Positions 1 through 64,000 of a stretch of 64,000 nt of DNA are shown one piece after another. This DNA comes from Chelativorans multitrophicus (GTDB taxonomy: Bacteria; Pseudomonadota; Alphaproteobacteria; Rhizobiales; Rhizobiaceae). Numbering within the stretch: position 1 is the first letter of the stretch; every line of letters begins with the position of its first letter. Position numbers and translations under genes: made by a program. The stretch is from the NCBI RefSeq assembly GCF_011317445.1, contig NZ_JAAAPL010000002.1, positions 372,001 through 436,000 on the forward strand, in the 5' to 3' direction. The notes under the pieces are model-generated. The model did not search any database, was not told where the DNA came from, and saw only the letters and a list, made by a program, of their open reading frames with translations.

Positions 1-231
1 CCTTTAAACGTTGTGCGCATGTGGTCAGCCTTGCGGGTCCTTAGTTGTGACGGTTATCCGATCTACGCCCATTCAAACACGCACCCGGGAGCGTATCTAG
101 TAACATGCCACAGCGGCGTGACGCTGGCAGCCGCACACGCACATCGATTGGCGCCATCCATCCATTCCGGGTCCTGGGATCCAATTATCAGTTCCTTCGG
201 ATTGGAGCGTTTTCATGCTGAGGCGGCTTGA
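1..231 (+). CDS. FAD-dependent amine oxidoreductase (DAO family), C-terminal part
   Basis: The open frame runs in from base 1, so the gene is 5'-truncated by the window edge. The visible 76 residues resemble the C-terminal end of DAO-family subunits such as HcnC or D-hydroxyproline dehydrogenase beta: a 'SCDGYPIYA' stretch, 'GAYLVTCHSGVTLA' in the position of the FAD-contacting segment, and a terminal 'FGLERF'. It overlaps the next gene by 17 bp, and a 2Fe-2S gamma and an FAD/BFD alpha subunit follow, so a three-subunit membrane-linked amine or imino-acid dehydrogenase is likely. The substrate cannot be read from the sequence. Confidence 0.8.
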   Translation, partial: PLNVVRMWSALRVLSCDGYPIYAHSNTHPGAYLVTCHSGVTLAAAHAHRLAPSIHSGSWDPIISSFGLERFHAEAA

Positions 232-514
232 CGATTTCTCGACCCAAACGGTCCGCATCAGCATCGATGACCGGACAGTCGAGGTTCAGGTCGGTGACTC
301 TGTCGCGGCGGCTCTGCTTCTCTCTGGCGTGACCACGACTAGGACCACCGTCGTTTCTGGCGCGCCGCGTGCGCCTTATTGCATGATGGGCGTGTGCTTT
401 GAATGTCTCGTGACAATTGACGGGGTGGCCAACCGACAGGCCTGCATGGTCAAAGTGGAAAAGGGTATGAACGTTCGAACCCAAATCGACCGGCATCCGG
501 GGAGGACGACCTAG
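215..514 (+). CDS. (2Fe-2S)-binding gamma subunit of a heterotrimeric amine dehydrogenase
   Basis: This 99-residue protein has the ferredoxin-like fold seen in HcnA and the small subunit of opine oxidases or D-hydroxyproline dehydrogenase. Its N-terminal half reads as a beta-grasp ('VRISIDDRTVEVQVGDSVAAALL'-like pattern). The cluster ligands are visible in 'PYCMMGVCFECLV' plus a later 'QACMV', giving four cysteines. It starts inside the upstream subunit gene and ends in TAGTG, sharing one base with the start of the next subunit, so translation is probably coupled. It would relay electrons between the two flavins. Confidence 0.85.
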   Translation: MLRRLDDFSTQTVRISIDDRTVEVQVGDSVAAALLLSGVTTTRTTVVSGAPRAPYCMMGVCFECLVTIDGVANRQACMVKVEKGMNVRTQIDRHPGRTT

Positions 515-1947
515 TGATCAGCTTGCAGTCCTTAATGAATCTCGACGATCGTTATGAGCTGATCGTGATCGGTGCCGGGCCAGCCGGAATGGCTGCGGCG
601 ATAGAGGCGACGCGGAATGGCGTCAAGACGCTGGTTTTAGACGAGAATGGCGCGATTGGAGGGCAGATTTACCGCTCGATCACCACCGCGACACCGAAGC
701 GCCTAGCAGTTCTCGGAAAGGACTATGCAGGGGGCGCAGAGCTCGCCCGGACCTTTACTGAATCGGGTGCTGCTTACCTGGCAAAAGCTACCGTCTGGCG
801 GCTGACTGCCGACCGCGAACTTGGAGTTTCGCATGATGGCATGGCCAAGCTGATAACGGGAGAGCGGGTCCTGGTGGCCACTGGTGCCCTGGAGCGGCCA
901 TTTCCAATTGCTGGATGGACATTGCCCGGCGTCATGACCGCCGGCGCTGCGCAGATACTGCTCAAGGCGAGTGGCGCCGTTATGGGGCCAAAGATGGTTC
1001 TGGCAGGAAGTGGTCCGCTTCTCTGGTTGCTAGCCAGCCAGTATCTTGCTGCCGATGTTCCCCTTCTCGCTATCCTTGACACGACTCCCCGGAAAAATGT
1101 CCTTAGAGCCATTCCGCATCTGCCTGGTTTCATGGCCTCGCCTTATTTCAGAAAGGGCTTAGGCTTGGTCACTAAGGTCCGGCGGGCCGTACGAGTCTAC
1201 AAGAATGTCGATAAACTGAGAGCAGAAGGGAGCGAACGGGTCGAGCGCGTGCGGTTTAGCGCTTCCGGGAAAGAGCACTCTTTGGAACTCGATCACCTCC
1301 TGCTGCATCATGGAGTCGTGCCCGAGATGAACCTTCTTCGTTCCGTTGGCTGCGAAATGGCGTGGGACGAGGAGCAGATATGCTGGCATCCGATCGCCAG
1401 TGCTGGCGGCGAGACATCTATTCCCGGGATCTATGTCGCTGGCGACGGACGGGCGATCTACGGCGCTGAACTGGCGCGATTTGGCGGAAGACGTGCCGCT
1501 CTGGAGATCTCGAAGTCCCTGGGAGCAATCGACGGCGCGGCCTTCGAGCATCTTTGCGCCCAGCTTGAGCAGGAGAGCCGGCCCTTTATCCGGGGGCGTT
1601 TTTTCCTCGACCGGATGTTCAGACCGCGACGAGAGCATCTCACACCTGCCCACGATGCCCTTGTATGTCGTTGCGAGGAAGTCTTGGGCTCGACCCTCCA
1701 CGATACAATTTTCCGTCTGAAAGTTCTCGGCCCCAATCAGCTAAAGGCCTTTCTGCGGAGTGGAATGGGCCCATGCCAAGGACGTCAATGCAGCCTAAGC
1801 GTCACGCAAACGATAGCAAAATTGCGCGGTGTTTCACCCGAAGATGTTGGCGCCTATCGTATCCGGCCACCTGTCAAGCCCATCACTGTTGGGCAGATAG
1901 CCAATTTGCAAACGAGGCACAAACGCGGCCTTGAGTGTCTCCAATGA
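514..1947 (+). CDS. FAD/NAD-type alpha subunit with C-terminal BFD-like 2Fe-2S domain
   Basis: This 477-residue flavoprotein starts at GTG, overlapping the upstream stop by one base. A Rossmann motif 'GAGPAGMAA' lies near residues 20-28. A second nucleotide-binding region follows around residue 165 ('LAGSGPLLWLLA'), and the C-terminus has 'CRCEE' and 'GPCQGRQC', the four-cysteine pattern of BFD-like 2Fe-2S domains. This matches HcnB, OoxA/NoxA opine oxidase and D-hydroxyproline dehydrogenase alpha subunits. With the two upstream genes it should form a membrane-linked dehydrogenase of a secondary amine or D-imino acid. The following RidA fits an imine product. Confidence 0.85.
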   Translation: MISLQSLMNLDDRYELIVIGAGPAGMAAAIEATRNGVKTLVLDENGAIGGQIYRSITTATPKRLAVLGKDYAGGAELARTFTESGAAYLAKATVWRLTADRELGVSHDGMAKLITGERVLVATGALERPFPIAGWTLPGVMTAGAAQILLKASGAVMGPKMVLAGSGPLLWLLASQYLAADVPLLAILDTTPRKNVLRAIPHLPGFMASPYFRKGLGLVTKVRRAVRVYKNVDKLRAEGSERVERVRFSASGKEHSLELDHLLLHHGVVPEMNLLRSVGCEMAWDEEQICWHPIASAGGETSIPGIYVAGDGRAIYGAELARFGGRRAALEISKSLGAIDGAAFEHLCAQLEQESRPFIRGRFFLDRMFRPRREHLTPAHDALVCRCEEVLGSTLHDTIFRLKVLGPNQLKAFLRSGMGPCQGRQCSLSVTQTIAKLRGVSPEDVGAYRIRPPVKPITVGQIANLQTRHKRGLECLQ

Positions 1948-1970
1948 AAAGTATCAGGAAAGGAAATACG

Positions 1971-2315
1971 TTGATCAATAGACGATACAGAACGCCCATT
2001 ATGCATCGTGCCGTAATCAGCTCGGACGTTATCTATTTCGGCGGCGTCGTCGCGGACGATGTGTCAGACGGCATGTTCTCGCAGATGGAACAGGTATGTA
2101 AAAAGATCGAACGCATGTTAGGCGAGTTGGGTTCGAGCAAGGAGAAACTGCTCCAGGCTACTCTCTATATCACCGACATGTCGCTTAAAAACGAAATGAA
2201 TGATGCATGGACGGGATGGCTCAGTCCGGAGAATCTGCCGAGTCGCGCAACCATCGGTGTTGCCGATCTGGGAGAAGGCGTGCTCGTAGAAGCGGTCGTG
2301 ACAGCCCGCCAATGA
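1971..2315 (+). CDS. ridA: RidA/YjgF/UK114 family enamine-imine deaminase
   Basis: RidA proteins hydrolyse reactive enamines or imines released by amine-oxidising enzymes, usually as trimers. The protein shows the family core 'SDVIYFGGVVADD', a central 'KLLQATLYITDM' and C-terminal 'PSRATIGVADLGEGVLVEA', in which the arginine is the usual carboxylate-binding residue. The TTG at 1971 is preferred: AGGAAAGGAAA lies just upstream and the 114-residue length is typical. An ATG at 1944, overlapping the previous stop as ATGA, would add nine residues. Placement directly after an amine dehydrogenase supports disposal of the imine product. Confidence 0.85.
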   Translation: MINRRYRTPIMHRAVISSDVIYFGGVVADDVSDGMFSQMEQVCKKIERMLGELGSSKEKLLQATLYITDMSLKNEMNDAWTGWLSPENLPSRATIGVADLGEGVLVEAVVTARQ

Positions 2316-2333
2316 GGTTGAACGAGGTAAACT

Positions 2334-3377
2334 GTGTCTGACGCGGTGAATAGTTCACAACCTAGTGCAAAGACGCCTGTCACCGCGCGGGATGTCGCCC
2401 GCAACGCGGGTGTCTCACAGTCAACCGTTTCACGCGCCTTCGCCAACAGCCAATTGGTCTCGAGAGAAACTCGGGACCGGATATTCTTGGTTGCCGAACA
2501 GCTTGGTTACCAGGTCAATATCATGGCACGCGGTCTGAGCACGCAAAAATCGGGGCTCATCGCTGTTGTCACGGGATCAACCCGCAACCCCTTCTATTGG
2601 GACGTGCTTCGTTTGGTTGACGAACGCCTGCAGGCCAAGGGCATGCACGTCATGCTCATGACAGTAAAGGAGAGCGAGAGCACCGATTCGGCAGTGCGGA
2701 AAGTCCATCAGTATCGAGTCGACGGCCTGCTTGTCCTATCGGCGGAACTGTCATCGAAGGCGATTGACGAATGCAGAGAGTTCGGGCTGCCGGTAGTTCT
2801 GTTCAATCGCTATGTCGAAACGGGCAAAGTCTCTGCCGTGGCCTGTGATAACATCGTCGCTGGGAAGGACATCGCCCAGTTTCTCTACAACACGAATCAC
2901 AAGCGGTTCGCGTTCATCTCTGGTTTGGAAGACAGTTCGACAAACAAGGACCGCTTTCAGGGATATCGGGATCAACTGGCAAAGCTTGGATGTCCGCCTC
3001 CGCTCGTCGAAGGAGGAGATTTTACATACGAGAACGGCCGGCAGGCGGTGAAAAGGCTGATGCTTCGATCCGAACGGCCAGATGCAATCTTCTGCGCTAA
3101 TGACATCACAGCTATCGGTGCATTGGACGGCATAAGGGTGGATCTTGGGATGAGGGTGCCAGAGGATGTTTCGATTATTGGCTTTGACGATATTGCGATG
3201 TCCTCGTGGTCCGGCATTGAACTGACTACCATGCGCCAGCAGACAACGCGGATGGTGGATAGTGCGCTGGAGATTTTGCTCCGGAGGATTGATGCCCCAG
3301 AACTGAAGCCGGAATTTCGGTTGGAGCCCGGAAAGCTAATGATCCGCCGAACCGTGCGGTTGGATCGGCAGCCCTAG
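2334..3377 (+). CDS. LacI family transcriptional regulator
   Basis: This 347-residue regulator starts at GTG behind a GAGG-type site. The N-terminus carries the LacI helix-turn-helix ('[20 protein letters not shown]', about residues 16-36) and hinge ('[14 protein letters not shown]'). A periplasmic-binding-protein-like sensor domain follows, ending in the typical '[19 protein letters not shown]' and '[12 protein letters not shown]'. It is co-directional with the dehydrogenase genes before it and the HisD-like gene after it, so it probably represses this catabolic cluster in response to its substrate. I could not pick out a clear palindromic operator in the short gaps here; the main promoter lies outside the window. 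Confidence 0.93.
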
Positions 3378-3462
3378 CCCGACCAGGGCGCGGGAAGAAC
3401 CACAATTAGCTAGTCACAAGGAGACGACAGCCGGAGTAGGGCTTCGTCCCAGGGAGAAAGTC

Positions 3463-4788
3463 ATGCCTAAATACTTGAAGAGTTCTGGCACGCCCCGAGG
3501 GAATGTCAGCAATCTCAAGGTGCGACAGACGGTAGAACGTATCATCGAGGATGTCGAACGCGAGAAAGACTTGGCTGTCCGGCGCCTATCAATAGAGTTT
3601 GATGGATACGACCGTCAGACCTACAGGCTATCTGCACAGGAAATCCAATATTGCATCGATTGGTTGGCCAAAGAAGATCTGGACGATATTCTTTTTGCAC
3701 AGGAGCAGGTCCGGAACTTCGCCAGGAAGCAGCGCGATTGCCTGCTTGACCTGGAAGTCGAAACCTATCCTGGCGTTGTGTTAGGCCACCGCAATATCCC
3801 GATCGCCAATGTCGGCTGTTATGTACCGGGTGGCAAGTATCCGCTTCTGGCGTCTGCGCACATGTCCGTGGTGACCGCAAAGGTGGCCGGAGTCGAGAGG
3901 ATTATCACATGTGCTCCGCCGGTGAATGGTCGTCCATCTCCTGCGATCGTAGCGGCTCAACATCTGGCAGGCGCGGACGAGATATATTGCCTGGGAGGCG
4001 TACAAGCGGTTGTCGCTATGGCCTTGGGAACCGAATCCATTGCCGCCGTTGATATGCTTGTAGGTCCTGGCAATGCGTATGTCGCAGAAGCAAAACGCCA
4101 GCTATATGGGCGTGTCGGAATTGATCTGTTTGCGGGCCCGACGGAAACGCTGATCATTGCCGATGAAACGGCTGATGCCCTTACCTGTGCTACCGACATC
4201 CTCGGCCAAGCCGAGCACGGACCAGATTCGCCGGCCATATTGCTGACGACGAGTGAGTCCTTGGCTGTTGAGACACTGCGTCAAATCGAAGAACTACTCT
4301 CGGTGCTTCCCACGGCGGAAATCGCTCGGAAAGCATGGGAGGCTCACGGCGAGATCATCATCTGCAAGGACGACGCCGAACTTGTCGTCGAAGCCGATCG
4401 TATCGCGTCGGAGCATGTGCAGGTTATGACGCGTGATCCGGACTATTTCTTGGAAAATATGCGCAACTACGGCGCTCTTTTTCTTGGCGAACGGACAAAT
4501 GTGGCCTATGGCGATAAGGTCATCGGCACCAACCATACGCTGCCGACGTTGGGCGCTGCGCGATATACCGGAGGACTGTGGGTTGGGAAGTTTCTGAAGA
4601 CGTGCACCTATCAGCGCGTGCTCACTGACGAAGCTTCCGTGTATTTTGGCGAGTACTGTTCCCGGTTGAGCATGCTTGAAGGATTTGTCGGTCACACGGA
4701 ACAGGCCAATATCAGGCTGAGACGTTTTGGTGGACGATCTGTGCCTTACGGGACTGCTGCAGATCGTGTCATCGGGCCCCATGGCTAG
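3463..4788 (+). CDS. Histidinol dehydrogenase-like NAD-dependent dehydrogenase
   Basis: This 441-residue protein is a full-length HisD-fold dehydrogenase. The zinc ligands are recognisable as Q249 and H252 ('LGQAEHG'), D351 ('[10 protein letters not shown]') and H411. The catalytic Glu-His pair is in 'ASEHVQ' at 317-318. The dinucleotide region is '[14 protein letters not shown]'. It sits 85 bp after a LacI regulator in a catabolic cluster, not in a his operon, so it more likely belongs to the HisD-related group that oxidises other diols or amino alcohols (for example HpsN, sulfopropanediol dehydrogenase) than to histidine synthesis. The substrate is inferred only from context. Confidence 0.85.
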
Positions 4789-4967
4789 TTTGTATCGTTT
4801 CCGCTTTAAGAACCATTATAGAGCTTCGGTGGCGATGCCGTAGCCCTATCTCCGCCGGATCGATGTATTAGAATCATCCAAGCGGTTCGCGAAGCTACGA
4901 AGCTGGGGCCGCTGGTGAGCTCGGCCTATGCCGAAGGGATAAGTTCGCGTTGCTCTTAAATGCGTCC

Positions 4968-5378
4968 TTACCTCAGAAGGCGATTTTGGGGAGGCGCCGG
5001 TGGGTGTGTGTGATTCAGACCTAGCCGCTCCTTTCGCTCTTCGATCTCCCGGCGCTGCTGCATGTCAGGATGATCCCAATCCCGAGGATTCGGTATCCAC
5101 GACGGTGGCGGCACGTAGCCGAGCGCCTCGGCCCAAAGGCGCTTCGCGCGTGGCTGGCGTTTGGCTTCGGGCACGGGCTGCACCTGTTCCATAATTGTCT
5201 TCTCGATCTCGCTATACTGCTGGGCGACGTGCCGGCGCAGCTCGACTGCCTGCAATTCCAGTTCAAATCGCTGAGGATCATCTGCCCGCAGGTTGGCAAC
5301 GGCCTCGAGCTTGTCCAGGAGCTTACACTCCGTGTCGAGCAGAAATGGTCGGAAGAGGCTGAAAACGTCCTCGCTCAT
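4968..5378 (-). CDS. Hypothetical protein, charged, helical
   Basis: This protein of about 136 residues is not one I recognise. It looks like real coding sequence: an amphipathic helical N-terminal half rich in Leu/Glu/Arg ('FELELQAVELRRHVAQQY') and a C-terminal tail rich in Pro and charged residues, with no membrane segment or cysteine motif. The start could be 5378 (GGGG just upstream) or 5387. It is leftward, isolated between the HisD-like gene and a tRNA. An overlapping rightward frame at 5070-5429 looks like its shadow. Confidence 0.45.
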   Translation of the reverse strand: MSEDVFSLFRPFLLDTECKLLDKLEAVANLRADDPQRFELELQAVELRRHVAQQYSEIEKTIMEQVQPVPEAKRQPRAKRLWAEALGYVPPPSWIPNPRDWDHPDMQQRREIEERKERLGLNHTHPPAPPQNRLLR

Positions 5379-5387
5379 GTACCCCAT

Positions 5388-5920
5388 CCCGTAACGCCCC
5401 GTGCAGGGTTTAATAGGCCCGGTGCTTAATGGTCATCGGGCCGTCGATCAGCACCTGGTGCCAAAGCACGGCTCCTTGCGTGAGCTTCAAAGAATATAGG
5501 TTGGCCGCACGCTATTGGCGACACTTCCATCGATGATGGAGTGATCATAACCGGATCTGCCGGTTTGCTGATTGCAGCCTGAACAACACGCGCAAAAGGG
5601 CTATCTTGGCAGATAGCGCGCTGCGCTTAGATATGCGGTATTTTGCGACGCGCCAGCCTCGGCACAGCCCGCCAGCAGCACGGCCATCAATGGAAGTAGC
5701 CTCACCCTTCGCTTGAGAATTGCATCGCCCCAAGCTCGAGGCACAGTGTGTCTACACCGCTGCACACTCAAGGCTGGTCTGATGTTTGTGGCAGGGTGCT
5801 TCACGTCCATTCCCGAGCGATGGAACGAGCCGAAGAGGGTAGCGCGTCACCTCAACGTGCCAGTGCGCGCCTGAACATGAGTTTGAGAATTTGGGGAGGA
5901 TCAACTAAGTTCCTGGTTCT
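5388..5920. other. Gene-poor stretch before tRNA-Glu
   Basis: About 530 bp between a hypothetical gene and tRNA-Glu. It holds only one weak leftward lipoprotein-like frame (5601-5705). I see no convincing terminator, RNA gene or repeat here. Confidence 0.4.
5601..5705 (-). CDS. Possible tiny lipoprotein (weak)
   Basis: A 34-residue reading from GTG at 5705 gives a hydrophobic stretch ending in a lipobox ('LPLMAVLLAGC') followed by about 20 residues. That is the shape of an entericidin-like small lipoprotein. The only Shine-Dalgarno-like bases (GAAGG) touch the start codon, and the longer frame from 5810 has too long an N-region for a signal peptide. It may be a remnant or chance. Confidence 0.2.
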   Translation of the reverse strand: MRLLPLMAVLLAGCAEAGASQNTAYLSAARYLPR

Positions 5921-5996
5921 TGGTACGCCCAAGGGGAATCGAACCCCTGTTTCCGCCGTGAAAGGGCGGCGTCCTAGACCGCTAGACGATGGGCGC
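5921..5996 (-). tRNA. tRNA-Glu (anticodon TTC)
   Basis: The reverse complement folds as a complete 76-nt cloverleaf including the encoded CCA. The acceptor GCGCCCA pairs with TGGGCGT, the anticodon stem CCGCC/GGCGG encloses loop CTTTCAC with anticodon TTC, and the T arm carries GGTTCGATTCC. Confidence 0.95.
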
Positions 5997-6160
5997 GCTC
6001 AAGACGAGGCGGGTTATAGTAAGCTTCCTCTATTCCGGCAACCCTGTGGGCACGCATAAGGCAAAGATTTTTTTGCGATAATGATTTCCCGGGCAAAGCT
6101 CGGCTCCGAATGCCGGGAAGGGCTGCTAGGATTGGTAATCGTCCAATCGGTCCAGGGTGT

Positions 6161-7540
6161 TCAGCCGCGACGGCCGCAGCGCCAGTTCCAGTCCCGCTCC
6201 GGCCCGACATCCACATGGACCGCGTTGGTATGACAATAGGTGCCGACTCCGCCGCGGCCGGGAAGCGAGCGTGCAAACTGCGCCAACTCCCATTTGCTTA
6301 CGCCTTCGACGACGATATCGGCTGCCGCACAATTCATATGCTGAGACCGGGGAGCACCGCGCACACGCCGATTATAAGCAGGGCTGCGATAGCCCGAAGT
6401 CACCACAACGCGCTTGCCGAAGCGGCGCTCGATCGTTTTGAGCACATGCACAAGCTTCGGTTTGAAGCAGGAGACATCAACGCTCTCGCGTTGCTTGAGC
6501 AGGCCGTTGGGCGCGAGGCGCGCTAGGCCCGCCGCCGAGGCAACTTGATAGTAGCCCTCTTCCTGCTCGTAAATATCAACGTCACCATCATCGTTGAGCG
6601 TGCCCAGCCGGATCTCGAAGAGCTGCTCGCCGGGACGTACGCCAGGCAGCGCGTCCATGCTGTACATGGCCGCCTGGGTCGGCGAGGTCGACGCAAGGGT
6701 AATTATCGGCTTGGCAGATTTCTCCTTCTCGCCTGCTTTTACCTCGGCGCTTGGCTGTGATTCGGCAGCATTCGTTTTCGCAGTCTGATCTTCTTCGCTC
6801 GGGAAGGGCACCTGAGGCTTGGCGGCGGAAGAGCCGAAAAATGCGGACAAGAAGCCGCGCTTTTGCGAGAGGCTTTGCTGCTCGGTCACGGCTGCCGTTT
6901 GCTTTGCTGGATTCTGGCCGTCTTGCACCACAGGTGCTTCGGAGGCAGTTTTCTCAGCTTTGGGCTGGGGCGAAGCCGTGTCGGCCGCAGCCACGGGCTG
7001 GCTTTCGGCCTCCTCGGCACCGACTTTCTTCTCTGCCTCGTCTGAAACTGTCTTTTGCTGGGCATCGGCAGGCGTCGCGGCGGGCGAGGAAAAGAGCCCG
7101 GCGAAGAGGGAGCGCTTGCCCGAGGCCGGCGCGGTATTATCACGGGCCGGGGCGGCGGATTGCGACGGCACTTCCTCCTGCCCTCCCTCCTGAGCGGATG
7201 CTCCAGGGCGATTCGTCGTTTCCGCCTGAGCGGTTTCGGCTTGCGTCAATTCAGCCGTGTTCGCGGCAGACGCCGTTTGGGCGGGCTGCGAATCAGAAGC
7301 CCGCTGCGGGCGGTTTTGGGGAAGCGAAGCTTGCCCTTCACCTGCACCGGATGTGTCCAGGTTAAGGCTCTCAAGCGTTGGGCTGCCATAGGAAGCGGGG
7401 GCAAGGTCCAGCTGCGCATCGGAGTCGGAGACGGAGCACGAAGCCGTCAAGATGCAGGCGAATGCGACGCCCAAGAAACTGGGTGCGCGCGAATATTCAC
7501 GATTCGCGTTTCCCGCCGAAGCAAGCTTGCTGGCAGCCAA
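6161..7540 (-). CDS. DUF882/YcbK-like peptidase M15 family lipoprotein-type protein
   Basis: This 459-residue protein begins at TTG behind AAGGAAGG. An N-terminal hydrophobic segment ends near 'ACILTASC', a poor lipobox or a signal anchor. About 220 residues of Ala/Glu/Pro/Ser-rich low-complexity linker follow, then a C-terminal M15/DUF882 domain of about 130 residues with 'VVVTSGYRSPAYNRRV', 'SQHMNCAAADIVV' and 'NAVHVDVGP'. These are the Zn-binding His/Asp/His positions of the D-Ala-D-Ala carboxypeptidase fold. A cell-envelope role in peptidoglycan is inferred. The linker contains two similar patches (see findings). Confidence 0.82.
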   Translation of the reverse strand: MAASKLASAGNANREYSRAPSFLGVAFACILTASCSVSDSDAQLDLAPASYGSPTLESLNLDTSGAGEGQASLPQNRPQRASDSQPAQTASAANTAELTQAETAQAETTNRPGASAQEGGQEEVPSQSAAPARDNTAPASGKRSLFAGLFSSPAATPADAQQKTVSDEAEKKVGAEEAESQPVAAADTASPQPKAEKTASEAPVVQDGQNPAKQTAAVTEQQSLSQKRGFLSAFFGSSAAKPQVPFPSEEDQTAKTNAAESQPSAEVKAGEKEKSAKPIITLASTSPTQAAMYSMDALPGVRPGEQLFEIRLGTLNDDGDVDIYEQEEGYYQVASAAGLARLAPNGLLKQRESVDVSCFKPKLVHVLKTIERRFGKRVVVTSGYRSPAYNRRVRGAPRSQHMNCAAADIVVEGVSKWELAQFARSLPGRGGVGTYCHTNAVHVDVGPERDWNWRCGRRG

Positions 7541-7723
7541 GAGCCTTCCTTCCCGGCAATTTTCGGGGAAACCTCCCCCCTCTCACGCTCGCACTATTGC
7601 GCAATCAAAAGAACGAAGGCAGTGGTAGCCAAATTATCCCTTTATAGCAATATACTTAAGCTGAAACGGGCCCATGCCCGCCGCCTAGCCGTCTTCAAAT
7701 AATGTTCCAGTCTGTTGCAACTA

Positions 7724-9547
7724 TTAGACGGCCATCTTTACATATTCGCCCGGTGCGTCTGCGAGCCATTTCCTTCGCCGGTCGAGCTTGCGCGCTTTCA
7801 CCCGTTCATGTGAGTTCTTTTCGATCCAGGCGTGCCAATGCGGCCACCATGAACCAGGGTGCTCCTGGGCTTTGCTCATCCATTCTTCGAGGCTCCCGGC
7901 AAGGGCGGCTTGCCCTGTCCAATGCCGGTATTTGCCGGGTTCGGGCGGATTGACCACGCCGGCTATGTGGCCGGAACCGGCAAGCACGAATTCCACCGGC
8001 CCGCCAAAAAGCCGGCTGCCGAACAGGACGGATTTTGCCGGAGCGATATGATCCTCGGCAGCAGCGAGGCTAAAGACCGGGATCTTGATATCCGCGAGAG
8101 ACAATCGGCGCCCGCCCAGTGTGGCCAACCCCTTCGCCAGATTGTTCTCCAGATAGCAATTGCGCAGGTAATAGGAGTGGTTGGCCGCTGTCATCCTGGT
8201 GGAATCGGCGTTCCAATAAAGCAGGTCGAAGGGAAGCGGCTCTCGCCCGCGCAGATAATTGTTGACCACGTAAGGCCAGATGAGATCGCGGGCGCGCAGC
8301 ATGTTGAAGGCGCTCGCCATACGGTTGGCTTCGAGAAAGCCCCGTTCCTCCATCGCCTGTTCCAGCGCCGCGACCTGTTCCTCGTCGACAAAGACTTTCA
8401 GGTCGCCCGCAAAGGTGAAATCCACCTGGCTGGCGAAGAATGTGGCGGTGGCTATGCGATCATCCTTTTGCTGAGCCATGAGCGCCAGCGATGCTGCGAG
8501 GAGGGTGCCGCCGACGCAATAACCGACCGCATTGATCGCCTTTTCCCCGGTCTGCCGGGCAATCGTCTCCAGTGCGAACTCGATCCCCAAGCTCACATAT
8601 TCGTCCCAGCCATAGGTCGCGTGCCGCTCGTCAGGGTTTACCCAGGAGATCACGAAAACGGTATGGCCCTGTGCGACGGCCCAGCGAATGAACGACCGCT
8701 CCGGTTTAAGATCGAGCACATAGAATTTGTTGATCCAGGGGGGAACGATCATCAACGGCCGCCGTAGCACCGTTTCGGTCGACGGCTCGTACTGGATGAT
8801 CTCCGCGAGTTCGTTGCGCGCCACAACCTTGCCTGGCGTGGCCGCAACGTTCTTGCCAAGCTCGAACTTGCTGCGGTCGGTCTGGCGCAGCCGGATCTCG
8901 CCTTTGCCGGCCATCACGTCCTCGACCAGCATCCGCATGCCACGCACGAGATTGTCGCCGTCCGACTCGAAGGTTTCGCGCAGGAGCTGCGGGTTTGTGA
9001 GGACAAAATTCGTGGGAGAGAGCGCTTCGCTCAGCTGTGTCACGTAGAAGCGGGCCCTCTGCCGGGCCGTCTCGTCCAGTCCTTCTGCGTTTTCCACAAG
9101 ATCGGCCGCCCAGCGCGCGGTCACCAGATAGACCTGCTTCAAGAAATCGAAAAACGCGTTTTGTGCCCATTCCGGATCTTCGAAGCGCCGGTCGCCGGGC
9201 TCCGGCTCCACGGCATCAATCGTCTCGCCGCTCAGCCTTCTGATCGAGTTGACCCAAACCGTCATGTAGGCGGAAAGGAGCTTCGTCTGCGCCTCGACGG
9301 CGCGCGCGGGATCCGAAAGCCAATATTCCGTCAGCTTCGAGAGGGTGCGAACCGCTTCCTGATAGGGCTGCGGCATGCCGGTCGTGCTTTTGCCCGCTTC
9401 GCGGGCGCGAACCCAAACGGCGGCCGCCTTGCCGGCTTCTTCCACGGCTCGGGCGAGGTTGAGAGCGAAGCGCTCCGGATTCCGAACGGTGTAGGCTTCG
9501 GTCGGGTCGGGCGTTTCGCGGTCGTCCTTATTTTCCCCGCTGGCCAT
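7724..9547 (-). CDS. phaC: Class I poly(3-hydroxyalkanoate) synthase
   Basis: This cytoplasmic enzyme polymerises (R)-3-hydroxyacyl-CoA into storage polyester at granules. The 607-residue length is normal for class I. The lipase-like box 'GYCVGGT' places the nucleophile at C344. The partner Asp is D499 ('AAAEDHIAP') and the His is H527 ('GSGHIAGVVNPP'). The N-terminal PhaC_N region contains 'PPWINKFYVLDL'. It is transcribed leftward and diverges from a small lipoprotein gene; a 15-bp palindrome lies in the divergent region. phaA, phaB and phaR are not in this window. Confidence 0.97.
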   Translation of the reverse strand: MASGENKDDRETPDPTEAYTVRNPERFALNLARAVEEAGKAAAVWVRAREAGKSTTGMPQPYQEAVRTLSKLTEYWLSDPARAVEAQTKLLSAYMTVWVNSIRRLSGETIDAVEPEPGDRRFEDPEWAQNAFFDFLKQVYLVTARWAADLVENAEGLDETARQRARFYVTQLSEALSPTNFVLTNPQLLRETFESDGDNLVRGMRMLVEDVMAGKGEIRLRQTDRSKFELGKNVAATPGKVVARNELAEIIQYEPSTETVLRRPLMIVPPWINKFYVLDLKPERSFIRWAVAQGHTVFVISWVNPDERHATYGWDEYVSLGIEFALETIARQTGEKAINAVGYCVGGTLLAASLALMAQQKDDRIATATFFASQVDFTFAGDLKVFVDEEQVAALEQAMEERGFLEANRMASAFNMLRARDLIWPYVVNNYLRGREPLPFDLLYWNADSTRMTAANHSYYLRNCYLENNLAKGLATLGGRRLSLADIKIPVFSLAAAEDHIAPAKSVLFGSRLFGGPVEFVLAGSGHIAGVVNPPEPGKYRHWTGQAALAGSLEEWMSKAQEHPGSWWPHWHAWIEKNSHERVKARKLDRRRKWLADAPGEYVKMAV

Positions 9548-9571
9548 TCTTGATGCTGGACCTCCCGAAGG

Positions 9572-9586
9572 GCGCTATGATAGCGC
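9572..9586. promoter_or_regulatory. Palindrome upstream of phaC
   Basis: GCGCTAT and ATAGCGC are perfect inverted 7-mers around a single G, 25 bp upstream of the phaC start and 34 bp before the divergent lipoprotein gene. An operator is plausible but unproven; it could also form a small hairpin in the phaC leader. Confidence 0.35.
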
Positions 9587-9619
9587 TGATTCAAACCTTG
9601 TCCATGTTCACGGGAACAT

Positions 9620-9961
9620 ATGAAAATCATGGCCCGCATACGACATTTTTCCGCAGCAGGCCTTGCGGCTCCATGTCTCATATCCTTGCTGATTTCGGGC
9701 TGCGCCGGGACGGGTTCGCGATCGGTTACGGCATCCCCCACCCAACCTGACGGCTATCCCAATCTCAACATGCCGATGGAAGCCGCCGCACCACAGATCT
9801 CGGCGGAGGAAAAGACGCGAATGACCGAGGAGCTTTCGGGCAAGCGCCTGAGGCCGGAGAACAGCCAGGCATCGGCCGCCGAGACTGAAAGGCTGCGCCG
9901 TCTTGCCCTGGAGCGCCAGCAGGAGATGCTGAGCCAGATCGAGTCTCCCGCTGATCGGTGA
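9620..9961 (+). CDS. Small hypothetical lipoprotein
   Basis: This 113-residue protein has a type II signal peptide with lipobox 'LLISGC' near residue 28. A short Pro/Thr-rich region and a charged helical C-terminal half ('ERLRRLALERQQEMLSQI') follow. No enzyme motif is visible. It is divergent from phaC and 69 bp upstream of the aminotransferase gene. An ATG at 9629 is an alternative start. I infer an outer or inner membrane-anchored envelope protein of unknown role. Confidence 0.7.
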   Translation: MKIMARIRHFSAAGLAAPCLISLLISGCAGTGSRSVTASPTQPDGYPNLNMPMEAAAPQISAEEKTRMTEELSGKRLRPENSQASAAETERLRRLALERQQEMLSQIESPADR

Positions 9962-10030
9962 GTTCAAGAAGCTATCGACCGTTCTGGCGAACGGGTGTAT
10001 AGGGCGCAATCAGCAATCCGGAACATCGCC

Positions 10031-11248
10031 ATGGAAGAGTTTCACAAGGTCCGCCGGCTTCCGCCATATGTGTTCGAGCAGGTCAACAGGCTCAAGGCCT
10101 CAGCCCGCTCGCGCGGCGCCGATATTATCGATCTAGGCATGGGGAACCCGGACCTGCCGACGCCCAAGGCGATCGTGGACAAGCTCTGCGAGGTGGTGCG
10201 TGATCCGCGCACGCATCGATATTCGTCTTCGCGCGGCATTCCGGGCCTTCGGCGCGCTCAGGCTGCGTATTATGCCCGCCGCTTCGGCGTGAAGCTCAAT
10301 CCAGATACGCAGGTCGTCGCCACGCTCGGCTCCAAGGAGGGCTTCGCCAACATGGCCCAGGCGATCACCGCGCCGGGCGACGTGGTGCTTTGCCCCAATC
10401 CGACCTATCCGATCCACGCTTTCGGTTTCATCATGTCGGGTGGAGTGATCCGCTCGATTCCCGCGGAGCCGGACCATAATTTCATTCCGGTGCTGGAGCG
10501 GGCGGTACGGCATTCGATCCCCAAGCCACTGGCGCTCATCCTGAACTATCCGTCCAATCCGACGGCTTGCCTGGCCAGTCTTGATTTTTACAAGGATGTC
10601 GTGGCCTTCGCGCGCAAGCACGACATCATCATCCTTTCCGATCTCGCCTATGCCGAGATTTATTTCGATACCGAAGCGCCACCTTCTGTCTTGCAGGTGC
10701 CGGGGGCGATGGATGTGGCGGTCGAATTCACATCCATGTCGAAAACCTTCTCCATGCCAGGGTGGCGCATGGGCTTTGCGGTGGGCAACGAGCGGCTGAT
10801 CGCTGCGCTTTCCCGCGTGAAGTCCTATCTCGACTATGGCGCTTTCACCCCCATCCAGGTGGCTGCCACCGCCGCCCTTAATTCCGACGGCACGGAAATC
10901 GAGGAAGTTCGCTCCGTCTATCACCGCCGGCGTGACGTAATGGTGGATGCATTTGGCCGTGCCGGCTGGCAGGTGCCGCCGCCGCCAGCCACCATGTTTG
11001 CCTGGGCTCCAATACCGGAGCCGTTTCGCCAGCTTGGCTCGCTTGAGTTCTCCAAGCTCCTGGTCGAAAAGGCCGATGTGGCGGTCGCGCCTGGAATCGG
11101 CTTCGGCGAGCATGGCGACGATTACGTGCGCATTGCGCTTGTGGAGAACGAGCACCGTATCCGCCAGGCGGCGCGCAACATCAAGCGCTTCCTTGCCACG
11201 GCGGCGGAGCACCCCAGCAACGTCGTCCCGTTTGCGGCTACCCGCTAA
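10031..11248 (+). CDS. alaC: PLP-dependent aminotransferase class I/II (AlaC-like)
   Basis: A fold-type I aminotransferase of about 405 residues. It has 'IIDLGMGNPDLPTP' at the N-terminus, substrate region 'LNYPSNPTA', the PLP lysine in 'TSMSKTFSMPGWRMGF' and an Arg near the C-terminus ('YVRIALVEN'). The sequence is closest in pattern to the AlaC/LL-diaminopimelate aminotransferase-like group that makes alanine from pyruvate in rhizobia. The ATG at 10031 is preferred because family members begin shortly before 'RLPPYVF'; a GTG at 9995 would add 12 residues. Homoserine dehydrogenase follows 40 bp later, so the two are likely co-transcribed. Confidence 0.88.
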   Translation: MEEFHKVRRLPPYVFEQVNRLKASARSRGADIIDLGMGNPDLPTPKAIVDKLCEVVRDPRTHRYSSSRGIPGLRRAQAAYYARRFGVKLNPDTQVVATLGSKEGFANMAQAITAPGDVVLCPNPTYPIHAFGFIMSGGVIRSIPAEPDHNFIPVLERAVRHSIPKPLALILNYPSNPTACLASLDFYKDVVAFARKHDIIILSDLAYAEIYFDTEAPPSVLQVPGAMDVAVEFTSMSKTFSMPGWRMGFAVGNERLIAALSRVKSYLDYGAFTPIQVAATAALNSDGTEIEEVRSVYHRRRDVMVDAFGRAGWQVPPPPATMFAWAPIPEPFRQLGSLEFSKLLVEKADVAVAPGIGFGEHGDDYVRIALVENEHRIRQAARNIKRFLATAAEHPSNVVPFAATR

Positions 11249-11288
11249 GCGGCTGCAAAATCATAATAGTTGAAGGAAGGCATTAAAC

Positions 11289-12599
11289 ATGGCCGACGCC
11301 TTGCGCATAGGAATTGCGGGTCTTGGTACCGTTGGCGCGAGCGTTGTCCGCATGCTGGGCGCCAAGGGGGCGGAGCTGACGCGGCAATGCGGCCGCGAGA
11401 TAGCGCCCGTGGCCGTATCCGCGCGTGATCGCTCGCGCGATCGCGGCATTGATCTCGGCAATGCGCAATGGTTCGATGATCCGGTCGAGCTGGCGCGTTC
11501 CGCCGAAATCGATGTCTATGTCGAACTGATCGGCGGCGAGGATGGTGCCGCTTTTGATTCCGTGCGCGCCGCGCTGGAGGCGGGCCGTCATGTGGTGACC
11601 GCCAACAAGGCCCTGCTTTCCAAGCATGGGGTCGATCTTGCGGCCATTGCGGAAGCAAACGGCGTGCTTCTCAATTACGAAGCCGCTGTTGCGGGAGGGA
11701 TTCCCGTCATCAAAACAATGCGCGAGGCGCTGGCGGGAAATCATGTGAGCCGGGTTTTCGGCATCCTCAACGGCACCTGCAACTACATCCTTACGCGTAT
11801 GGAGGCGGAGGGGCTCTCATTCGAGCAGTGTTTGAGCGAAGCCCAGCGGCTCGGCTATGCGGAGGCCGATCCCACCTTCGATATCGAAGGGCACGACACC
11901 GCGCATAAGCTCTCAATTCTGACCAGCATTGCCTTTGGCTGCCGCATTTCGGCGGATGATATCTATCTGGAAGGCATCTCGAACATCACGCAGGCGGATA
12001 TCCGGGCGGCCGGCGAGCTTGGATACCGCATCAAGCTTCTCGGCGTTGCGCAGAAGACAGAAAGCGGGATCGAGCAGCGTGTGCACCCGACCATGGTGCC
12101 CACCAGCTCCGTTATCGCCCAGGTTCACGGTGTCACGAATGCGGTCGCCATAGAGACGGACATGCTCGGAGAACTGCTTCTCTCCGGCCCTGGCGCCGGC
12201 GGCGATGCCACGGCCTCGGCCGTTATCGGCGACCTGGCGGATATTGCAAAAAGCCGGCCGGGGTTCCAGCACGGTCCGGTATTCGGGCGGCCAGCAAAGG
12301 AACTTGCCCCCTACAAGCGCGCCGCCATGCGCTCACACGCGGGCGGATACTTCATCCGCTTATCCGTGCACGACCGCATCGGCGTCTTTGCCGCGATTGC
12401 CAAGCGTATGGCGGACAACGAGATTTCGCTTGAGTCGATCGTCCAGCATGGCGATGTCACTCACGCCGACCAGAAGACGGTGATCCTCGTCACCCATGAG
12501 ACGACGGAGGCGGCGGTCCGCAGGGCCGTGGAGTGCGTCACCGAGGACGGGCATTTGCTCGACCTGCCGCAGGTGATCCGGATCGAACGAGCGGCCTAG
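11289..12599 (+). CDS. hom: Homoserine dehydrogenase
   Basis: It reduces aspartate semialdehyde to homoserine, the branch point to threonine and methionine. The 436-residue protein has an N-terminal NAD(P) motif 'IAGLGTVGASVV', the conserved 'TANKALLSKHG', a catalytic region with 'GILNGTCNYILTRME' and 'AEADPTFDIEGHDTAHKL', and a C-terminal ACT domain ('FIRLSVHDRIGVFAAIAKRM') for feedback control. It follows the aminotransferase by 40 bp. Confidence 0.97.
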   Translation: MADALRIGIAGLGTVGASVVRMLGAKGAELTRQCGREIAPVAVSARDRSRDRGIDLGNAQWFDDPVELARSAEIDVYVELIGGEDGAAFDSVRAALEAGRHVVTANKALLSKHGVDLAAIAEANGVLLNYEAAVAGGIPVIKTMREALAGNHVSRVFGILNGTCNYILTRMEAEGLSFEQCLSEAQRLGYAEADPTFDIEGHDTAHKLSILTSIAFGCRISADDIYLEGISNITQADIRAAGELGYRIKLLGVAQKTESGIEQRVHPTMVPTSSVIAQVHGVTNAVAIETDMLGELLLSGPGAGGDATASAVIGDLADIAKSRPGFQHGPVFGRPAKELAPYKRAAMRSHAGGYFIRLSVHDRIGVFAAIAKRMADNEISLESIVQHGDVTHADQKTVILVTHETTEAAVRRAVECVTEDGHLLDLPQVIRIERAA

Positions 12600-12650
12600 A
12601 CTTTTTTCTTCACTGCCAGCTGCCCGGACCGCAGGCGGTTCAGAGTCGGT

Positions 12651-12692
12651 CAGGCATGATTCTCGGGCTTTTACCCCGAGGGTCCATGCCTG
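12651..12692. other. Long two-tier hairpin between hom and marR
   Basis: CAGGCATG pairs with CATGCCTG and, inside it, CTCGGG pairs with CCCGAG around a CTTTTAC loop. It lies about 50 bp after hom and has no U-run after it, so a classic terminator is doubtful. It may slow transcription or be a processed RNA end. Confidence 0.45.
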
Positions 12693-12797
12693 TGCCTTGT
12701 CGTGGCTGGCGCCAAATTTCCAATTGCACCTCGCACGGCCACGCAGAATTGCACCGTCCATAGAAAGTTTATTGCAGCGCACCTAGATGCGCTTGTT

Positions 12798-12815
12798 TTA
12801 TAAGCATGCTCATAA
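12798..12815. promoter_or_regulatory. Candidate MarR operator
   Basis: TTATAAGCATGCTCATAA is an 18-bp inverted repeat with 16 of 18 symmetric positions and a perfect AGCATGCT core. It ends 3 bp before the first possible start of the marR gene. MarR proteins bind palindromes of this size at their own promoters, so autoregulation of marR-emrAB is likely. It also suggests that the ATG at 12828 may be the true start. Confidence 0.6.
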
Positions 12816-12818
12816 TAT

Positions 12819-13328
12819 ATGCCACTTATGAACTCGACAGGCTCTCAAAACACACAGCAAATCGAGCGGCTCACTTTCCTGCTCCACAACATTCCGCGGC
12901 TCATGCGCAAGCGCTTCGAGGGCCGCGACAATGAGCACGGACTTTCAGCTGCCCAGTGGCGGCTTTTGGCCTGGACGATGAAGGAGGACGGCGCGACGCA
13001 GGCAAGGCTTGCCGAGCTTCTGGAGATCGAGCCGATCAGCGTTTCCCGCCTGATCGACCGGATGGAGGAGGGCGGCTGGGTCGAGCGGCGCCAGGGTTTG
13101 GAAGATCGGCGTATTCGAATGGTTTTCGCCACGCCCAAGGCGCGGGAGGCCCACAAGGGAATAAAGAAGCTTGTTCAGCAGGTTTTCGAGGAGGCGCTGA
13201 CGGGTCTCGACGAGGAGGCGCGCGCCGCACTGGTCAGCGCTCTCGAGACAATTGCCGAAAATCTCTCCGACAGCGAGCCGATATGCGGCTCGGTGCAAAA
13301 GGCTGCAGAAGAGGTCGTATCGAAATGA
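12819..13328 (+). CDS. MarR family transcriptional regulator
   Basis: This winged-helix repressor of about 169 residues has the central MarR domain 'LSAAQWRLLAWTMKEDGATQ', recognition helix region 'LLEIEPISVSRLIDRMEEGG' and wing 'WVERRQGLEDRRIRMVF'. Its stop overlaps the next start as ATGA, so it is translationally coupled to emrA. The promoter-proximal palindrome (12798-12815) points to autorepression relieved by a drug or phenolic ligand. ATGs at 12819 and 12828 are both possible; neither has a clear Shine-Dalgarno site. Confidence 0.9.
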   Translation: MPLMNSTGSQNTQQIERLTFLLHNIPRLMRKRFEGRDNEHGLSAAQWRLLAWTMKEDGATQARLAELLEIEPISVSRLIDRMEEGGWVERRQGLEDRRIRMVFATPKAREAHKGIKKLVQQVFEEALTGLDEEARAALVSALETIAENLSDSEPICGSVQKAAEEVVSK

Positions 13329-14476
13329 ACGCTATATCCAACCCAGAGGCAAAGGCGGAGCCGGTCGAGGTCGAGCAGCAGAAGGCAGGACCGGTGGCTT
13401 TGCCGCAACCTGCCGATCTCAAGCCGAAGAAGAAAAAGAACCGCCTGCGGATGGTGCTGATGCTCGCGGCACCGCTTGCGCTTGCCGTTGCGGGAACATG
13501 GTGGTGGGTGACCAGCGGGCGATATCAGGAGACGGACGACGCCTATCTGCAGCAGCCCAAGCTTTCGATCGCCTCCCAGATCGCGGGCCGCGTGGTGGAA
13601 TCCAATGTCGCGAACAGCATGCACGTGGAAGCCGGCGCGGTGCTTTTCAAGGTAGACCCGGAGCCCTACCGAATCGCGCTTGCGCAGGCGGAAGCTGCTC
13701 TTGAGGGAGCGCGCCTGCAGGTAGAGCAACTGCGCGCCTCATACAGCCAGGCCGAGGCTCAGGCGCGTGATGCAGACAGCGAAGTCGCCTATCTTGAGAC
13801 GCAGCTTAAGCGCCAGCAGGATCTTTCGGGGAAGGGTGTGGCGTCCCAGTCATCGCTGGATCAGGCAGAGCGCAACCTGCAGAAGGCGAGGGAGAGCCTA
13901 AGCGCTACGCGGCAAGCTGTTGCGAGCGCCCTGGCCGCACTTGGCGGCAATCCGAAAATCGAGACGGACAAGCATCCGACGGTGCTTTCGGCTCTGGCAG
14001 CCCGTGACAAGGCCGCTTATGAGCTGGCTCAGACGACCGTGAGGGCTCCAGCCGATGGCATCATCGCCCAGGCGTCGGATTTCCGCAATGGCCAGTTCGT
14101 CAGCACAGGCACGCCTCTGTTCTCCCTGGTGGAGACCAGAAGCTCCTGGGTCGAGGCCAATTTCAAGGAGACGCAGCTTACCCACATGAAGCCGGGCCAA
14201 AAGGCCGAGATCGTCTTCGATACGTATCCGGACCGGCCGCTGGAAGCCACCGTCGAGGATATCAGCGCGGGAACGGGGGCGGAGTTCTCCCTGCTGCCTG
14301 CCCAGAACGCTACCGGCAATTGGGTAAAGGTGACGCAACGCATTCCCGTTCGCCTCAAGCTTCAGATCGAAGAGCCTGAACTTCTGCTGCGCACCGGCAT
14401 GAGCGCCACCGTGACCGTCGATACCGGGGTTTCACACGGCTTTCCGGGCCTGACTACGGCGCACGCGACCGAATAG
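13325..14476 (+). CDS. emrA: HlyD/EmrA family membrane fusion protein
   Basis: This 383-residue periplasmic adaptor bridges an EmrB-type transporter to an outer-membrane channel. It shows a basic cytoplasmic N-terminus ('KPKKKKNRLRM'), one membrane helix ('LMLAAPLALAVAGTWWW'), the biotinyl-lipoyl half motifs ('IASQIAGRVVESNV' and 'VRAPADGIIAQ'), a long Ala/Gln/Glu coiled coil between them, and the beta-barrel 'VEANFKETQLTHMKPGQ'. The ATG at 13325 overlaps the marR stop; the open frame extends further upstream but that part only shadows marR. Confidence 0.93.
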   Translation: MNAISNPEAKAEPVEVEQQKAGPVALPQPADLKPKKKKNRLRMVLMLAAPLALAVAGTWWWVTSGRYQETDDAYLQQPKLSIASQIAGRVVESNVANSMHVEAGAVLFKVDPEPYRIALAQAEAALEGARLQVEQLRASYSQAEAQARDADSEVAYLETQLKRQQDLSGKGVASQSSLDQAERNLQKARESLSATRQAVASALAALGGNPKIETDKHPTVLSALAARDKAAYELAQTTVRAPADGIIAQASDFRNGQFVSTGTPLFSLVETRSSWVEANFKETQLTHMKPGQKAEIVFDTYPDRPLEATVEDISAGTGAEFSLLPAQNATGNWVKVTQRIPVRLKLQIEEPELLLRTGMSATVTVDTGVSHGFPGLTTAHATE

Positions 14477-14506
14477 GACCGCTTCACACGAGATTGGAAC
14501 ATCACA

Positions 14507-16048
14507 ATGGCTGAAGCTGCCTCAGCTGCGCACGAGGCTGTCCCGCATCGTGGGCTGATCACCGTCGCGATCATGCTCGGCACCATCATGCAGGTGCTGG
14601 ATACGACGATCGCCAATGTGGCGCTGCCGTCGATGACGGGCGATCTTGGTGCTTCGCCGGACACGATCACGTGGGTGCTCACATCCTATATCGTGGCCGC
14701 CGCCATCATGACGCCGGTCACGGGATGGATTTCCGATCGCATCGGCCGCCGTGAGTTCTTCCTGGTCTCGATTGCCGGTTTCACCATTTTCTCAATGTTT
14801 TGCGGCGTTGCCTGGAACCTGGAGGTGATGGTTCTCTTCCGGCTTTTGCAAGGGGTGTTCGGCGCCGCGATCGTGCCCCTTGCACAAACCTTTCTCCTCG
14901 ATATCAACCCCAAGGAGAACCACGGACAGGCAATGGCCGTTTTCGGCGCGGGCATTATGGTGGGCCCCATCATCGGTCCTACGCTGGGCGGCTGGTTAAC
15001 CGAGACGCTTAACTGGCGCTGGGTGTTCTTCATCAATCTGCCGGTCGGCATTCTCTGCCTGCTGGGCGCTGCGGCTTACCTTCCACGCGCGGCCCGCCGC
15101 CTGCGGGGGTTCGATTTCTTCGGGTTCGCCATGCTATCGCTCGGCGTCGGCGCGCTGCAGCTCATGCTTGATCGCGGCGGCGAGGTCGATTGGTTCGCCT
15201 CGCCCGAGATCTGGATAGAACTGGGGCTGTCGATCACCGGCTTCTGGCTCTTTGCCGTTCACACGCTGACGGGCGAGAATACGTTCATCGACCGCCACAT
15301 CTTCCGCGACCGCAATCTCGTGACGGGGCTCGTGTTCATCTTCGTGGTGGGCATCATCCTGCTCGCGAGCCTTGCGCTTTTGCCGCCCATGCTCTCGCGC
15401 ATCTTCGGCTACACGACGATGCTTACGGGGCTTATCATGGCGCCGCGCGGCATTGGCACGATGATTTCGATGATCATGGTCGGCCGGCTGGTGCGGGTAA
15501 TCGACGCGCGAATCCTGGTGGCTGCGGGCCTGTCGCTGACGGCCTGGTCGCTCTACCTCATGACCGGCTTCTCGCCGCAGATGGATGGACGCCTGATCAT
15601 CGAATCCGGCATCATCCAGGGCATTGGGCTCGGGCTTGTTTTCGTGCCGCTATCGACGATCACATTCGCCACCCTCGACCCGAAATACCGTACCGATGGC
15701 GCCAGCCTTTTCAGCCTGACCCGCAATATCGGCTCCAGCATCGGCATCTCGGTCGTCACGGTGCTGCTTGCGAACAGCACACAGCTCAACCATGCGGAGC
15801 TTGCCACGCACATTACGCCTTACAACGCGAACCTATGGACGGTTATGCCAGGCGCAGCCCAGGGCGATCCGACCTCGCTGTCGATTGTCGACCAGCTTGT
15901 AACCCAGCAGGCGCTGATGATCTCCTATATCAACGATTTCAAGTTCATGATGATCATAACGCTCTGCGCCATCCCTCTGGTTCTTCTACTCCGGGTGCCG
16001 AAGCGCAAAAGCGGCAGCGGAGAGGCGGCGGTGGCGGCGATGGAATGA
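14507..16048 (+). CDS. emrB: DHA2-family MFS drug efflux transporter (EmrB/QacA)
   Basis: This 513-residue, about 14-helix major facilitator shows the early helix signature 'MQVLDTTIANVALPSM' (the DHA2 motif D1 region), motif A 'WISDRIGRREFF' and motif C-like 'GIMVGPIIGPTLGGWL'. It exports hydrophobic drugs with proton antiport, working with the EmrA adaptor 30 bp upstream. The operon ends at the strong hairpin at 16072-16098. Confidence 0.95.
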   Translation: MAEAASAAHEAVPHRGLITVAIMLGTIMQVLDTTIANVALPSMTGDLGASPDTITWVLTSYIVAAAIMTPVTGWISDRIGRREFFLVSIAGFTIFSMFCGVAWNLEVMVLFRLLQGVFGAAIVPLAQTFLLDINPKENHGQAMAVFGAGIMVGPIIGPTLGGWLTETLNWRWVFFINLPVGILCLLGAAAYLPRAARRLRGFDFFGFAMLSLGVGALQLMLDRGGEVDWFASPEIWIELGLSITGFWLFAVHTLTGENTFIDRHIFRDRNLVTGLVFIFVVGIILLASLALLPPMLSRIFGYTTMLTGLIMAPRGIGTMISMIMVGRLVRVIDARILVAAGLSLTAWSLYLMTGFSPQMDGRLIIESGIIQGIGLGLVFVPLSTITFATLDPKYRTDGASLFSLTRNIGSSIGISVVTVLLANSTQLNHAELATHITPYNANLWTVMPGAAQGDPTSLSIVDQLVTQQALMISYINDFKFMMIITLCAIPLVLLLRVPKRKSGSGEAAVAAME

Positions 16049-16071
16049 GTGGCTGCAAAGCTGAACATGAA

Positions 16072-16098
16072 AAAAGGCCGGTCCAGGACCGGCCTTTT
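16072..16098. terminator. Bidirectional rho-independent terminator, emrB/rplI
   Basis: A 13-bp perfect stem (AAAAGGCCGGTCC with GGACCGGCCTTTT) has A and T runs at both ends, so it can stop both the rightward emrAB transcript and the leftward rpsF-rpsR-rplI transcript. Confidence 0.88.
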
Positions 16099-16121
16099 GG
16101 ATTCATAAGAGACCTGAATGA

Positions 16122-16712
16122 TCAGGCGTTCTCTTCGCCTTCTTCCTGCTCGATCTCCGCTTCAGGATCGAAGAAGGCTTCCGGACGGGCGCTCTCGTTG
16201 ATCTCCTCGCCGTAAATCGCTTCCGCGGAATCGAGCGTCTCACCGCGCGCCTGGCGTTCGGCCTCGTCGGCCGAGCGGGCGATATTCAACGTCACGGTCG
16301 CGACCACTTCGGGATGCAGCGCGATGGCCACATTCGTCAGGCCGATGGTCTTGATGGGCTGATTGATATCCACCTGGTTGCGGCCGATCTTGAAGCCTTC
16401 GGAAGCAACCACGTCGGCAATATCGCGGGCCGAAACGGAGCCGTAGAGCTGGCCGGTCTCGGCGGCGGAGCGGATGACCACGAAGCTCTTGCCGTCGAGC
16501 TTCTCAGCCACGGCCTGGGCTTCGCTCTTGCGCTCAAGATTGCGCGCCTCAAGCTCGACACGCTGCGATTCGAACTTCTTGCGATTGGCATCGTTGGCGC
16601 GCAGCGCCTTGCCCTGCCGCAGCAGGAAATTGCGGGCGAACCCGTCTTTCACGCGCACGACATCGCCCATCTGGCCAAGGCGCGGAATGCGTTCCAGAAG
16701 AATGACTTCCAT
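16122..16712 (-). CDS. rplI: 50S ribosomal protein L9
   Basis: 196 residues beginning '[19 protein letters not shown]', with the N-terminal 23S-binding domain, the long connecting helix, and C-terminal domain ('[16 protein letters not shown]'). An acidic tail of about 45 residues extends past the E. coli length, which is usual in alphaproteobacteria. The frame continues upstream, but the conserved Met at 16712 is the start. It is last in the leftward rpsF-rpsR-rplI block and 192 bp from rpsR. Confidence 0.97.
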
Positions 16713-16873
16713 TATCCGTTTCCTTCTCATCGCCCTCGGAGGGCTTGAAAAAGGCAGGCCAGGAAACGGCGCCACAGGGCTGGTTCGCTGTCCTGCCGGG
16801 TTGGCAGTTAGAGGCCGGTCGCCTCAACTCGGGTCTAAAGCTTGCCTCTTCCGCCCCCGAAGCGGAGAGGGGA

Positions 16874-16896
16874 GCGGGCGCTCAAAAAGCGCCCGC
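16874..16896 (-). terminator. GC-rich hairpin downstream of rpsR
   Basis: GCGGGCGCT and AGCGCCCGC form a 9-bp stem around a CAAAA loop (TTTTG on the transcript), eight bases after the rpsR stop. No U-run follows, so it may be a partial terminator or a 3'-end stabiliser that sets S6/S18 against L9 expression. Confidence 0.5.
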
Positions 16897-16904
16897 AGCC
16901 GGAA

Positions 16905-17153
16905 TTACTTCACCACGTAAGGCAGAAGGCCGAGGAAGCGGGCGCGCTTGATGGCGCGCGCGAGCTCGCGCTGCTTCTTCTGGCTCACCGCCGTGATGCG
17001 GGACGGCACGATCTTGCCGCGCTCGGAAATGTAGCGCTGCAGGAGCTTCACGTCCTTGTAGTCGATCTTCGGCGCGTTGGCCCCGGAGAACGGGCAGGTT
17101 TTGCGGCGACGGTGGAAAGGACGCCGCGTGGGGATCTGGTTAATATCGACCAT
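16905..17153 (-). CDS. rpsR: 30S ribosomal protein S18
   Basis: 82 residues with the full S18 signature ('[12 protein letters not shown]', '[19 protein letters not shown]', '[20 protein letters not shown]'). It binds S6 in the platform of the small subunit. Its start overlaps the rpsF stop by one base. Confidence 0.98.
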
Positions 17154-17599
17154 TATTCGTCTCCCTCATCCTCGCGCGAGCGGCGCGGGCGGTCATCCTC
17201 ACGCGGGCGGCGCGGCCCGCGATCGTCGAAATCGCGGCGCGGGCCCCGATCACCACGATCTCCGCGCTCGCGGTCGTCGCGGCGCTGCAGCATGGCCGAG
17301 GGGCCTTCCTCATGCGCCTCGACACGGATGGTCATGAAGCGCAGGATGTCTTCCGAAATGCCCATCTGGCGCTCCATCTCCTTCACGGCTTCCGCCGGTG
17401 CGTCGAGATCCATGAGCGTAAAATAGGCCTTGCGGTTCTTCTTGATGCGGTATGCGAGGGACTTAACACCCCAGTTCTCGATCCGGCCGACCTTGCCGCC
17501 GCCGCTCTCGATCACACCCTTGTACTGTTCCACAAGGGCGTCGACCTGCTGCGCGGAGAGATCCTGCCGGGCAAGAAATACATGTTCGTAGAGAGCCAT
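17153..17599 (-). CDS. rpsF: 30S ribosomal protein S6
   Basis: 148 residues: the S6 ferredoxin-like fold (about 1-100, '[20 protein letters not shown]', '[19 protein letters not shown]') and an Arg/Asp/Gly-rich disordered tail of about 45 residues ('[17 protein letters not shown]') typical of alphaproteobacteria. It is the first gene of the ribosomal block, behind an AGGAG site. The 5' untranslated region is about 200 nt if the promoter at 17809-17836 is right, long enough for an S6:S18-type autoregulatory leader, which I could not fold by eye. Confidence 0.97.
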
Positions 17600-17924
17600 T
17601 CTCTTGCCTTTCTCCTTCTTTTTCTGCCCGTTCCAGCGGCTAAAGCCTCAGCGACTTCTCTGTTCCGGGACGAAGCCCGGCCGAAGAAAGGCGCATTCAA
17701 GACGGTCGAGAGCGGAGACACGGGAGGCGGAAGCCTTCTTGCTTCGCAGCGGGCGAATAATCGCCCGGCCCTCCGTTCAGCCCCCGGCTGGGACCGGCAG
17801 ATCGCGCGCTTATACAGGGTTTTGCCGGCGATGCAAGCTTGGCCTACTGCTTTTGGCCGCTACTCCTGCAGCACAGACTGACGTATCTATATCGCCATGG
17901 TGAGTTCTTAGGTGGAGTTTTGCT
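17600..17924. other. Divergent intergenic region, rpsF / methyltransferase
   Basis: About 325 bp. It holds the likely rpsF promoter (17809-17836, leftward) and the Shine-Dalgarno site of the methyltransferase (GGTGGAG near 17911). The rest is GC-rich leader without a convincing ORF. Confidence 0.5.
17809..17836 (-). promoter_or_regulatory. Candidate sigma-70 promoter for rpsF-rpsR-rplI
   Basis: On the minus strand TTGCAT (-35), a 16-bp spacer and TATAAG (-10) point leftward about 210 bp before the rpsF start. Confidence 0.5.
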
Positions 17925-18728
17925 TTGACCGAGGCGGAACGTCACGACGCATGGCAAGCAGGCGACAGCTACGACATCTATATGGGGCGGTGGAGCCGGC
18001 AGATTGCGCCGCTTTTTCTCAAATGGCTTAATCCCGATGAGGGGCTGCACTGGTTGGAGGTGGGCTGCGGAACCGGCGCGCTTACGGCCGCCATCGTGGA
18101 TCAGTGCCGTCCCGGAAGCCTGATCGCGATCGATCCTTCGGAGGGCTTCATCCGGAAAGCCCGCGTAAATGTGCCCGATCCGCGCGTCGAGTTCCGGGTG
18201 GGGGACGCGGAAGCGTTAAGTCTGACAACTGATAGCCGGGATGCCGCCGCATCCGCGCTCGTGCTTAACTTCGTTGCGGACAGGGAAGCGGCCATAGGCG
18301 AAATGAAGCGCATGGTGCGGCCCGGTGGCCTGGTCGGTTTTTACGTATGGGATTATCCAAACGGCGGCATAGAGTTCATGCGGCGATTTTGGACCGCAGC
18401 AGTTGCCCTTGACCCAAATGCGCGCGACCTCACCGAGGATCGCCGTTTTCCATTCTGCACATCGGAAGGACTGATCGCGCTGGCGCGCAAGGGCGGGCTG
18501 CATGCGGCCGAGTGCATCTCCATCGAGGTGCCGACGGTTTTCAAGGATTTCGAAGATCTATGGCGGCCCTTCACCTTGGGTGCTGGGCCGGCGCCGGGCT
18601 ATTGTGCCAGCCTGGAGCCGGATGCCCGCGAACGCCTGAGGGCGAAGCTGGAGCAAACGGTATCCCCCGAGCCGGACGGATCCATTCGAATGAAGGCCCG
18701 AGCCTGGGCGGTAAAAGCTGTCGTCTGA
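17925..18728 (+). CDS. Class I SAM-dependent methyltransferase
   Basis: 267 residues with the SAM-binding motif I 'LEVGCGTGALTAAI' (near residue 46), motif II-like 'GSLIAIDPSEGFI', 'FRVGDAEALSL' and motif III-like 'RMVRPGGLVGFYVWD'. It resembles small-molecule methyltransferases of the UbiE/BioC type; the substrate is not evident. The start is TTG, supported by GGTGGAG seven bases upstream and the first conserved residues following directly. Confidence 0.85.
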   Translation: MTEAERHDAWQAGDSYDIYMGRWSRQIAPLFLKWLNPDEGLHWLEVGCGTGALTAAIVDQCRPGSLIAIDPSEGFIRKARVNVPDPRVEFRVGDAEALSLTTDSRDAAASALVLNFVADREAAIGEMKRMVRPGGLVGFYVWDYPNGGIEFMRRFWTAAVALDPNARDLTEDRRFPFCTSEGLIALARKGGLHAAECISIEVPTVFKDFEDLWRPFTLGAGPAPGYCASLEPDARERLRAKLEQTVSPEPDGSIRMKARAWAVKAVV

Positions 18729-18773
18729 AGCCGCCCGAAGGCCGGGCGGCCGATACTCTCATGCTGGTGGCAA

Positions 18774-19085
18774 CTACAGAACCCTGTAGACCGTCCAATA
18801 GGTGGAGCCGGAAACGATGTAAGGCTCCATTTCCTTGCCCCACTGCTTGTGGGCATCAATCCTGCCGATGGTGTCAAAGAACCGCTCCAGCTGCGCCAGG
18901 CTTTCCACCGTGTGGTCGATCTCCAATACGGCTTCCTTGGCGCCGATGGAGCCAGTCCGCAATTGGACATTCATCTGGTCGGTTCCCGCTTGGGTGCCGA
19001 TTTCCTCGATCCAGCGGCGCATGAGGTCCACGACGGTCTGCTTGTGGCCGAAACGGGCTTCGACATGCCAACGCGCGGTAAACAT
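18774..19085 (-). CDS. Hypothetical protein, possible dimeric alpha-beta barrel
   Basis: 103 residues with no motif I recognise. The alternation of beta-like and helical stretches and the short length recall NIPSNAP/dimeric alpha-beta barrel proteins, which is inference only. It lies 29 bp downstream of the SnoaL-like gene on the same strand and is probably co-transcribed with it. Confidence 0.6.
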   Translation of the reverse strand: MFTARWHVEARFGHKQTVVDLMRRWIEEIGTQAGTDQMNVQLRTGSIGAKEAVLEIDHTVESLAQLERFFDTIGRIDAHKQWGKEMEPYIVSGSTYWTVYRVL

Positions 19086-19114
19086 CTGTCATCCTCCCTT
19101 GGCTTTACGCCTCT

Positions 19115-19474
19115 TTATTCATCCCATGCCTGCACGACCGTCTGACGGGCGATCTTGCCGTCCTTCAGCTCCAGAGTCGCCATGCAGAAAACCTTGACGC
19201 CGTCGGGATAGGTGCAGTTCTCCGTAAAGGCGATCCGGTCGCCCTCAGAGATGCTCGTATCCACCTCGTGCGTCATCGCGCGGCCGCAAACATCGTCCCA
19301 AAAATCCGTGATCGCCTCGCGCCCCCGCACCTCGAGAGGCCGGCTCGGCGGATTGTTGCGGTCTATGATGCGCATGAGCGCGTCGTCGGTGTAAAAGCTG
19401 GAAAGCGTCCGGCCATCGCGGTTCTCGATCGCCTGCTTCAGGGAAGAACCAGTGACAACTTCTTTTGTGAGCAT
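19115..19474 (-). CDS. SnoaL-like / nuclear transport factor 2 family protein
   Basis: 119 residues of the NTF2-like fold: an N-terminal helix with 'LKQAIENRDGRTLSSFYTDDAL', then 'EVRGREAITDFWDDV' and curved strands ending 'LELKDGKIARQTVVQAWDE'. Such proteins are small ligand-binding or isomerase/hydrolase-like enzymes. The start at 19474 has GGAGGAG five bases upstream. It heads a two-gene leftward unit with the 18774 gene. The palindrome at 19669-19690 is a possible operator. Confidence 0.8.
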   Translation of the reverse strand: MLTKEVVTGSSLKQAIENRDGRTLSSFYTDDALMRIIDRNNPPSRPLEVRGREAITDFWDDVCGRAMTHEVDTSISEGDRIAFTENCTYPDGVKVFCMATLELKDGKIARQTVVQAWDE

Positions 19475-19668
19475 TGTCTCCTCCACTTGTCGGAGAACGG
19501 TGTGCCTGGCGCCAGGCGGGCGCTTTCAAGGACGCCGCAGCCGGGCTCGTCGAATGTGCGAAATCGCGATCCGGGACGAAGCGCCTCCAGCGCCTCGTTC
19601 CGGCATTATAAGCCTGGTGCGGCATCGCCGTTCTCACCACGCATCGGGAGCGCGGTTGCGCTTCCACG

Positions 19669-19690
19669 AAGTGATGAGACTATATCACTT
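19669..19690. promoter_or_regulatory. Inverted repeat, possible operator
   Basis: AAGTGAT and ATCACTT are perfect 7-bp arms separated by 8 bp, about 195 bp upstream of the SnoaL-like gene. A second short palindrome, TAGGATTAATCCTA, lies at 19715-19728 next to the ABC permease stop. The cognate regulator is unknown. Confidence 0.35.
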
Positions 19691-19733
19691 TGATGCCGTC
19701 GACGGGGTGAAGATTAGGATTAATCCTAGTCGC

Positions 19734-20495
19734 TTAAGCCTTGAGCCGATATCCCGTCCTGAAAATCCACCACACCAGCGCGATGCAGATCGTCAGGAAA
19801 ACGCAGATCATCGCGATGCTGACGCCGACGCTCACATCGGCGGTCTCGAAGAAGCTCCAGCGGAAGCCGCTGATGAGGTAGAGCACGGGGTTGAAAAGCG
19901 TCACATCGCGCCAGAAGGGCGGCAGCATGTCGATGGAATAGAAGGATCCGCCGAGGAAAACGAGAGGCGTCACGATGAGCAGCGGGATAAGCTGCAGCTT
20001 CTCGAAGTTATCCGCCCAAATACCGATGATGAAACCGAAAAGGCTGAAGGTGACGGCGGTCAGAACCAGGAAGAGCGCCATCCAGAAGGGGTGTTGGATC
20101 TCGAGTGGCACGAAAATATGCGCCGTCGCCAGAATGATGATGCCGAGGATCAAGGATTTGCTTGCGGCGGCTCCCACATAGCCGATCACGATCTCGACGA
20201 AGGAAACAGGCGCGGAAAGCACCTCATAGATGGTGCCGACGAATTTTGGGAAATAGATGCCAAAGGAAGCGTTGGCGATCGAGTTCTGAAGCAGCGTCAG
20301 CATCATCAGGCCGGGAACGATGAAGGCGCCATATTGGACGCCGTCCACCTCCTCGATGCGGCCGCCGATTGCCGCCCCGAAAACCACGAAATAGAGGGAT
20401 GTTGAAAGAACGGGCGAGACCACGCTTTGGAGGAGCGTGCGCCGCATGCGCGCCATCTCGAAGAGATAGATGGCCTTGATCGCTTCGAAATTCAC
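19734..20495 (-). CDS. ABC-2 type transporter permease
   Basis: 253 residues with six predicted membrane helices and the ABC2_membrane pattern ('ALWTSL'-like N-terminus '[20 protein letters not shown]', '[20 protein letters not shown]', '[20 protein letters not shown]'). It forms an exporter with the ATPase directly upstream (4-bp overlap). Candidates for the cargo are a drug, lipid or polysaccharide; nothing here decides. Confidence 0.92.
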
Positions 20496-21418
20496 CGCGC
20501 TTCCTCCACAAGACTTACGAAAATATCCTCGAGCGAACTCTGCTGCGTATCGAGGTCTTTGACGGATATGCCGGCGCGGTTGAGGTCGGCGAGGAGAGAG
20601 CCGATCCCGGTGCGCCCGGCCTGTGTGTCGTAACGGTAGATGAGGCGGCGTCCGTCATCCTCTACCTCCAGGTCGTAGCCCGATAGGGTTTCGGGCAACG
20701 GGCCGATGCCGTTGCTCAGTTCAAGGGTGAGCTGCTTCTTGCCCAGCTTGCGCATGAGCTCCGTCTTCTCGTCGACCACGATCAGCCGGCCCTTGTTGAT
20801 GACGGCTACCCTGTCGGCGATTTCCTCGGCTTCCTCGATGTAATGGGTCGTCAGGATGATGGTCACGCCGCTGGCGCGCAGCCGGCGCACGAGTTGCCAC
20901 ATGTCCTTGCGCAGCTCCACGTCGACGCCCGCGGTGGGCTCGTCCAGGAATAGGATGTTGGGCTCATGCGCGAGCGCCTTGGCGATCATGACGCGCCGCT
21001 TCATGCCGCCGGAAAGCTGCAGGATCTTGTTGTCCTTCTTCTCCCACAAGGACAACTCCTTCAGGATCCGCTCGCAGAGTGCGCGATCGGGCTTCTTGCC
21101 GAAGAGCCCGCGGCTGTAATTCACGGTATCCCAGACAGTCTCGAATGTCTCGACATGCAATTCCTGCGGTACAAGACCGATGAGCTTGCGGGCCGCACGA
21201 TAGTCCTTGATGATGTCGTGCCCCTTGACCGTAACCGTGCCGCCGCTCGGATTGATGATGCCGCAGATGAGGGAGATCAGCGTGGTCTTTCCGGCGCCGT
21301 TCGGCCCGAGGAGCGCCAGGATCTCGCCGTCGCGGATATCGAGATCCACGCCGTGGAGGGCCGTGAAGCCCGAATCATAGACCTTCGAAAGATTGGAAAT
21401 GGAAATGGCGTGCTGCAT
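20492..21418 (-). CDS. ABC transporter ATP-binding protein (drug/ABC-2 exporter type)
   Basis: About 308 residues with Walker A '[16 protein letters not shown]', Q-loop 'GLVPQEL', signature '[17 protein letters not shown]', Walker B '[12 protein letters not shown]' and switch His '[11 protein letters not shown]', plus the C-terminal extension of CcmA/NodI-like exporters. The start at 21418 has a GAAGG site; an upstream Met at 21451 would add 11 residues lacking family similarity. It is coupled to the permease. Confidence 0.94.
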
Positions 21419-21670
21419 GAGACCTTCGCAGTAGAGATGGGAAAAAGGCACAGGTTCACGCTATGGGAGGGTGCGCTGTCCGCGCGGCCCCGCCAAAACG
21501 CGCCACATATACGCAACTTGCCTGCCACTTGCCATAGAAAGCAAAAAACAGACTGACATTTACTGACGGGATCAACATCGGCCGCATAAGAGACTGCTTG
21601 AGTGAAGGTGCTAGGGCCTCCGTTCCGCTTCCTTGTTCACGGCGAAAGCCGGAACAAAGCGCGAGGGCCG

Positions 21671-21940
21671 ATGTTCGGTGGCGCCATGTCCATCGGATCC
21701 TGGAATAGCCCTGTCAGTGTCCATGCGGGACGGCATGGAAGCACCCGTTGCCTGGTGGGCGACACGATGCGCGCTGCCGAAATCCTGACTTCACATTGGC
21801 CCTCCCATGCATTCCGCGGGCCGAAATACACAGCAGCTTGCAGGGCGTGCCGGGATGTGCTGGTAGGCGATGCAGCGCCTGAAATAGCGCGGCAGGCCTT
21901 TATCGAAGCGGCCGAGGAGGCCGACATTCTGGCGCGCTGA
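21671..21940 (+). CDS. DUF982 domain protein
   Basis: About 89 residues. The pattern fits DUF982, a small rhizobial family of unknown function: 'WNSPVSV' at the start, 'AAEILTSHWP' in the middle, and 'GPKYTAACRACRDVLVGDA' with 'ARQAFIEAAEEADIL' at the end. Starts at 21671 (GAGGG upstream) or 21686 (GGTGG upstream) are both possible; a longer frame from 21602 is not supported by the family. It stands alone 253 bp before the cold-shock gene. Confidence 0.7.
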   Translation: MFGGAMSIGSWNSPVSVHAGRHGSTRCLVGDTMRAAEILTSHWPSHAFRGPKYTAACRACRDVLVGDAAPEIARQAFIEAAEEADILAR

Positions 21941-22193
21941 AATCGCTGGCTCAAACCAATCCTTCCCAAGCGCCGCTTCCGGCCGGCGGGCGGCCGCGAA
22001 AGCTCCAAACCGAAGAGAAATTCGGCCGGTCTCCTTGATATAAGGGGGAGGGGCGACTATCTGTGGTAAATCGATCTTGCTGACCAAGCTTGTTATCGCG
22101 CAAACCAACGCGTTCAACGATCTTCCTCTCAACATCGATTTATGAGCCGGCCGCATCGCGCGGCGCGGAAAACGATTTGAAAGGAAAATCGCC

Positions 22194-22403
22194 ATGACCA
22201 CCGGAACCGTCAAGTGGTTCAACGCCACCAAGGGATTTGGTTTTATTCAGCCGGACAGCGGGCAGCCTGATGTGTTCGTACACATTTCGGCCGTCGAGCA
22301 GGCGGGGATGCGCAGCCTTGTTGAAGGGCAGAAGATCGACTTCGAAGTCGTGCGTGATCCGAAGTCGGGCAAGTCGGCCGCAGCGAACCTGCAGGCGGTC
22401 TAA
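22194..22403 (+). CDS. cspA: Cold-shock domain protein
   Basis: 69 residues forming a single cold-shock OB fold with RNP1 'GFGFIQP' and RNP2 'VFVHISAV'; the N-terminus is 'GTVKWFNATKGFG'. It binds single-stranded nucleic acid as an RNA chaperone. The ATG follows AAAGGAAAA. The 250-bp region upstream holds no gene and may form the long temperature-responsive leader usual for this family. A strong terminator follows. Confidence 0.97.
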   Translation: MTTGTVKWFNATKGFGFIQPDSGQPDVFVHISAVEQAGMRSLVEGQKIDFEVVRDPKSGKSAAANLQAV

Positions 22404-22459
22404 CTTGGTCTCCGGCCTTTGACCACGGATGTACTGGCATTGGCCGTCGAGGCGCAAGG

Positions 22460-22486
22460 AAAGGCCGGGTTCTTCCCGGCCTTTTT
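22460..22486 (+). terminator. Rho-independent terminator after cold-shock gene
   Basis: AAAGGCCGGG and CCCGGCCTTT form a 10-bp stem around TTCTT, followed by further T residues. Confidence 0.9.
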
Positions 22487-22509
22487 AGTTTTCAGCACGG
22501 AGCAAGCAA

Positions 22510-22725
22510 ATGGTCACAAAGGATAATCTTTTTAGGAAGAAGGGCACGAGCGCGGAGAACAAGGCCGCCACGACCGACAGAGCCTTTCGAGATATTGTCG
22601 AGGCTGAAGCTCGCAGCAGGGATGCCAAGACCGCGCGGCTTCGGCAGGCCCGGCTCGAAAAGGAAGCGCAGGAGCCGGTCGTGCCGGAAAAGCCGAAGAA
22701 GAGCCGAAAATCCAAGGCCAGCTGA
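22510..22725 (+). CDS. Small basic hypothetical protein
   Basis: 71 residues, strongly charged: 'NLFRKKGTSAENKAATTDRA' at the start, an Arg/Ala-rich helix 'DAKTARLRQARLEKEA' and a Lys-rich tail 'EKPKKSRKSKAS'. It resembles a short protein common in rhizobial genomes, of unknown function; nucleic-acid binding is a guess from charge. It lies just after the cold-shock terminator. Confidence 0.65.
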   Translation: MVTKDNLFRKKGTSAENKAATTDRAFRDIVEAEARSRDAKTARLRQARLEKEAQEPVVPEKPKKSRKSKAS

Positions 22726-23365
22726 TCCCTTCCTTTTGAGGTTCTGGCGTGGGTCTCCGAGCCAAGCTCGGGGATGACGAGGAGGAGAGGGTTTCGGCAA
22801 AACTTCAATGCTGCCGATACCGCATATACCGCATGCAATCCGTCATGCTCGGGTTTGCCCCGTGCATCCGTGCCTGGATGTGAAAATCAGCGCAGGCTAT
22901 CCGAAAGGATATCGCGGGGGCTAGGGAGCAATTCCCCCCTCTCTAGCGATTTCTAACACTTGGCTTTGCCAAGATGTCGAAATCGCTTTCTCCCCCACAA
23001 GGGGGGAGTTAGAGCGCGTCGAGCCATTACCTAACGAAATAATCGATGTTGGCGATTGGCGGCAAGGCTGATGCCAGCCTCATCTCTCCCCCGGTGGGAG
23101 AGAAAGCAAGTTGTTGGGTTTGGCAAAAAGCCAAGCCTTAGAATCTGCAAGTGAGGGTATACCGGAACTGGGGTATCGGCCCCAGCCTGAGGATGACGAG
23201 GAGGAGAGGGGGGCTGGCAACTGGCTTCACTAAGCTAAATTGCCTGCTTCCCCAATTGTTCGGCAGCATCGTCTCCGCTAATCTCACAATTGCGATTAGC
23301 AGAGACGATATTGCAATGTATCTCTCCCCCAAGAAGGGAGCGGCGCCTCCCGCGCGCTCTGCGCG
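22726..23365. repeat. 640-bp non-coding region with repeated and palindromic segments
   Basis: No credible gene. The 18-mer ATGACGAGGAGGAGAGGG occurs twice (about 22774 and 23194). CTCCCCC/GGGGGAG-type blocks recur at about 22930, 22990, 23085 and 23322. A 43-bp interrupted palindrome sits at 22945-22987. The composition and mosaic structure resemble rhizobial intergenic repeat elements. Confidence 0.6.
22945..22987. repeat. Interrupted 43-bp palindrome
   Basis: The outer arms AGCGATTTC and GAAATCGCT pair, and the inner arms CTTGGC and GCCAAG pair around TTT, giving a long imperfect hairpin flanked by C-rich tracts. Confidence 0.7.
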
Positions 23366-25615
23366 TCAGACGCCGATTGCTTGCTTCACGCGCTCGCGCG
23401 TGAAGGGCAGATCGTAAAGCCGCACGCCGGTAAGCTGGCGAAGCGCATTGCCGATCGCCGCCGGTGTCGGGCCCTGCGCAGCTTCGCCAGTGCCGAGGAA
23501 AGGTTGTCCCGGCGAATTGACGACGTGCACCTCCACGCTGTCCGGTGCGCTCGGAAAGCGCAGGATCGGGTAGCTCGACCAGTCCGTGCTGGTGACGCGC
23601 GTGTCGTCGAAGGTCACCTGCTCGTAAAGTGTCCAGCTTGTCGCCTGGATGATGCCGCCCTCCGTCTGGTTGCGGATGCCGTCGGGGTTTACCGCCTCGC
23701 CGCTGTCGATCGCGGAGACCGCCCGCACCACGCGCGTCCGGCCGGTTTCACGCTCCAGCTCAAGCTCAACGGCGACGGCAAGATAGGCTGCCAAGTTCTT
23801 GTAACGCGCGAAAGCGAAGCCGCGCCCCCGATCACCCTTCGGCGCGCCGGAAGACCAGCCGAATTCCTCCGCGGCCTTCTCCACCACAGCGCGGGCCCGC
23901 TCGTCTTCCAGGTGGCGCAGCCGGAACTCCACCGGGTCCATATCCGCGAGGAGTGCGAGTTCGTCCATCGCGCTCTCTATCGCGAACACGTTTGCATAGG
24001 CGCCCAGGGCGCGCAGTGCCGAAACCCTGAGGGGCATTTCCGGCACGAAATGCCAGAGAACCCGGCGGTTCGGGAAGGCATAGAGCGGATTTGCATTGCG
24101 ATCGCCATTGCCCGACTGGCTAATGTTGAACCGTGGCGCCGGGACCGAGAAGGCCTGCGCCCGGTGGCGCGCTGGAAGCAGATTGCCGGCACCGCCGGGG
24201 CGACTGGAGTGGACATTGCTCCACAGATCGTAATTCCAGCCGGTGATCCGCCCGTCCTCGCCGACGCCGGCGCGGATCTTCATCAGCATCGCCGGACCGA
24301 ACGGCTCCCAGGCATGTTCGTCTTCACGCATCCACTGCACCCGGATCGGCCGTCCAGGCACCTCGGAGGCGATCAAGGCTGCATCCGCGGCCGCATCGTC
24401 GGCGCCGTTATGGCCATAGCAGCCAGCGCCTTCCATGTGGATGACGCGCACATTGGCGAGATCCATGCCGAGCATTTCGGCGATCGCTTCCTGATCGGGA
24501 TAGACGCCCTGGGTGTGCGACCAGACCGTAAGCCGTCCGTCGACCATGCGCGCGACGGCGCAGGAAGGCCCGATTGAGCCATGGATCTGGTAGGGGCGCC
24601 GGAATGTCGCCTCGAAGATCTTGCCGGAGACCTCCGGCGAACCCTCCTCGGCCACCGTCCCGATATCGCCCTTGGTGGCCTCCAGGAACGCCTGCAGGTT
24701 GTTCTGGTCTGGCAGAACGGCCTGTTCCGACCAGCGCGCCGCCTGCTGGAGGGCGCGCATGGCGTTGACGGCCTCGAACTCACGCTCGGCGACCACGGCG
24801 AGAAAACTTCCGTCGCGCACGATCGAGATCACGCCGGGCATCTGTTCGACCGAGGCGGTGTCGACATCCTGCAGCTGCGCGGCAGGGCTCGGCGGCCGGA
24901 CCACGCGTGCATGCAGCATACCCTCCAGGCGCAGATCCTGGACATAGGCGACGCCGCCGGTGACCTTCGCAGGAATATCAACGCGCGGAATGGACTGGCC
25001 GATCACGCGAAGTGCATCCGGACTCTTGAGAAGAGATTCCGGTTGCGCTTCAACGGCGAGCAGCTGGCTGGAAACCAGTTCGCCGTAGCCGATCGTCCGG
25101 TCGTCCTGAGCGACGATTGTCTTGGCCTCGGCCCTGAGCGTTTCAGGCGGCACGTTCCAGCGGCGCGCAGCCTCGGCGATCAGGATCTCGCGAACCTGGG
25201 CCGCGGCGTTGCGGATCGCCGTGCCGGAGTTCTGCATCGATTGGCTTCCGGCGGTGAAACCCTCGTCCGGCGTGCGGCCGGTATCGGCGGTGACAAGGTT
25301 GATCTCGCCGGGCTCGACCTCCAGTTCTTCCGCAGCCACTTGCCGGAGCGCCGTTTTGATGCCCTGGCCGAGCTCGATCTTGCCGGTGAACACCGTGATA
25401 TCGCCATTGGCGTCAATGCGGATCCAGGCATCGAGCCGCCGCGCATCATCGAGGCTGCCGGGCAATTTCGGGGGCTCGGGCGCGGCCGCGGGCTGCTGCT
25501 GCGCCAGCACATGCGGGGCAAGCGCGAAGCTGACGACGAGTGCGCCGGTGCCGGTCAGGACGCTGCGGCGGGTGAGCCCTTTGCGGGTGAAGCCGTCTTT
25601 TGGAACAATGGTCAT
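23366..25615 (-). CDS. Molybdopterin-binding large subunit, xanthine dehydrogenase family (isoquinoline 1-oxidoreductase beta type)
   Basis: 749 residues. A twin-arginine signal ('TRRSVLTGTGALVVSF', RR at 16-17) directs it to the periplasm. The rest matches the aldehyde oxidase/xanthine dehydrogenase molybdenum domain of IorB-type enzymes: 'GKIELGQGIKTALRQVAAEEL' and 'ADTGRTPDEGFTAGSQS' early, and 'LGTGEAAQGPTPAAIGNAL' near the C-terminus. The start at 25615 overlaps the stop of the 2Fe-2S subunit (TAATG). The frame running further upstream only shadows that gene. With the two genes upstream it should form an aldehyde- or N-heterocycle-oxidising periplasmic enzyme passing electrons to cytochrome c. 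Confidence 0.92.
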   Translation of the reverse strand: MTIVPKDGFTRKGLTRRSVLTGTGALVVSFALAPHVLAQQQPAAAPEPPKLPGSLDDARRLDAWIRIDANGDITVFTGKIELGQGIKTALRQVAAEELEVEPGEINLVTADTGRTPDEGFTAGSQSMQNSGTAIRNAAAQVREILIAEAARRWNVPPETLRAEAKTIVAQDDRTIGYGELVSSQLLAVEAQPESLLKSPDALRVIGQSIPRVDIPAKVTGGVAYVQDLRLEGMLHARVVRPPSPAAQLQDVDTASVEQMPGVISIVRDGSFLAVVAEREFEAVNAMRALQQAARWSEQAVLPDQNNLQAFLEATKGDIGTVAEEGSPEVSGKIFEATFRRPYQIHGSIGPSCAVARMVDGRLTVWSHTQGVYPDQEAIAEMLGMDLANVRVIHMEGAGCYGHNGADDAAADAALIASEVPGRPIRVQWMREDEHAWEPFGPAMLMKIRAGVGEDGRITGWNYDLWSNVHSSRPGGAGNLLPARHRAQAFSVPAPRFNISQSGNGDRNANPLYAFPNRRVLWHFVPEMPLRVSALRALGAYANVFAIESAMDELALLADMDPVEFRLRHLEDERARAVVEKAAEEFGWSSGAPKGDRGRGFAFARYKNLAAYLAVAVELELERETGRTRVVRAVSAIDSGEAVNPDGIRNQTEGGIIQATSWTLYEQVTFDDTRVTSTDWSSYPILRFPSAPDSVEVHVVNSPGQPFLGTGEAAQGPTPAAIGNALRQLTGVRLYDLPFTRERVKQAIGV

Positions 25616-26109
25616 TATCCGGCCCTCCTCTCGCTCGGGGCAGCCGCTTGCTGCATCAACTCGCCCGCACGGCGGATCGCCGCCATGATGCGCATATGCG
25701 TGCCGCAGCGGCACAGATTGGTCATGAGCGCGTCGCGGATTTCCCGGTCGCTGGGCTGCTGGTTTCTGGTCAGCAGCGCATGAGCGCTCATCATCATGCC
25801 GGGAATGCAATAGCCGCATTGGGCGGCCTGCATCTCGATGAAGGCGGTTTGCAGCGGACCGGGCTCCTCGATCGTGCCCAGCCCTTCCACCGTGGTGATC
25901 TCCCGGCCTTCCATCAGCGAGACAGGGGTGACGCAGGACAGGACCGCTGCGCCATCGACCACCACCGTGCAGGAACCGCACTGGCCGAGGCCGCAGCCGA
26001 ACTTGGCGCCGTTCAGCTCAAGATCGTTTCGCAGCACATAAAGAAGCGGCGTCGCGGGATCGACATCGACCTCGTGCGTTTCGCCATTGACGTTCAGGGA
26101 TATCGCCAT
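25615..26109 (-). CDS. (2Fe-2S)-binding small subunit, isoquinoline 1-oxidoreductase alpha type
   Basis: 164 residues with two 2Fe-2S clusters. The plant-ferredoxin-type ligands are in 'FGCGLGQCGSCTV' plus 'LSC', and the helical-domain ligands are in 'CGYCIPGM' and 'NLCRCGTHMRI'. It passes electrons from the molybdenum centre to the cytochrome encoded just upstream (3-bp gap). It has no signal of its own and is probably exported with the Tat-targeted large subunit. Confidence 0.94.
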   Translation of the reverse strand: MAISLNVNGETHEVDVDPATPLLYVLRNDLELNGAKFGCGLGQCGSCTVVVDGAAVLSCVTPVSLMEGREITTVEGLGTIEEPGPLQTAFIEMQAAQCGYCIPGMMMSAHALLTRNQQPSDREIRDALMTNLCRCGTHMRIMAAIRRAGELMQQAAAPSERRAG

Positions 26110-26112
26110 GAC

Positions 26113-27516
26113 CTACTCCTCCGCGCCATCGCTGGCGCCTACGTTTTCCGGCCCTCTTTCGATGCCGTCTGCCGGCAGGATAACCACTTTGTACTCGCCC
26201 GAGCGCGTACGGGCGACCAAATCGACGAGATTCTCCCACGCCGGCGCATCGGAATATTGCTCACGCATATGAGCGAGCAGGTCGGCCACGTCCTGATCGC
26301 TGAGCACATTCGCGAAAGCAGGCATCACCGCGCTCGCCTGTCCATCGGACGGCGGCAGGCCGAAGAGCACCACATTCACGATATTCTGCGGGTTGGGCGC
26401 ATTTACGGCGGTGCTGAGAGAAAAGCGTAGACCGCCAAAAGGCTGGGGCTTGCTGCCATTATGGCAACCCGCGCAGGCGCTGGCGTAGATGAGGGCGCCT
26501 CGGTCCTGCGGATTGCCGGCTCCAGCCTGCGTGTCGACCGCCGGCGCAGCCTGCACCTCGCCCGGCCCTTCGGCAGCCTGCGCCATCAATTCCTCGGCGC
26601 GGGCGCGGCGTGCCTCATCCGGCTCGCCCATCACCGAGGCGACATAGGTCGCAATGGCAACGATGTCGCTGTCCGGAAGAAGGCCGAGATTGCCGGTGAC
26701 CTCGGCCATCGGGCCGCGGGAGACGCCATGCCACTGATGCCAGCCATTGCGCAGGTAGAAGGCCAGGCTGTCCGTGTCCCACGGGATAGGCGCGGGCGAG
26801 TTTGCGTTTATGGCATAGGCCTGCCAGCCTTCCGCCTCGCCGCCGCCGAAATGACGGTCCGATTCGACGGCGCCGAACCGGTTGCGCGGTGTGTGGCAGG
26901 CCCCGCAATGGCCAAGACCCTCGGCCAGGTAGGCGCCGCGGTTCCACTCCTCGCTTTGTGCCGTATCGGGCTGGAACGGTCCCTTATCCAGGAAGAGCAG
27001 CTTCCAGCCGGCAAGGATCGGCCGCAGGTTGTAGGGGAAGGGCAGATCGTTTTCGGGCGGTGTGGAGCGCACCGGCTCGCGCGTCATGAGAAAGGCATAG
27101 AGCGCCCTGTTGTCCTCGTCCGTCACCCGTGTGTAGTGATCGTAGGGAAAGGCGGGGTAGAGATGGCGGCCCTCCCGGTCCACCCCTTCGCGCATGGCGC
27201 GCTGGAAGGCTTCCTCGCTCCAGTTGCCAATGCCCGTCTCAGGATCCGGGGTTATGTTCGTCGAGTGGATCGTGCCGAAGGGCGTGGGAAGCGCCAGGCC
27301 GCCGGCAAAAGCAGGCTGGCCAGGCACCGTGTGGCAGGCGATGCAGTTGCCGACGGCTGCAAGCCGGGCTCCCTGCTGGACGAGATCCTCGCTGAAGGAG
27401 GACGGATCGGCGGCCGCGACCGGCTTGATCTCGCTGCGCCATGCAAGCGCAAAAAATCCCACTGCCACGATGAGGATCAGTATCAGAACCGCCGCCAGGA
27501 TACGTGTAAAACGCAT
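26113..27516 (-). CDS. Tri-haem cytochrome c, electron acceptor of the molybdenum hydroxylase
   Basis: 467 residues from an ATG with GAGGAG upstream. An N-terminal membrane helix ('ILAAVLILILIVAVGFFALA') anchors a periplasmic chain with three haem c sites: CIACH (58-62), CGACH (near 205) and CAGCH (near 350). This is the architecture of AdhB-type cytochrome subunits of alcohol/aldehyde dehydrogenases. First gene of the leftward three-gene operon; it should carry electrons to the respiratory chain. Confidence 0.92.
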   Translation of the reverse strand: MRFTRILAAVLILILIVAVGFFALAWRSEIKPVAAADPSSFSEDLVQQGARLAAVGNCIACHTVPGQPAFAGGLALPTPFGTIHSTNITPDPETGIGNWSEEAFQRAMREGVDREGRHLYPAFPYDHYTRVTDEDNRALYAFLMTREPVRSTPPENDLPFPYNLRPILAGWKLLFLDKGPFQPDTAQSEEWNRGAYLAEGLGHCGACHTPRNRFGAVESDRHFGGGEAEGWQAYAINANSPAPIPWDTDSLAFYLRNGWHQWHGVSRGPMAEVTGNLGLLPDSDIVAIATYVASVMGEPDEARRARAEELMAQAAEGPGEVQAAPAVDTQAGAGNPQDRGALIYASACAGCHNGSKPQPFGGLRFSLSTAVNAPNPQNIVNVVLFGLPPSDGQASAVMPAFANVLSDQDVADLLAHMREQYSDAPAWENLVDLVARTRSGEYKVVILPADGIERGPENVGASDGAEE

Positions 27517-27597
27517 CGATCGGTCTCCTCGCCCGTCTGCACCACTGCGAAAGTCAGCCGGGAGGCCGGCCACTTCGCTATATATGCCGCATCCCGG

Positions 27598-29553
27598 CTA
27601 GGTCGTCAGACGCCGGGATCGGAGGGCCTCGGCTAGCTTACTCGCCAGCTGCTTCTGGCCAAAAGGCTTCGACAGGCGTGGGAACTGGGCCCTCGTTGCG
27701 TGAGAAAGCTCCGCGTAACCCGTCGCAATGATGACCGGAAGATCCGGCCAGCTCACCTTGATTGCGCCCGCCAGTTCATCACCCCGCATACCAGGCATCG
27801 CCTGGTCGGTTATAACGACATCGATATTGTTATCCTGCCGCAGCGCGTTCAGCGCTTCCTCCGCGTCAGAGGCTTCGATCACTGTATGCCCGAGATCTTC
27901 CAGCATTGCCGCTGTGTTGAGAAGTACCAGAGGATCATCATCCACAACCATGACCACCGCGGGCCGGGGGAATTCCGATGAGGGAGTATCGCGCGGCTCC
28001 TCACGCATTTGGGCCAGCTCTTCGGCATCGATTGCTGGCAACCACATCTCCGCTGTCGTGCCTTCTCCCTTTACGCTTTTCAGGGACAGCCGTCCGCCCG
28101 ATTGCTCCGCCAGCCCCTGCACCATCGACAGCCCAAGGCCAGTACCCTTGCCAATGCCCTTGGTGGTGAAAAAGGGGTCCGTTGCGCGAGCAAGCGTCTC
28201 CTCATCCATGCCTTCTCCTCGGTCTTCAACCGAAAGGCAAACATAGCGGCCGGGCGCAAGCCTGGCGCCCGGGCCGCCCGAGATCGTCTCCTCGCGCGCG
28301 GATATGATCAGAGGGCCGCCGGAGGGCATTGCATCCCGTGCGTTGATCGCCAGATTGAGGAGCGCCGATTCAAACTGGTTGGCATCGGTATGAACCTTGG
28401 GAAGCGTCGGTGGAAACCGCGTCTCGATCCTGATCAGCGGTCCGAGCGTGCGCTGCAGAAGATCACTGATGCCGTGAACCAGTTCAGGAAGATCGACCGC
28501 GGTGCGCTTCAGTTCCTGACGCCGGGCGAAAGAAAGCATACGCTGGGTCAGCGATGCGCCGCGCTGAGCTGCCTGAACCGCGTTGTCGACAAGCGAGCGG
28601 ATTCTTTCGTCATTGTCGGGCAGCTTGCGGCGAAGGAGGTCCAAGCTGCTCAGAATGACCATGAGCAGATTGTTGAAGTCGTGCGCCACGCCGCCGGTGA
28701 GCTGGCCGATCGCCTCGAGCTTCTGTGCCTGGAACAATGCTTCGCGGGCCTCATCCAGAGCGCGCTGGGCTTCCTTCTTCTCCGTAATATCGCGCGTGAC
28801 CTTGGCAAAGCCGATGAGTTCACCCCGTTCGTCGCGGATCGCATCGATAACCACGCTCGCCCAGAACCGCGAACCGTCCTTGCGGACCCGCCAACCCTCC
28901 TTCTCGAAATGTCCTTCCTTGGCGGCGGTCTTCAACCCCCGTTGCGGCTCTCCTCGTTCCCGCTCGTCCTCCATATAGAAGCGCGAGAAATGCTGGCCGA
29001 TAATCTCGCTGGCGTCGTATCCTTTGATACGCTTGGCGCCTGCGTTCCAACTGATGATGCGGCCGTTGGGGTCGAGCATGAAGATGGCATAGTCGGTCAC
29101 GCCTTGGACCAGAATGCGAAACTGCTCCTCGCTCTGCTTGAGTGCTGTCTCCGCCGCTTTTCGCTCGGTCAGGTCACGGGTGATCTTGGCAAAGCCGATC
29201 AGCCTCCCGGCGGGGTCGCGGATGGGATCGATGACCGCATGCGTCCAGAAACGCGAGCCGTCCTTGCGAAGGCGCCATCCCTCCGCCTCGTAACGGCCTT
29301 CAGAAGCCGCAACGGCAAGGGCCTTTTGAGGGAGTCCCGCCTCTCGATCCTCCGGAGTATAAAATTGTGAGAAGTGCTGTCCGATGATTTCGGACGCCTC
29401 ATACCCTTTGAAGCGCTGCGCGCCGGGATTCCAACTCACCACATAGCCGTCGATATCGAGCATGTAGACGGCGTAATCGGTGATCGCCTCCACCAGAAGG
29501 CGATATCGATCTTCCGCCGACCCCGAAAGAAGCTCCCGGTTTGCACGCAGCAT
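27598..29553 (-). CDS. Hybrid sensor histidine kinase, PAS-PAS-HisKA-HATPase-REC
   Basis: 651 residues and no membrane helix, so cytoplasmic. Two tandem PAS domains (about 15-130 and 140-260) are near-duplicates of each other ('GYEASEIIGQHFSQFY' and 'GYDASEIIGQHFSRFY'). The phospho-accepting His is H291 ('GGVAHDFNNLL'), N and G boxes lie at about 400-485 ('INARDAM', 'GKGTGLGLSMVQG'), and the C-terminal receiver has D583 ('VVITDQAMPG'). It belongs to the hybrid kinase group with the HDFNN box. No partner output protein is adjacent; the cytochrome operon follows on the same strand after an 81-bp gap. Confidence 0.95.
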   Translation of the reverse strand: MLRANRELLSGSAEDRYRLLVEAITDYAVYMLDIDGYVVSWNPGAQRFKGYEASEIIGQHFSQFYTPEDREAGLPQKALAVAASEGRYEAEGWRLRKDGSRFWTHAVIDPIRDPAGRLIGFAKITRDLTERKAAETALKQSEEQFRILVQGVTDYAIFMLDPNGRIISWNAGAKRIKGYDASEIIGQHFSRFYMEDERERGEPQRGLKTAAKEGHFEKEGWRVRKDGSRFWASVVIDAIRDERGELIGFAKVTRDITEKKEAQRALDEAREALFQAQKLEAIGQLTGGVAHDFNNLLMVILSSLDLLRRKLPDNDERIRSLVDNAVQAAQRGASLTQRMLSFARRQELKRTAVDLPELVHGISDLLQRTLGPLIRIETRFPPTLPKVHTDANQFESALLNLAINARDAMPSGGPLIISAREETISGGPGARLAPGRYVCLSVEDRGEGMDEETLARATDPFFTTKGIGKGTGLGLSMVQGLAEQSGGRLSLKSVKGEGTTAEMWLPAIDAEELAQMREEPRDTPSSEFPRPAVVMVVDDDPLVLLNTAAMLEDLGHTVIEASDAEEALNALRQDNNIDVVITDQAMPGMRGDELAGAIKVSWPDLPVIIATGYAELSHATRAQFPRLSKPFGQKQLASKLAEALRSRRLTT

Positions 29554-29722
29554 TATTTCCCGCCCATGGCATTGCGGTCCCACGATTCAACAGTGGGGAA
29601 CGCAGGAAAACACGAAAAGGTTGCCCCTCGCTTATCGTAAAATGCAGAAAAAGTGCATTCCGAAAGCAGCATATTCGTTCCCAGTTCCGTGGCCGCAACC
29701 GAATCTGCCGGCAATGGGAGGA

Positions 29723-29998
29723 TCAGAAGCGGTGATTTTCCTTCTTTTCGCGCCGCCGGCGATGCCACCACACCTCTAGCCGGCGCCGTAGCCGCCTCAC
29801 GGCCGGAATGTCGTAGGAGAGCACGAACAGGCCGAGCGGCACCATCCAAAATCCCAGGATCGGGAGAAAGCCGAATAGCCCGAGCAGGACCAGCAACATG
29901 CCGATCGCGATTCGCGAAGCGCGGGCTTGAGGCATCGGGATGCGGCGGCCGGCAAAAGATATGTGATGTTTTCTTCCCTGCTCGGTATTCATCCCCAT
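29723..29998 (-). CDS. Small integral membrane protein
   Basis: About 91 residues with a hydrophobic hairpin ('IGMLLVLLGLFGFLPILGFW' then 'PLGLFVLSYDIP') and a very basic C-terminus ('VRRLRRRLEVWWHRRRREKK'). The domain type is widespread in rhizobia and of unknown function. Starts at 29992, 29998 or 30022 cannot be separated; none has a good Shine-Dalgarno site. Confidence 0.7.
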   Translation of the reverse strand: MGMNTEQGRKHHISFAGRRIPMPQARASRIAIGMLLVLLGLFGFLPILGFWMVPLGLFVLSYDIPAVRRLRRRLEVWWHRRRREKKENHRF

Positions 29999-30217
29999 GT
30001 CCGGTCCGTCGCCTTTGCGCATATTTTTCTCATCGTCTTTTTCTTTGCCGCGCCCCCGGCTGTTGCTCCTTGCAACGGCCCCAGCGCGTATCCCATATGT
30101 AGTGCGAACACGGAAAAGGTGAGGCTTATTTCCGGCTTTGCGAAAAAATTACAGAAACCAGCTTTGCAAAGCTGGAATCTGTTTGCTATAGGCTCGCCAC
30201 ACGTCAGAGCGAGGCAT

Positions 30218-30292
30218 TCCCCGGTAGCTCAGCGGTAGAGCAACCGGCTGTTAACCGGTTGGTCGCTGGTTCGAATCCGGCCCGGGGAGCCA
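30218..30292 (+). tRNA. tRNA-Asn (anticodon GTT)
   Basis: A complete 75-nt cloverleaf with encoded CCA: acceptor TCCCCGG/CCGGGGA, anticodon stem CCGGC/ACCGG region around loop with GTT, T arm GGTTCGAATCC. Its last 14 bases are the left part of the prophage attachment core, and the tRNA is restored intact at the left junction. Confidence 0.96.
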
Positions 30293-30296
30293 CTTT
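30279..30296 (+). repeat. attL core
   Basis: GGCCCGGGGAGCCACTTT, overlapping the tRNA-Asn 3' end; the identical 18-mer recurs at 46984-47001. Confidence 0.93.
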
Positions 30297-30390
30297 ATTT
30301 CCTTTTGGTTTGCTCGCAATTCCCTCAAAGCTTTGATTTTCCTACACAATACGCAGAAAAGGCGTCGCGGGGCGTTTTTGTGCGCCGATT

Positions 30391-30413
30391 TTTGCTAATC
30401 ATTTCGCTAAACA
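30391..30413 (+). promoter_or_regulatory. Integrase arm-type sites, left pair
   Basis: Two 11-mers, TTTGCTAATCA (30391) and TTCGCTAAACA (30403), lie 12 bp apart between attL and the integrase gene. The same pair recurs in the opposite order inside attR (46898-46920), as expected of arm-type integrase binding sites. Confidence 0.65.
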
Positions 30414-30479
30414 ATTTGCCATACATCGCCGGCTTGTGTAGGTTGACGAAAACAAAGTACCTCGCCAGGGCATTTAGAA

Positions 30480-31748
30480 GTGAAGCTAGTTCGTCGCCAT
30501 CGCACGTTCCATATCGTCCGCCGCGTGCCGAAGCGCTATCAGCCGGTAGAGCCGCGCAAGCAGGTTTGGATTTCCCTTCACACCGACTCTGAGACCGTCG
30601 CCCAGCAGAAAGCGCCATCCGCATGGCAACTCATGCTCGACGGCTGGGAGGCCCGCCTTGCCGGCGCGACCGACGATGCGGAACGCCAGTTTGAGGCGGC
30701 GCGGGAATTAGCTGCCGTTCGCGGCTACCGCTATCTATCCGCTGATAAGGTCGCCAAGCTGCCGCGCGAGGAACTGCTTGAACGCGTCGAAGCCGTCACC
30801 AAGCTTTCCGGCGATGCCGCACAGATCGAAGCCCGGGCCGTGTTAGGAGGCGCGCGCGAACCGGGTATCAAGATCAGTCGCGCCCTCGAACTCTATTGGA
30901 CGTTCGCCAAGCAGGACACATTCGGCAAGTCCGAAGACCAGCTTCGCCGATGGGAGCACCCCCGCAAGCGGGCCATTGCGAACCTGATAGAGATCATCGG
31001 CGACAAAGAGCTTGCCGACATCACCCCCGACGACATGCTTGATTTCCGCCAACACTGGCTAGACCGTATCGCTGCCGGGGACGCGAAGCCCGACACGGGC
31101 AACAAAGACCTACAGCACATCGGCAATATCCTGCGGACAGTCGTCAAAATGAAACGGCTAGGGCTTGTCCTTCCGCTCGATGGCCTCAGCTTCCGGGCGG
31201 ACAAAGAACGCACCCGTCCGCCCTTCTCCGTCGATTGGATAAAGACCAAACTCCTCGCCCCCGGCGCGCTCGACGGGCTCAATACGGAAGCCCGTTGCAT
31301 CCTGCTAGGCATGGTCAATACCGGCTACCGCCCGGGCGAGGCGGCAGGGCTCTTGCCGGAGCATATCCGCCTTGACGCGGACGTTCCGCATATCAGTATT
31401 GAACCGGTCGGGCGGCAGCTAAAGAACAAGGTTTCGGAACGCGTCATACCCCTTGTCGGCGTGTCGCTGGAAGCTTTCAAGCAATGCTCGAACGGCTTTC
31501 CGACCTACCGGTTCAAGGACAAGATCAGCGATACCGTGAACAAGTTCCTTCGGAAGCATAAACTCCTCGAAACGCCGGAGCACTCGCTCTATTCGCTCCG
31601 GCACTCTTTCGAGGACCGAATGCTTGCGGCTGGGATTGATGAGCGCATCCGGCGCGACCTATTCGGGCACTCCCTTGGCCGGGAGCGCTACGGCGAAGGC
31701 GCTACGCTGGCGCACAAGCGCGACGTGCTTCAAGCCATCGCGATTTGA
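30480..31748 (+). CDS. int: Tyrosine recombinase/integrase (DUF6538 N-terminal type)
   Basis: 422 residues from GTG. The N-terminus ('FHIVRRVPKRYQP', 'LHTDSETVAQQKA') is the DUF6538-like arm-binding part. The SAM-like core-binding domain spans about 130-230 and the catalytic domain about 245-420. Visible catalytic residues are Arg in 'NTGYRPGEAAGL', the box-II segment 'YSLRHSF' (Tyr where many members have His, as is common in this subgroup), the late His in 'LFGHSLG' and the Tyr in 'RERYGEG'. It lies directly inside attL, in the usual phage position, and should drive integration at tRNA-Asn. Confidence 0.93.
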   Translation: MKLVRRHRTFHIVRRVPKRYQPVEPRKQVWISLHTDSETVAQQKAPSAWQLMLDGWEARLAGATDDAERQFEAARELAAVRGYRYLSADKVAKLPREELLERVEAVTKLSGDAAQIEARAVLGGAREPGIKISRALELYWTFAKQDTFGKSEDQLRRWEHPRKRAIANLIEIIGDKELADITPDDMLDFRQHWLDRIAAGDAKPDTGNKDLQHIGNILRTVVKMKRLGLVLPLDGLSFRADKERTRPPFSVDWIKTKLLAPGALDGLNTEARCILLGMVNTGYRPGEAAGLLPEHIRLDADVPHISIEPVGRQLKNKVSERVIPLVGVSLEAFKQCSNGFPTYRFKDKISDTVNKFLRKHKLLETPEHSLYSLRHSFEDRMLAAGIDERIRRDLFGHSLGRERYGEGATLAHKRDVLQAIAI

Positions 31749-31936
31749 GCGATTGCCCGGGCGCGGGCGACAGGATCGCGCTTCGCCTCTTCGGCTGCTA
31801 TCTCCGCTTCAAGGCGAGTGAAGATAGGCGCATATATAGAATCCTCGACCACAAGCCGCGCCACGGTCTCACGGGCGGCATAGAGCCGTTTCAGTGTCGA
31901 ACCGTGATCGTCGGCTATGTGTGAGGAATGAAGCAT
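31730..31936 (-). CDS. Small hypothetical phage protein
   Basis: 68 residues, helical and charged ('LVVEDSIYAPIFTRLEAEIA'), with no motif I recognise. It runs toward the integrase and overlaps its 3' end by 19 bp. A perfect palindrome of the dispersed repeat family (31956-31973) lies 20 bp upstream of its ATG, at promoter distance. It could be a small regulator or excision factor; no helix-turn-helix is obvious. Confidence 0.5.
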   Translation of the reverse strand: MLHSSHIADDHGSTLKRLYAARETVARLVVEDSIYAPIFTRLEAEIAAEEAKRDPVARARAIAQIAMA

Positions 31937-31956
31937 TGATTTTATTAGCTAATTTC

Positions 31957-31972
31957 TTGCAACGCGTTGCAA
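31957..31972. repeat. Dispersed palindrome, copy 1
   Basis: TTGCAACGCGTTGCAA, a perfect 16-bp palindrome (18 with flanking C/G); centre CG swapped relative to the family. Between two leftward small genes. Confidence 0.75.
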
Positions 31973-31993
31973 GTTTCCGAGTTCGCGGGAAAT

Positions 31994-32248
31994 TCAGCGA
32001 TTGCCCCGCACCTTGTCCAGCAGCATGAGGAAAAACGCGCGGGCGAACACCGCTGGCCAGATAACCACAAGCAGAACCAGCGCGACCAGAGCAGCAAGAT
32101 CAAGCTGCCGAAGGGCGGCTAGGGCATTCTGAGAATCTGCGTGCGGCGTTCCGTGCATCGATGCATTTCGAATTGCGCCGCCGATGAACATCCAAGCTCC
32201 AGCCGTCCAGAGCGCCGCCACCAGCGCAACCATTGTGAGCGTGCTCAT
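31994..32248 (-). CDS. Small membrane protein
   Basis: 84 residues with two hydrophobic helices ('MVALVAALWTAGAWMFIGGA' and 'LAALVALVLLVVIWPAVFA') and a basic end ('LLDKVRGNR'). Its start overlaps the stop of the upstream leftward gene by 4 bp, so the two are coupled. It may be a superinfection-exclusion-like protein or a holin-like hairpin. The leftward, early-region position argues against a lysis role, but this is not settled. Confidence 0.55.
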   Translation of the reverse strand: MSTLTMVALVAALWTAGAWMFIGGAIRNASMHGTPHADSQNALAALRQLDLAALVALVLLVVIWPAVFARAFFLMLLDKVRGNR

Positions 32249-32421
32249 TGAACTGTGTCTCCGTGGGCCGGCGAGATAAGCCGGTACGCATGACTTAGAG
32301 CCTCTTCGAAGCTCATCGGGTTTGTGGCGGCGCGGCGGATATCCTGCGCGATTTCAAGAAATTTTTCCCGGTGCGGTTCGTGGGGCGGTTTAATCGCCTT
32401 TGTTTCAGTGCAAGCTTTCAT
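32245..32421 (-). CDS. Small hypothetical phage protein
   Basis: 58 residues from an ATG with GGGGA six bases upstream; an upstream Met at 32445 lacks such a site. The sequence is helical ('HREKFLEIAQDIRRAA', 'SFEEALSHAYRLI') with no recognised domain. It heads the leftward pair with the small membrane protein and faces the rightward early gene across a structured 320-bp region. Confidence 0.5.
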   Translation of the reverse strand: MKACTETKAIKPPHEPHREKFLEIAQDIRRAATNPMSFEEALSHAYRLISPAHGDTVQ

Positions 32422-32505
32422 TTGAAGTCCCCGTTGTGTCGGCATTGCTCACGGGAACCAAATTACCGCGCCGACTTAATAGAGCGCAAGAGGGGATCAA
32501 AATAT

Positions 32506-32533
32506 ATGTAGGCAACAAAACTGTGTTCTACAT
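32506..32533. promoter_or_regulatory. Candidate early-region operator
   Basis: ATGTAG and CTACAT form the ends of a 28-bp imperfect inverted repeat with an AAAC centre, midway between the divergent leftward and rightward early genes. A phage repressor site is plausible, but no repressor gene is recognised. Confidence 0.35.
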
Positions 32534-32633
32534 GCGGCGGCAAAGTACGAAGTCTTAGTCAACAGCATAGATCGAGACCCCAAGGGGAACATGTACTGTA
32601 AATCGCCTGTCCGCCGTGCTATGGGAAAAGTGC

Positions 32634-32670
32634 GCGGTTCGACCGCCTTGCGCGAGGTGGCGGACTTTTT
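32634..32670 (+). promoter_or_regulatory. Attenuator-like leader hairpins
   Basis: CCGCC (32643) pairs with GGCGG (32659), followed by CTTTTT: a terminator shape. An alternative hairpin GCGGT/ACCGC (32634-32646) uses the same left-arm bases, so the two are mutually exclusive, as in an attenuator. It lies about 75 bp before the early gene start. Confidence 0.45.
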
Positions 32671-32672
32671 AG

Positions 32673-32736
32673 GCGGGGGCGGCTCCACACTTTTTCCTTT
32701 GGTCGGGAGTGGGCCGCCCCCGCAGACCAAAGGAAA
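32673..32736 (+). promoter_or_regulatory. Leader switch that can hide the Shine-Dalgarno site
   Basis: An 11-bp GC stem (GCGGGGGCGGC at 32673, GCCGCCCCCGC at 32713), extended by CCAC/GTGG, has a loop containing TTTCCTTTGGTC (32693-32704). That loop is perfectly complementary over 12 bp to GACCAAAGGAAA (32725-32736), which includes the Shine-Dalgarno site of the gene at 32743. The two helices compete, giving open and closed translation states. Confidence 0.6.
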
Positions 32737-32742
32737 TCCGAA

Positions 32743-33567
32743 ATGGCGAACACGGCAGAAGTGTATTCTTTCCCCGGCAGAGGCGCGGGGAATAACGATT
32801 CAAGCAGTACAAAAAATCCGGCTAGGAAAAAGCCTAGAGAGTGGCGCAAGCACGGCCATTATGGGCCGGATAACAACGGATTGGATGACGCGTTGGCACA
32901 ACTAGGTGCCGTAAGGCAGTTTTGCCGTGAATGGCTGGAACTTCCTGCCCGCGAAGTCAAGATGCTACTCTTCATCTTTGGCGAAACTGTATTGTGGGGA
33001 AAGCCGGAAAAACTATTTACCCATGAGTTCATCGAGAAGGGTTTTGACGGTCCAAAGGGGAACAGAGGAACGGGTATCGGCAGAACCCAATCTAAAGAGA
33101 TACTGGCCTCCCTCGAAGCCAAGGGATTGATTGCTGTGAATCGCTCCGGACTTAAAAAGGGAATGATTATTCGCCCAAACATAGACTGGAACCCCCCGGC
33201 CGCGCCCGCCATCCCAGATGCACCCCCGGAGGGAGTACGGATACGTCAACGCCCCTCTGATCGAAGGTCTCTTGAGACGTCCACGCTAGAGCGAACCATG
33301 CGCAACGCATTAATGCGAGAATACACCAAGGTTCCCGCAGCGAACATGAGGCCGTGGACGGAACACCAACATTCTATGGTCGCGCAAGCAATTAGAGGAC
33401 ATTGGTCTGGCATGGGAGTCGAGCAATGCCACGCGTTCATTGATTGGCTAGTGGAGCGCTGGGCCGGCCTTGGTGAGTTTTATACCATGCCACAATACCC
33501 GGACATAGATTTCATCTGCATCCACGGCAGAGTGCTCCGTTTGGAGTTCGAAAATGCTCAAAAATGA
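32743..33567 (+). CDS. Phage early protein with winged-helix-like region (replication or regulatory)
   Basis: 274 residues starting behind AAAGGAAA. After a basic N-terminus, residues about 60-140 ('LPAREVKMLLFIFGETVLW' ... 'GRTQSKEILASLEAKGLIAV') read like a winged helix of the kind in phage replication-initiation or RepA-like proteins. A Pro-rich linker and a helical C-terminal domain follow. I do not recognise a specific family. Two palindromes follow directly (33579-33617), and a related GGAAATCCGA sits at its own ribosome-binding site. These are possible binding sites. Confidence 0.6.
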   Translation: MANTAEVYSFPGRGAGNNDSSSTKNPARKKPREWRKHGHYGPDNNGLDDALAQLGAVRQFCREWLELPAREVKMLLFIFGETVLWGKPEKLFTHEFIEKGFDGPKGNRGTGIGRTQSKEILASLEAKGLIAVNRSGLKKGMIIRPNIDWNPPAAPAIPDAPPEGVRIRQRPSDRRSLETSTLERTMRNALMREYTKVPAANMRPWTEHQHSMVAQAIRGHWSGMGVEQCHAFIDWLVERWAGLGEFYTMPQYPDIDFICIHGRVLRLEFENAQK

Positions 33568-33578
33568 AGGGTTCTGCT

Positions 33579-33617
33579 GGTCGGAAATCCGGCCACTCAC
33601 CGGTCGGAAATCCGACC
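33579..33617. repeat. Tandem palindromic sites
   Basis: GGTCGGAAATCCGGCC (33579-33594) and GGTCGGAAATCCGACC (33602-33617); the second is a perfect 7-bp inverted repeat around AA, the first has one mismatch. They are 23 bp apart and start 12 bp after the early gene stop. Confidence 0.75.
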
Positions 33618-33830
33618 CCAATATAGAAGAAGGGTAGAAGAAGGGGATTTTAGAAAGAGATTTTAGTAGCTCCGGAACGCCCGCTTACGCGGTCGCCCGG
33701 CCTCGTCTTCCGGCTTTTCTTTTTCTGAGGCGAATGTCCGGCAGCGTCAGCGCTCGATTTCCCCGGCGAAAAAAAACCGACCCCGGTTCCGCCGGCCACC
33801 ACCAATCTGAGTCGCCCTGAACAATGAAAA

Positions 33831-33846
33831 TTGCACCCGGTTGCAA
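33831..33846. repeat. Dispersed palindrome, copy 2
   Basis: TTGCACCCGGTTGCAA, one change from the 16-bp family palindrome; 125 bp upstream of the candidate structural promoter. Confidence 0.75.
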
Positions 33847-33956
33847 AATCGGTCGCAAGACAGAATAGGCAGGAATTTATCGTCTGTTTTAAAAGCAACT
33901 AGTTGACTAATAAAGTGTATCTTGCTATCGATTAAAGTATATTTTAGATCAATACC

Positions 33957-33987
33957 TTGACAAATCCGCCATTTTTGTGGGATTTAT
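33957..33987 (+). promoter_or_regulatory. Candidate promoter of the structural operon
   Basis: A perfect TTGACA (33957-33962) is followed at 18-19 bp by GATTTAT, a weak -10. An AT-rich upstream stretch supports a strong promoter. It points into the portal-first operon. Confidence 0.45.
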
Positions 33988-34020
33988 CTTTCCGGCTCGT
34001 TGTGGTTCGGGCTTAAGAGC

Positions 34021-34056
34021 GGTGCCGCGTTCCCTCGCCCTTTCTGGCGCGGCACC
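34021..34056 (+). other. Leader hairpin upstream of portal gene
   Basis: GGTGCCGCG and CGCGGCACC form a 9-bp perfect stem with an 18-nt pyrimidine-rich loop, 27 bp before the portal start. It is likely a 5' mRNA stabiliser or operator; no U-run follows. Confidence 0.55.
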
Positions 34057-34082
34057 GATCCTTTCCACCCCGGAGAAAGATA

Positions 34083-35333
34083 TTGTCCCGCTTCAGTTTT
34101 TTCCGCCGCGCCACACAGACAGCCGCCGACGCGGCGACGGAACAGCGTTCGCTTGCCGGCCCTGAAGATTGGTTGATTGAGTTATTCGCCGCTGCCCCGG
34201 CGTTGTCTGGCGTATCGGTCTCACCGCACACCGCCCTTCGCGTTCCCGCCGTCCGTGCTGCCGTCGAACTGATCGCGGGCACCACCGGCACCCTGCCGGT
34301 AAAGGTTTTCCAATCGGCTGACGGCACGAGCAAGGAAGTCGCACACGATCATCCGGCAGCGTCGATTGTCCATCGCGACGCCAATCCCTGGACATCGGCC
34401 GGAGCGCTTCGCTCACAACTCACCATGGATGCCATGTTGAACGGCGGCGGCTTTGCTTTTGCGAACCGTGACCGCGATGGCCGTGTTGTCGAACTTGTCC
34501 GGTTATCTCCGACCGCCGTCATGGTCGAAACAGACACCCTGACCGGCGAGCCGCGTTTCCGCGTCACGGAAGGCCGTGGGCAACACATCTACGGATTTCG
34601 AGACATTATCCATATTGCTCCGCTCGCATCGCTGGACGGCGTGAAGGGCGAAGCGCCTATCCGCTCTGCCCGTGAGGCCATCGGGCTTGCCGTCACGCTC
34701 GAAGCTCACGCGGCACGGCTCTTCGCCAATCAGGCCCGCCCCTCCGGTATTTTGAGTTTCGCCAAGAGCTTGACCGCAGACGCGGCGGCAAAGATGAAAC
34801 AGTCTTGGCAGAGCATGACCGCCAACGGCGGAACCGCCGTGCTTGACGCAGACGCTACTTATACGGCGCTCACCCTCAAATCTACTGACAGTCAGTTCCT
34901 TGAGCTTCGCCAATTCCAGATTTTGGAGATCGCGCGAGCATTCAATGTGCCTCCTACGTTCCTGGCCGATTTCTCTCGCGCTACATGGTCGAACATCACG
35001 GAAGCCAACCGGCAGCTCGTGACGTTCTGTCTTATGCCTTGGTTCCGGGCATGGGAGGCCGCTTACCGCCGCGTCCTGCTTTCGGACGAAGATCGGCAGG
35101 CAGGCATTACCGTTGAGTTTGTCGTGGACGGCCTCTTGCAAGGCAACGCAACCGAGCGGGCCGAAGCCGTCGCCAAATGGCGGGCCGCTGGCGTTATGAC
35201 CGCGAACGAAGCCCGCCGCCTCGAAAACCTTCCCGCCATGGATGGCGGCAACAAGCTGGAAAATCCCTATACTTCCACGGGCAAGGCCGAAAATTTGCAA
35301 CCGGTTGCAAAAAAGGAAAAGGCCGATGCCTGA
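34083..35333 (+). CDS. Phage portal protein, HK97 family
   Basis: 416 residues from TTG with GGAGAAAG upstream. It fits the HK97-type portal: 'VSPHTALRVPAVRAAVELIA' near the N-terminus, 'DAMLNGGGFAFANRDRDG', 'RLFANQARPSGILSF', the wing/stem part ending 'QILEIARAFNVPPTFLADFS' and 'WFRAWEAAYRRVLL'. It forms the dodecameric head vertex for DNA entry. It is unusual as the first gene, with no terminase before it. A dispersed-repeat palindrome is translated near its C-terminus as 'LQPVAK'. Confidence 0.95.
   Translation: MSRFSFFRRATQTAADAATEQRSLAGPEDWLIELFAAAPALSGVSVSPHTALRVPAVRAAVELIAGTTGTLPVKVFQSADGTSKEVAHDHPAASIVHRDANPWTSAGALRSQLTMDAMLNGGGFAFANRDRDGRVVELVRLSPTAVMVETDTLTGEPRFRVTEGRGQHIYGFRDIIHIAPLASLDGVKGEAPIRSAREAIGLAVTLEAHAARLFANQARPSGILSFAKSLTADAAAKMKQSWQSMTANGGTAVLDADATYTALTLKSTDSQFLELRQFQILEIARAFNVPPTFLADFSRATWSNITEANRQLVTFCLMPWFRAWEAAYRRVLLSDEDRQAGITVEFVVDGLLQGNATERAEAVAKWRAAGVMTANEARRLENLPAMDGGNKLENPYTSTGKAENLQPVAKKEKADA
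35295..35310. repeat. Dispersed palindrome, copy 3 (perfect)
   Basis: TTGCAACCGGTTGCAA; 18 bp when flanking T/A is counted. Inside the last codons of the portal gene, read as LQPVA. Confidence 0.95.
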
Positions 35334-35670
35334 CCTTCCGACGCATCGCCGGTTTTTCGGGGACCGGGAACACGATTTCCGGCTTACGCCCGAACTCATC
35401 ATTGAGCTTGAACGCGTCACGAATACGGGCATCGGCGGCCTGTTCCGCCGTTTCTTACAGCGTGATTTTCGGCATTCCGAGCTTTTGGAAATGGTCCGCC
35501 TTGGCTTGATCGGTGGTGGAGCCGACCCGAAGGAAGCAGCCGCACTTATAGCCGCCTACGCCGTGCCGCTCCCCGTGATGGAGCTTTATGTGCTGGCACT
35601 CACCATCATCGAAACAGTCATGTTCGGGCACGCGCTGGATACTGCCGAGAAGAAGGAGGCGGAGAAATGA
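35326..35670 (+). CDS. GTA gp10-like tail assembly chaperone family protein
   Basis: 114 residues: 'HRRFFGDREHDFRLTPELI', 'LERVTNTGIGGLFRRFL', 'HSELLEMVRLGLIGGGADPKEAA'. This is the pattern of the gene-transfer-agent gp10/Phage_TAC_11 family of small tail proteins. It overlaps the portal stop by 8 bp and the protease start by 4 bp (ATGA). In canonical phages and GTAs this gene follows the major tail protein; here it is between portal and protease, and another chaperone-like gene occupies the expected place. The family call is good; the role is inferred. Confidence 0.75.
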   Translation: MPDLPTHRRFFGDREHDFRLTPELIIELERVTNTGIGGLFRRFLQRDFRHSELLEMVRLGLIGGGADPKEAAALIAAYAVPLPVMELYVLALTIIETVMFGHALDTAEKKEAEK

Positions 35671-36227
35671 CTACGAATTTTGCAACCGGTTGCACAGAAA
35701 TCCGTAGTGCCCACCCCGGCGACACGCTGGACGTGGAAGTCCGCTTTTCGTCCGTTGGTGAAGGTGGTGAGATCGAAGGCACCGCCGTCCGCTTCAATGT
35801 CGTGGACAGCTACAGGACGCAGTTCGCGCCGGAAGCCTTTGCCAATGTGCGCGGGCCGATACCAATGTTGTGGTCGCATGACCCGGCGCAAGTGATCGGC
35901 TCTTGGTCTTCTCTTCAGGTGCGCGGCGAAGCCCTGACCGCCAAGGGCAAGCTTAACCTTGCCGTCGTCAAAGCGCAGGAAGTCCGGTCCCTCTTGCAGG
36001 CCAAGGACGTATCCGGCCTATCCATCGGCTTCCGCACCGTGAAGGACGAACGCCGCGCGAACGGCGTTCGCCGGATCACAGAAGCCCGTCTTCATGAGAT
36101 TTCGATTGTCGCTTTTCCATCCGTTCCGGGGAGCGGCGTGACCTCCGTCCGAGAAACAGGCCGCGAGAGCGCAGCGGCCTTTGTTGCAACGTGCCGCAAG
36201 GCCGCGCTCGCTCTGAAAGGAAACTGA
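35667..36227 (+). CDS. HK97-family prohead protease
   Basis: 186 residues of a U35-type serine protease: 'IEGTAVRFNVVDSYRTQFAPEAF' core, catalytic His H71 ('PMLWSHDPAQVIG') and Ser S119 ('VSGLSIGF'), and 'LHEISIVAFPSVPGSGV' at the end. It cleaves the capsid scaffold domain during maturation. The first codons run through a dispersed-repeat copy, read as 'NFATGC', so the extreme N-terminus is likely not functional in itself. Confidence 0.93.
   Translation: MTTNFATGCTEIRSAHPGDTLDVEVRFSSVGEGGEIEGTAVRFNVVDSYRTQFAPEAFANVRGPIPMLWSHDPAQVIGSWSSLQVRGEALTAKGKLNLAVVKAQEVRSLLQAKDVSGLSIGFRTVKDERRANGVRRITEARLHEISIVAFPSVPGSGVTSVRETGRESAAAFVATCRKAALALKGN
35680..35695. repeat. Dispersed palindrome, copy 4
   Basis: TTGCAACCGGTTGCAC, 15 of 16; in codons 5-10 of the protease gene in a different frame from copy 3. 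Confidence 0.85.
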
Positions 36228-36228
36228 C

Positions 36229-37398
36229 ATGACCAAGCATATGAAAATCGAAACGCGTTCCGAACCGCTCGAAATCCGCAGCGATGAGAACACCGACCCC
36301 GTTGCAGCCGCGACGGCGGCGGTCGAGGAACTTCGCTCCGCGTCGGAACAATTCCGCACGTCGCAGGCCGAAGCCCTTCGCGCTGCAAACGACCGCATTG
36401 CCGCGCTCGAAACCCGCCTTTCCCGTCCGAACGTCCAGACCGAACAGCGCAACGAGCCAAGCATCGAACAGCGCGCCTTCAACAATTTCCTGCGCTTCGG
36501 CAATACCAATCTCAGCGCCGACGAACAGCGCGCCCTCACGGTCTCGACCGACGCGGCAGGCGGCTTCCTTGTGCCCGATAATTTCGTTGCCGAGATGCTG
36601 CGCAATGTCGTCCAGTTCTCGCCCGTGCGTCAGTATGCGCGCGTGATGAACGTGGCCGGCGCGAACGTCCGCATGCCGAAGCGCACCGGGACCATGACCG
36701 CCGCGTGGGTTGCTGAGACCGGTGACCGCGCCAGCACCCAACCGGCCTATGGCGAGGTGGAACTGACCCCGTTTGAAGCGGCATGCTACGTCGATATCAG
36801 CAATCAGTTGCTGGAAGACAGCGCGTTCAACCTCGAAAGCGAACTCGCATTCGACGCGGCGGAAGAGTTCGGCCGGCTGGAAAGCGTTGCATTCGTCGCC
36901 GGAGACGGCACGGGCAAGCCGAAGGGCATCCTCGCGGATACGGGCATCGCAACCGTAGTGTCAGGCAACGCCTCGACGCTGGGCACCGCACCAGCCGACA
37001 AGCTGATTGACTTGCTCTACAAGCTCGCACCGGCCTATCGCCGCAATGCAACGTGGGCGCTCAATTCCACGACGCTGGCATTGGTGCGCAAGCTGAAGGA
37101 CAGCCAGGGTAATTTCTTGTGGCAACCGGGCATCGCCAACGGACAGCCAGAGACGATCCTTGGCCGTCCCGTCGCCGAGATGCCTGACATGCCGGACGTG
37201 ACGGCGGACGCCCTGCCAATCCTGATCGGTGATTTCCAGCAGGGATACCGGATCGTGGACCGGGTTTCGCTCGCCGTCCTGCGCGACCCCTACACCATGG
37301 CGTCCAAGGGTCAGACCCGGTTCCACATGCGCCGTCGCGTCGGCGGCGGTGTAGTGAAGGCCGAAGCCTTCAAGGCGCTGAAAATCGCCGCCTCCTAA
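36229..37398 (+). CDS. Major capsid protein, HK97 family
   Basis: 389 residues: an N-terminal coiled-coil delta/scaffold domain (about 1-95, 'AAATAAVEELRSASEQF', 'RAANDRIAALETRL') removed by the protease, then the HK97 fold beginning 'STDAAGGFLVPDNFVAEML' with 'GDGTGKPKGILA' and the C-terminal 'RVGGGVVKAEAFKALK'. It starts 1 bp after the protease stop. Confidence 0.96.
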   Translation: MTKHMKIETRSEPLEIRSDENTDPVAAATAAVEELRSASEQFRTSQAEALRAANDRIAALETRLSRPNVQTEQRNEPSIEQRAFNNFLRFGNTNLSADEQRALTVSTDAAGGFLVPDNFVAEMLRNVVQFSPVRQYARVMNVAGANVRMPKRTGTMTAAWVAETGDRASTQPAYGEVELTPFEAACYVDISNQLLEDSAFNLESELAFDAAEEFGRLESVAFVAGDGTGKPKGILADTGIATVVSGNASTLGTAPADKLIDLLYKLAPAYRRNATWALNSTTLALVRKLKDSQGNFLWQPGIANGQPETILGRPVAEMPDMPDVTADALPILIGDFQQGYRIVDRVSLAVLRDPYTMASKGQTRFHMRRRVGGGVVKAEAFKALKIAAS

Positions 37399-37496
37399 TC
37401 GACAGCACGGGCGGCGGGGATAAACCCTGCCGCCTAACCCCTGAAACCCGATTGAACGCCGTGACGGCAGTCCAGTCCCTTAGAAGGATTTTTTCC

Positions 37497-37967
37497 ATGA
37501 TCAGCGCAACAGCGAAATCGAAAATCAGCATCGGCACGACCGCTGCCGCAACCGACGCAACCAGCTTCGCCGCAGATACCTACACGCCAATTAGCAATGT
37601 GGAAGACATGGGCGAAGTCGGCAGCGAGGCCGAAATCCTTGTCGGCAAGTACGTTGACCAAGACTTTGTGCGGAAGTTGAAGGGAAGCCGTGACAACGGC
37701 ACGATGACAATCGTCGTGGGCCGCGATGCCGCCGACGCGGGGCAACTTGCCCTCAGTGCCGCCGAGCAAAGCAGCCTGCCTTTCAACTTCAAGGTGGAGC
37801 TTAACGACAAGCCCAATCCGACCGGCACCAACAGCGTTTTCTATTTCAAGGCCATTGTGGGGAGCGCCCGGCATTCCCTTGGCGGCGCCGACGATATCAC
37901 GAAAACCACGTTCGCACTGGCTATCAGTGGCGCGATTATCGAAGTTCCCGCCACGGCAGGCGCTTAG
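37497..37967 (+). CDS. Phage tail tube protein
   Basis: 156 residues: 'ISIGTTAAA', 'YTPISNVEDMGEVGSEAEI', 'KGSRDNGTMTIVVGRDAADAG', 'FYFKAIVGSARHSLGGADD', the pattern of siphophage tail tube proteins of the lambda gpV / Phage_TTP type. The ATG at 37497 has AGAAGGA upstream. It follows the capsid gene after 98 bp without the usual head-tail connector genes between; those lie 2 kb downstream. Confidence 0.85.
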   Translation: MISATAKSKISIGTTAAATDATSFAADTYTPISNVEDMGEVGSEAEILVGKYVDQDFVRKLKGSRDNGTMTIVVGRDAADAGQLALSAAEQSSLPFNFKVELNDKPNPTGTNSVFYFKAIVGSARHSLGGADDITKTTFALAISGAIIEVPATAGA

Positions 37968-37977
37968 TTCGAGAACT

Positions 37978-37993
37978 TTGCAACCGGGTGCAA
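37978..37993. repeat. Dispersed palindrome, copy 5
   Basis: TTGCAACCGGGTGCAA, 15 of 16; between tail tube stop and the next ATG, where the ribosome-binding site would be. Confidence 0.8.
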
Positions 37994-37999
37994 AATCCC

Positions 38000-38581
38000 A
38001 TGAGCATCGCGAATGACATAACCATCACGATAGGCGGGGAGCAAATCACTCTCCGCCCGTCATTGCGTCATGCTATCCGCCTAGAACGACGCGAAGGTTC
38101 CTTTGCCCGGCTCATGCGTGAGGTGGCGGAAGACAGCTTGTCAGCGGCACATGAGATCATTGGGCCGCATTGTCCGCACCTCTCCCCGGCTGACGTTCTC
38201 GACGCGGGCTTGTCCAACCTGAAATTCCCTTTGATCGCCTACATCGGCAGATGCACGGGTATCGAGACCGAAGACGCTCCCGCCGAAGGTGAGGACAAGG
38301 GCAGCGCCGAAGGCAAGACCGTCACCATTTCCGAGCACCTTAACGGGCTCTACCGCACCGGCACCGGTTGGCTAGGCTGGACCCCAGCCGAAACCCTCGA
38401 CAGCACCCCCGCCGAAATCATCGAAGCCTACAAAGGCCGGATGGAGATGTTGAAAGCGATCTTCGGCGGCGGGGAAGACAAGCCCAAACCAGAAACCAAA
38501 GCCTTTACCGACGACAATGTGAAGTCTGCTTTCCGCGCGTTGGGCACTGTCATCCAGACGGCGGCGGGAAAGGCGGAATGA
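38000..38581 (+). CDS. Tail assembly chaperone-like protein
   Basis: 193 residues: N-terminal beta part 'TITIGGEQITLRPSLRHAIR' as in tail chaperones, a middle 'GLSNLKFPLIAYIGRCTG', and an acidic C-terminal half with 'EIIEAYKGRMEMLKAIFGG'. The position after the tail tube gene is the usual one for gpG/TAC proteins. The ATG at 38000 lacks a Shine-Dalgarno site other than bases of the dispersed repeat; a GTG at 37988 inside the repeat is an alternative. No slippery frameshift site was obvious. Confidence 0.7.
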   Translation: MSIANDITITIGGEQITLRPSLRHAIRLERREGSFARLMREVAEDSLSAAHEIIGPHCPHLSPADVLDAGLSNLKFPLIAYIGRCTGIETEDAPAEGEDKGSAEGKTVTISEHLNGLYRTGTGWLGWTPAETLDSTPAEIIEAYKGRMEMLKAIFGGGEDKPKPETKAFTDDNVKSAFRALGTVIQTAAGKAE

Positions 38582-38582
38582 G

Positions 38583-38924
38583 ATGCCTATGCGTGCTCCA
38601 TCCCTTCGCGCTTGCGGTTGCGTCGTCGCTCCCGGTCAGCGTTGCAAGCACATGATCGATGCCGACCGCGAACGTAAAGCCCGTCACGACCAGCAACGCC
38701 CCACCGCACGCCAGCGCGGCTATGATAGCAAGTGGGAAAAGGCGCGGGCAGAATACCTTGCAGCCAATCCACGTTGTTTCATGTGCGGCCAACCTTCCCG
38801 CGTCGTGGATCACAAGACCCCGCATAAGGGCAATCGCAAGCTCTTCTGGCAGCGATCGAACTGGCAATCCCTCTGCACGCCCTGTCATAGCTCGAAAAAG
38901 CAAAGCATGGAGGCGAGGCAATGA
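38583..38924 (+). CDS. HNH endonuclease
   Basis: 113 residues with the zinc-bound beta-beta-alpha HNH site: 'CFMCGQPSRVVDHKTP' (Cys pair and DH), 'WQRSNWQSLCTPCHSSKK' (N, second Cys pair, H). An N-terminal third Cys pair ('LRACGCVV') is also present. In HK97-type phages HNH proteins assist terminase in packaging; here it lies 2.6 kb before TerL. It starts 1 bp after the chaperone gene. Confidence 0.92.
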   Translation: MPMRAPSLRACGCVVAPGQRCKHMIDADRERKARHDQQRPTARQRGYDSKWEKARAEYLAANPRCFMCGQPSRVVDHKTPHKGNRKLFWQRSNWQSLCTPCHSSKKQSMEARQ

Positions 38925-39391
38925 CTCCCGCCGAACGCGCCCGCAAAATCGAACAGGAAGAGTTCGCAGCGGAGTGCAGAGCTGCCCGCGCCCGCGCGCT
39001 CGCCTATTCCAAGGAATGCCGACAGCTAGAAGCCGCAAAGGTCGAAGCGTGGATGCGCGACAGATGGGAAAATCCCGCCACGGTTCGTTTCAACACAATT
39101 CGATGTTTTGAGCGCTCCAAGTTCTACACCTTCGATGGCAAAGCCCTGACACTAACCCAGTGGGCAGCAGAAACCGGCATCCCCCTTCAGACGCTTAGAT
39201 ACCGCATTGACAAAGGATGGCATCTCCAACGTGCTCTTACCGAGCCGGTTATGAACCGGGCGCAACGCGCCAAGCTTCACCGCCGCAATGTCGAGATCAT
39301 CCGCAACATGGTCCAGCACTTCAGGAAAGCCCAGCGCACACCCTGTCATTCCACCCGCGACCAACGGGAGGAACACACATGCAGCAGCTAG
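38921..39391 (+). CDS. Hypothetical phage protein with HTH/NUMOD-like segment
   Basis: 156 residues: an N-terminal charged helix, then 'KALTLTQWAAETGIPLQTLR' with 'YRIDKGWHLQRALTEP', the short DNA-recognition motif found beside homing-type HNH proteins and in phage hypotheticals, then a basic tail. It overlaps the HNH gene by 4 bp and may act with it. Its stop shares the palindrome CTAG with the stop of the opposite-strand gene that follows. Confidence 0.6.
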   Translation: MTPAERARKIEQEEFAAECRAARARALAYSKECRQLEAAKVEAWMRDRWENPATVRFNTIRCFERSKFYTFDGKALTLTQWAAETGIPLQTLRYRIDKGWHLQRALTEPVMNRAQRAKLHRRNVEIIRNMVQHFRKAQRTPCHSTRDQREEHTCSS

Positions 39392-39879
39392 AATGTATAG
39401 TAATCACGTATCGGCAGAGGTGTGTCATTGAACTTGAACAAATGATCGCGGTTTTTCTGACAGGTCTTGTAGTCGCCTTGACCCGTGATGTAGCTGATCT
39501 GCTTGTCACTATTCAGGCAGACGGGGCAAATGAAGTGGATGGGTTGTCCGTTCGCCATATCGCCCTTGAGCCTGAAGACTACATCCTGTTGGCTTGTTTG
39601 GAAAAGCTCGTATCGGGCCTTTTCGTTCTCAAATTCATCCTGCCGCTTCAATTCACGACTAAGCACTTTGAGTGCTTCGCTAAGCTGAACGTTCATCATG
39701 TTGGCAGCGGTGAGTTCGCCAGCGAGCGCATTCAACAGCTTATTGGCTTCTCCACTATCAGGCGTCTTGCCGGACGAAAACAAGTTCCTGACTGCCTCGA
39801 CGGTGGAGACCGCCTTGCCGGTTGCTCCCAAGGCCGTGGTCGCAAGGCCAAGCACGCTTTCAATCTGACTGAAGTCCAT
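39388..39879 (-). CDS. Leftward accessory (moron-like) gene: coiled coil plus zinc-ribbon protein
   Basis: 163 residues with a strong GGAGGGG site. The N-terminus is a mildly hydrophobic amphipathic helix ('IESVLGLATTALGATGKAV'), followed by a Leu/Glu-rich coiled coil ('MMNVQLSEALKVLSRELKR') and a C-terminal domain with 'FICPVCLN' and a later 'YKTCQKNRDHLF' that could bind zinc. It is the only leftward gene within the structural operon and has its own upstream gap (39880-40048). It resembles a widespread family of small helix/zinc-ribbon proteins near prophages and defence loci; the function is unknown. Confidence 0.7.
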   Translation of the reverse strand: MDFSQIESVLGLATTALGATGKAVSTVEAVRNLFSSGKTPDSGEANKLLNALAGELTAANMMNVQLSEALKVLSRELKRQDEFENEKARYELFQTSQQDVVFRLKGDMANGQPIHFICPVCLNSDKQISYITGQGDYKTCQKNRDHLFKFNDTPLPIRDYYTF

Positions 39880-40048
39880 TCGATCCCCCTCCGCAAGCGT
39901 TCACTGACGCCGAAACAATACCTTCACCAACAGCCAGCGAGCAAGCACGGGCCGGGGGGTACTCGACAATTTCCCACCGTCCCTTGGGGACCGGCGTGGG
40001 GAGGCACGCGCGCGATTTGCAATCAGAAAAGTTGATGGGTAGGACGTT

Positions 40049-40336
40049 ATGATCAATTCCATTGAAGATACAAAGGCCTTCCTCAACGTCACCGGCAGCG
40101 ATGACGACGCGCTGATTACGTCTCTGATTGAAGCTGCCGAAAGCTGGATTGACCGTTGGCTTGCAACGCCGATGGCCGAAATGGCCACAGTGCCCGCCGA
40201 CCTGAAACACGCGGTCAAAATGCTTGTCGGGCACTTCTATGAGAACCGGGAAGCAACCTTAGTCGGCGTCACTGCCGAGGAAGTCCCCTTTGGCGTGTGG
40301 GATATCGTCAACCAACACCGGGCATGGAGCTTTTAA
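40049..40336 (+). CDS. Head-tail connector protein (gp6-like)
   Basis: 95 residues: 'DTKAFLNVTGSDDDALITSLIEAAESWIDRWL'-type pattern (given here in part) and 'LKHAVKMLVGHFYENREAT', typical of HK97 gp6/phage_gp6-like DNA-packaging connector rings below the portal. It starts the second block of the operon, right after the leftward accessory gene. Confidence 0.9.
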   Translation: MINSIEDTKAFLNVTGSDDDALITSLIEAAESWIDRWLATPMAEMATVPADLKHAVKMLVGHFYENREATLVGVTAEEVPFGVWDIVNQHRAWSF

Positions 40337-40337
40337 A

Positions 40338-40754
40338 ATGGCGAAATCCGCACAGCTTGCCCGCCTACAACAGCGCCTAGACGCCATCCCGAAGGCCGTT
40401 AAAAAGGCCGTGGAACCGGCGCTGAAGAAATCCGGCGATGAGATGGCCGCAAGCATGCGCCACCTCGCTCCCGTCGACACCGGGGAGCTTCGCGATAGCA
40501 TCGAAGTCACCGCGCCGGGACAATCGACACCGCGCTATTCCCAGCCGGGCGGTTCCCGCGAGGCGGCAGAGAATGAAGTGCTGATCACTGCCGGAAACAG
40601 TGACGTGCGTTACGCTCACCTAGTCGAATACGGCACGGCAGACACCGAAGCGCAGCCGTTCTTTTGGCCGGCCTTCCGGCTGAATAGGAAGCGGGCGACG
40701 AACCGCATAAAGCGCGCCATCTCCAAGGCCGTGAAAGAGAATTGGGGGAAGTGA
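40338..40754 (+). CDS. HK97 gp10-family head-tail protein
   Basis: 138 residues: 'MRHLAPVDTGELRDSIEV', 'VLITAGNSDVRYAHLVEYGT', 'PFFWPAFRLNRKRA', the HK97_gp10/minor tail Z-like fold at the head-tail junction. The ATG at 40338 is 1 bp after the connector stop; its own stop overlaps the next start (TGATG). Confidence 0.92.
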   Translation: MAKSAQLARLQQRLDAIPKAVKKAVEPALKKSGDEMAASMRHLAPVDTGELRDSIEVTAPGQSTPRYSQPGGSREAAENEVLITAGNSDVRYAHLVEYGTADTEAQPFFWPAFRLNRKRATNRIKRAISKAVKENWGK

Positions 40755-41161
40755 TGGAGCCGAGCTATACCCTCACAGTCGCGATACATGCCCGCTTGGT
40801 CGCATCATCCGCCGTCACGTCTCTTGTGCCGGCAACGTCCATCGGCGACCACAACGGCCTACCGACGACCTTTCCATGCGTCATCATCGGGGAAGGGCAG
40901 ACCTTGCCGGACGATGGCATTTCCCGCAACCGGCATGAAGTCTTCGCGGACCTTCATATCTGGCAAACCGAACTAGGGCTGACCGGCGCGAAGAATATCG
41001 CTGGGGCCATCCGTGCCGCCCTGTCCGATGGCCCGCTTACCGCCACTGGACTGCATGTCGTGGGCCTACAAATTGCTTCGACCCGGTTTCTTCGCGACCC
41101 GGACGGCAAACACTCTCACGGCGTCATGTCGATCCGCGCGCGTGTGATGGAGGTGGCGTGA
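40754..41161 (+). CDS. DUF3168 family tail completion/terminator protein
   Basis: 135 residues: 'YTLTVAIHARLVASSAVTSL', 'TTFPCVIIGEGQTLPDD', 'HEVFADLHIWQTELGLTGA', 'HSHGVMSIRARVME', the pattern of DUF3168 (gp17-like) tail terminator proteins that cap the tail tube. Coupled on both sides by one-base stop/start overlaps. Confidence 0.88.
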   Translation: MEPSYTLTVAIHARLVASSAVTSLVPATSIGDHNGLPTTFPCVIIGEGQTLPDDGISRNRHEVFADLHIWQTELGLTGAKNIAGAIRAALSDGPLTATGLHVVGLQIASTRFLRDPDGKHSHGVMSIRARVMEVA

Positions 41162-41478
41162 TGCGTGCCGGGAAGCTCGACAGGACGATTACAATTCAGC
41201 GGTTCACCGAGACCTATGACGAAGTAGGGACACCCGTACAGGAGTGGGCGGACCTCGCCACCGTCCGGGCGCAGATCATCCAAGTCACGACCGAGGAGTT
41301 CACGCGCGGATGGGGAGCATCGTCGGAAGCCGCCATCGTCTTCCGCATTCGCCATATCAACGGTCTCACACTTGCCGACAGGGTTTCCTATGGCGGCAAG
41401 ACCTATGACTTGAAAGAGGTGAAGGAGATCGGCAGGCGGCGCGGTCTCGACCTTCGCGCGACGGCGGCGGAGGGCTGA
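41161..41478 (+). CDS. Phage head closure / head-tail adaptor protein
   Basis: 105 residues: 'AGKLDRTITIQRFTETYDEV', 'EWADLATVRAQIIQVTTEEF', 'DRVSYGGKTYDLKEVKEIGR', the SPP1 gp16-like head closure family that joins the connector to the tail terminator. It starts on the base ending the DUF3168 stop. The TerL start follows only 3 bp after its stop. Confidence 0.92.
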   Translation: MRAGKLDRTITIQRFTETYDEVGTPVQEWADLATVRAQIIQVTTEEFTRGWGASSEAAIVFRIRHINGLTLADRVSYGGKTYDLKEVKEIGRRRGLDLRATAAEG

Positions 41479-41481
41479 AAA

Positions 41482-41497
41482 TTGCAACCCGTTGCAA
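41482..41497. repeat. Dispersed palindrome, copy 6
   Basis: TTGCAACCCGTTGCAA, 15 of 16; its first three bases are the likely TTG start of terL. Confidence 0.85.
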
Positions 41498-43167
41498 AAT
41501 CCGAACCGATGATCAGGAGGCGCACCCGCCCGTTGCAACCGGTTGCAAATTCCTTCCCTGATATCCCCGACCCGTTCGGCTACGGGCAGCGGGCCGTTGA
41601 TTTCCTTCGATCCCTAAAGCACCCGAAATCCCGCCTTCCAAATAAGGCATTCCAGCTTGACCCCTGGCAGGAAGAAATCGTCCGCGTGATCTACGGCCCG
41701 TGCGATGAACACGGCAATCGTATCGTTTCCGATGTTGTGATCCTGATCGGCAGGGGCAACCGCAAGACCTCGCTCGGCGCGGCTCTTTCCTTGCTTCACA
41801 CCCACGGACCGGAGGCCGTGCCGGGCGGCGAAGCCATCTTCGCGGCCGGCGACAAAAAGCAGGCCCGTATTGCCTATCAGGAAGCCCTTGGCATTCTCCA
41901 CGCCGGAGACGCAGACCTATGGAAGAAGGGGCAGGCGAACCGGGCAACCGACCCGACGAAGACCATCCGCATTCAGGATTACCGGAACACGATCCAGTTT
42001 CCGAACGGCTCTTTTCTCGAAGCCATATCGAACGATCACGGCACCCAGCACGGGCGAACGCCGGCCTTTGCCCTTTGCGATGAATTGCACGCATGGGCGC
42101 GGCGCGATCTTTGGGACGTTATCGACACGGGCTTGACGAAGACCGCCAACAGCCTTCGCGTCACCATCACCACGGCAGGCCGGGGCCAGGATACTATCGG
42201 TCATGAAGTGATCGAACGTGCCCGCAAGATCGCGCGCGGCAAGATCATAGAACCCAGCACCTTAGCTTTTCTCTTTGAAGTGCCCGCCGAAGCGGATTGG
42301 CGCGACGAAAGCCTATGGCCGCTCGCCAATCCGGGCATCCCTCACGGTTATCCGCCGCTCGACAAGCTCCGCCAGAAAGCCCGCGTTGCCGAAGACAGCC
42401 CCGGCGCGCGTGACGCCTTCAAAATGCTGCACCTCAATATGTGGCTCGACCGCAGCACGTCGCCCTTTGTCGAAATGTCGATTTACGACCGGGGCAATAA
42501 GCCTATCAACGTTGAAGCCCTTGCCGGCCTGCCGTGCTGGATAGGCGTGGACCTTGGCATGACGGATGACCTTTCCGCCGTTGTCGCTGCCTTCCGCGAC
42601 CCCGACCTTGACGAAGGTTATATCGTCCTTCCGTTCTTTTTCATGCCCGCCGACAATGTGGAAAAGCGGCAGACGCAATCGGGCTTCCCCTATGCCGAGC
42701 ATGTAGCCGAAGGCCGGATTACCACCACGACCGGGAACGTCACCGATTACCGCGTGATTGAAGACGCCATCCGCGATCTTTGCGAAACCTATCAGGTGCG
42801 GGAAATCGCCTTCGATCCGCACTATGCCGGGATGCTCATGAACAACCTGCTTGAAGACGGCTATCCCGCCGTTTCCTTCCGGCAAGGCTGGGTCACCATG
42901 GGTCCGGCCATCAAAGAGCTTGAACGGGCAATCCTCGCCGGGCGCTTCCGCCACGGCGGTCATCCCGTGTTGCGATGGAACTTCGCCAACATCGCTATTC
43001 AGGACGACGGTAAGGGCAACAAGTCTTTCAACAAGGCCAAGTCCACCGAAAAGATTGACGGGGCCGTAGCAACAGCCATGGCCGTTGCCCGTGCCGCTGC
43101 CGGCGAAGGCGATGTACGTTCGATTTTCGATGACCCGAAGGTCACCGCTCAAGACCTTGTGTGGTGA
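41482..43167 (+). CDS. terL: Terminase large subunit
   Basis: 561 residues. The ATPase has 'VVILIGRGNRKTSLGAALSL' (Walker A region) and 'FALCDELHAWA' (Walker B), and the RNase H-like nuclease acidic residues are in 'WIGVDLGMTDDLSAV', 'EIAFDPHYAG' and 'EKIDGAVATAMA'. This is HK97-type TerL. The TTG at 41482 has GGAGGG seven bases upstream and lies inside a dispersed-repeat copy; an ATG at 41509 has no such site. The first 25 residues come largely from two repeat copies. TerL after the connector genes, without TerS, is not the usual order. Confidence 0.94.
   Translation: MQPVAKSEPMIRRRTRPLQPVANSFPDIPDPFGYGQRAVDFLRSLKHPKSRLPNKAFQLDPWQEEIVRVIYGPCDEHGNRIVSDVVILIGRGNRKTSLGAALSLLHTHGPEAVPGGEAIFAAGDKKQARIAYQEALGILHAGDADLWKKGQANRATDPTKTIRIQDYRNTIQFPNGSFLEAISNDHGTQHGRTPAFALCDELHAWARRDLWDVIDTGLTKTANSLRVTITTAGRGQDTIGHEVIERARKIARGKIIEPSTLAFLFEVPAEADWRDESLWPLANPGIPHGYPPLDKLRQKARVAEDSPGARDAFKMLHLNMWLDRSTSPFVEMSIYDRGNKPINVEALAGLPCWIGVDLGMTDDLSAVVAAFRDPDLDEGYIVLPFFFMPADNVEKRQTQSGFPYAEHVAEGRITTTTGNVTDYRVIEDAIRDLCETYQVREIAFDPHYAGMLMNNLLEDGYPAVSFRQGWVTMGPAIKELERAILAGRFRHGGHPVLRWNFANIAIQDDGKGNKSFNKAKSTEKIDGAVATAMAVARAAAGEGDVRSIFDDPKVTAQDLVW
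41533..41548. repeat. Dispersed palindrome, copy 7 (perfect)
   Basis: TTGCAACCGGTTGCAA, 51 bp after copy 6, in codons 18-23 of terL, read as LQPVA as in copy 3. Confidence 0.95.
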
Positions 43168-43170
43168 ATT

Positions 43171-43186
43171 TTGCAACGGGTTTCAA
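43171..43186. repeat. Dispersed palindrome, copy 8
   Basis: TTGCAACGGGTTTCAA, 14 of 16; between terL stop and the tape measure start. Confidence 0.7.
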
Positions 43187-43201
43187 ATCTGAGGTAATCC
43201 C

Positions 43202-45637
43202 ATGGCAACCGAAGAAGAACGCCTTATCGTCTCGCTTGAAGCGAGGATGAACCAATTTGAGAAGAATTTCGCGAAAGCCAACCGCACCGCAAACGACAAT
43301 TTCGCCAAGATCGAGCGCCGCGCGAAGGAGTCGGGCGACCGACTTGAAACCTATCTTGGCAAGTCCACGGCCAATATAGCGAACAACTTCGCGGCGCTCG
43401 CCAGCAAGGCGACCATCGGCGTTACCGTTATGGCCGGCATCGTCACGGCATTTCGGCAGGTGGCAGGTTCCATTGCCGAGGTGGATAGGGAAGCCCGCAA
43501 GGCTGGAGTGACGGCGAAGACTTGGCAGCAATGGCAATATGTTGCGACCGCGACCGGCGCGAGCGTTGACGGCGTTACCGATGCCTTGAAAGAGTTGAAC
43601 ATTCGCGGTGACGAGTTCGCCAAAACTGGCAATGGCAGCGCGAAAGCCGCTTTCGAGGCGCTAGGCTACACTGCCGAGGAAGTCGCGAAGAAGCTGAAAG
43701 ACCCCAGCCGGTTTCTTGACGAGATCATAGGTAAGCTTCAGACGCTCGACGCCGCCGCACGCACCCGCATCCTTGATGACATGTTCGGCGGCACTGGCGC
43801 TGAAGAAATGGCTAAAGTTCTTGGTGCGTCCGTGGCAGAAATCCAGCGCATGCGCACCGAGGCCGCGACCTTCACTGATGAGCAGATTGAAGCGGCAAAG
43901 AAGATCGATGCCGAGTTCAACAAGATTTGGCGCAATTTTACCGTCTACGCGAAAAAAGCAGCGATTGAGAGCGTCGGCATTCTTGGACAGATCAAAAGCT
44001 TCCTTGGTGGTGAATGGCTTCCCGGCTATGACCAGATGGAGGAAAATCGCCGCTATTACGGTTCCGACGAGTTCCGGCTGAAGCGCCTTCAGGATGAGCG
44101 CGCGAACCTTTTGCGACAGATCGAGGACACGGAATCTTTTCCAGACAGTCAGGCGAAGGATTTCAACCTGCAATCTTTCCGCCGACAGCTTGAAGAGGTT
44201 GACGCGGAAATTGCGAATCTGACCGGCACGGGGGAGGGGCTTGACCAATCCCTTGACCAGCTTGGGGACACGACGCAACAGACAGGCGGCACCTTCGATA
44301 GCGCCGCGACCAGTGCAGCGAACTTCCAAACAGCGCTGGAAGAGCTGAAGGAACTTGTGCCGGACCTGAAGGCCGAACTGGACACGCTCGCTCAATCCGA
44401 CGCGATTGAAACCGCCTACCGGAAAGCTGCCGATGCTGCAAAGAACCGACAGGAATATGAAGCGGCAGGCCGTTGGCGGGACCGTGCTAGGGCATCGGCA
44501 GAGATCGAAGCACTTTCCGGCGATGTCATGGCACGGGGTAGGAAGGTCTACAGCCTTCTACGCGACCAAGGACTAAGCCATGCCGCTGCCGCTGGCATCA
44601 CCGGCAATGCATACCAAGAAAGCCGTTTTGACCCGACCGCAATGGGCGACGGCGGTACGTCTCACGGCCTGTTTCAGCATCACGGTCCCCGAATGAATGA
44701 CCTGTTGGCCTTCGGAGGCCGAGACAATGCCGCTATGCAGGTGGCCTTTGCCGTGCAGGAAATGCGCCGCAGCGGCCTGTTTGGCCGCATTAACTCTCTG
44801 TCCGATCCTGCTGAAGCTGCACGACTGTTTATGACTGAGTTCGAGCGTCCGCACCCCGACCATGCGAACCTCGCCGCACGACAAGGGTTTGCCCGCGTTG
44901 CTGGCGGCTGGGGCGATCCCGGCATGTGGGAAATGCCGAAGATTCCGGCCCCGGATATCGACCCGTGGGAAAACCTTCGCGAAGTTACCAGCGGCGTTAA
45001 AGACAACTTGTCCGATACGACCACGCAGGCCGAACAACTCGGCAGTATCGCCGGGACGGCTATTTCCGGCCTTGTGAGTGCCCTTGCAGACGGCAAAATT
45101 ACCGCCCAAGAGTTCTCGCAAATTCTTGCCCAGATCGCGCAACAGCTCCTCCAGATGGCGTTTAGCGGCATGCAAAAAGGCGCTCTGGCAGGCGGCAACA
45201 ACTTCCTCGCCGGCCTGCTGGGTGGTCTATTGGGCTTCTCTGGCGGTGGCAAGGTCTCAGGACCTGGCACCGGCACAAGCGACAGCATTCCCGCCCGTCT
45301 CTCCGATGGCGAGTTTGTGGTGAAAGCATCCGAAGCCCGCAAGCACGGCGCATTGCTCGAAGCCATCAACTCGGGCCGCGTGGCATCCTTTGCCGAAGGC
45401 GGTCACGTGGGCAGCACAACCGGCCTTGCCCGATCAATTGCCTCAACCAACAACACCACCTTTGCCCCGTCCATTGCGATCAATGTGGAAGGCGGTTCGC
45501 GCGGACCGGAAGCCGACAAGGCCATGGCAGAACAGATCGCCAAGGAGACGCGTGCCGCAATTCGCAAGGAAATGGCCGAGTTCGCACAAGACCAGATGCG
45601 GGCCGGCGGTCTCTTCAGTCAGAGGAAGACACACTAA
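43202..45637 (+). CDS. Tape measure protein with embedded phage tail lysozyme domain
   Basis: 811 residues. Residues 1-110 are helical ('LEARMNQFEKNFAKANRTA') with hydrophobic segments ('ASKATIGVTVMAGIVTAF'), followed by coiled coils. Residues about 450-560 form a lysozyme-like domain ('GRKVYSLLRDQGLSHAAAAG' then 'NAYQESRFDPTAMGDGGTSH'), matching Phage_lysozyme2-type tail lysozymes, with the Glu in 'QESRF' as likely catalytic acid. The C-terminal part has 'GGGKVSGPGTGTSDSIPARL', common in siphophage tape measures. It sets tail length; at roughly 1.5 angstrom per residue a tail of about 120 nm is expected. The start follows GAGG. Confidence 0.93.
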   Translation: MATEEERLIVSLEARMNQFEKNFAKANRTANDNFAKIERRAKESGDRLETYLGKSTANIANNFAALASKATIGVTVMAGIVTAFRQVAGSIAEVDREARKAGVTAKTWQQWQYVATATGASVDGVTDALKELNIRGDEFAKTGNGSAKAAFEALGYTAEEVAKKLKDPSRFLDEIIGKLQTLDAAARTRILDDMFGGTGAEEMAKVLGASVAEIQRMRTEAATFTDEQIEAAKKIDAEFNKIWRNFTVYAKKAAIESVGILGQIKSFLGGEWLPGYDQMEENRRYYGSDEFRLKRLQDERANLLRQIEDTESFPDSQAKDFNLQSFRRQLEEVDAEIANLTGTGEGLDQSLDQLGDTTQQTGGTFDSAATSAANFQTALEELKELVPDLKAELDTLAQSDAIETAYRKAADAAKNRQEYEAAGRWRDRARASAEIEALSGDVMARGRKVYSLLRDQGLSHAAAAGITGNAYQESRFDPTAMGDGGTSHGLFQHHGPRMNDLLAFGGRDNAAMQVAFAVQEMRRSGLFGRINSLSDPAEAARLFMTEFERPHPDHANLAARQGFARVAGGWGDPGMWEMPKIPAPDIDPWENLREVTSGVKDNLSDTTTQAEQLGSIAGTAISGLVSALADGKITAQEFSQILAQIAQQLLQMAFSGMQKGALAGGNNFLAGLLGGLLGFSGGGKVSGPGTGTSDSIPARLSDGEFVVKASEARKHGALLEAINSGRVASFAEGGHVGSTTGLARSIASTNNTTFAPSIAINVEGGSRGPEADKAMAEQIAKETRAAIRKEMAEFAQDQMRAGGLFSQRKTH

Positions 45638-45990
45638 TGGCCTACCCTGTTTTCACCCCACCCGGCATCGTCGACATTTCTCCCGGCTCCACACTGACCG
45701 TAAAGCCCCGCGTGCGCCGGGCAGGGTTCGGCGACGGTTATTCGCAGCGCACGGGCGACGGGCTCAATGCGATCAATCGGGAATGCTCTGCCGTCTTCTC
45801 TGTTCTGACGAGTGATGAAGCCGACGCCTTGACTAGCTTCTTTGAGGAACGCGCCGGCTACAAACCGTTCCTATGGACTCTTCCGGGTGAGTCGGTCGAA
45901 CGGAAATGGATAGCCAGTGAGTGGCAAAAAACGTACGCGGACGGGGCCATTGATATCAGTGCGGCTTTCGAAGAGGTGTTCGACCCGTAG
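45637..45990 (+). CDS. Phage minor tail protein (lambda gpM-like)
   Basis: 117 residues: 'FTPPGIVDISPGSTLTVKPRV', cut here as 'ISPGSTLTVKPRVRRAGFG' then 'DGYSQRTGDGLNAI', 'LTSFFEERAGYKPFLWTLPG' and 'WQKTYADGAIDISAAFEEVF', typical of Phage_min_tail/gpM. Its ATG overlaps the tape measure stop by one base. In lambda-like phages the tail-tip genes L, K, I and J follow; here the operon simply ends and a leftward gene lies beyond, so the tail-tip set is absent. Confidence 0.9.
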   Translation: MAYPVFTPPGIVDISPGSTLTVKPRVRRAGFGDGYSQRTGDGLNAINRECSAVFSVLTSDEADALTSFFEERAGYKPFLWTLPGESVERKWIASEWQKTYADGAIDISAAFEEVFDP

Positions 45991-46001
45991 GGCGGTGTTT
46001 T

Positions 46002-46027
46002 TTGCACCGGTTGCAAACGGTTGTGAA
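46002..46027. repeat. Dispersed palindrome, copies 9 and 10 (overlapping, degenerate)
   Basis: TTGCACCGGTTGCAA (one base short of the family) at 46002-46016, and TTGCAAACGGTTGTGA at 46011-46026, sharing bases; between the last structural gene and the leftward membrane gene. Confidence 0.65.
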
Positions 46028-46054
46028 CGAGCCTTTAGATTTAGCTTTCCCCGC

Positions 46055-46756
46055 TCAGCCACCTCTCTTCCAAAACTGCCATCGGGCCGGCTTGTGTTGG
46101 TATTCTGCTATCTCTCGGTAGTGATGGGGAAAGCCAGGATCAAGCCGAAATTCCTCGCCGTAGAACAGCCGTTTATATGGCTCGCCACCGTGCTCAAAGT
46201 GACAAAACAGGTGCGGCTTGTTGTAATAATCGTCGCCGTCGAAGTTTACCGACTCGATAGATTCGTAAGGCACTTCGCCCAAAAGCATCACCTTTACAGC
46301 GCCGTCAGGCTTGCGTGACTCGTACTCCTTCCACGTTCCGCCTTCATCAACAAGGTACGTCCATCGGAGCCCCAACAACACGCCGCCCTCGTATGTACCC
46401 ATGAGGCCAACGCGGAACCATGGGGAAATGCCCTTGGGATTCTCTTCGGTGTTTGGATAGTCATCGAGACGGTTCACATCGTGCACGATGCAGTCACCAC
46501 GATAGTCCTTACGCGCAGCATTAAGGAAATAGTCTCGGAAGATTGGACGCCATTTGTCACGCGCGGCAATGCGCTCCTCAGGACTCAGGCGGGGCTTTTG
46601 GGGCGAGAATGGCCAAAAGCTGCCGACAACGCCGCCGATACCGGCAATTATGCCTATTGCAGGCTCAAAGGAGGGTTCTGCGTAGAACCAAAAGCAAAAC
46701 CCTATGAGTGCAGCGGTTGAGCAGATGAAGACTATCCAGCTTTGCACTTTTGTCAT
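46055..46756 (-). CDS. Leftward accessory gene: two-helix membrane protein
   Basis: About 233 residues. Two N-terminal membrane helices ('WIVFICSTAALIGFCFWFY' and 'AIGIIAGIGGVVGSFWPF') are followed by a soluble domain of about 165 residues with many Trp/Tyr/Asp ('WRPIFRDYFLNAARKDYRGD', 'WKEYESRKPDGAVKVMLLG', 'CHFEHGGEPYKRLFYGEEF'). I recognise no family. It lies between the end of the structural operon and attR, the usual place for lysogenic-conversion or anti-phage cargo. A GTG at 46765 is an alternative start. Confidence 0.65.
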   Translation of the reverse strand: MTKVQSWIVFICSTAALIGFCFWFYAEPSFEPAIGIIAGIGGVVGSFWPFSPQKPRLSPEERIAARDKWRPIFRDYFLNAARKDYRGDCIVHDVNRLDDYPNTEENPKGISPWFRVGLMGTYEGGVLLGLRWTYLVDEGGTWKEYESRKPDGAVKVMLLGEVPYESIESVNFDGDDYYNKPHLFCHFEHGGEPYKRLFYGEEFRLDPGFPHHYREIAEYQHKPARWQFWKRGG

Positions 46757-46897
46757 TGTCCGCACGATCCAAGCCCCTATTGGTGTAGAGGTTTAGCGGT
46801 GCGGTGCGTGAAGGTAAACTGGCAGGCTGGTCATAGATCGGCGGTCACTGCCTGCGAATGCGGTCCAATGGTGAACAGGATCAAACGAGGTATGCAG

Positions 46898-46920
46898 TTT
46901 GCTAAACATTTTGCTAATCA
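46898..46920 (+). promoter_or_regulatory. Integrase arm-type sites, right pair
   Basis: TTTGCTAAACA (46898) and TTTGCTAATCA (46910), 12 bp apart, 64 bp left of the attR core; the same two words occur near attL at 30391-30413. Confidence 0.65.
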
Positions 46921-46983
46921 AAATGCTCTACTTTGACGACCTAAATATTTGACATTACAGGTGATCATCTATGACATGGCTCT

Positions 46984-47001
46984 GGCCCGGGGAGCCACTT
47001 T
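46984..47001 (+). repeat. attR core
   Basis: GGCCCGGGGAGCCACTTT, identical to attL. It repeats only the tRNA-Asn 3' end, with no full tRNA on this side. Confidence 0.93.
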
Positions 47002-47142
47002 CTTCCATTAAGTATCTGATTTACCCGGCGGTCAGCGGTTTTTGGCCGGGCAGGGCACGTGCACGGATGCCACTGGTTAACGCCTGGCTAAGGGGAAAAT
47101 TAGGATTCTCCTCATAAGGGTCGGGTAAAAAGTGGAGTTTCC

Positions 47143-47715
47143 ATGCGCGCCGCGGCCCTCATCTTGCTGCTCGCACTCGCGGGATGTGCCAGCACCCCCA
47201 GCAATATCAACAATGTCTGCGCCGTCTTTAGCCAAAAGGACGGCTGGTTCGGCAATTGGTATAGCGCCGCCAAGCGCGCCGAAAGGACCTATGGCGTGCC
47301 GGTCCCGGTGCTGATGGCAACTATACGGGTCGAATCCGGCTACAAGGCCCATGCAAGGCCGCCACGTAAGAAGCTTCTTGGCTTTATACCGTGGAAGCGC
47401 CCGTCGAGCGCCTACGGCTACTCTCAAGCCCTGAACGGAACCTGGGCCCAGTACAAGCAGGAAACCGGAAGGTGGACGGCGGACCGCAACAGTTTCAGCG
47501 ATGCGGTCGACTTCGTTGGCTGGTATCACCAGCGCAGCCACCGTCGCAACGGCATTGCACTCAACGATGCCTATAACCTCTACCTGGCATATTATGCGGG
47601 CCAGGAAGGCTACGCGCGCGGCACCTGGAAGAACAATTCCCATATGAAGGAGGCGGCCGGGAGAGCAGCGAGCATGGCGAATAGCTATGCGACGCAACTT
47701 GCCGGGTGCTACTGA
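47143..47715 (+). CDS. Lysozyme-like/transglycosylase SLT lipoprotein
   Basis: 190 residues. A type II signal peptide with lipobox 'LLLALAGC' leads into an SLT-type fold: 'YGVPVPVLMATIRVESGYKA' with the catalytic Glu in 'RVESGY', then 'SSAYGYSQALNGTWAQYKQE', 'RNSFSDAVDFVGWYHQRS' and 'YNLYLAYYAGQEGYARG'. It probably cleaves or remodels peptidoglycan from the membrane. The first host gene right of the prophage; GGAG precedes the ATG. Confidence 0.88.
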   Translation: MRAAALILLLALAGCASTPSNINNVCAVFSQKDGWFGNWYSAAKRAERTYGVPVPVLMATIRVESGYKAHARPPRKKLLGFIPWKRPSSAYGYSQALNGTWAQYKQETGRWTADRNSFSDAVDFVGWYHQRSHRRNGIALNDAYNLYLAYYAGQEGYARGTWKNNSHMKEAAGRAASMANSYATQLAGCY

Positions 47716-47834
47716 TCGGCAAGTTTGGTGATCCCCAGGATAGATGCTGCGGCCCTTTGCCCGAAGTTGCGGGCGATTGCCCCATCGGATACTCTCAATC
47801 AGCGGGAGGCTTTCTGCTGTCCCAATGGCGAAGC

Positions 47835-48050
47835 ATGAAAAATCCACAACACGATAATCAATCCGGCCAGAACAGGATCCGTCTCAGCGAGGTGGAGGAA
47901 GCACAGCTTCGCGCCTGGGTGGATGCCGGATACATGTCGCCCGAAGAATACAGGGCAGAAATGGAGCGGCGTCGCTCCCAACTTTCGAAAGACGGTGCTT
48001 GTGATTTTGATTGCCGGGCGCTCCGTTGCCGGTTCAGTGTTTCCCGCTAA
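47835..48050 (+). CDS. Small hypothetical protein
   Basis: 71 residues: 'RIRLSEVEEAQLRAWVDAGY' and 'MSPEEYRAEMERRRSQL', a helical hairpin-like pattern with a Cys-containing tail. Not recognised. The start at 47835 is chosen because the upstream part of the frame overlaps the lipoprotein stop and reads as non-coding. No good ribosome-binding site is seen. Confidence 0.4.
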   Translation: MKNPQHDNQSGQNRIRLSEVEEAQLRAWVDAGYMSPEEYRAEMERRRSQLSKDGACDFDCRALRCRFSVSR

Positions 48051-48242
48051 CCTATTCTCCTTGCTAATAATTTCGCTTCAGCTCGCCTAATTGGCGTGAC
48101 TGCTTTTGCCCGCCTTTCCGGCGTTTTCACCATAGCCAGACTTCCGTTTTTTTGCCGCCGGAGGTGCCTGCTTATGGAAGCTGTTAACCTTCATTTTTTA
48201 TTGCCTATGGGGAGAGTCGCGTCAGGATTCGAGTCTACCGTC

Positions 48243-50891
48243 ATGCAGTTTTCCCGTAAAAATTTCCGAACTCAAGCATTGCGCCACCACGCCCCGACAG
48301 CCGTGGAGAATCACGAGAAGGCCGATCTTTCGCGGGCGCAGCCTGCTTCCGCGGAACCTCGCTTGAGCGGGAAGACAGCGCCGACAAATCAGGCCGCTTT
48401 GCAAGACCGCGAGCCACTCGAACGGCAAAGCCTGGATAAGGCAGGCTCCGGGCAAAGCAGGATTGCCGAACCCGGCGCACGGTCGTTGCTGAGGCAGGTC
48501 GAGGACAAGTTCAGGGACCAACCCTGGCAATCTTATTTCTACCTGGCGCCTAATGTACGCTTCACCCGAACGCCGGAACGGCGGCCCGCCGCGGAGACGG
48601 ACCAAGAAGCCACGGCTGCAAGCCGGGAATCAGCGACTTTCACCGGGCGCATTGCGAGCAGCACCGCTCGTGAGAGAACACCGGCCAAGCCGGTCGAGGT
48701 GCCGCCGAGCGCGTACGCCTTCGGCTCGCTGCTGGGGCAGGGGCTGGAGCTTTCGGCATTGGCGATGAAGCCGAGGGCGAAAGGTTATGCTTCCGTAAGC
48801 GTGGAGCAGGGCGGCAGTTGGCGCGAGGGGGGAGTTTCCCCGCAGCCGGAAGACCGGAATGCCTCGAAAAGGAGCTGTTCTGCTGCGCGTGCGGCATGCT
48901 GGCGCGATCTTTCCGACCATGCATTCTTCGAGCTGATGCCTTTCGATGAGTCCGAGGACTGGGTCCCGGCTTCTTTCAGGCAGGTAGCCGTAAAGACGCA
49001 GGCCCAACGATCCGCAGTTCCGGCAGCGGCCCGACAGGTCAGGCTCCCGGTTGCCGGCGCATCCGAGATCACGTCGCTGTTCCGGGTGATCGAATGCTCT
49101 CCACCTCCCGCTTCGGACGCCGTGAATGCACCCTTGCCGGAACCCAAAGCCGAGGTTCGGTACGAGACGAGCACCGCGGCGACGGAAGAGCGGATCATGG
49201 CGGCCGACGCGGCAAGCAGGGAGAACGCCGCGCGCGAGCGGGACCGGCAAGCTGCGGGACGGGTAGTCCCTTTCCCGCCGGCTCCGATGAAGAGGGCTTC
49301 TGCCCCCGTGGTCGTTGCTCCCAGGCATTCTCTGGCGGCGGGCGGCTCCTATGAATTTCCCTCTGAAGAATTGTTGCAGAACCCGCCGGAAGGGCAGGGC
49401 TTCTACATGACCCAGGAGCAGATCGAGCAGAATGCCGGGCTCCTGGAGAATGTTCTGGAAGATTTCGGCGTGCGAGGCGAAATCATCCATGTCCGCCCCG
49501 GCCCGGTGGTGACGCTTTATGAATTCGAGCCGGCGCCAGGGGTGAAATCCTCGCGCGTGATCAACCTGGCCGACGACATCGCCCGTTCCATGTCGGCCGT
49601 GTCGGCGCGCGTGGCTGTGGTGCCGGGCCGCAACGTGATCGGCATCGAGCTGCCGAATGTGGAGCGCGAAACCGTTTATCTGCGCGAGCTGATTCAGTCG
49701 GGCGACTTCCACAAGACCGGCTACAAGCTGGCCCTGTGTCTCGGCAAGACGATCGGCGGAGAGGCGGTTATCGCCGAGCTCGCGAAGATGCCGCACCTGC
49801 TCGTGGCTGGCACGACCGGCTCGGGAAAGTCGGTCGCCATCAACACTATGATTCTGTCACTGCTCTATCGGCTGCGGCCGGAGGAGTGCCGGCTGATCAT
49901 GGTCGATCCGAAAATGCTGGAGCTTTCCGTCTATGACGGCATCCCGCATCTGCTGACGCCCGTGGTGACCGATCCGAAGAAGGCGGTGACGGCGCTCAAA
50001 TGGGCGGTGCGCGAGATGGAGGACCGCTATCGCAAGATGGCGCGGCTCGGCGTGCGCAATATCGACGGCTATAACCAACGCGCCGCCACGGCGCGCGACA
50101 AGGGCGAGCCGGTGCTCATCTCCGTCCAGACCGGCTTCGACCGTTCAACCGGTGAACCCATCTACGAAGAGCAGGAGATGGACCTTGCGCCCATGCCCTA
50201 TATCGTCGTGATCGTCGACGAGATGGCCGACCTGATGATGGTCGCGGGCAAGGAGATCGAGGGGGCGATCCAGCGCCTTGCGCAGATGGCGCGGGCCGCC
50301 GGCATCCATCTGATCATGGCAACGCAGCGTCCCTCGGTCGATGTGATTACAGGCACGATCAAGGCCAATTTCCCAACGCGCATCTCCTTCCAGGTGACGT
50401 CGAAGATCGACAGCCGCACGATCCTCGGCGAGCAGGGTGCCGAGCAGCTCCTGGGCCAGGGAGACATGCTGCACATGTCCGGCGGCGGGCGCATCGTGCG
50501 CGTGCACGGCCCCTTCGTCTCCGACGAGGAGGTGGAGCAGGTCGTGGCGCATTTGAAGACGCAGGGACGCCCGGAATATCTGGACACCGTCACCGCCGAT
50601 GAGGAGGAGGAGCAGGCGCCGGAGGAGGACAGCGCGGTGTTTGACAAGGGGGCAATTGCCTCCGAGGACGGCAACGAAATCTATGATCAGGCGGTCAAGG
50701 TGGTGCTGCGCGACAAGAGGTGCTCCACCTCCTATATCCAGCGCAGGCTGGGCATTGGCTATAACCGCGCTGCCTCGCTGATCGAGCGGATGGAGAAGGA
50801 AGGCCTGGTGGGCAAGCCCAACCATGTCGGCAAGCGGGAAATCCTCATGGGCGGCCGGGATGTGGGGCCGAGCAGCGGCGACGGAGATTGA
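48243..50891 (+). CDS. ftsK: DNA translocase FtsK/SpoIIIE family, without membrane domain
   Basis: 882 residues. The first ~410 are a low-complexity, charged, probably disordered region with no membrane helices. The alpha-beta motor follows: '[20 protein letters not shown]', Walker A '[16 protein letters not shown]', '[19 protein letters not shown]', Walker B '[17 protein letters not shown]', '[20 protein letters not shown]'. A C-terminal gamma winged helix ends it ('[20 protein letters not shown]'). It would pump DNA at the septum, but lack of the FtsK membrane part suggests a second, soluble paralogue. The ATG at 48243 is preferred; the frame is open from 48096. Confidence 0.92.
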
Positions 50892-51039
50892 CGCGACTTG
50901 CCGGCTGGGCGGGAGGATATTACATCCGCCGCGGCCGGCGGGTTTCCGGCAGCAGGGGAAATCGTCAAGAACGGGCGGTCTCCGCTTGACGCCGTAGGCG
51001 GCGCAACCTATTGAACCTCCCGTCGCTTCCAAGCGGCAA

Positions 51040-51113
51040 GGCCTCGTGGCGGAGTGGTTACGCAGAGGACTGCAAATCCTTGCACCCCGGTTCGATTCCG
51101 GGCGAGGCCTCCA
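51040..51113 (+). tRNA. tRNA-Cys (anticodon GCA)
   Basis: 74 nt with encoded CCA: acceptor GGCCTCG/CGAGGCC, anticodon arm AGGA-CTGCAAA-TCCT with anticodon GCA, T arm GGTTCGATTCC. Confidence 0.96.
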
Positions 51114-51315
51114 AGATCTTCCAGAACAGACGCTCAACTATCGAGAGTTTGCAACGCTTCCTGGGGAGCAATTTTCATGTTGCAAACCGGCGCGATCACA
51201 ATAGCGCCTTCGCTAATTCCGGTGACCATCCGCCCGGATTTCAGCAGGCGTCGACATCTGATTGAGGGAACCACCCGTCGCATGCGCTGTTTCAGAAGCT
51301 GAGGCAAGAAACAGG

Positions 51316-52005
51316 ATGCGCGGCATGAAATACTTCCTCGCCTTTGTGAGCGGCTTCTGTCTGACCCTCATTGTATTCGTGAGCGGTTCGGCCCTCACGA
51401 TCGTGTACCTGACCGCAGAGCCGGTACCCGTTCGCCCGTTCTCCGCAAGTGCTTCCCACCCATGGACCAACGAACCCGTAAGGATCACGGCAGGCAAGAA
51501 CGAAACCCATAAGCCTACACCGCCCGAGTCCGGCACGGCGAATGTAGCGATGCAAGCGCCCTATCCCGGGGAGGTTCAGAACAATGAGCCGGATCTCGAG
51601 CCGGCGATAGACCCGCTCACGACAGCCTCAGCCGGGCAGGAGGCAATGCCGCGGCCCATGCCTGAACAGAGCGCGGCCCATATCGCATGGTGTTCCGAGC
51701 GATACCGCTCCTATGACCCCGTTGATAACAGCTACAACGCTTATAGCGGAGAAACACGCGAATGCGTTTCCCCATTCTCCAAAGCTTCCATCGCCGCGAA
51801 CTCACCGGGGCAAGTACGGAACATCGTCAGCGCGTCCTCTGAGGAAGCTTCCGCCTTCGACAGCGCGGCCACTATGCAGGAAATGCCGGGCGCTTACCTG
51901 GACCCGGAACACATCCGGGCATGCTTTGCCAGATACCGTTCCTACCGGCCGGAGGACAATACCTATCAGCCCTATGGCGGCGGACCACGACGGCAGTGTG
52001 ACTGA
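51316..52005 (+). CDS. BA14K family protein, two repeats
   Basis: 229 residues. An N-terminal membrane or signal segment ('YFLAFVSGFCLTLIVFVSG') leads to a Pro/Thr-rich linker and two BA14K motifs: 'WCSERYRSYDPVDNSYNAY' (about 135-160) and 'CFARYRSYRPEDNTYQPYGG' near the C-terminus. BA14K is a Hyphomicrobiales family first seen as a Brucella immunoreactive protein with lectin-like properties; the role here is inferred as envelope-exposed. The ATG at 51316 follows an AACAGG site; 51325 is an alternative. Confidence 0.85.
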   Translation: MRGMKYFLAFVSGFCLTLIVFVSGSALTIVYLTAEPVPVRPFSASASHPWTNEPVRITAGKNETHKPTPPESGTANVAMQAPYPGEVQNNEPDLEPAIDPLTTASAGQEAMPRPMPEQSAAHIAWCSERYRSYDPVDNSYNAYSGETRECVSPFSKASIAANSPGQVRNIVSASSEEASAFDSAATMQEMPGAYLDPEHIRACFARYRSYRPEDNTYQPYGGGPRRQCD

Positions 52006-52101
52006 CATGACCCAGGCTAAAACGCGGCGCTCGCGCTGCCAGCGCAGGTTGTGCTCCGCTTCCATTTGTGTTCTGCTGTCTTCATAAAAAAGGAGACCCA
52101 G

Positions 52102-52380
52102 ATGCAATGCCCAATTGACGGATCCGAGTTGGTAATGAGCGAGCGCCAGGGCATTGAGGTCGATTACTGCCCGAAATGCCGCGGCGTATGGTTGGACAGG
52201 GGTGAGCTGGACAAGATCATCGAACGTGCGGCCGACGAAGCTTTGCCTGCGCAATATGATGCGCGCTCGCGTGACCGCGATGAGGGCCGGTATCGCGATG
52301 ATCGCCAATATGGCAGCCATAGCAGCCAACGCCCTTACAAAAAGAAGAAGTCATTACTCGGCGAAATCTTCGATTTCTGA
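52102..52380 (+). CDS. TFIIB-type zinc ribbon domain protein
   Basis: 92 residues with an N-terminal zf-TFIIB module: 'MQCPIDGSELVM' and 'DYCPKCRGVWLDRGELDKII', which binds one zinc through CP-x-D and CPKC. An Arg/Asp/Tyr-rich linker and a basic end 'KKKKSLLGEIFDF' follow. The ATG follows AAGGAGACCCAG. Common and uncharacterised in rhizobia. Confidence 0.9.
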   Translation: MQCPIDGSELVMSERQGIEVDYCPKCRGVWLDRGELDKIIERAADEALPAQYDARSRDRDEGRYRDDRQYGSHSSQRPYKKKKSLLGEIFDF

Positions 52381-52647
52381 GCTTTACGCCGCCTGCTTAG
52401 GCTTCCTGACATTTGGCGCCGGGCGTTTTGCCCTCCCTTGAAGCGGGTGTGGCGGGCGTCTTTCGCCGGGGAGCCGGCGCCGGCTTTGAGGCGCATCGGA
52501 TGGGCCTGGGGCAGGCTTTCCGGATAAGCAAAACTTCGCTCCGATCATAAATTCTGCTTGGCCGCACAGGCCGGGAACATGCGGCATCCCCTGCGGTTCG
52601 CGACGTACCGCCGCTTTGCGGTTCATCCCGAACCAGAGGAGAGCAGG

Positions 52648-53526
52648 ATGTTCTTTCGCACGAACCAATTCCAGTACAATGCAAAGCCGGAAAGACCGGA
52701 TCCGGTCTACGCCAAAAAGCTGCAGGAGGTGCTGGGCGGCCAGTGGGGCGAGATCAGCGTCATGATGACCTATCTCTTCCAGGGCTGGAACTGCCGGGCG
52801 CCGGCAAAATACCGCGACATGATCCTCGATATCGGGACCGAGGAGATCGCGCATGTGGAAATGCTCGCGACGATGATCGCGCGGCTCCTGGAAACATCTC
52901 CGGTGGAGGCAAAGGAGGGGGCCGCGAAGAACTCTGCAATTGGAGCCGTGCTGGGCGGCTCGCGCCTGGAGGACGTGATCGTCTCCGGCATGAACCCGCA
53001 ACATGCGATCGTCTCGGGGCAGGGCGCTACCCCGACCGACAGCGTCGGCTATCCGTGGACGTCCCGCTACACCATCGCTTCAGGCAATCTGCTCGCGGAT
53101 TTCCGATTCAACGTAACGGCCGAATCGCAGGGGCGGCTGCAGGTGTGCCGGCTCTATGAGCTGACCGACGATCCGGGTGTGCGCGATATGCTCTCCTTCC
53201 TGATTGCGAGGGACACGATGCACCAGAACCAATGGCTGGTGGCGATTGCCGAACTTGAAGCGGACGGGCTCGATACGACGCCGGTGCCGATGAGCTTTCC
53301 GCAGGAGAAGGAACTGGCGGAAGTGGCGTATCAGTTCTGGAACTGCTCCGGCGGAGCAGAAAGCCAGGAAGGCCGCTGGGCAGCGGGGCCGGCGCCCGAC
53401 GGGAAGGGCGAATTCGAATATCTCGCCGATCCGCAGCCCATGGGCGAGATCGTGGAAGAGCTGGAGCAGGGCGATCCCCTGCTGCATGGAACGCCCAAAA
53501 CGCCCATGCCGCCCTCGGCCACTTGA
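52648..53526 (+). CDS. Manganese catalase
   Basis: 292 residues of the di-manganese ferritin-like catalase family that dismutates hydrogen peroxide without haem. Ligand segments are visible: 'EISVMMTYLFQGWNCRA', 'DIGTEEIAHVEMLATMIA' (Glu/His), and 'FLIARDTMHQNQWLVAIAEL' (His/Glu). The start behind GAGGAG is clear; the longer frame upstream is not coding. The C-terminal tail is Pro-rich ('GTPKTPMPPSAT'). It stands alone. Confidence 0.95.
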   Translation: MFFRTNQFQYNAKPERPDPVYAKKLQEVLGGQWGEISVMMTYLFQGWNCRAPAKYRDMILDIGTEEIAHVEMLATMIARLLETSPVEAKEGAAKNSAIGAVLGGSRLEDVIVSGMNPQHAIVSGQGATPTDSVGYPWTSRYTIASGNLLADFRFNVTAESQGRLQVCRLYELTDDPGVRDMLSFLIARDTMHQNQWLVAIAELEADGLDTTPVPMSFPQEKELAEVAYQFWNCSGGAESQEGRWAAGPAPDGKGEFEYLADPQPMGEIVEELEQGDPLLHGTPKTPMPPSAT

Positions 53527-53587
53527 CCCTGCGGAAGTAGGAAGAAGTTCCGCAAAACAGGAACAATCGAGCACGTTTCTCGTTCTC

Positions 53588-53615
53588 GCAATCCGGCAAG
53601 ACTCGGCCGGATTGC
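53588..53615. other. Hairpin upstream of DUF1003 gene
   Basis: GCAATCCGGC and GCCGGATTGC form a 10-bp perfect stem with an 8-nt loop, ending 17 bp before the DUF1003 start. It may be an operator or a structure affecting translation of a gene without a good Shine-Dalgarno site. Confidence 0.5.
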
Positions 53616-53632
53616 AAGACGGACGACTATCC

Positions 53633-54184
53633 ATGACCTCGCCCACAGCACATCTACCGCCTGCGGACAAGCTCAGCAGCGCCCTCGAACGCAATATCGA
53701 GGCGATCGAAAAACGGCGTTCGGAGGAGGCCGATCAGTTGAAGCTGGAGGAGAGGATCGCCCAGGCGATCACCCGCTTCACCGGCAGTATGCGCTTCGTC
53801 TATTTGCATCTCGCGGTCTACGGGTTCTGGATCGTTGCCAATCTCGGGCTCATTCCCGGCGTTCCGCGCTTCGATCCCAGCTTTGTGATGCTGGCGATGG
53901 CCGCCTCGGTGGAGGCGATCTTTCTTTCGACCTTCGTGCTGATCAGCCAGAATCGCATGGCGGCGGCGGCAGACAAGCGCGCCGATCTCGACCTGCAGAT
54001 AAATCTGCTCACCGAGCACGAGATCACGAAGCTGGCGGAGATGATCACTGCCATCGGGGAACGGCTTGATTCAAAACCCTTGTCGGACCGCGAGGTTGGG
54101 GAGATCAAGAGTGATATCGCGCCCGAAGCCGTTCTGGATGCCATCGAGGCAAAGCGCCAGGAGGAGAACGAAGATGCCGATTAG
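53633..54184 (+). CDS. DUF1003 membrane protein
   Basis: 183 residues: 'IAQAITRFTGSMRFVYLHLA' leading to two membrane helices ('YGFWIVANLGLIPG' and 'MLAMAASVEAIFLSTFVLIS'), then the DUF1003 signature 'QNRMAAAADKRADLDLQINL' with a cytoplasmic helical C-terminus. Unknown function; inner membrane. Its stop overlaps that of the opposite-strand lipoprotein gene. Confidence 0.9.
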   Translation: MTSPTAHLPPADKLSSALERNIEAIEKRRSEEADQLKLEERIAQAITRFTGSMRFVYLHLAVYGFWIVANLGLIPGVPRFDPSFVMLAMAASVEAIFLSTFVLISQNRMAAAADKRADLDLQINLLTEHEITKLAEMITAIGERLDSKPLSDREVGEIKSDIAPEAVLDAIEAKRQEENEDAD

Positions 54185-54441
54185 TCGCGCCGGACGATGA
54201 TCGGCCGGTAGAGCACCAGCGGCTCGTTCCATCGATCCATCTCTGCCATGCGAAAGCGATATTCCGCCTGCCGGTTGAGGTCTATGCGCTGCAAACATTC
54301 CGCGAACGCGTCCGTATTCGGGCGGAAGCCATAGGAGCGGCATTGCTGCTCGTCCAGCGCTCGTCTTTCCGCTGGCGTAAGGGTTTGGCAGCCCGCCAGG
54401 CCTGCCAGAAGAACCACTCCAACAGCCGCCGGGAAACGCAT
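54181..54441 (-). CDS. Small lipoprotein
   Basis: 86 residues: signal 'VGVVLLAGLAGC' with a clean lipobox, then 'LTPAERRALDEQQCRSYGFR' and 'FAECLQRIDLNRQAEYRFRM', a pattern of a small conserved rhizobial lipoprotein with two further Cys. Convergent with DUF1003, stops overlapping by 4 bp. The start at 54441 is preferred over 54465, which would place extra residues before the signal. Confidence 0.82.
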   Translation of the reverse strand: MRFPAAVGVVLLAGLAGCQTLTPAERRALDEQQCRSYGFRPNTDAFAECLQRIDLNRQAEYRFRMAEMDRWNEPLVLYRPIIVRRD

Positions 54442-54502
54442 CGGCTTGCCTCCAAAAAGTACCATCTCGCACTTCTAGCCGGCGCAAGCCGGCGGTCGCG
54501 AA

Positions 54503-55282
54503 TTATACCAGCTCCGACAGGACCAGTATCGTAAGAAAGCCGATGCCGATCGCAATGGCCGAGGACTGCTGGTATTGATGTTCCTCCGCTTCGGGAACGA
54601 GATCCGTGACGGTCAGATAGAACATTCCCCCTGCTCCCATGGCAAGAAGCAAGCCGAGAACGGGTGGCGGGAGCCCTCGGAAAGCAAACCACCCGAGCAT
54701 TGCCGAAGCGAAAAGCGACAGCGCGATGACTGCCGTCCATTTCAGGATGCGCAGGCGATAGCCCCTCTTGGTTTCCTCGCGCACCAGCTCTCCGATACTG
54801 AGCGCTTCGCTGATATTGTCGACGAAGATCGCCGCGCCAACGATGAAGGCGACGCTGGGATCGATCGCCGCGCTCACGCCGATAGTAAGACCTTCGATCA
54901 GCTCCTCCGCGCTGGTGGCCCCGGCAAGAACGGTCACCTGGCTTCCGCGCGGTTTGTGGCGGCGGTGAAACGATCTGACGGCGCCGATCTGGTCCGCCTC
55001 CTCGCCGGCCATCCGTCCACGATTGACGAAGAGATCGAGGAGATAAACCAGCAGGAAACCGATAACGAAGCCACCGACCGTTACGGTGAGCGAGGACTGT
55101 TCGATCGCCTTCGGCATCATTTCGAAGGCGAAGGTGCCCAGAAGAACCCCGGCCGCGAAGCCGACGGCGACCGAGAGCAGAAAGCTGCTCGGACGCAGAT
55201 AGATGGCGATCAAGCCGCCGGCCGTGGATGCGAGCGCAGCCGCAAGCGCGACGAAGAGAATGATGAGGCCCGGTCCATCCAT
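54503..55282 (-). CDS. ZIP family metal transporter
   Basis: 259 residues and about eight membrane helices. The ZIP metal-site helices are 'ATSAEELIEGLTIGVSAAI' (His of many ZIPs replaced by Ser/Glu positions) and 'AIFVDNISEALSIG'. The absence of the usual HxxxH in helix IV is noted, so the metal is uncertain (zinc or another divalent). A cytoplasmic loop is basic and His-containing ('VRSFHRRHKPRG'). Confidence 0.88.
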   Translation of the reverse strand: MDGPGLIILFVALAAALASTAGGLIAIYLRPSSFLLSVAVGFAAGVLLGTFAFEMMPKAIEQSSLTVTVGGFVIGFLLVYLLDLFVNRGRMAGEEADQIGAVRSFHRRHKPRGSQVTVLAGATSAEELIEGLTIGVSAAIDPSVAFIVGAAIFVDNISEALSIGELVREETKRGYRLRILKWTAVIALSLFASAMLGWFAFRGLPPPVLGLLLAMGAGGMFYLTVTDLVPEAEEHQYQQSSAIAIGIGFLTILVLSELV

Positions 55283-55481
55283 TGACGATTCCGCGAGACG
55301 AGAGCTGAACGGGCTCGCGGCGTGGGATGTTCCGGCTGACCAGCGCGTCCTTTTTGCGACTGATGAGATGTGGCGGAGTATCAGAACCAGACGCCGCCGG
55401 AGCCTGACGACAACTTTACCGCCGCGACTGCGCGGCTTTTACCAGCCTGCTACGGGCAGGATGATAGCGAGTGGGGACCAG

Positions 55482-56417
55482 TCATTGCACACGCGGCTTT
55501 CGAAACAGCTCGCTCGTCTCCAGGAGGCCTTCGAGGTCTTTCATCCGGTCGCGGGTGGCCTTCCATGCCGAACTCTGTATCGCCTCAATCAGCGCCTCCA
55601 CGACAAACAGCATGACGACCGATGAATCCCATGCCGAAGGGACTTCGGTTTCCACGCGAAAGACGACCGTCGCCGTCTTGGCGACAGGGGATTTCCATCT
55701 GTCGGTGAAGAGGATCGTATGAAGGCCTCGCTCGGCTGCAATCCGGCTAAGCGTCTCGATTTCGCGTTCGTAGCGCCGGATGTCGAAGATCACCAAGACA
55801 TCGCCAGATCTCATATTGAGGGCATAGTGCGGCCACGTGCTGGGAGTGGGCGCAATCAGCGTGACATTGGGGCGTATCACTTGGCAATGGGTGAAAAGGT
55901 ACTCGGCCAGCGATTTGGTGATGCGTCCGCCGACGATGTAAACGTGGTTGCGCTGTTCCCTGAGAAGATCTCGCGCGCGGTCGAAATCGCTCGTCCTGAT
56001 GCCCGACAGCGTCCCTCGCAGGTTCGCGATTGTCGCGTCGGCAAAGCGATTTAGGATATGCGCGTCCGGGGCGTCGGCGGTCCACCTGTCGTGTTTTGCG
56101 ATGGGGTTCGACAGGGTGGTCTCGAGTTCGTGATGGATGTGCATCTGGAAGTCCGGAAAGCCCTTAAACCCGAGTTTCCTGACCATACGAACCACTGTCG
56201 GAGTCGATACCGATGCTTGCTCGGCGATCGTCGTGATCGAACCGAGCGCCGACATCGGATAATTTGCCACAAGCGCATTGGCCAGCTGCCGCTCCGATCG
56301 TGTCAGGCGATCGAAACTGGATTTTAGGATGTCCAGAAATGTTGAATCAGTGCTCAATGTGGTCGTCCCAATATCCTTCGCGGTTTTCGTATCATCCCTG
56401 CGCGCTTCCCTCAACAT
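55482..56417 (-). CDS. MurR/RpiR family transcriptional regulator
   Basis: 311 residues: N-terminal RpiR helix-turn-helix ('RLTRSERQLANALVANYP', 'ITTIAEQASVSTPTVVRMVR', 'KLGFKGFPDFQMHIH') and a C-terminal SIS sugar-isomerase-like sensor ('NHVYIVGGRITKSLAEYLF', 'LVIFDIRRYEREIETLSRIA'). It diverges from the amidohydrolase gene and probably controls it. The Met at 56417 is used because the longer reading from 56492 would be translated through the promoter of the divergent gene. Confidence 0.9.
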   Translation of the reverse strand: MLREARRDDTKTAKDIGTTTLSTDSTFLDILKSSFDRLTRSERQLANALVANYPMSALGSITTIAEQASVSTPTVVRMVRKLGFKGFPDFQMHIHHELETTLSNPIAKHDRWTADAPDAHILNRFADATIANLRGTLSGIRTSDFDRARDLLREQRNHVYIVGGRITKSLAEYLFTHCQVIRPNVTLIAPTPSTWPHYALNMRSGDVLVIFDIRRYEREIETLSRIAAERGLHTILFTDRWKSPVAKTATVVFRVETEVPSAWDSSVVMLFVVEALIEAIQSSAWKATRDRMKDLEGLLETSELFRKPRVQ

Positions 56418-56444
56418 TGGTGAAGAGAATTTTTCAAACCCATG

Positions 56445-56474
56445 TTGACTCGCGGGAAATTCTGAATGATTAAT
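56445..56474 (+). promoter_or_regulatory. Candidate promoter of the amine-catabolism operon
   Basis: TTGACT (56445-56450), 17 bp, then GATTAAT (56468-56474), 34 bp before the amidohydrolase GTG. GAATTT (56428) and AAATTC (56457) around the -35 box are a possible RpiR-bound inverted repeat. Confidence 0.45.
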
Positions 56475-56507
56475 TTCAAATCGATGTGACATTGATAGGT
56501 TTCGGGC

Positions 56508-57275
56508 GTGAGCGCACTACTTGGCGTCGACGAGGGGAATCCGGTCGCGGTCGAAGGCCAGGGGGGCCGTTCGCCGGTCCTGCTTGTGTGCGAGCACGCG
56601 TCCAATGTGATCCCCCGGAGTCTGGGGAACCTCGGGCTCCCGGAAGAGCTGAGGTCCAGTCACATCGCCTGGGACCCCGGCGCGCTCGAATTGTCTCGGT
56701 TCCTTTCAGGCAAACTCGACGCATGCCTGATCCACCAACGGTTCTCCAGGCTTGCTTACGACTGCAACCGTCCGCCCGACGACGACAGCGCCATACCGCA
56801 GGTGAGCGAGATATTCCCGATACCGGGGAATATTGCCGCGGGCCCTGCGGACAGGCAGGCGCGCGTCGACAGTATCTATCGACCCTTCGAGGCCGCGGTT
56901 GCGCAGGAGATCGCATGGCGCATCTCCTCGGGCAGGCCTTGCGTGCTGGCGACCATCCACACTTTCACGCCGGTCTTCAAAGGTGTGCGGCGCGAGACGG
57001 AGATCGGCATCCTGCACGACAGTGACGCGCGCTTCGCCGACAGGGTGATCTCTTCGCTTCAGCGCGGTTCGGTGTTCGTCGTCCGGCGCAACGATCCCTA
57101 CGGGCCGGACGACGGCGTGACCCACACGCTGATCGAGCACGGTGTGCGCAACGGGCTTGAAAACGTTATGATCGAGGTGCGCAGCGATCTGCTCGCGGAT
57201 GAGAAATCGCGGGCGCAAGTGGAGTTTCATCTCCTGCGCGCCCTGGTCGATGCCCTAGGCCCGGTAAATACCTGA
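56508..57275 (+). CDS. N-formylglutamate amidohydrolase family protein
   Basis: 255 residues of the FGase fold: 'SPVLLVCEHASNVIP' (metal-binding EH region), 'SHIAWDPGALELSR', 'FSRLAYDCNRPPDD', 'VLATIHTFTPVFKGV' and 'NGLENVMIEVRSDLL'. In histidine use HutG releases glutamate from N-formylglutamate, but here it stands with a glutamine-synthetase-like ligase and dehydrogenases, so hydrolysis of a gamma-glutamyl or N-acyl amino-acid intermediate is likelier. GTG start, without a clear Shine-Dalgarno site. Confidence 0.88.
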   Translation: MSALLGVDEGNPVAVEGQGGRSPVLLVCEHASNVIPRSLGNLGLPEELRSSHIAWDPGALELSRFLSGKLDACLIHQRFSRLAYDCNRPPDDDSAIPQVSEIFPIPGNIAAGPADRQARVDSIYRPFEAAVAQEIAWRISSGRPCVLATIHTFTPVFKGVRRETEIGILHDSDARFADRVISSLQRGSVFVVRRNDPYGPDDGVTHTLIEHGVRNGLENVMIEVRSDLLADEKSRAQVEFHLLRALVDALGPVNT

Positions 57276-57319
57276 GTCAGAGCGATCCGTTCGCGGACGA
57301 GCAGCAGCAAGGAAAGCAT

Positions 57320-58687
57320 ATGTCCGGATATTCATTTGAAGACCTGAAGGCGGATGTCAGCGCGGGACGTATTGACACCGTCATCGCCTGCCAGGTCGAC
57401 ATGCAGGGCAGGCTGATGGGCAAGCGCTTCCATGCGCAGTTCTTCATTGATGGCGGCTATACGGAAACGCACAGCTGCAACTACCTGCTGGCCACCGATC
57501 TCGAAATGGAGACCGTGCCGGGCTACAAGGCAACGAGCTGGCAGGCCGGCTATGGCGATTACGTGATGAAGCCAGACTTATCGACGCTCCGGCGGGTCCC
57601 GTGGCTGGAGGCGACCGCGATGGTTCTGTGCGACGTGCTCGATCATCACAGCCACCGCGAGGTCTCACATTCCCCGCGCGCGGTGTTGAAGGGACAGATT
57701 GCCCGGCTGGAGGCTATGGGCTTCCAGGCATTCATGGCCACCGAGCTGGAATTTTTTCTGTTTAATCAAAGCTACGAAGAGGCGAGGGAACAGGGATATC
57801 GCGGTCTCCGCACAGTGGGTGGGTACAACGAGGACTATCACATCTTCCAGACCACCAAGGAGGAAGACGTGATGCGCGCCATACGGAACGGCCTCCAGGG
57901 GGCGGGCATCCCTGTCGAGAACACCAAGGGCGAAGCCTCGGCCGGGCAGGGCGAGGTCAATGTGCGCTACGCCGACGCGCTGACCATGGCCGACCGCCAC
58001 GTCATAATCAAGAACGCCTGCAAGGAGATCGCCTGGTCCCGGGGCAAGTCGATCACCTTCCTCGCAAAATGGAACGCGAATGCCGCCGGCAGTTCGTCAC
58101 ACATCCACCAGTCGCTGTGGAGCGCCGACGGCAAGACGCCGATGTTTCTCGACGAAGGAGCCGAGTTCGGCATGTCGTCGCTGATGCGCCATTATGTGGC
58201 CGGTCTGCTGGCCCACGCCTCGGAGATTACCGCTTTCCTTGCTCCCTACGTCAATTCCTACAAGCGCTTCGTCGCGGGCACGTTCGCCCCCACCAAGGCT
58301 GTATGGAGTAGGGACAACCGCACGGCGGGGTATCGCCTCTGCGGCGAGGGCACCAAGGGCATCCGCATAGAATGCCGGGTCGGCGGTTCCGACCTCAATC
58401 CGTATCTGGCGATGGCAGCCCTGATCGCCGCCGGCATCGACGGTATCGAACGCGAGTTGCCCCTGGAGGCGCCGTTCGTCGGGGACGCCTATGGCGGTAC
58501 GCAGGTCCGGGAAATTCCGAAGACGCTGCGGGAGGCGACGGTCGCCTTGGACGAGTCAAGCCTGCTGCGCTCGGCCTTCGGCGACGAGGTGGTCGACCAC
58601 TATGTCAGGGCGGCCCGCTGGGAGCAGGAAGTCGCCGATAAGCTCATTGCCGACTGGGAGATCGCCCGCGGCTTTGAACGTTGCTGA
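57320..58687 (+). CDS. Glutamine synthetase family protein (gamma-glutamylamine ligase type)
   Basis: 455 residues with GS catalytic signatures: 'FMATELEFFLFNQSYEEA' (metal-binding Glu), 'SAGQGEVNVRYADALTMADR', 'NAAGSSSHIHQSLW' (ATP/glutamate site) and 'FAPTKAVWSRDNRTAGYR'. It lacks the adenylylation Tyr context of housekeeping GlnA and resembles PuuA/GlnA3-type enzymes that join glutamate to amines. AAGGAAAG precedes the ATG. With the downstream dehydrogenases it suggests a gamma-glutamylated amine pathway. Confidence 0.92.
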   Translation: MSGYSFEDLKADVSAGRIDTVIACQVDMQGRLMGKRFHAQFFIDGGYTETHSCNYLLATDLEMETVPGYKATSWQAGYGDYVMKPDLSTLRRVPWLEATAMVLCDVLDHHSHREVSHSPRAVLKGQIARLEAMGFQAFMATELEFFLFNQSYEEAREQGYRGLRTVGGYNEDYHIFQTTKEEDVMRAIRNGLQGAGIPVENTKGEASAGQGEVNVRYADALTMADRHVIIKNACKEIAWSRGKSITFLAKWNANAAGSSSHIHQSLWSADGKTPMFLDEGAEFGMSSLMRHYVAGLLAHASEITAFLAPYVNSYKRFVAGTFAPTKAVWSRDNRTAGYRLCGEGTKGIRIECRVGGSDLNPYLAMAALIAAGIDGIERELPLEAPFVGDAYGGTQVREIPKTLREATVALDESSLLRSAFGDEVVDHYVRAARWEQEVADKLIADWEIARGFERC

Positions 58688-58733
58688 GAGACGTCCAACA
58701 AGCATTCCAAAAGCGACGGCAGGAGTAAAGTCT

Positions 58734-60119
58734 GTGACGATTCTGAAGTGTATCTCGCCCATTGACGGGTCCGTCTATGCCGAGCGCCCGGCCCACTCTT
58801 TAGAGGAGGCGAGCGCTGCGGTTGCCAGGGCGCGAGCTGCCCAGAAGGACTGGGCCAGACACCCTGTCGAAGAGCGCGTGAAGCTGGTGATGGCCGGCGT
58901 CGCCCGGCTGAACGAGATGAGCGACGAGGTGGTGCCGGAACTTGCCCACATGATCGGCCGTCCGGTCAGGTATGGCGGCGAATTCAGAGGGTTCAACGAG
59001 CGTTCCAACTATGTTGCGTCCATAGCCGGCCAGGCTCTCGCGCCCATCGTGGTGGAGGACAGCGCATCCTTCACGCGCCAGATCGTCCGCGAGCCGCACG
59101 GCGTCGTGCTGGTCATCGCGCCCTGGAACTATCCCTATATGACGGCGATCAACACGGTCGCGCCGGCGCTGATGGCCGGAAACACGGTACTTATAAAGCA
59201 TGCCTCGCAAAGCCTACTCGTCGGCGAGCGCATGGTCCGGGCCTTTGTTGAAGCAGGTATTCCAGAGGATGTCTTCCAGAACCTGTTCTTGGACCACCAG
59301 ACGACCGAAAGCCTGATCAAGGCCAGGCATTTCGACTTCATCAACTTCACGGGCTCCGTCGAGGGCGGGCGCTCGATCGAACGGGCGGCGGCCGGTACCT
59401 TCGTCGGGCTCGGCCTGGAACTCGGCGGCAAGGATCCCGGCTATGTGATGGAGGATGCCGATCTCGACGCTGCGGTCGACACGCTGATGGACGGAGCCAT
59501 GTTCAATTCCGGGCAATGCTGCTGCGGCATAGAGCGCATCTATGTCCATCACTCCTTGTATGACGATTTTGTCGAGAAGTCTGCCGCCTGGGTGTCGAAC
59601 TACAAGCTTGGCAATCCACTCGACCCGCAGACATCACTCGGGCCTATGGCGCACGAGCGCTTCGCCGCCGAGGTGCGCGCACAGGTCCGCGAGGCGATCG
59701 CGGCGGGCGCGGTTCCGGTTGTCGACGCAGGCAAGTTTCCCGAGGATGACGGCGGGGCATATCTCGCGCCGCAAATCCTCACGAATGTCGACCACACGAT
59801 GCGGGTGATGCGCGACGAGACGTTCGGCCCGGTCGTAGGCATCATGAAGGTGTCAGGTGACGATGAAGCAATCGCTCTCATGAACGATTGCCAGTTCGGT
59901 CTGACCGCCTCGCTTTGGACGAGGGATCCGCAACGTGCATCGAATATCGGCGCGCAAATCGAGACCGGCACCGTCTTCATGAACCGCGCGGACTACCTGG
60001 ATCCGGCGCTCTGCTGGACGGGCGTCAAGAATACGGGTCGCGGCGGGTCGCTGTCGGCGATAGGTTTCCACAACCTGACCCGTCCAAAATCCTACCATCT
60101 CAAGAAAGTCACCGCATGA
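58734..60119 (+). CDS. Aldehyde dehydrogenase family protein
   Basis: 461 residues from GTG behind AGGAG. NAD region 'VIAPWNYPYMTAINTVAPAL', 'FINFTGSVEGGRSIERAAAG', catalytic Glu in 'LELGGKDPGYV' and the nucleophilic Cys in 'MFNSGQCCCGIERIYV' (three adjacent Cys). 'DETFGPVVGIMKV' is the family C-terminal motif. It should oxidise an aldehyde, such as a gamma-glutamylaminoaldehyde, in this operon. Its stop overlaps the next start as ATGA. Confidence 0.95.
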   Translation: MTILKCISPIDGSVYAERPAHSLEEASAAVARARAAQKDWARHPVEERVKLVMAGVARLNEMSDEVVPELAHMIGRPVRYGGEFRGFNERSNYVASIAGQALAPIVVEDSASFTRQIVREPHGVVLVIAPWNYPYMTAINTVAPALMAGNTVLIKHASQSLLVGERMVRAFVEAGIPEDVFQNLFLDHQTTESLIKARHFDFINFTGSVEGGRSIERAAAGTFVGLGLELGGKDPGYVMEDADLDAAVDTLMDGAMFNSGQCCCGIERIYVHHSLYDDFVEKSAAWVSNYKLGNPLDPQTSLGPMAHERFAAEVRAQVREAIAAGAVPVVDAGKFPEDDGGAYLAPQILTNVDHTMRVMRDETFGPVVGIMKVSGDDEAIALMNDCQFGLTASLWTRDPQRASNIGAQIETGTVFMNRADYLDPALCWTGVKNTGRGGSLSAIGFHNLTRPKSYHLKKVTA

Positions 60120-61261
60120 GCATCACAGCAAACTGGAGCTACCCGACGGCAGTCAAATTCGGCGCGGGCAGGATCAGGGAACTTGCCGAGCATTGCAAGG
60201 CCGTTGGCATGAAGCGGCCCCTGCTTATCACCGACCGCGGTCTTGCGCCGATGGCCATCACGCAGAACGCGCTGGACATCCTCGATGCGGCCGGCCTCGG
60301 ACACGCTTTGTTTGCCGATGTCGATCCCAACCCGAACGACAAAAATCTCGAGGCGGGCGTAAAAGCCCTAAGGGACGGGGATCATGACGGCGTCGTGGCC
60401 TTCGGCGGCGGCTCGGGTCTCGATCTAGGCAAGGCGGTTGCCTTCATGGCCGGGCAGACGCGGCCGGTGTGGGACTTCGAGGACATAGGCGATTGGTGGA
60501 CGCGCGCCTCGGTCGAGGGCATCGCACCCATCGTCGCGGTGCCGACCACGGCCGGTACCGGTTCGGAAGTTGGCCGGGCATCGGTCATCACCCACTCCGA
60601 GACACACACAAAAAAGGTGATCTTCCATCCAAAATTTCTCCCTGCAGTGACGATCTGCGACCCCGAGCTGACGGTCGGGATGCCAAAGGCCATCACAGTG
60701 GGAACCGGAATGGACGCCTTTGCCCATTGTCTCGAAGCGTATTCCTCGCCGTCCTATCACCCGATGAGCCAGGGCATCGCACTGGAAGGCATGCGACTGG
60801 TGAAGGATAACCTCCCAGAGGCCGTCAAGGACGGCTCCAACATCGAGGCCCGCTCGCACATGATGTCCGCAGCGGCGATGGGCGCGGTGGCCTTCCAGAA
60901 GGGCCTGGGTGCGATCCACGCGCTGTCTCATCCCGTCGGCGCGATCTACAACACGCATCACGGCATGACCAATGCCGTCGTGATGCCGACGGTCCTTCGC
61001 TTCAACCGGCCGGCCGTGGAGGCGAGGCTCGCGACGGCGGCAGCCTATCTCGGGATAAAGGGCGGCTTCGACGGCTTCTATGATTTCGTGCTCGCGCTGC
61101 GGGCCGAACTCGGCGTCCCGGACAAGCTGTTCCAGCTTGGCGTCGGCACGGACCGTATCGACGAGATGGCGGCGATGGCGATCGTCGATCCGACGGCGGG
61201 CGGCAACCCGGTGGAACTTACGCTGGAGGCGGCCAAGTCGCTCTACGCCGAGTGCATCTGA
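60116..61261 (+). CDS. Iron-containing alcohol dehydrogenase
   Basis: 381 residues: NAD-binding 'AFGGGSGLDLGKAVAFMA', 'VPTTAGTGSEVGRASVI', and metal-binding 'TGMDAFAHCLEAYSSP' with 'IHALSHPVGAIYNTHHGMTN' supplying the Asp/His ligands of Fe-ADH group III. It would interconvert an alcohol and aldehyde for the adjacent aldehyde dehydrogenase. An alcohol step suggests an amino-alcohol substrate such as ethanolamine or a propanolamine rather than plain putrescine (inference). Confidence 0.94.
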   Translation: MSITANWSYPTAVKFGAGRIRELAEHCKAVGMKRPLLITDRGLAPMAITQNALDILDAAGLGHALFADVDPNPNDKNLEAGVKALRDGDHDGVVAFGGGSGLDLGKAVAFMAGQTRPVWDFEDIGDWWTRASVEGIAPIVAVPTTAGTGSEVGRASVITHSETHTKKVIFHPKFLPAVTICDPELTVGMPKAITVGTGMDAFAHCLEAYSSPSYHPMSQGIALEGMRLVKDNLPEAVKDGSNIEARSHMMSAAAMGAVAFQKGLGAIHALSHPVGAIYNTHHGMTNAVVMPTVLRFNRPAVEARLATAAAYLGIKGGFDGFYDFVLALRAELGVPDKLFQLGVGTDRIDEMAAMAIVDPTAGGNPVELTLEAAKSLYAECI

Positions 61262-61421
61262 CTATCGACCCCGAGCCGGGTTGAACCTGCCAGTGAGGTC
61301 TTCGCCCGCGCCGGCATCAAGGACATCCTTGTCGAACCAGGTGTGCGGCGCAGCCAAGATCGACCGCCTCGCACGCATCCCAAAGCTCGGCGCGCGCGTC
61401 ATCGACTTCGGCTGCTGCCGC

Positions 61422-62159
61422 TCAGGCGCCGGCCTGATGTTCCCTGAGCTTCTCGAGCGCGTTTTGCGTCCAGATAACATTGTCACGGGCGGCGCGCTCC
61501 GCCTCGCGATGATTTCCCGTGGCGATCGCCTCTGCCATTTGCTTGTGCAGCGGCACCGCATCGCGGAACACGCCGGGAGTGGAGGTCGTCATCGCGATCT
61601 GCTGCCGCATGATGTGGCCGATCAGCGTTCCCGTATAGACGAGCAGCCTGTTTCGGGATGCGCGGAAGACAGCCAGGTGGAACTGCAAATCCGCGTCCTG
61701 CGCACGCTCGTCGGAGCTGCGGTCCGATATGCGGTCGCTTTCCTCCGCCAGGATCCTGTAAAGCTCAAGTATTTCTCTCCGGTCGGCCTCCGTCGCATTC
61801 TTAGCGGCGGCGCTTGCAGCTGCCGGCTCAAAGATCAGCCGGAATTCCAGAAATTCCCGGACGTAGTTTGTCCGTGGGCCGAATTCCCAAAGCCAGTTGA
61901 GGACGTCGATGTCCATGACGTTCCAGTGGTGCTCGGGCTCCACGCGAATGCCGATCTTGGGTTGGGCAGAGATCAAGCCTTTTTGGCTGAGCACACGCAG
62001 CACTTCGCGCACGACGCCCCGGCTGGCGCCGAGCTGCTCGCAAAGTTTCGGTTCCGGCGGGATGACACCGCTCTCGCCGAACCGGCCGCTGACAATCTGC
62101 CGGCCGAGCTGGTTGAGCGTGTGCGAAAAAAGCGAGGGCCTTCGAGTAAGCTCCGGCAT
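61422..62159 (-). CDS. FadR-subfamily GntR transcriptional regulator
   Basis: 245 residues: N-terminal wHTH ('HTLNQLGRQIVSGRFGES', 'EPKLCEQLGASRGVVREVLR', 'VLSQKGLISAQPKIG') and the C-terminal FCD all-helical domain with metal-binding residues in 'DADLQFHLAVFRASRNRLL' and 'PLHKQMAEAIATGNHREAE'. The Met at 62159 begins just before the conserved domain. It diverges from the DadA-like gene; the large inverted repeat at 62219-62263 is the obvious operator. Confidence 0.93.
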   Translation of the reverse strand: MPELTRRPSLFSHTLNQLGRQIVSGRFGESGVIPPEPKLCEQLGASRGVVREVLRVLSQKGLISAQPKIGIRVEPEHHWNVMDIDVLNWLWEFGPRTNYVREFLEFRLIFEPAAASAAAKNATEADRREILELYRILAEESDRISDRSSDERAQDADLQFHLAVFRASRNRLLVYTGTLIGHIMRQQIAMTTSTPGVFRDAVPLHKQMAEAIATGNHREAERAARDNVIWTQNALEKLREHQAGA

Positions 62160-62209
62160 GCGCGACTCCGAGTAGGTGCGTGGAAAACCTCTACATATCA
62201 ATTTTGCGG

Positions 62210-62263
62210 TTGACACAATCCTCTTATCATATGAGTAAATAGGCTACTCATATCATAAGAGGA
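62210..62263 (+). promoter_or_regulatory. Promoter with 45-bp GntR-type inverted-repeat operator
   Basis: TTGACA (62210-62215) lies at the left border of an inverted repeat: TCCTCTTATCATATGAGTA (62219-62237), 7-bp spacer, TACTCATATCATAAGAGGA (62245-62263). The 19-bp arms match except one position. The right arm also contains AAGAGGA, which serves as ribosome-binding region for the downstream gene. Confidence 0.8.
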
Positions 62264-62275
62264 AAGACCCCTACG

Positions 62276-63592
62276 GTGCCCCTCCCGATGACCGTTGAAA
62301 CAGCACCGCCTTCAGTGCTTCCGAGGCTGCCGGAAGACGGACGCACCTATGTCGTCGTGGTCGGAGCGGGCATTGTCGGACTGTCGTCGGCTCTCTGGCT
62401 GCAAAAGGCAGGGCATGCGGTCGCGATCGTCGACCCGGAACCGCCGCTGCCCGGGTCCGGCTACCTGAATGCGGCAAGCTTCGGCAACGCCTGCACCGTG
62501 GCGCTCGGCGCTTGCATACCCGTCGGAACCCCCGGCATCTTGCGCGAACTGCCCAGCATGCTCCTGAAGCGCAGCAGTCCCCTGTCCATCTTCTGGGGTG
62601 ATCTGCCACGGCTTCTGCCCTGGCTGATCGATTTCCTGCGGTCGTCCACTCAAAAGGAATTCGATCGCATCGTCGGCGTCCTTGGGAAGCTGATGAGGCT
62701 GGCGGAGGCGGGACACAACCCGCTTTTCGAAGAAGCGCAGGCGACGCATTTGAAGAAATCGGATGGATGCCTGTACCTCTACCGTTCTGAACGCAGCTTC
62801 CAGCGGGCGCAGCGCGACATCGAGCTGCGGCGGCGCGAGGGCGTGCGCATGGAACTGCTCGATCGGAAGGCGGTCAAGGAACGGGAGCCGCATCTGGCGC
62901 CGCTCTACAGCAATGGGCTGCTGTTCAACGACGCTTACAGGATAGACGATGCGCTGCAGTATGCGCAGGCCCTCGCCGCGTTGTTCCAGAAGAAGGGTGG
63001 CAAGTTCATCAGGAGCCGCGCTCGCGCGATCGAGCCGGGCGAGCAAAGCCTCGCCGTGCATTGTGAAGACGGGCACACAATCAAGGCGGATCGCGTGGTT
63101 GTCGCGGCGGGCGGATGGTCGCGCCACCTGGCGCTCACCTTGGGCGACAGGATACGGCTCGATGTCGAGCGCGGCTATCACGTTCTCTTCCCGCGCGACG
63201 GAAGCCTCCTGGGTGCTCCGACGTGCTACCCGGAGCACGGCTTCTACATGACGCCGCTCGGCGAGGGGCTGCGGTCGGCAGGCACTGTGGAGCTTGGCGG
63301 CCTCGGCAAGCCGGCGCGGCCAGAAAGAACCGAAATCATCGAGAGGATGAGCCGCGTTCTCCTGCCGGGGCTGAGAGACTCCGGCAGGAAATGGCTCGGC
63401 TACCGCCCATCCATGCCGGATTCGCTTCCCGTGATCTCGCGGTCGCCTTCCGATTCGAGGGTAACTTATGCGTTCGGCCATGGGCACATAGGGCTCACGC
63501 TCGCCGGCATCACCGGGCGGCTGGTTTGCGACCTTGTCGGCGGTCGGACTCCGGTCATCGATCTTCATCCGCTGCGCGCGGATCGTTTCTAG
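62276..63592 (+). CDS. FAD-dependent oxidoreductase, DadA-like (DAO family)
   Basis: 438 residues from GTG (an ATG at 62288 is an alternative). The Rossmann motif 'VVVVGAGIVGLSSALWLQ' is near residue 26, 'GSGYLNAASFGNAC' follows, 'VVVAAGGWSRHLALTLG' is in the middle, and the FAD-contacting C-terminus is 'VTYAFGHGHIGLTLAGIT'. It resembles D-amino-acid dehydrogenase small subunits; gamma-glutamyl-amine oxidase activity is possible in this setting. It is likely repressed by the divergent GntR protein. Confidence 0.92.
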   Translation: MPLPMTVETAPPSVLPRLPEDGRTYVVVVGAGIVGLSSALWLQKAGHAVAIVDPEPPLPGSGYLNAASFGNACTVALGACIPVGTPGILRELPSMLLKRSSPLSIFWGDLPRLLPWLIDFLRSSTQKEFDRIVGVLGKLMRLAEAGHNPLFEEAQATHLKKSDGCLYLYRSERSFQRAQRDIELRRREGVRMELLDRKAVKEREPHLAPLYSNGLLFNDAYRIDDALQYAQALAALFQKKGGKFIRSRARAIEPGEQSLAVHCEDGHTIKADRVVVAAGGWSRHLALTLGDRIRLDVERGYHVLFPRDGSLLGAPTCYPEHGFYMTPLGEGLRSAGTVELGGLGKPARPERTEIIERMSRVLLPGLRDSGRKWLGYRPSMPDSLPVISRSPSDSRVTYAFGHGHIGLTLAGITGRLVCDLVGGRTPVIDLHPLRADRF

Positions 63593-63750
63593 GACACGCG
63601 CGGAAACAATTCACGCAGGGAGGAAGAAGTATATATTGAAGGAAAATGTTATTGCAAAGAATACAATGATAAATGTGGAATTCTATTTGTAAGTTTTCCA
63701 ACATAATTCGAACCATGGGTGTGGACATCAACATGAATGGGAGCAGACAG

Positions 63751-64000
63751 ATGAAATATTGGAACGGTGCAGTAGCTGCGATCGCGGTCCTGATGCTTGG
63801 AGCCTCGCCATCGAGCGCTGAAGACAAGCCGGAAAGCATCATCGTAAACACCTCGGGCGGCGAGAACGGCCCGATGCTCAGGGAAGCCTACTTCAACGAT
63901 TTCGAGGCCACGACAGGCATCAAGATCGTCGACTCGAGCCCGGCGGATTTCGGCCGGCTACGCGCGATGGTCGAGAGCGGCAATGTGGAGTACACAGTCA
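63751..64000 (+). CDS. ABC transporter substrate-binding protein (PotD-like), 5' part
   Basis: The gene runs off the right edge; 83 residues are visible. An Sec signal peptide ('AVAAIAVLMLGASPSSA') is followed by 'IIVNTSGGENGPMLREAY' and 'FEATTGIKIVDSSPADF', the start pattern of spermidine/putrescine-type binding proteins. The ATG at 63751 has GGGAG upstream; an ATG at 63733 is less likely. It suggests that an uptake system for the amine substrate follows. The 158-bp AT-rich gap before it probably holds its promoter. Confidence 0.85.
   Translation, partial: MKYWNGAVAAIAVLMLGASPSSAEDKPESIIVNTSGGENGPMLREAYFNDFEATTGIKIVDSSPADFGRLRAMVESGNVEYTV

Follow-up and report, generated by a model that had tools for sequence, protein, structure and literature searches.

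A palindrome repeated through a small Chelativorans prophage is one dialect of a DNA signal scattered in many phages

The 64,000-nucleotide stretch of Chelativorans multitrophicus DNA analysed here (the window) contains a prophage in which a 16-bp palindrome, TTGCAACCGGTTGCAA, occurs repeatedly, and this palindrome is one dialect of a DNA signal scattered in many phages. The fixed part of the signal consists of two TGCAA half-sites, the four central bases are phage-specific, and our analyses showed that the constraint acts at the level of DNA and not of RNA or protein. The copies are most likely landing sites for a phage control protein. On balance, we lean towards regarding them as dispersed, stoperator-like binding sites for a dimeric, sequence-specific DNA-binding protein of phage origin.

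The palindrome-bearing element is a 16.7 kb prophage integrated at a tRNA-Asn gene (30218..30292, forward strand; ARAGORN). A direct repeat, D3, overlaps the 3' end of this gene (attL-like, 30276..30304) and recurs with 86% identity at the right end of the element (attR-like, 46981..47009), both on the forward strand, and probably represents the att core. Between the repeats, also on the forward strand, are genes for a tyrosine integrase with a DUF6538 N-terminus (30480..31748; PF00589, PF20172), a 274-aa protein with no match in Pfam or PHROG (32743..33567), which from its sequence might, at a guess, be a winged-helix protein of the replication type, a portal protein (34083..35333; PF04860), a prohead protease (35667..36227; PF04586), the major capsid protein (36229..37398; PF05065), an HNH endonuclease (38583..38924; PF01844), the terminase large subunit (TerL, 41482..43167; PF20441, PF03354; likely start ATG at 41509), a tape-measure protein with a tail lysozyme (43202..45637; PF18013, with PF10145 below its cut-off), and the last tail gene (45637..45990; PF05939). 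Set beside a capsid-forming phage satellite, the element has the genes from portal through last tail gene. No hub, fibre or lysis gene was recognised between the last tail gene and attR in the open reading frame list or by Pfam and PHROG.

The window holds 10 copies of the palindrome at up to three mismatches, all between 31957 and 46026, compared with 0.21 expected and a maximum of 3 matches in any of 100 shuffled controls, which bears out the roughly tenfold repeat described in the first-pass annotation. Two copies are exact (35295..35310 and 41533..41548) and four carry one change (33831..33846, TTGCACCCGGTTGCAA; 35680..35695; 37978..37993; 41482..41497), while the copy at 31957..31972 (TTGCAACGCGTTGCAA) is a perfect palindrome with two changes, the copy at 43171..43186 has two changes, and two mutually overlapping copies at 46001 and 46011 (together 46001..46026) have three each; the first of this pair had previously been placed at 46002. 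A weight matrix built from relatives detected two more weak matches in the window, at 42074 in TerL (16.2 bits) and at 51069 outside the element (9.5 bits), and because its training sites came from the very sequences that were then scanned, its bit scores are descriptive; the plain-pattern counts are independent of it.

The proposed placement at gene junctions also stood, as the distance to a gene end is at most 50 bp for 9 of the 10 copies when gene starts are assigned by judgement (background proportion of positions, 0.20; P = 4e-6), and the exception is the copy at 33831, which precedes the portal gene by about 240 bp. The leftmost copy (31957) lies about 20 bp upstream of a minus-strand open reading frame (31730-31936), the copy at 35295 occupies the last portal codons adjoining the start of the TAC_11 gene, and that at 35680 covers codons 5-10 of the protease gene, a TAC_11/protease junction where many relatives have a site. 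Further copies lie between the major tail protein gene and the following tail gene (37978), 4 bp past the head-closure gene and upstream of the likely TerL ATG (41482), and in the N-terminal linker of TerL (41533), a placement common to many relatives and taken in locus L055 by a pair of sites 48 bp apart. The copy at 43171 falls between the TerL stop and the tape-measure start, as in L041 and L057, and the overlapping pair lies just past the last tail gene, at its convergent junction with the open reading frame 46055-46765; L053, L056 and L058 have sites at a like junction. Translated copies are indeed read in different frames, and differing frames in relatives support the suggestion that selection acts on nucleic acid rather than protein. 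The placement near gene ends may reflect mere tolerance of the coding sequence there.

Across the 4.82 Mb host genome, the palindrome matched at 11 places with at most two mismatches, 8 of them inside the element, compared with 1 for a backward control word, and the exact word TTGCAAN4TTGCAA occurs four times in the genome, each time inside the element. Copies elsewhere in the chromosome are few, and the similar host-wide density named in advance as counter-evidence did not appear. Among 394 host-family genomes, the 14-mer TGCAACNNGTTGCA was found in 142, with at least five copies only in the host's own genome (G000), G085, G105 and G380. The claim that the palindrome is confined to the prophage holds within the host genome and fails beyond it, since the same signal is present in many other phages. 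A LacI-type or similar regulator of the host might own the sites, and TTGCAACCGGTTGCAA has what we take to be a resemblance to a LacI-family operator; moreover, some related chromosomes carry single or paired TGCAACCGGTTGCA words. We nevertheless consider such ownership extremely improbable, given the few other copies in host genomes, the AT-rich centre in many relatives, and centres that differ between phages of one host strain. A LacI-family operator set would have CpG at its centre and a gene of the family close by. The centres of other carriers include TTAA, TCAA and TCGA, and no member of that family was found among the element proteins scanned, so the earlier comparison with a LacI-type set is not supported. 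We also rejected a CRP/FNR box, presuming the arms of the palindrome to be 2 bp too far apart.

We further compared the prophage with related loci (the best 80 of 223 from IMG/VR and the best 80 of 84 from named genomes). In one scan of loci, 35 site matches were obtained versus 4 in reversed sequence, a count that leaves out two matches in own-genome loci fetched by pattern (37 with them). At least two strong sites were present in 15 of 32 close kin, at recurring gene junctions and in differing reading frames. Another 11 of the 32 have the same late genes and no site of at least 17 bits; some of these are short contigs, while L049, L054, L061, L065 and L069 span 15-18 kb. The loci next after the close kin (L072-L079) gave nothing above 12.6 bits. 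The first-pass annotation had named relatives with the same genes and no copies as evidence against its proposal, and these 11 fit that description while the 15 do not; the sites thus belong to part of the family and are not required by the late genes. At the TerL position, a site is either there or missing among relatives, and where it occurs it forms an insertion between conserved protein segments. This pattern of presence and absence at one position, like the location at gene junctions, would suit a short palindrome, either mobile or of the recombination-boundary kind, spreading on its own with no trans-acting partner, a reading we regard as very unlikely. Whether or not close kin have sites, their late-gene order is much alike, and it is unshuffled at the sites, which argues against the recombination boundary words suggested earlier, and the occurrence of one centre type within a phage and different ones among phages points to a trans-acting reader instead of a mobile palindrome.

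The consensus is alike within one phage and varies between phages, with centres that differ by phage or phage pair (CNNG, CYRG, TCAA/TTGA, TCGA, ACGT and others). The window word also occurs in the site set of Aeromonas phage HJ05, in which 7 of 23 sites have a CCGG centre and 22 of 23 have T..A flanks. RcZahn and RcDurkin share a host strain yet differ in centre, and the specificity therefore does not come from the host. A control of translation or processing by RNA hairpins close to gene starts would account for copies near start codons, and perfect palindromes are able to fold. However, non-complementary changes confined to one half numbered 72 (6 or more could pair as G-U) and compensated ones 7, so that the compensation looked for in a hairpin was not found; 13 of 52 sites in small prophages are non-complementary at position 4/13, and TerL sites that recur, for example GTGAAATTAATTGCAA, lack self-complementarity. 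As the half-sites thus vary independently, a dimeric protein reading DNA is indicated, and a hairpin in the RNA is in our view highly improbable.

Beyond the small prophages, TGCAA-N4-TTGCA is dispersed in siphophages of about 80-110 kb, with 9-47 copies in 11 of 13 isolates and none in reversed-sequence controls; the isolates were hand-picked from 229 and 232 portal matches of site-bearing contigs and include close kin (DLP5/Summit, L338C/I4 and TM16/Y1_11), and L338C also surfaced in a pattern scan. A further 16 IMG/VR records were chosen for having sites. As phages were scanned in stretches of 20-50 kb, the counts leave out any site that spans two stretches. The carrier phages infect R. capsulatus, Rhizobium, Agrobacterium, Stenotrophomonas, Pseudomonas and Aeromonas. 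Sites were enriched between genes in all eight large phages tested (L338C, 24 of 52 compared with 12% of bases). In these eight phages, no promoter-like element kept a constant spacing to the sites, and no position past the immediate flanks exceeded 0.71 bit; with no conserved flank, we set aside the idea that the sites come with a promoter or terminator. The searched passages of the DLP3, DLP5 and R. capsulatus phage papers do not mention the signal, and a literature search for phage L338C returned no paper. In the parts of the R. capsulatus study consulted, repeat sequences concern the RcC and RcD clusters, RcDurkin being assigned to RcF and RcZahn a singleton, and a table gives lysogeny as not determined for both (PMC8601537). 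Lysogeny is documented for DLP5 and DLP3 in the sections consulted (PMC7326821, PMC5834331), and a lysogeny role of the sites is accordingly unproven for most carriers. The DLP5 annotation includes a 'transcriptional regulator' and a 'transcriptional repressor', both of them possible binders.

No regulatory-type protein family common to the carriers compared emerged from 387 queries from three phages in three search rounds; the proteins recurring among carriers are structural and replication proteins, an AAA ATPase and ParB-like proteins. In many relatives, a Cro/C1-type HTH gene, missing in the window, directly precedes the HNH endonuclease gene (HNH1), and it is conceivable, if rather doubtful, that the sites are operators of this small protein, a late-operon repressor feeding back on late genes. 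Of 81 sequences, 20 have a homologue, as do Rhodobacter phage RcZahn and a 100-kb IMG/VR phage. Among 50,697 phage records, matches at E < 1e-3 were limited to RcZahn, RHph_TM16 and RHph_Y1_11, all of which have sites, with a fourth record at 7e-3. The recognition helix R(S/N/A)(T/V)x(R/K)R(F/V/S) was present in 10 small elements with at least two strong sites each, whereas 6 elements or element groups with other helices had none or one strong site each (2x2 P = 0.0015, with groups hand-made after seeing the data and kinship uncorrected). Against this, the protein was not found in the site-bearing window element, L066, L071 (a fragment), L137 or L214. Among 29 large-phage records, 5 have a candidate and 24 gave no match, which in the several fragments among them is not absence. 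L156 and L136 bear sites together with other HTH helices. As a general binder it was therefore rejected. A single HTH protein used as an IMG/VR query retrieved no relative. A ribbon-helix-helix (Arc/Mnt-like) pair found in relatives was likewise rejected, because the divergent promoter regions separating its two genes (ten, by eye) bear other, element-specific repeats; the window has no such pair. The earlier remark that no repressor is visible in the element thus remains valid for both types of gene known from relatives.

Alternatively, the sites might organise or partition DNA as parS- or N15-like centromeres, or as condensation sites for a ParB-like protein, which we judge unlikely. Palindromes of 16 bp in tens of copies would be in keeping with this, and the consulted parts of the DLP5 and DLP3 papers describe two ParB-domain proteins and, for DLP5, a phagemid lysogen (PMC7326821, PMC5834331). 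A ParB-like protein was found in all nine carriers compared and not in VHS1, itself without sites; however, VHS1 is the one negative phage in this comparison, and in 4 of the 9 carriers the match is, by reading of sequence, of a different sort. A two-sequence ParB profile had no match among the small site-bearing elements (16 sequences), which are integrated and so have no need of partition. For DLP5 gp114, Pfam shows only the ParB N-domain, and no gene named ParA occurs in the annotated stretches of three phages. In these searches, the ParB with a DNA-binding domain, plus ParA, expected of a centromere system was not seen.

In the stoperator-like reading that we prefer, a dimeric phage protein would read the two TGCAA half-sites plus the phage-specific central four bases and, by analogy with mycobacteriophages, would most likely block or gate transcription into successive gene blocks when bound at gene starts and ends. 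Late genes would thereby be kept silent in the lysogen, or their timing set. We infer the protein binding, the phage origin of the binder and its action on transcription, and roadblocking by the bound protein would follow the same analogy. Points against this reading are the lack of a regulatory family common to the carriers compared, a window element with no visible candidate, the 11 kin lacking strong sites, and the palindromic form.

More speculatively, and with considerable scepticism on our part, TGCAA-N4-TTGCA may be a shared addressing code of proteobacterial phages in which the centre is the address, and the small tail-tip-less prophages may be satellites under a helper-phage regulator. 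Small prophages, some with no visible reader, would then bear the address of a large phage, whose protein would silence or release their late genes. The C-type Rhizobium element L136 and Rhizobium phage RHph_I4 have a common centre class (C..G) and last tail genes of 58% identity, and a helper-satellite link may exist here. Such tail-protein matches are weak evidence of a helper, since the C-terminal tape-measure motif involved is presumably common and the siteless VHS1 also matches. Overall, the signal is strong and genome-wide, reaching 47 copies per phage, and occurs in phages that have been sequenced and cultured. Should it be a regulator address, it would offer a direct handle on their gene control, predict which phages share control and which exclude that of another, and make the switching-on of small tail-incomplete prophages testable. 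As the hosts are culturable, the binder should be findable by pull-down.

Several known systems resemble these sites in part. The centromere sites of N15 and the KorB operators of RK2 are dispersed palindromes serving regulation and partition, in few copies and with the partner encoded beside them, unlike the small prophages, in which no partner protein was found (ParB profile, 16 sequences). The conserved inverted repeats of Streptomyces phage phiC31 are an operator in many intergenic copies, read in one phage by its own repressor, whereas the present sites form a code common to several phage groups. The SAS/ESAS of cluster K mycobacteriophages are reportedly short repeats at gene starts, one an inverted repeat, tied to translation starts; the present sites, in contrast, keep no fixed distance from the start codon. 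As described in the parts of two studies consulted, the stoperators of cluster A mycobacteriophages (L5, Bxb1, Trixie) are as many as 30 dispersed repressor sites, mostly not promoter-associated, that form genome-specific variants of one consensus and are 13-bp, asymmetric, mostly in one orientation and bound by a known repressor (PMC6550527, PMC9283540). Our sites differ in being palindromes rather than the asymmetric, one-orientation form expected of stoperators, in having fixed half-sites around a variable centre, and in belonging to proteobacterial phages with a putative reader. Like stoperators, they are many per phage genome, scarce in the host and variable in consensus between phages, and of the three comparisons offered in the first-pass annotation, that with stoperators is the best.

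The prophage of the window is a 16.7 kb element integrated at a tRNA-Asn gene (30218-30292) and flanked by repeats at 30276-30304 and 46981-47009; it carries an integrase and a portal-to-tail late region with the terminase placed after the head genes. A 16-bp palindrome of the general form TGCAA-N4-TTGCA recurs in it: allowing up to three mismatches, we found ten copies of TTGCAACCGGTTGCAA, all in 31957-46026 and none elsewhere in the window (chance expectation in the window = 0.21). The gene-junction placement proposed in the first-pass annotation was borne out, with 9 of the 10 copies no more than 50 bp from a gene end (vs. 20% of positions), and copies were scarce elsewhere in the host chromosome, with 8 of 11 places at up to two mismatches in the whole 4.82 Mb genome lying inside the element, as do all four exact matches to TTGCAAN4TTGCAA. 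The four middle bases (the centre) of the eight better copies are CCGG in five and CGCG, CCCG, and CGGG in one each. No hub, fibre, or lysis genes were recognised 3' of the last tail gene (45637-45990) in this element, and 46 of 80 IMG/VR relatives (the best 80 of 223) are 14-19 kb long; the element and its kin may be satellites or tail-incomplete phages. The slot after the last tail gene varies in content, holding a membrane-like protein without family assignment in the window (46055-46765) and Shedu SduA, KAP NTPase, or PIN_12 proteins among relatives (L214:15723-16907, L055:6362-8332, L137:14396-15526), possibly as defence cargo.

Besides these 80 loci, the TerL query yielded 80 from named genomes (the best 80 of 84), and a TerL match was present in 72 of 247 host-family genomes. 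Late-gene order is much alike in close kin (L041-L071, L080), and some genes are relocated in remoter relatives. Among 32 close-kin sequences, which include the window's own element, a weight matrix trained on the same sequences it scanned gave 88 matches at a 9-bit threshold vs. one in reversed sequence. Persistence of the copies among relatives held for 15 of the 32, with at least two sites of at least 17 bits, and failed for 11 that have none; six have one. No site in L072-L079 scored above 12.6 bits, and the 94 loci L134-L227 gave 35 matches at 12 bits or more (vs. four in reversed sequence), 29 of them in seven loci (L135, L136, L137, L139, L156, L214, L217). Sites recur at the TAC_11/protease junction and the TerL start, and additionally at the portal start, the HNH1 start, in the tape-measure gene, and at the convergent end of the late region. 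Those at the TerL start mostly lie in an N-terminal linker flanked by a lysine-rich start and NPFPDIPDP, and this linker site is missing in other relatives. The TerL-start and TAC_11/protease sites occur in differing reading frames, in agreement with the earlier proposal that nucleic acid rather than protein is selected. In L048-L054, the usual TerL and protease starts carry degenerate versions of the site (CGTGACATTGATTTCACC and CGTGACACTGATTGCACC are examples); the helix of the HTH protein differs in elements with such versions (RATLRRW or RTTLRRW).

Of the 32 exact TGCAAYNNRTTGCA words counted across seven host genomes, 25 were inside elements or their arms, the backward control word gave two matches, and one host-family genome (G258) had no exact TGCAAYNNRTTGCA word. 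Just four of 394 family genomes, the window's own among them, contained at least five TGCAACNNGTTGCA words; in G105, four of six such words fall within 20 kb, adjoining a TerL fragment. In each of three chromosomes of genus g47 (G046, G370, G402), a distance of 9-14 kb separates two TGCAACCGGTTGCA words, which may mark a host regulon.

We further scanned IMG/VR for two palindrome forms, with many other contigs among the matches listed. Ten of 199 fetched pieces had at least five sites, every one with a single site type, and none of these ten encoded a protein matching the window's element at E 1e-4; outside them, large phages and small elements have in common a homologue of the last tail gene and a motif in the tape-measure protein. 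Portal proteins of two site-bearing contigs led to cultured siphophages of ~80-110 kb, of which 11 of the 13 isolates examined contained 9 to 47 sites with the centre left free, and reversed sequence none (six isolates covered up to their last 0.3-8.4 kb): L338C 47, RHph_I4 40, JP1 33, DLP5 31, Summit 31, SM1 30, RcDurkin 29, HJ05 16, RHph_TM16 16, RHph_Y1_11 15, and RcZahn 9. VHS1 has 0 and PJ32 has 1, and JP1 and SM1 had been missed by an earlier pattern with fixed outer centre bases. L338C has 13 extra copies with the centre one base shorter (TGCAAN3TTGCA). A lysine/arginine-rich N-terminal tag (e.g., MALKIAKK, MAIIIKKK, MPIIIKKK) begins many unrelated proteins of RcDurkin, RcZahn, RHph_I4, and L337, and a similar tag starts TerL of small prophages.

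The centre type is phage-specific: CNNG in L338C and I4, CYRG with T..A flanks in HJ05, TCAA/TTGA in DLP5, TCGA in RcDurkin, and ACGT in JP1, with mixed A/G half-sites in SM1; TGCAATCAATTGCA is a further form besides the C-type and TCGA forms. TTGCAACCGGTTGCAA belongs to the word set of HJ05, and A/T-rich flanks are common to its sites and those of the window. Since RcZahn and RcDurkin share one host strain (R. capsulatus YW1) and have unlike centres, the specificity is not the host's.

Among 52 non-redundant sites from small prophages, 13 have bases at position 4 and its mirror that are not complementary. In nine large phages, where four of five arm pairs were held fixed and the fifth scored, 72 changes were confined to one half (at least six of which still permit G-U pairing), 7 were double changes that compensate each other, and 7 were of other kinds, against 238 consensus matches per arm pair and 19 matches in total in the reversed control. 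The excess of single-half over compensated changes is how a protein dimer that reads its two half-sites independently behaves, and this substitution pattern argues that the palindrome is constrained as DNA, not as RNA; the differing reading frames speak against protein.

A protein that would read it was not found in the window's element, the relatives, or the large phages compared. An Arc/Mnt-like pair in the right arm (L041, L043, L044, L051, L053, L056, L058, L065, L068, L080, and others) was rejected because its intergenic region, judged by eye, carries other repeats. The pair is divergent (longer gene on the minus, shorter on the plus strand), encloses repeats that are particular to each element, and resembles a P22 immI-type module. 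Alternatively, the reader could be encoded by the Cro/C1-type HTH gene directly before HNH1 in the late operon: many relatives share its protein with a 100-kb IMG/VR phage and with RcZahn (as gene 135), and a search of 50,697 phage records placed homologues with E < 1e-3 in three site carriers only, yet 24 of 29 large-phage records gave no match to the gene, nor was it found in the window's element, where, as noted at first pass, no repressor is visible. Pfam HTH_26, HTH_31, and HTH_3 each matched 16 of 18 of these HTH proteins. Proteins common to carriers, sought systematically, were of structural and replication types, along with an AAA ATPase and ParB-like proteins; a partition or condensation role of a ParB-like protein would be the main rival for large phages and fits small integrated elements poorly.

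Most likely, a phage-encoded dimer would recognise two TGCAA half-sites plus the phage's own centre and, bound close to where genes begin and end, would restrain transcription as it passes from one gene block to the next. Intergenic sites number 24/52 in L338C, 19/43 in I4, 13/29 in RcDurkin, 9/24 in TM16, 11/34 in JP1, 8/30 in SM1, 6/23 in HJ05, and 8/31 in DLP5 (intergenic = 10-16% of bases), and no promoter-like element at a fixed distance from sites was detected in the large phages tested; both observations are compatible with blocked transcription. The signal was not mentioned in the excerpts searched from papers on DLP3, DLP5, and the R. capsulatus phages, nor did it come up in a wider literature search of a collection that lacks most subscription-journal papers. 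What is new is that the site is a palindrome, its half-sites constant and its centre particular to the phage, and that it is spread over several proteobacterial phage groups and small prophages, many with no evident reader. Dispersed repressor sites as such are of an already known kind, and the proposed likeness to the stoperators of cluster A mycobacteriophages, as portrayed in excerpts of two reports (PMC6550527; PMC9283540), would lie in holding back transcription from dispersed sites.
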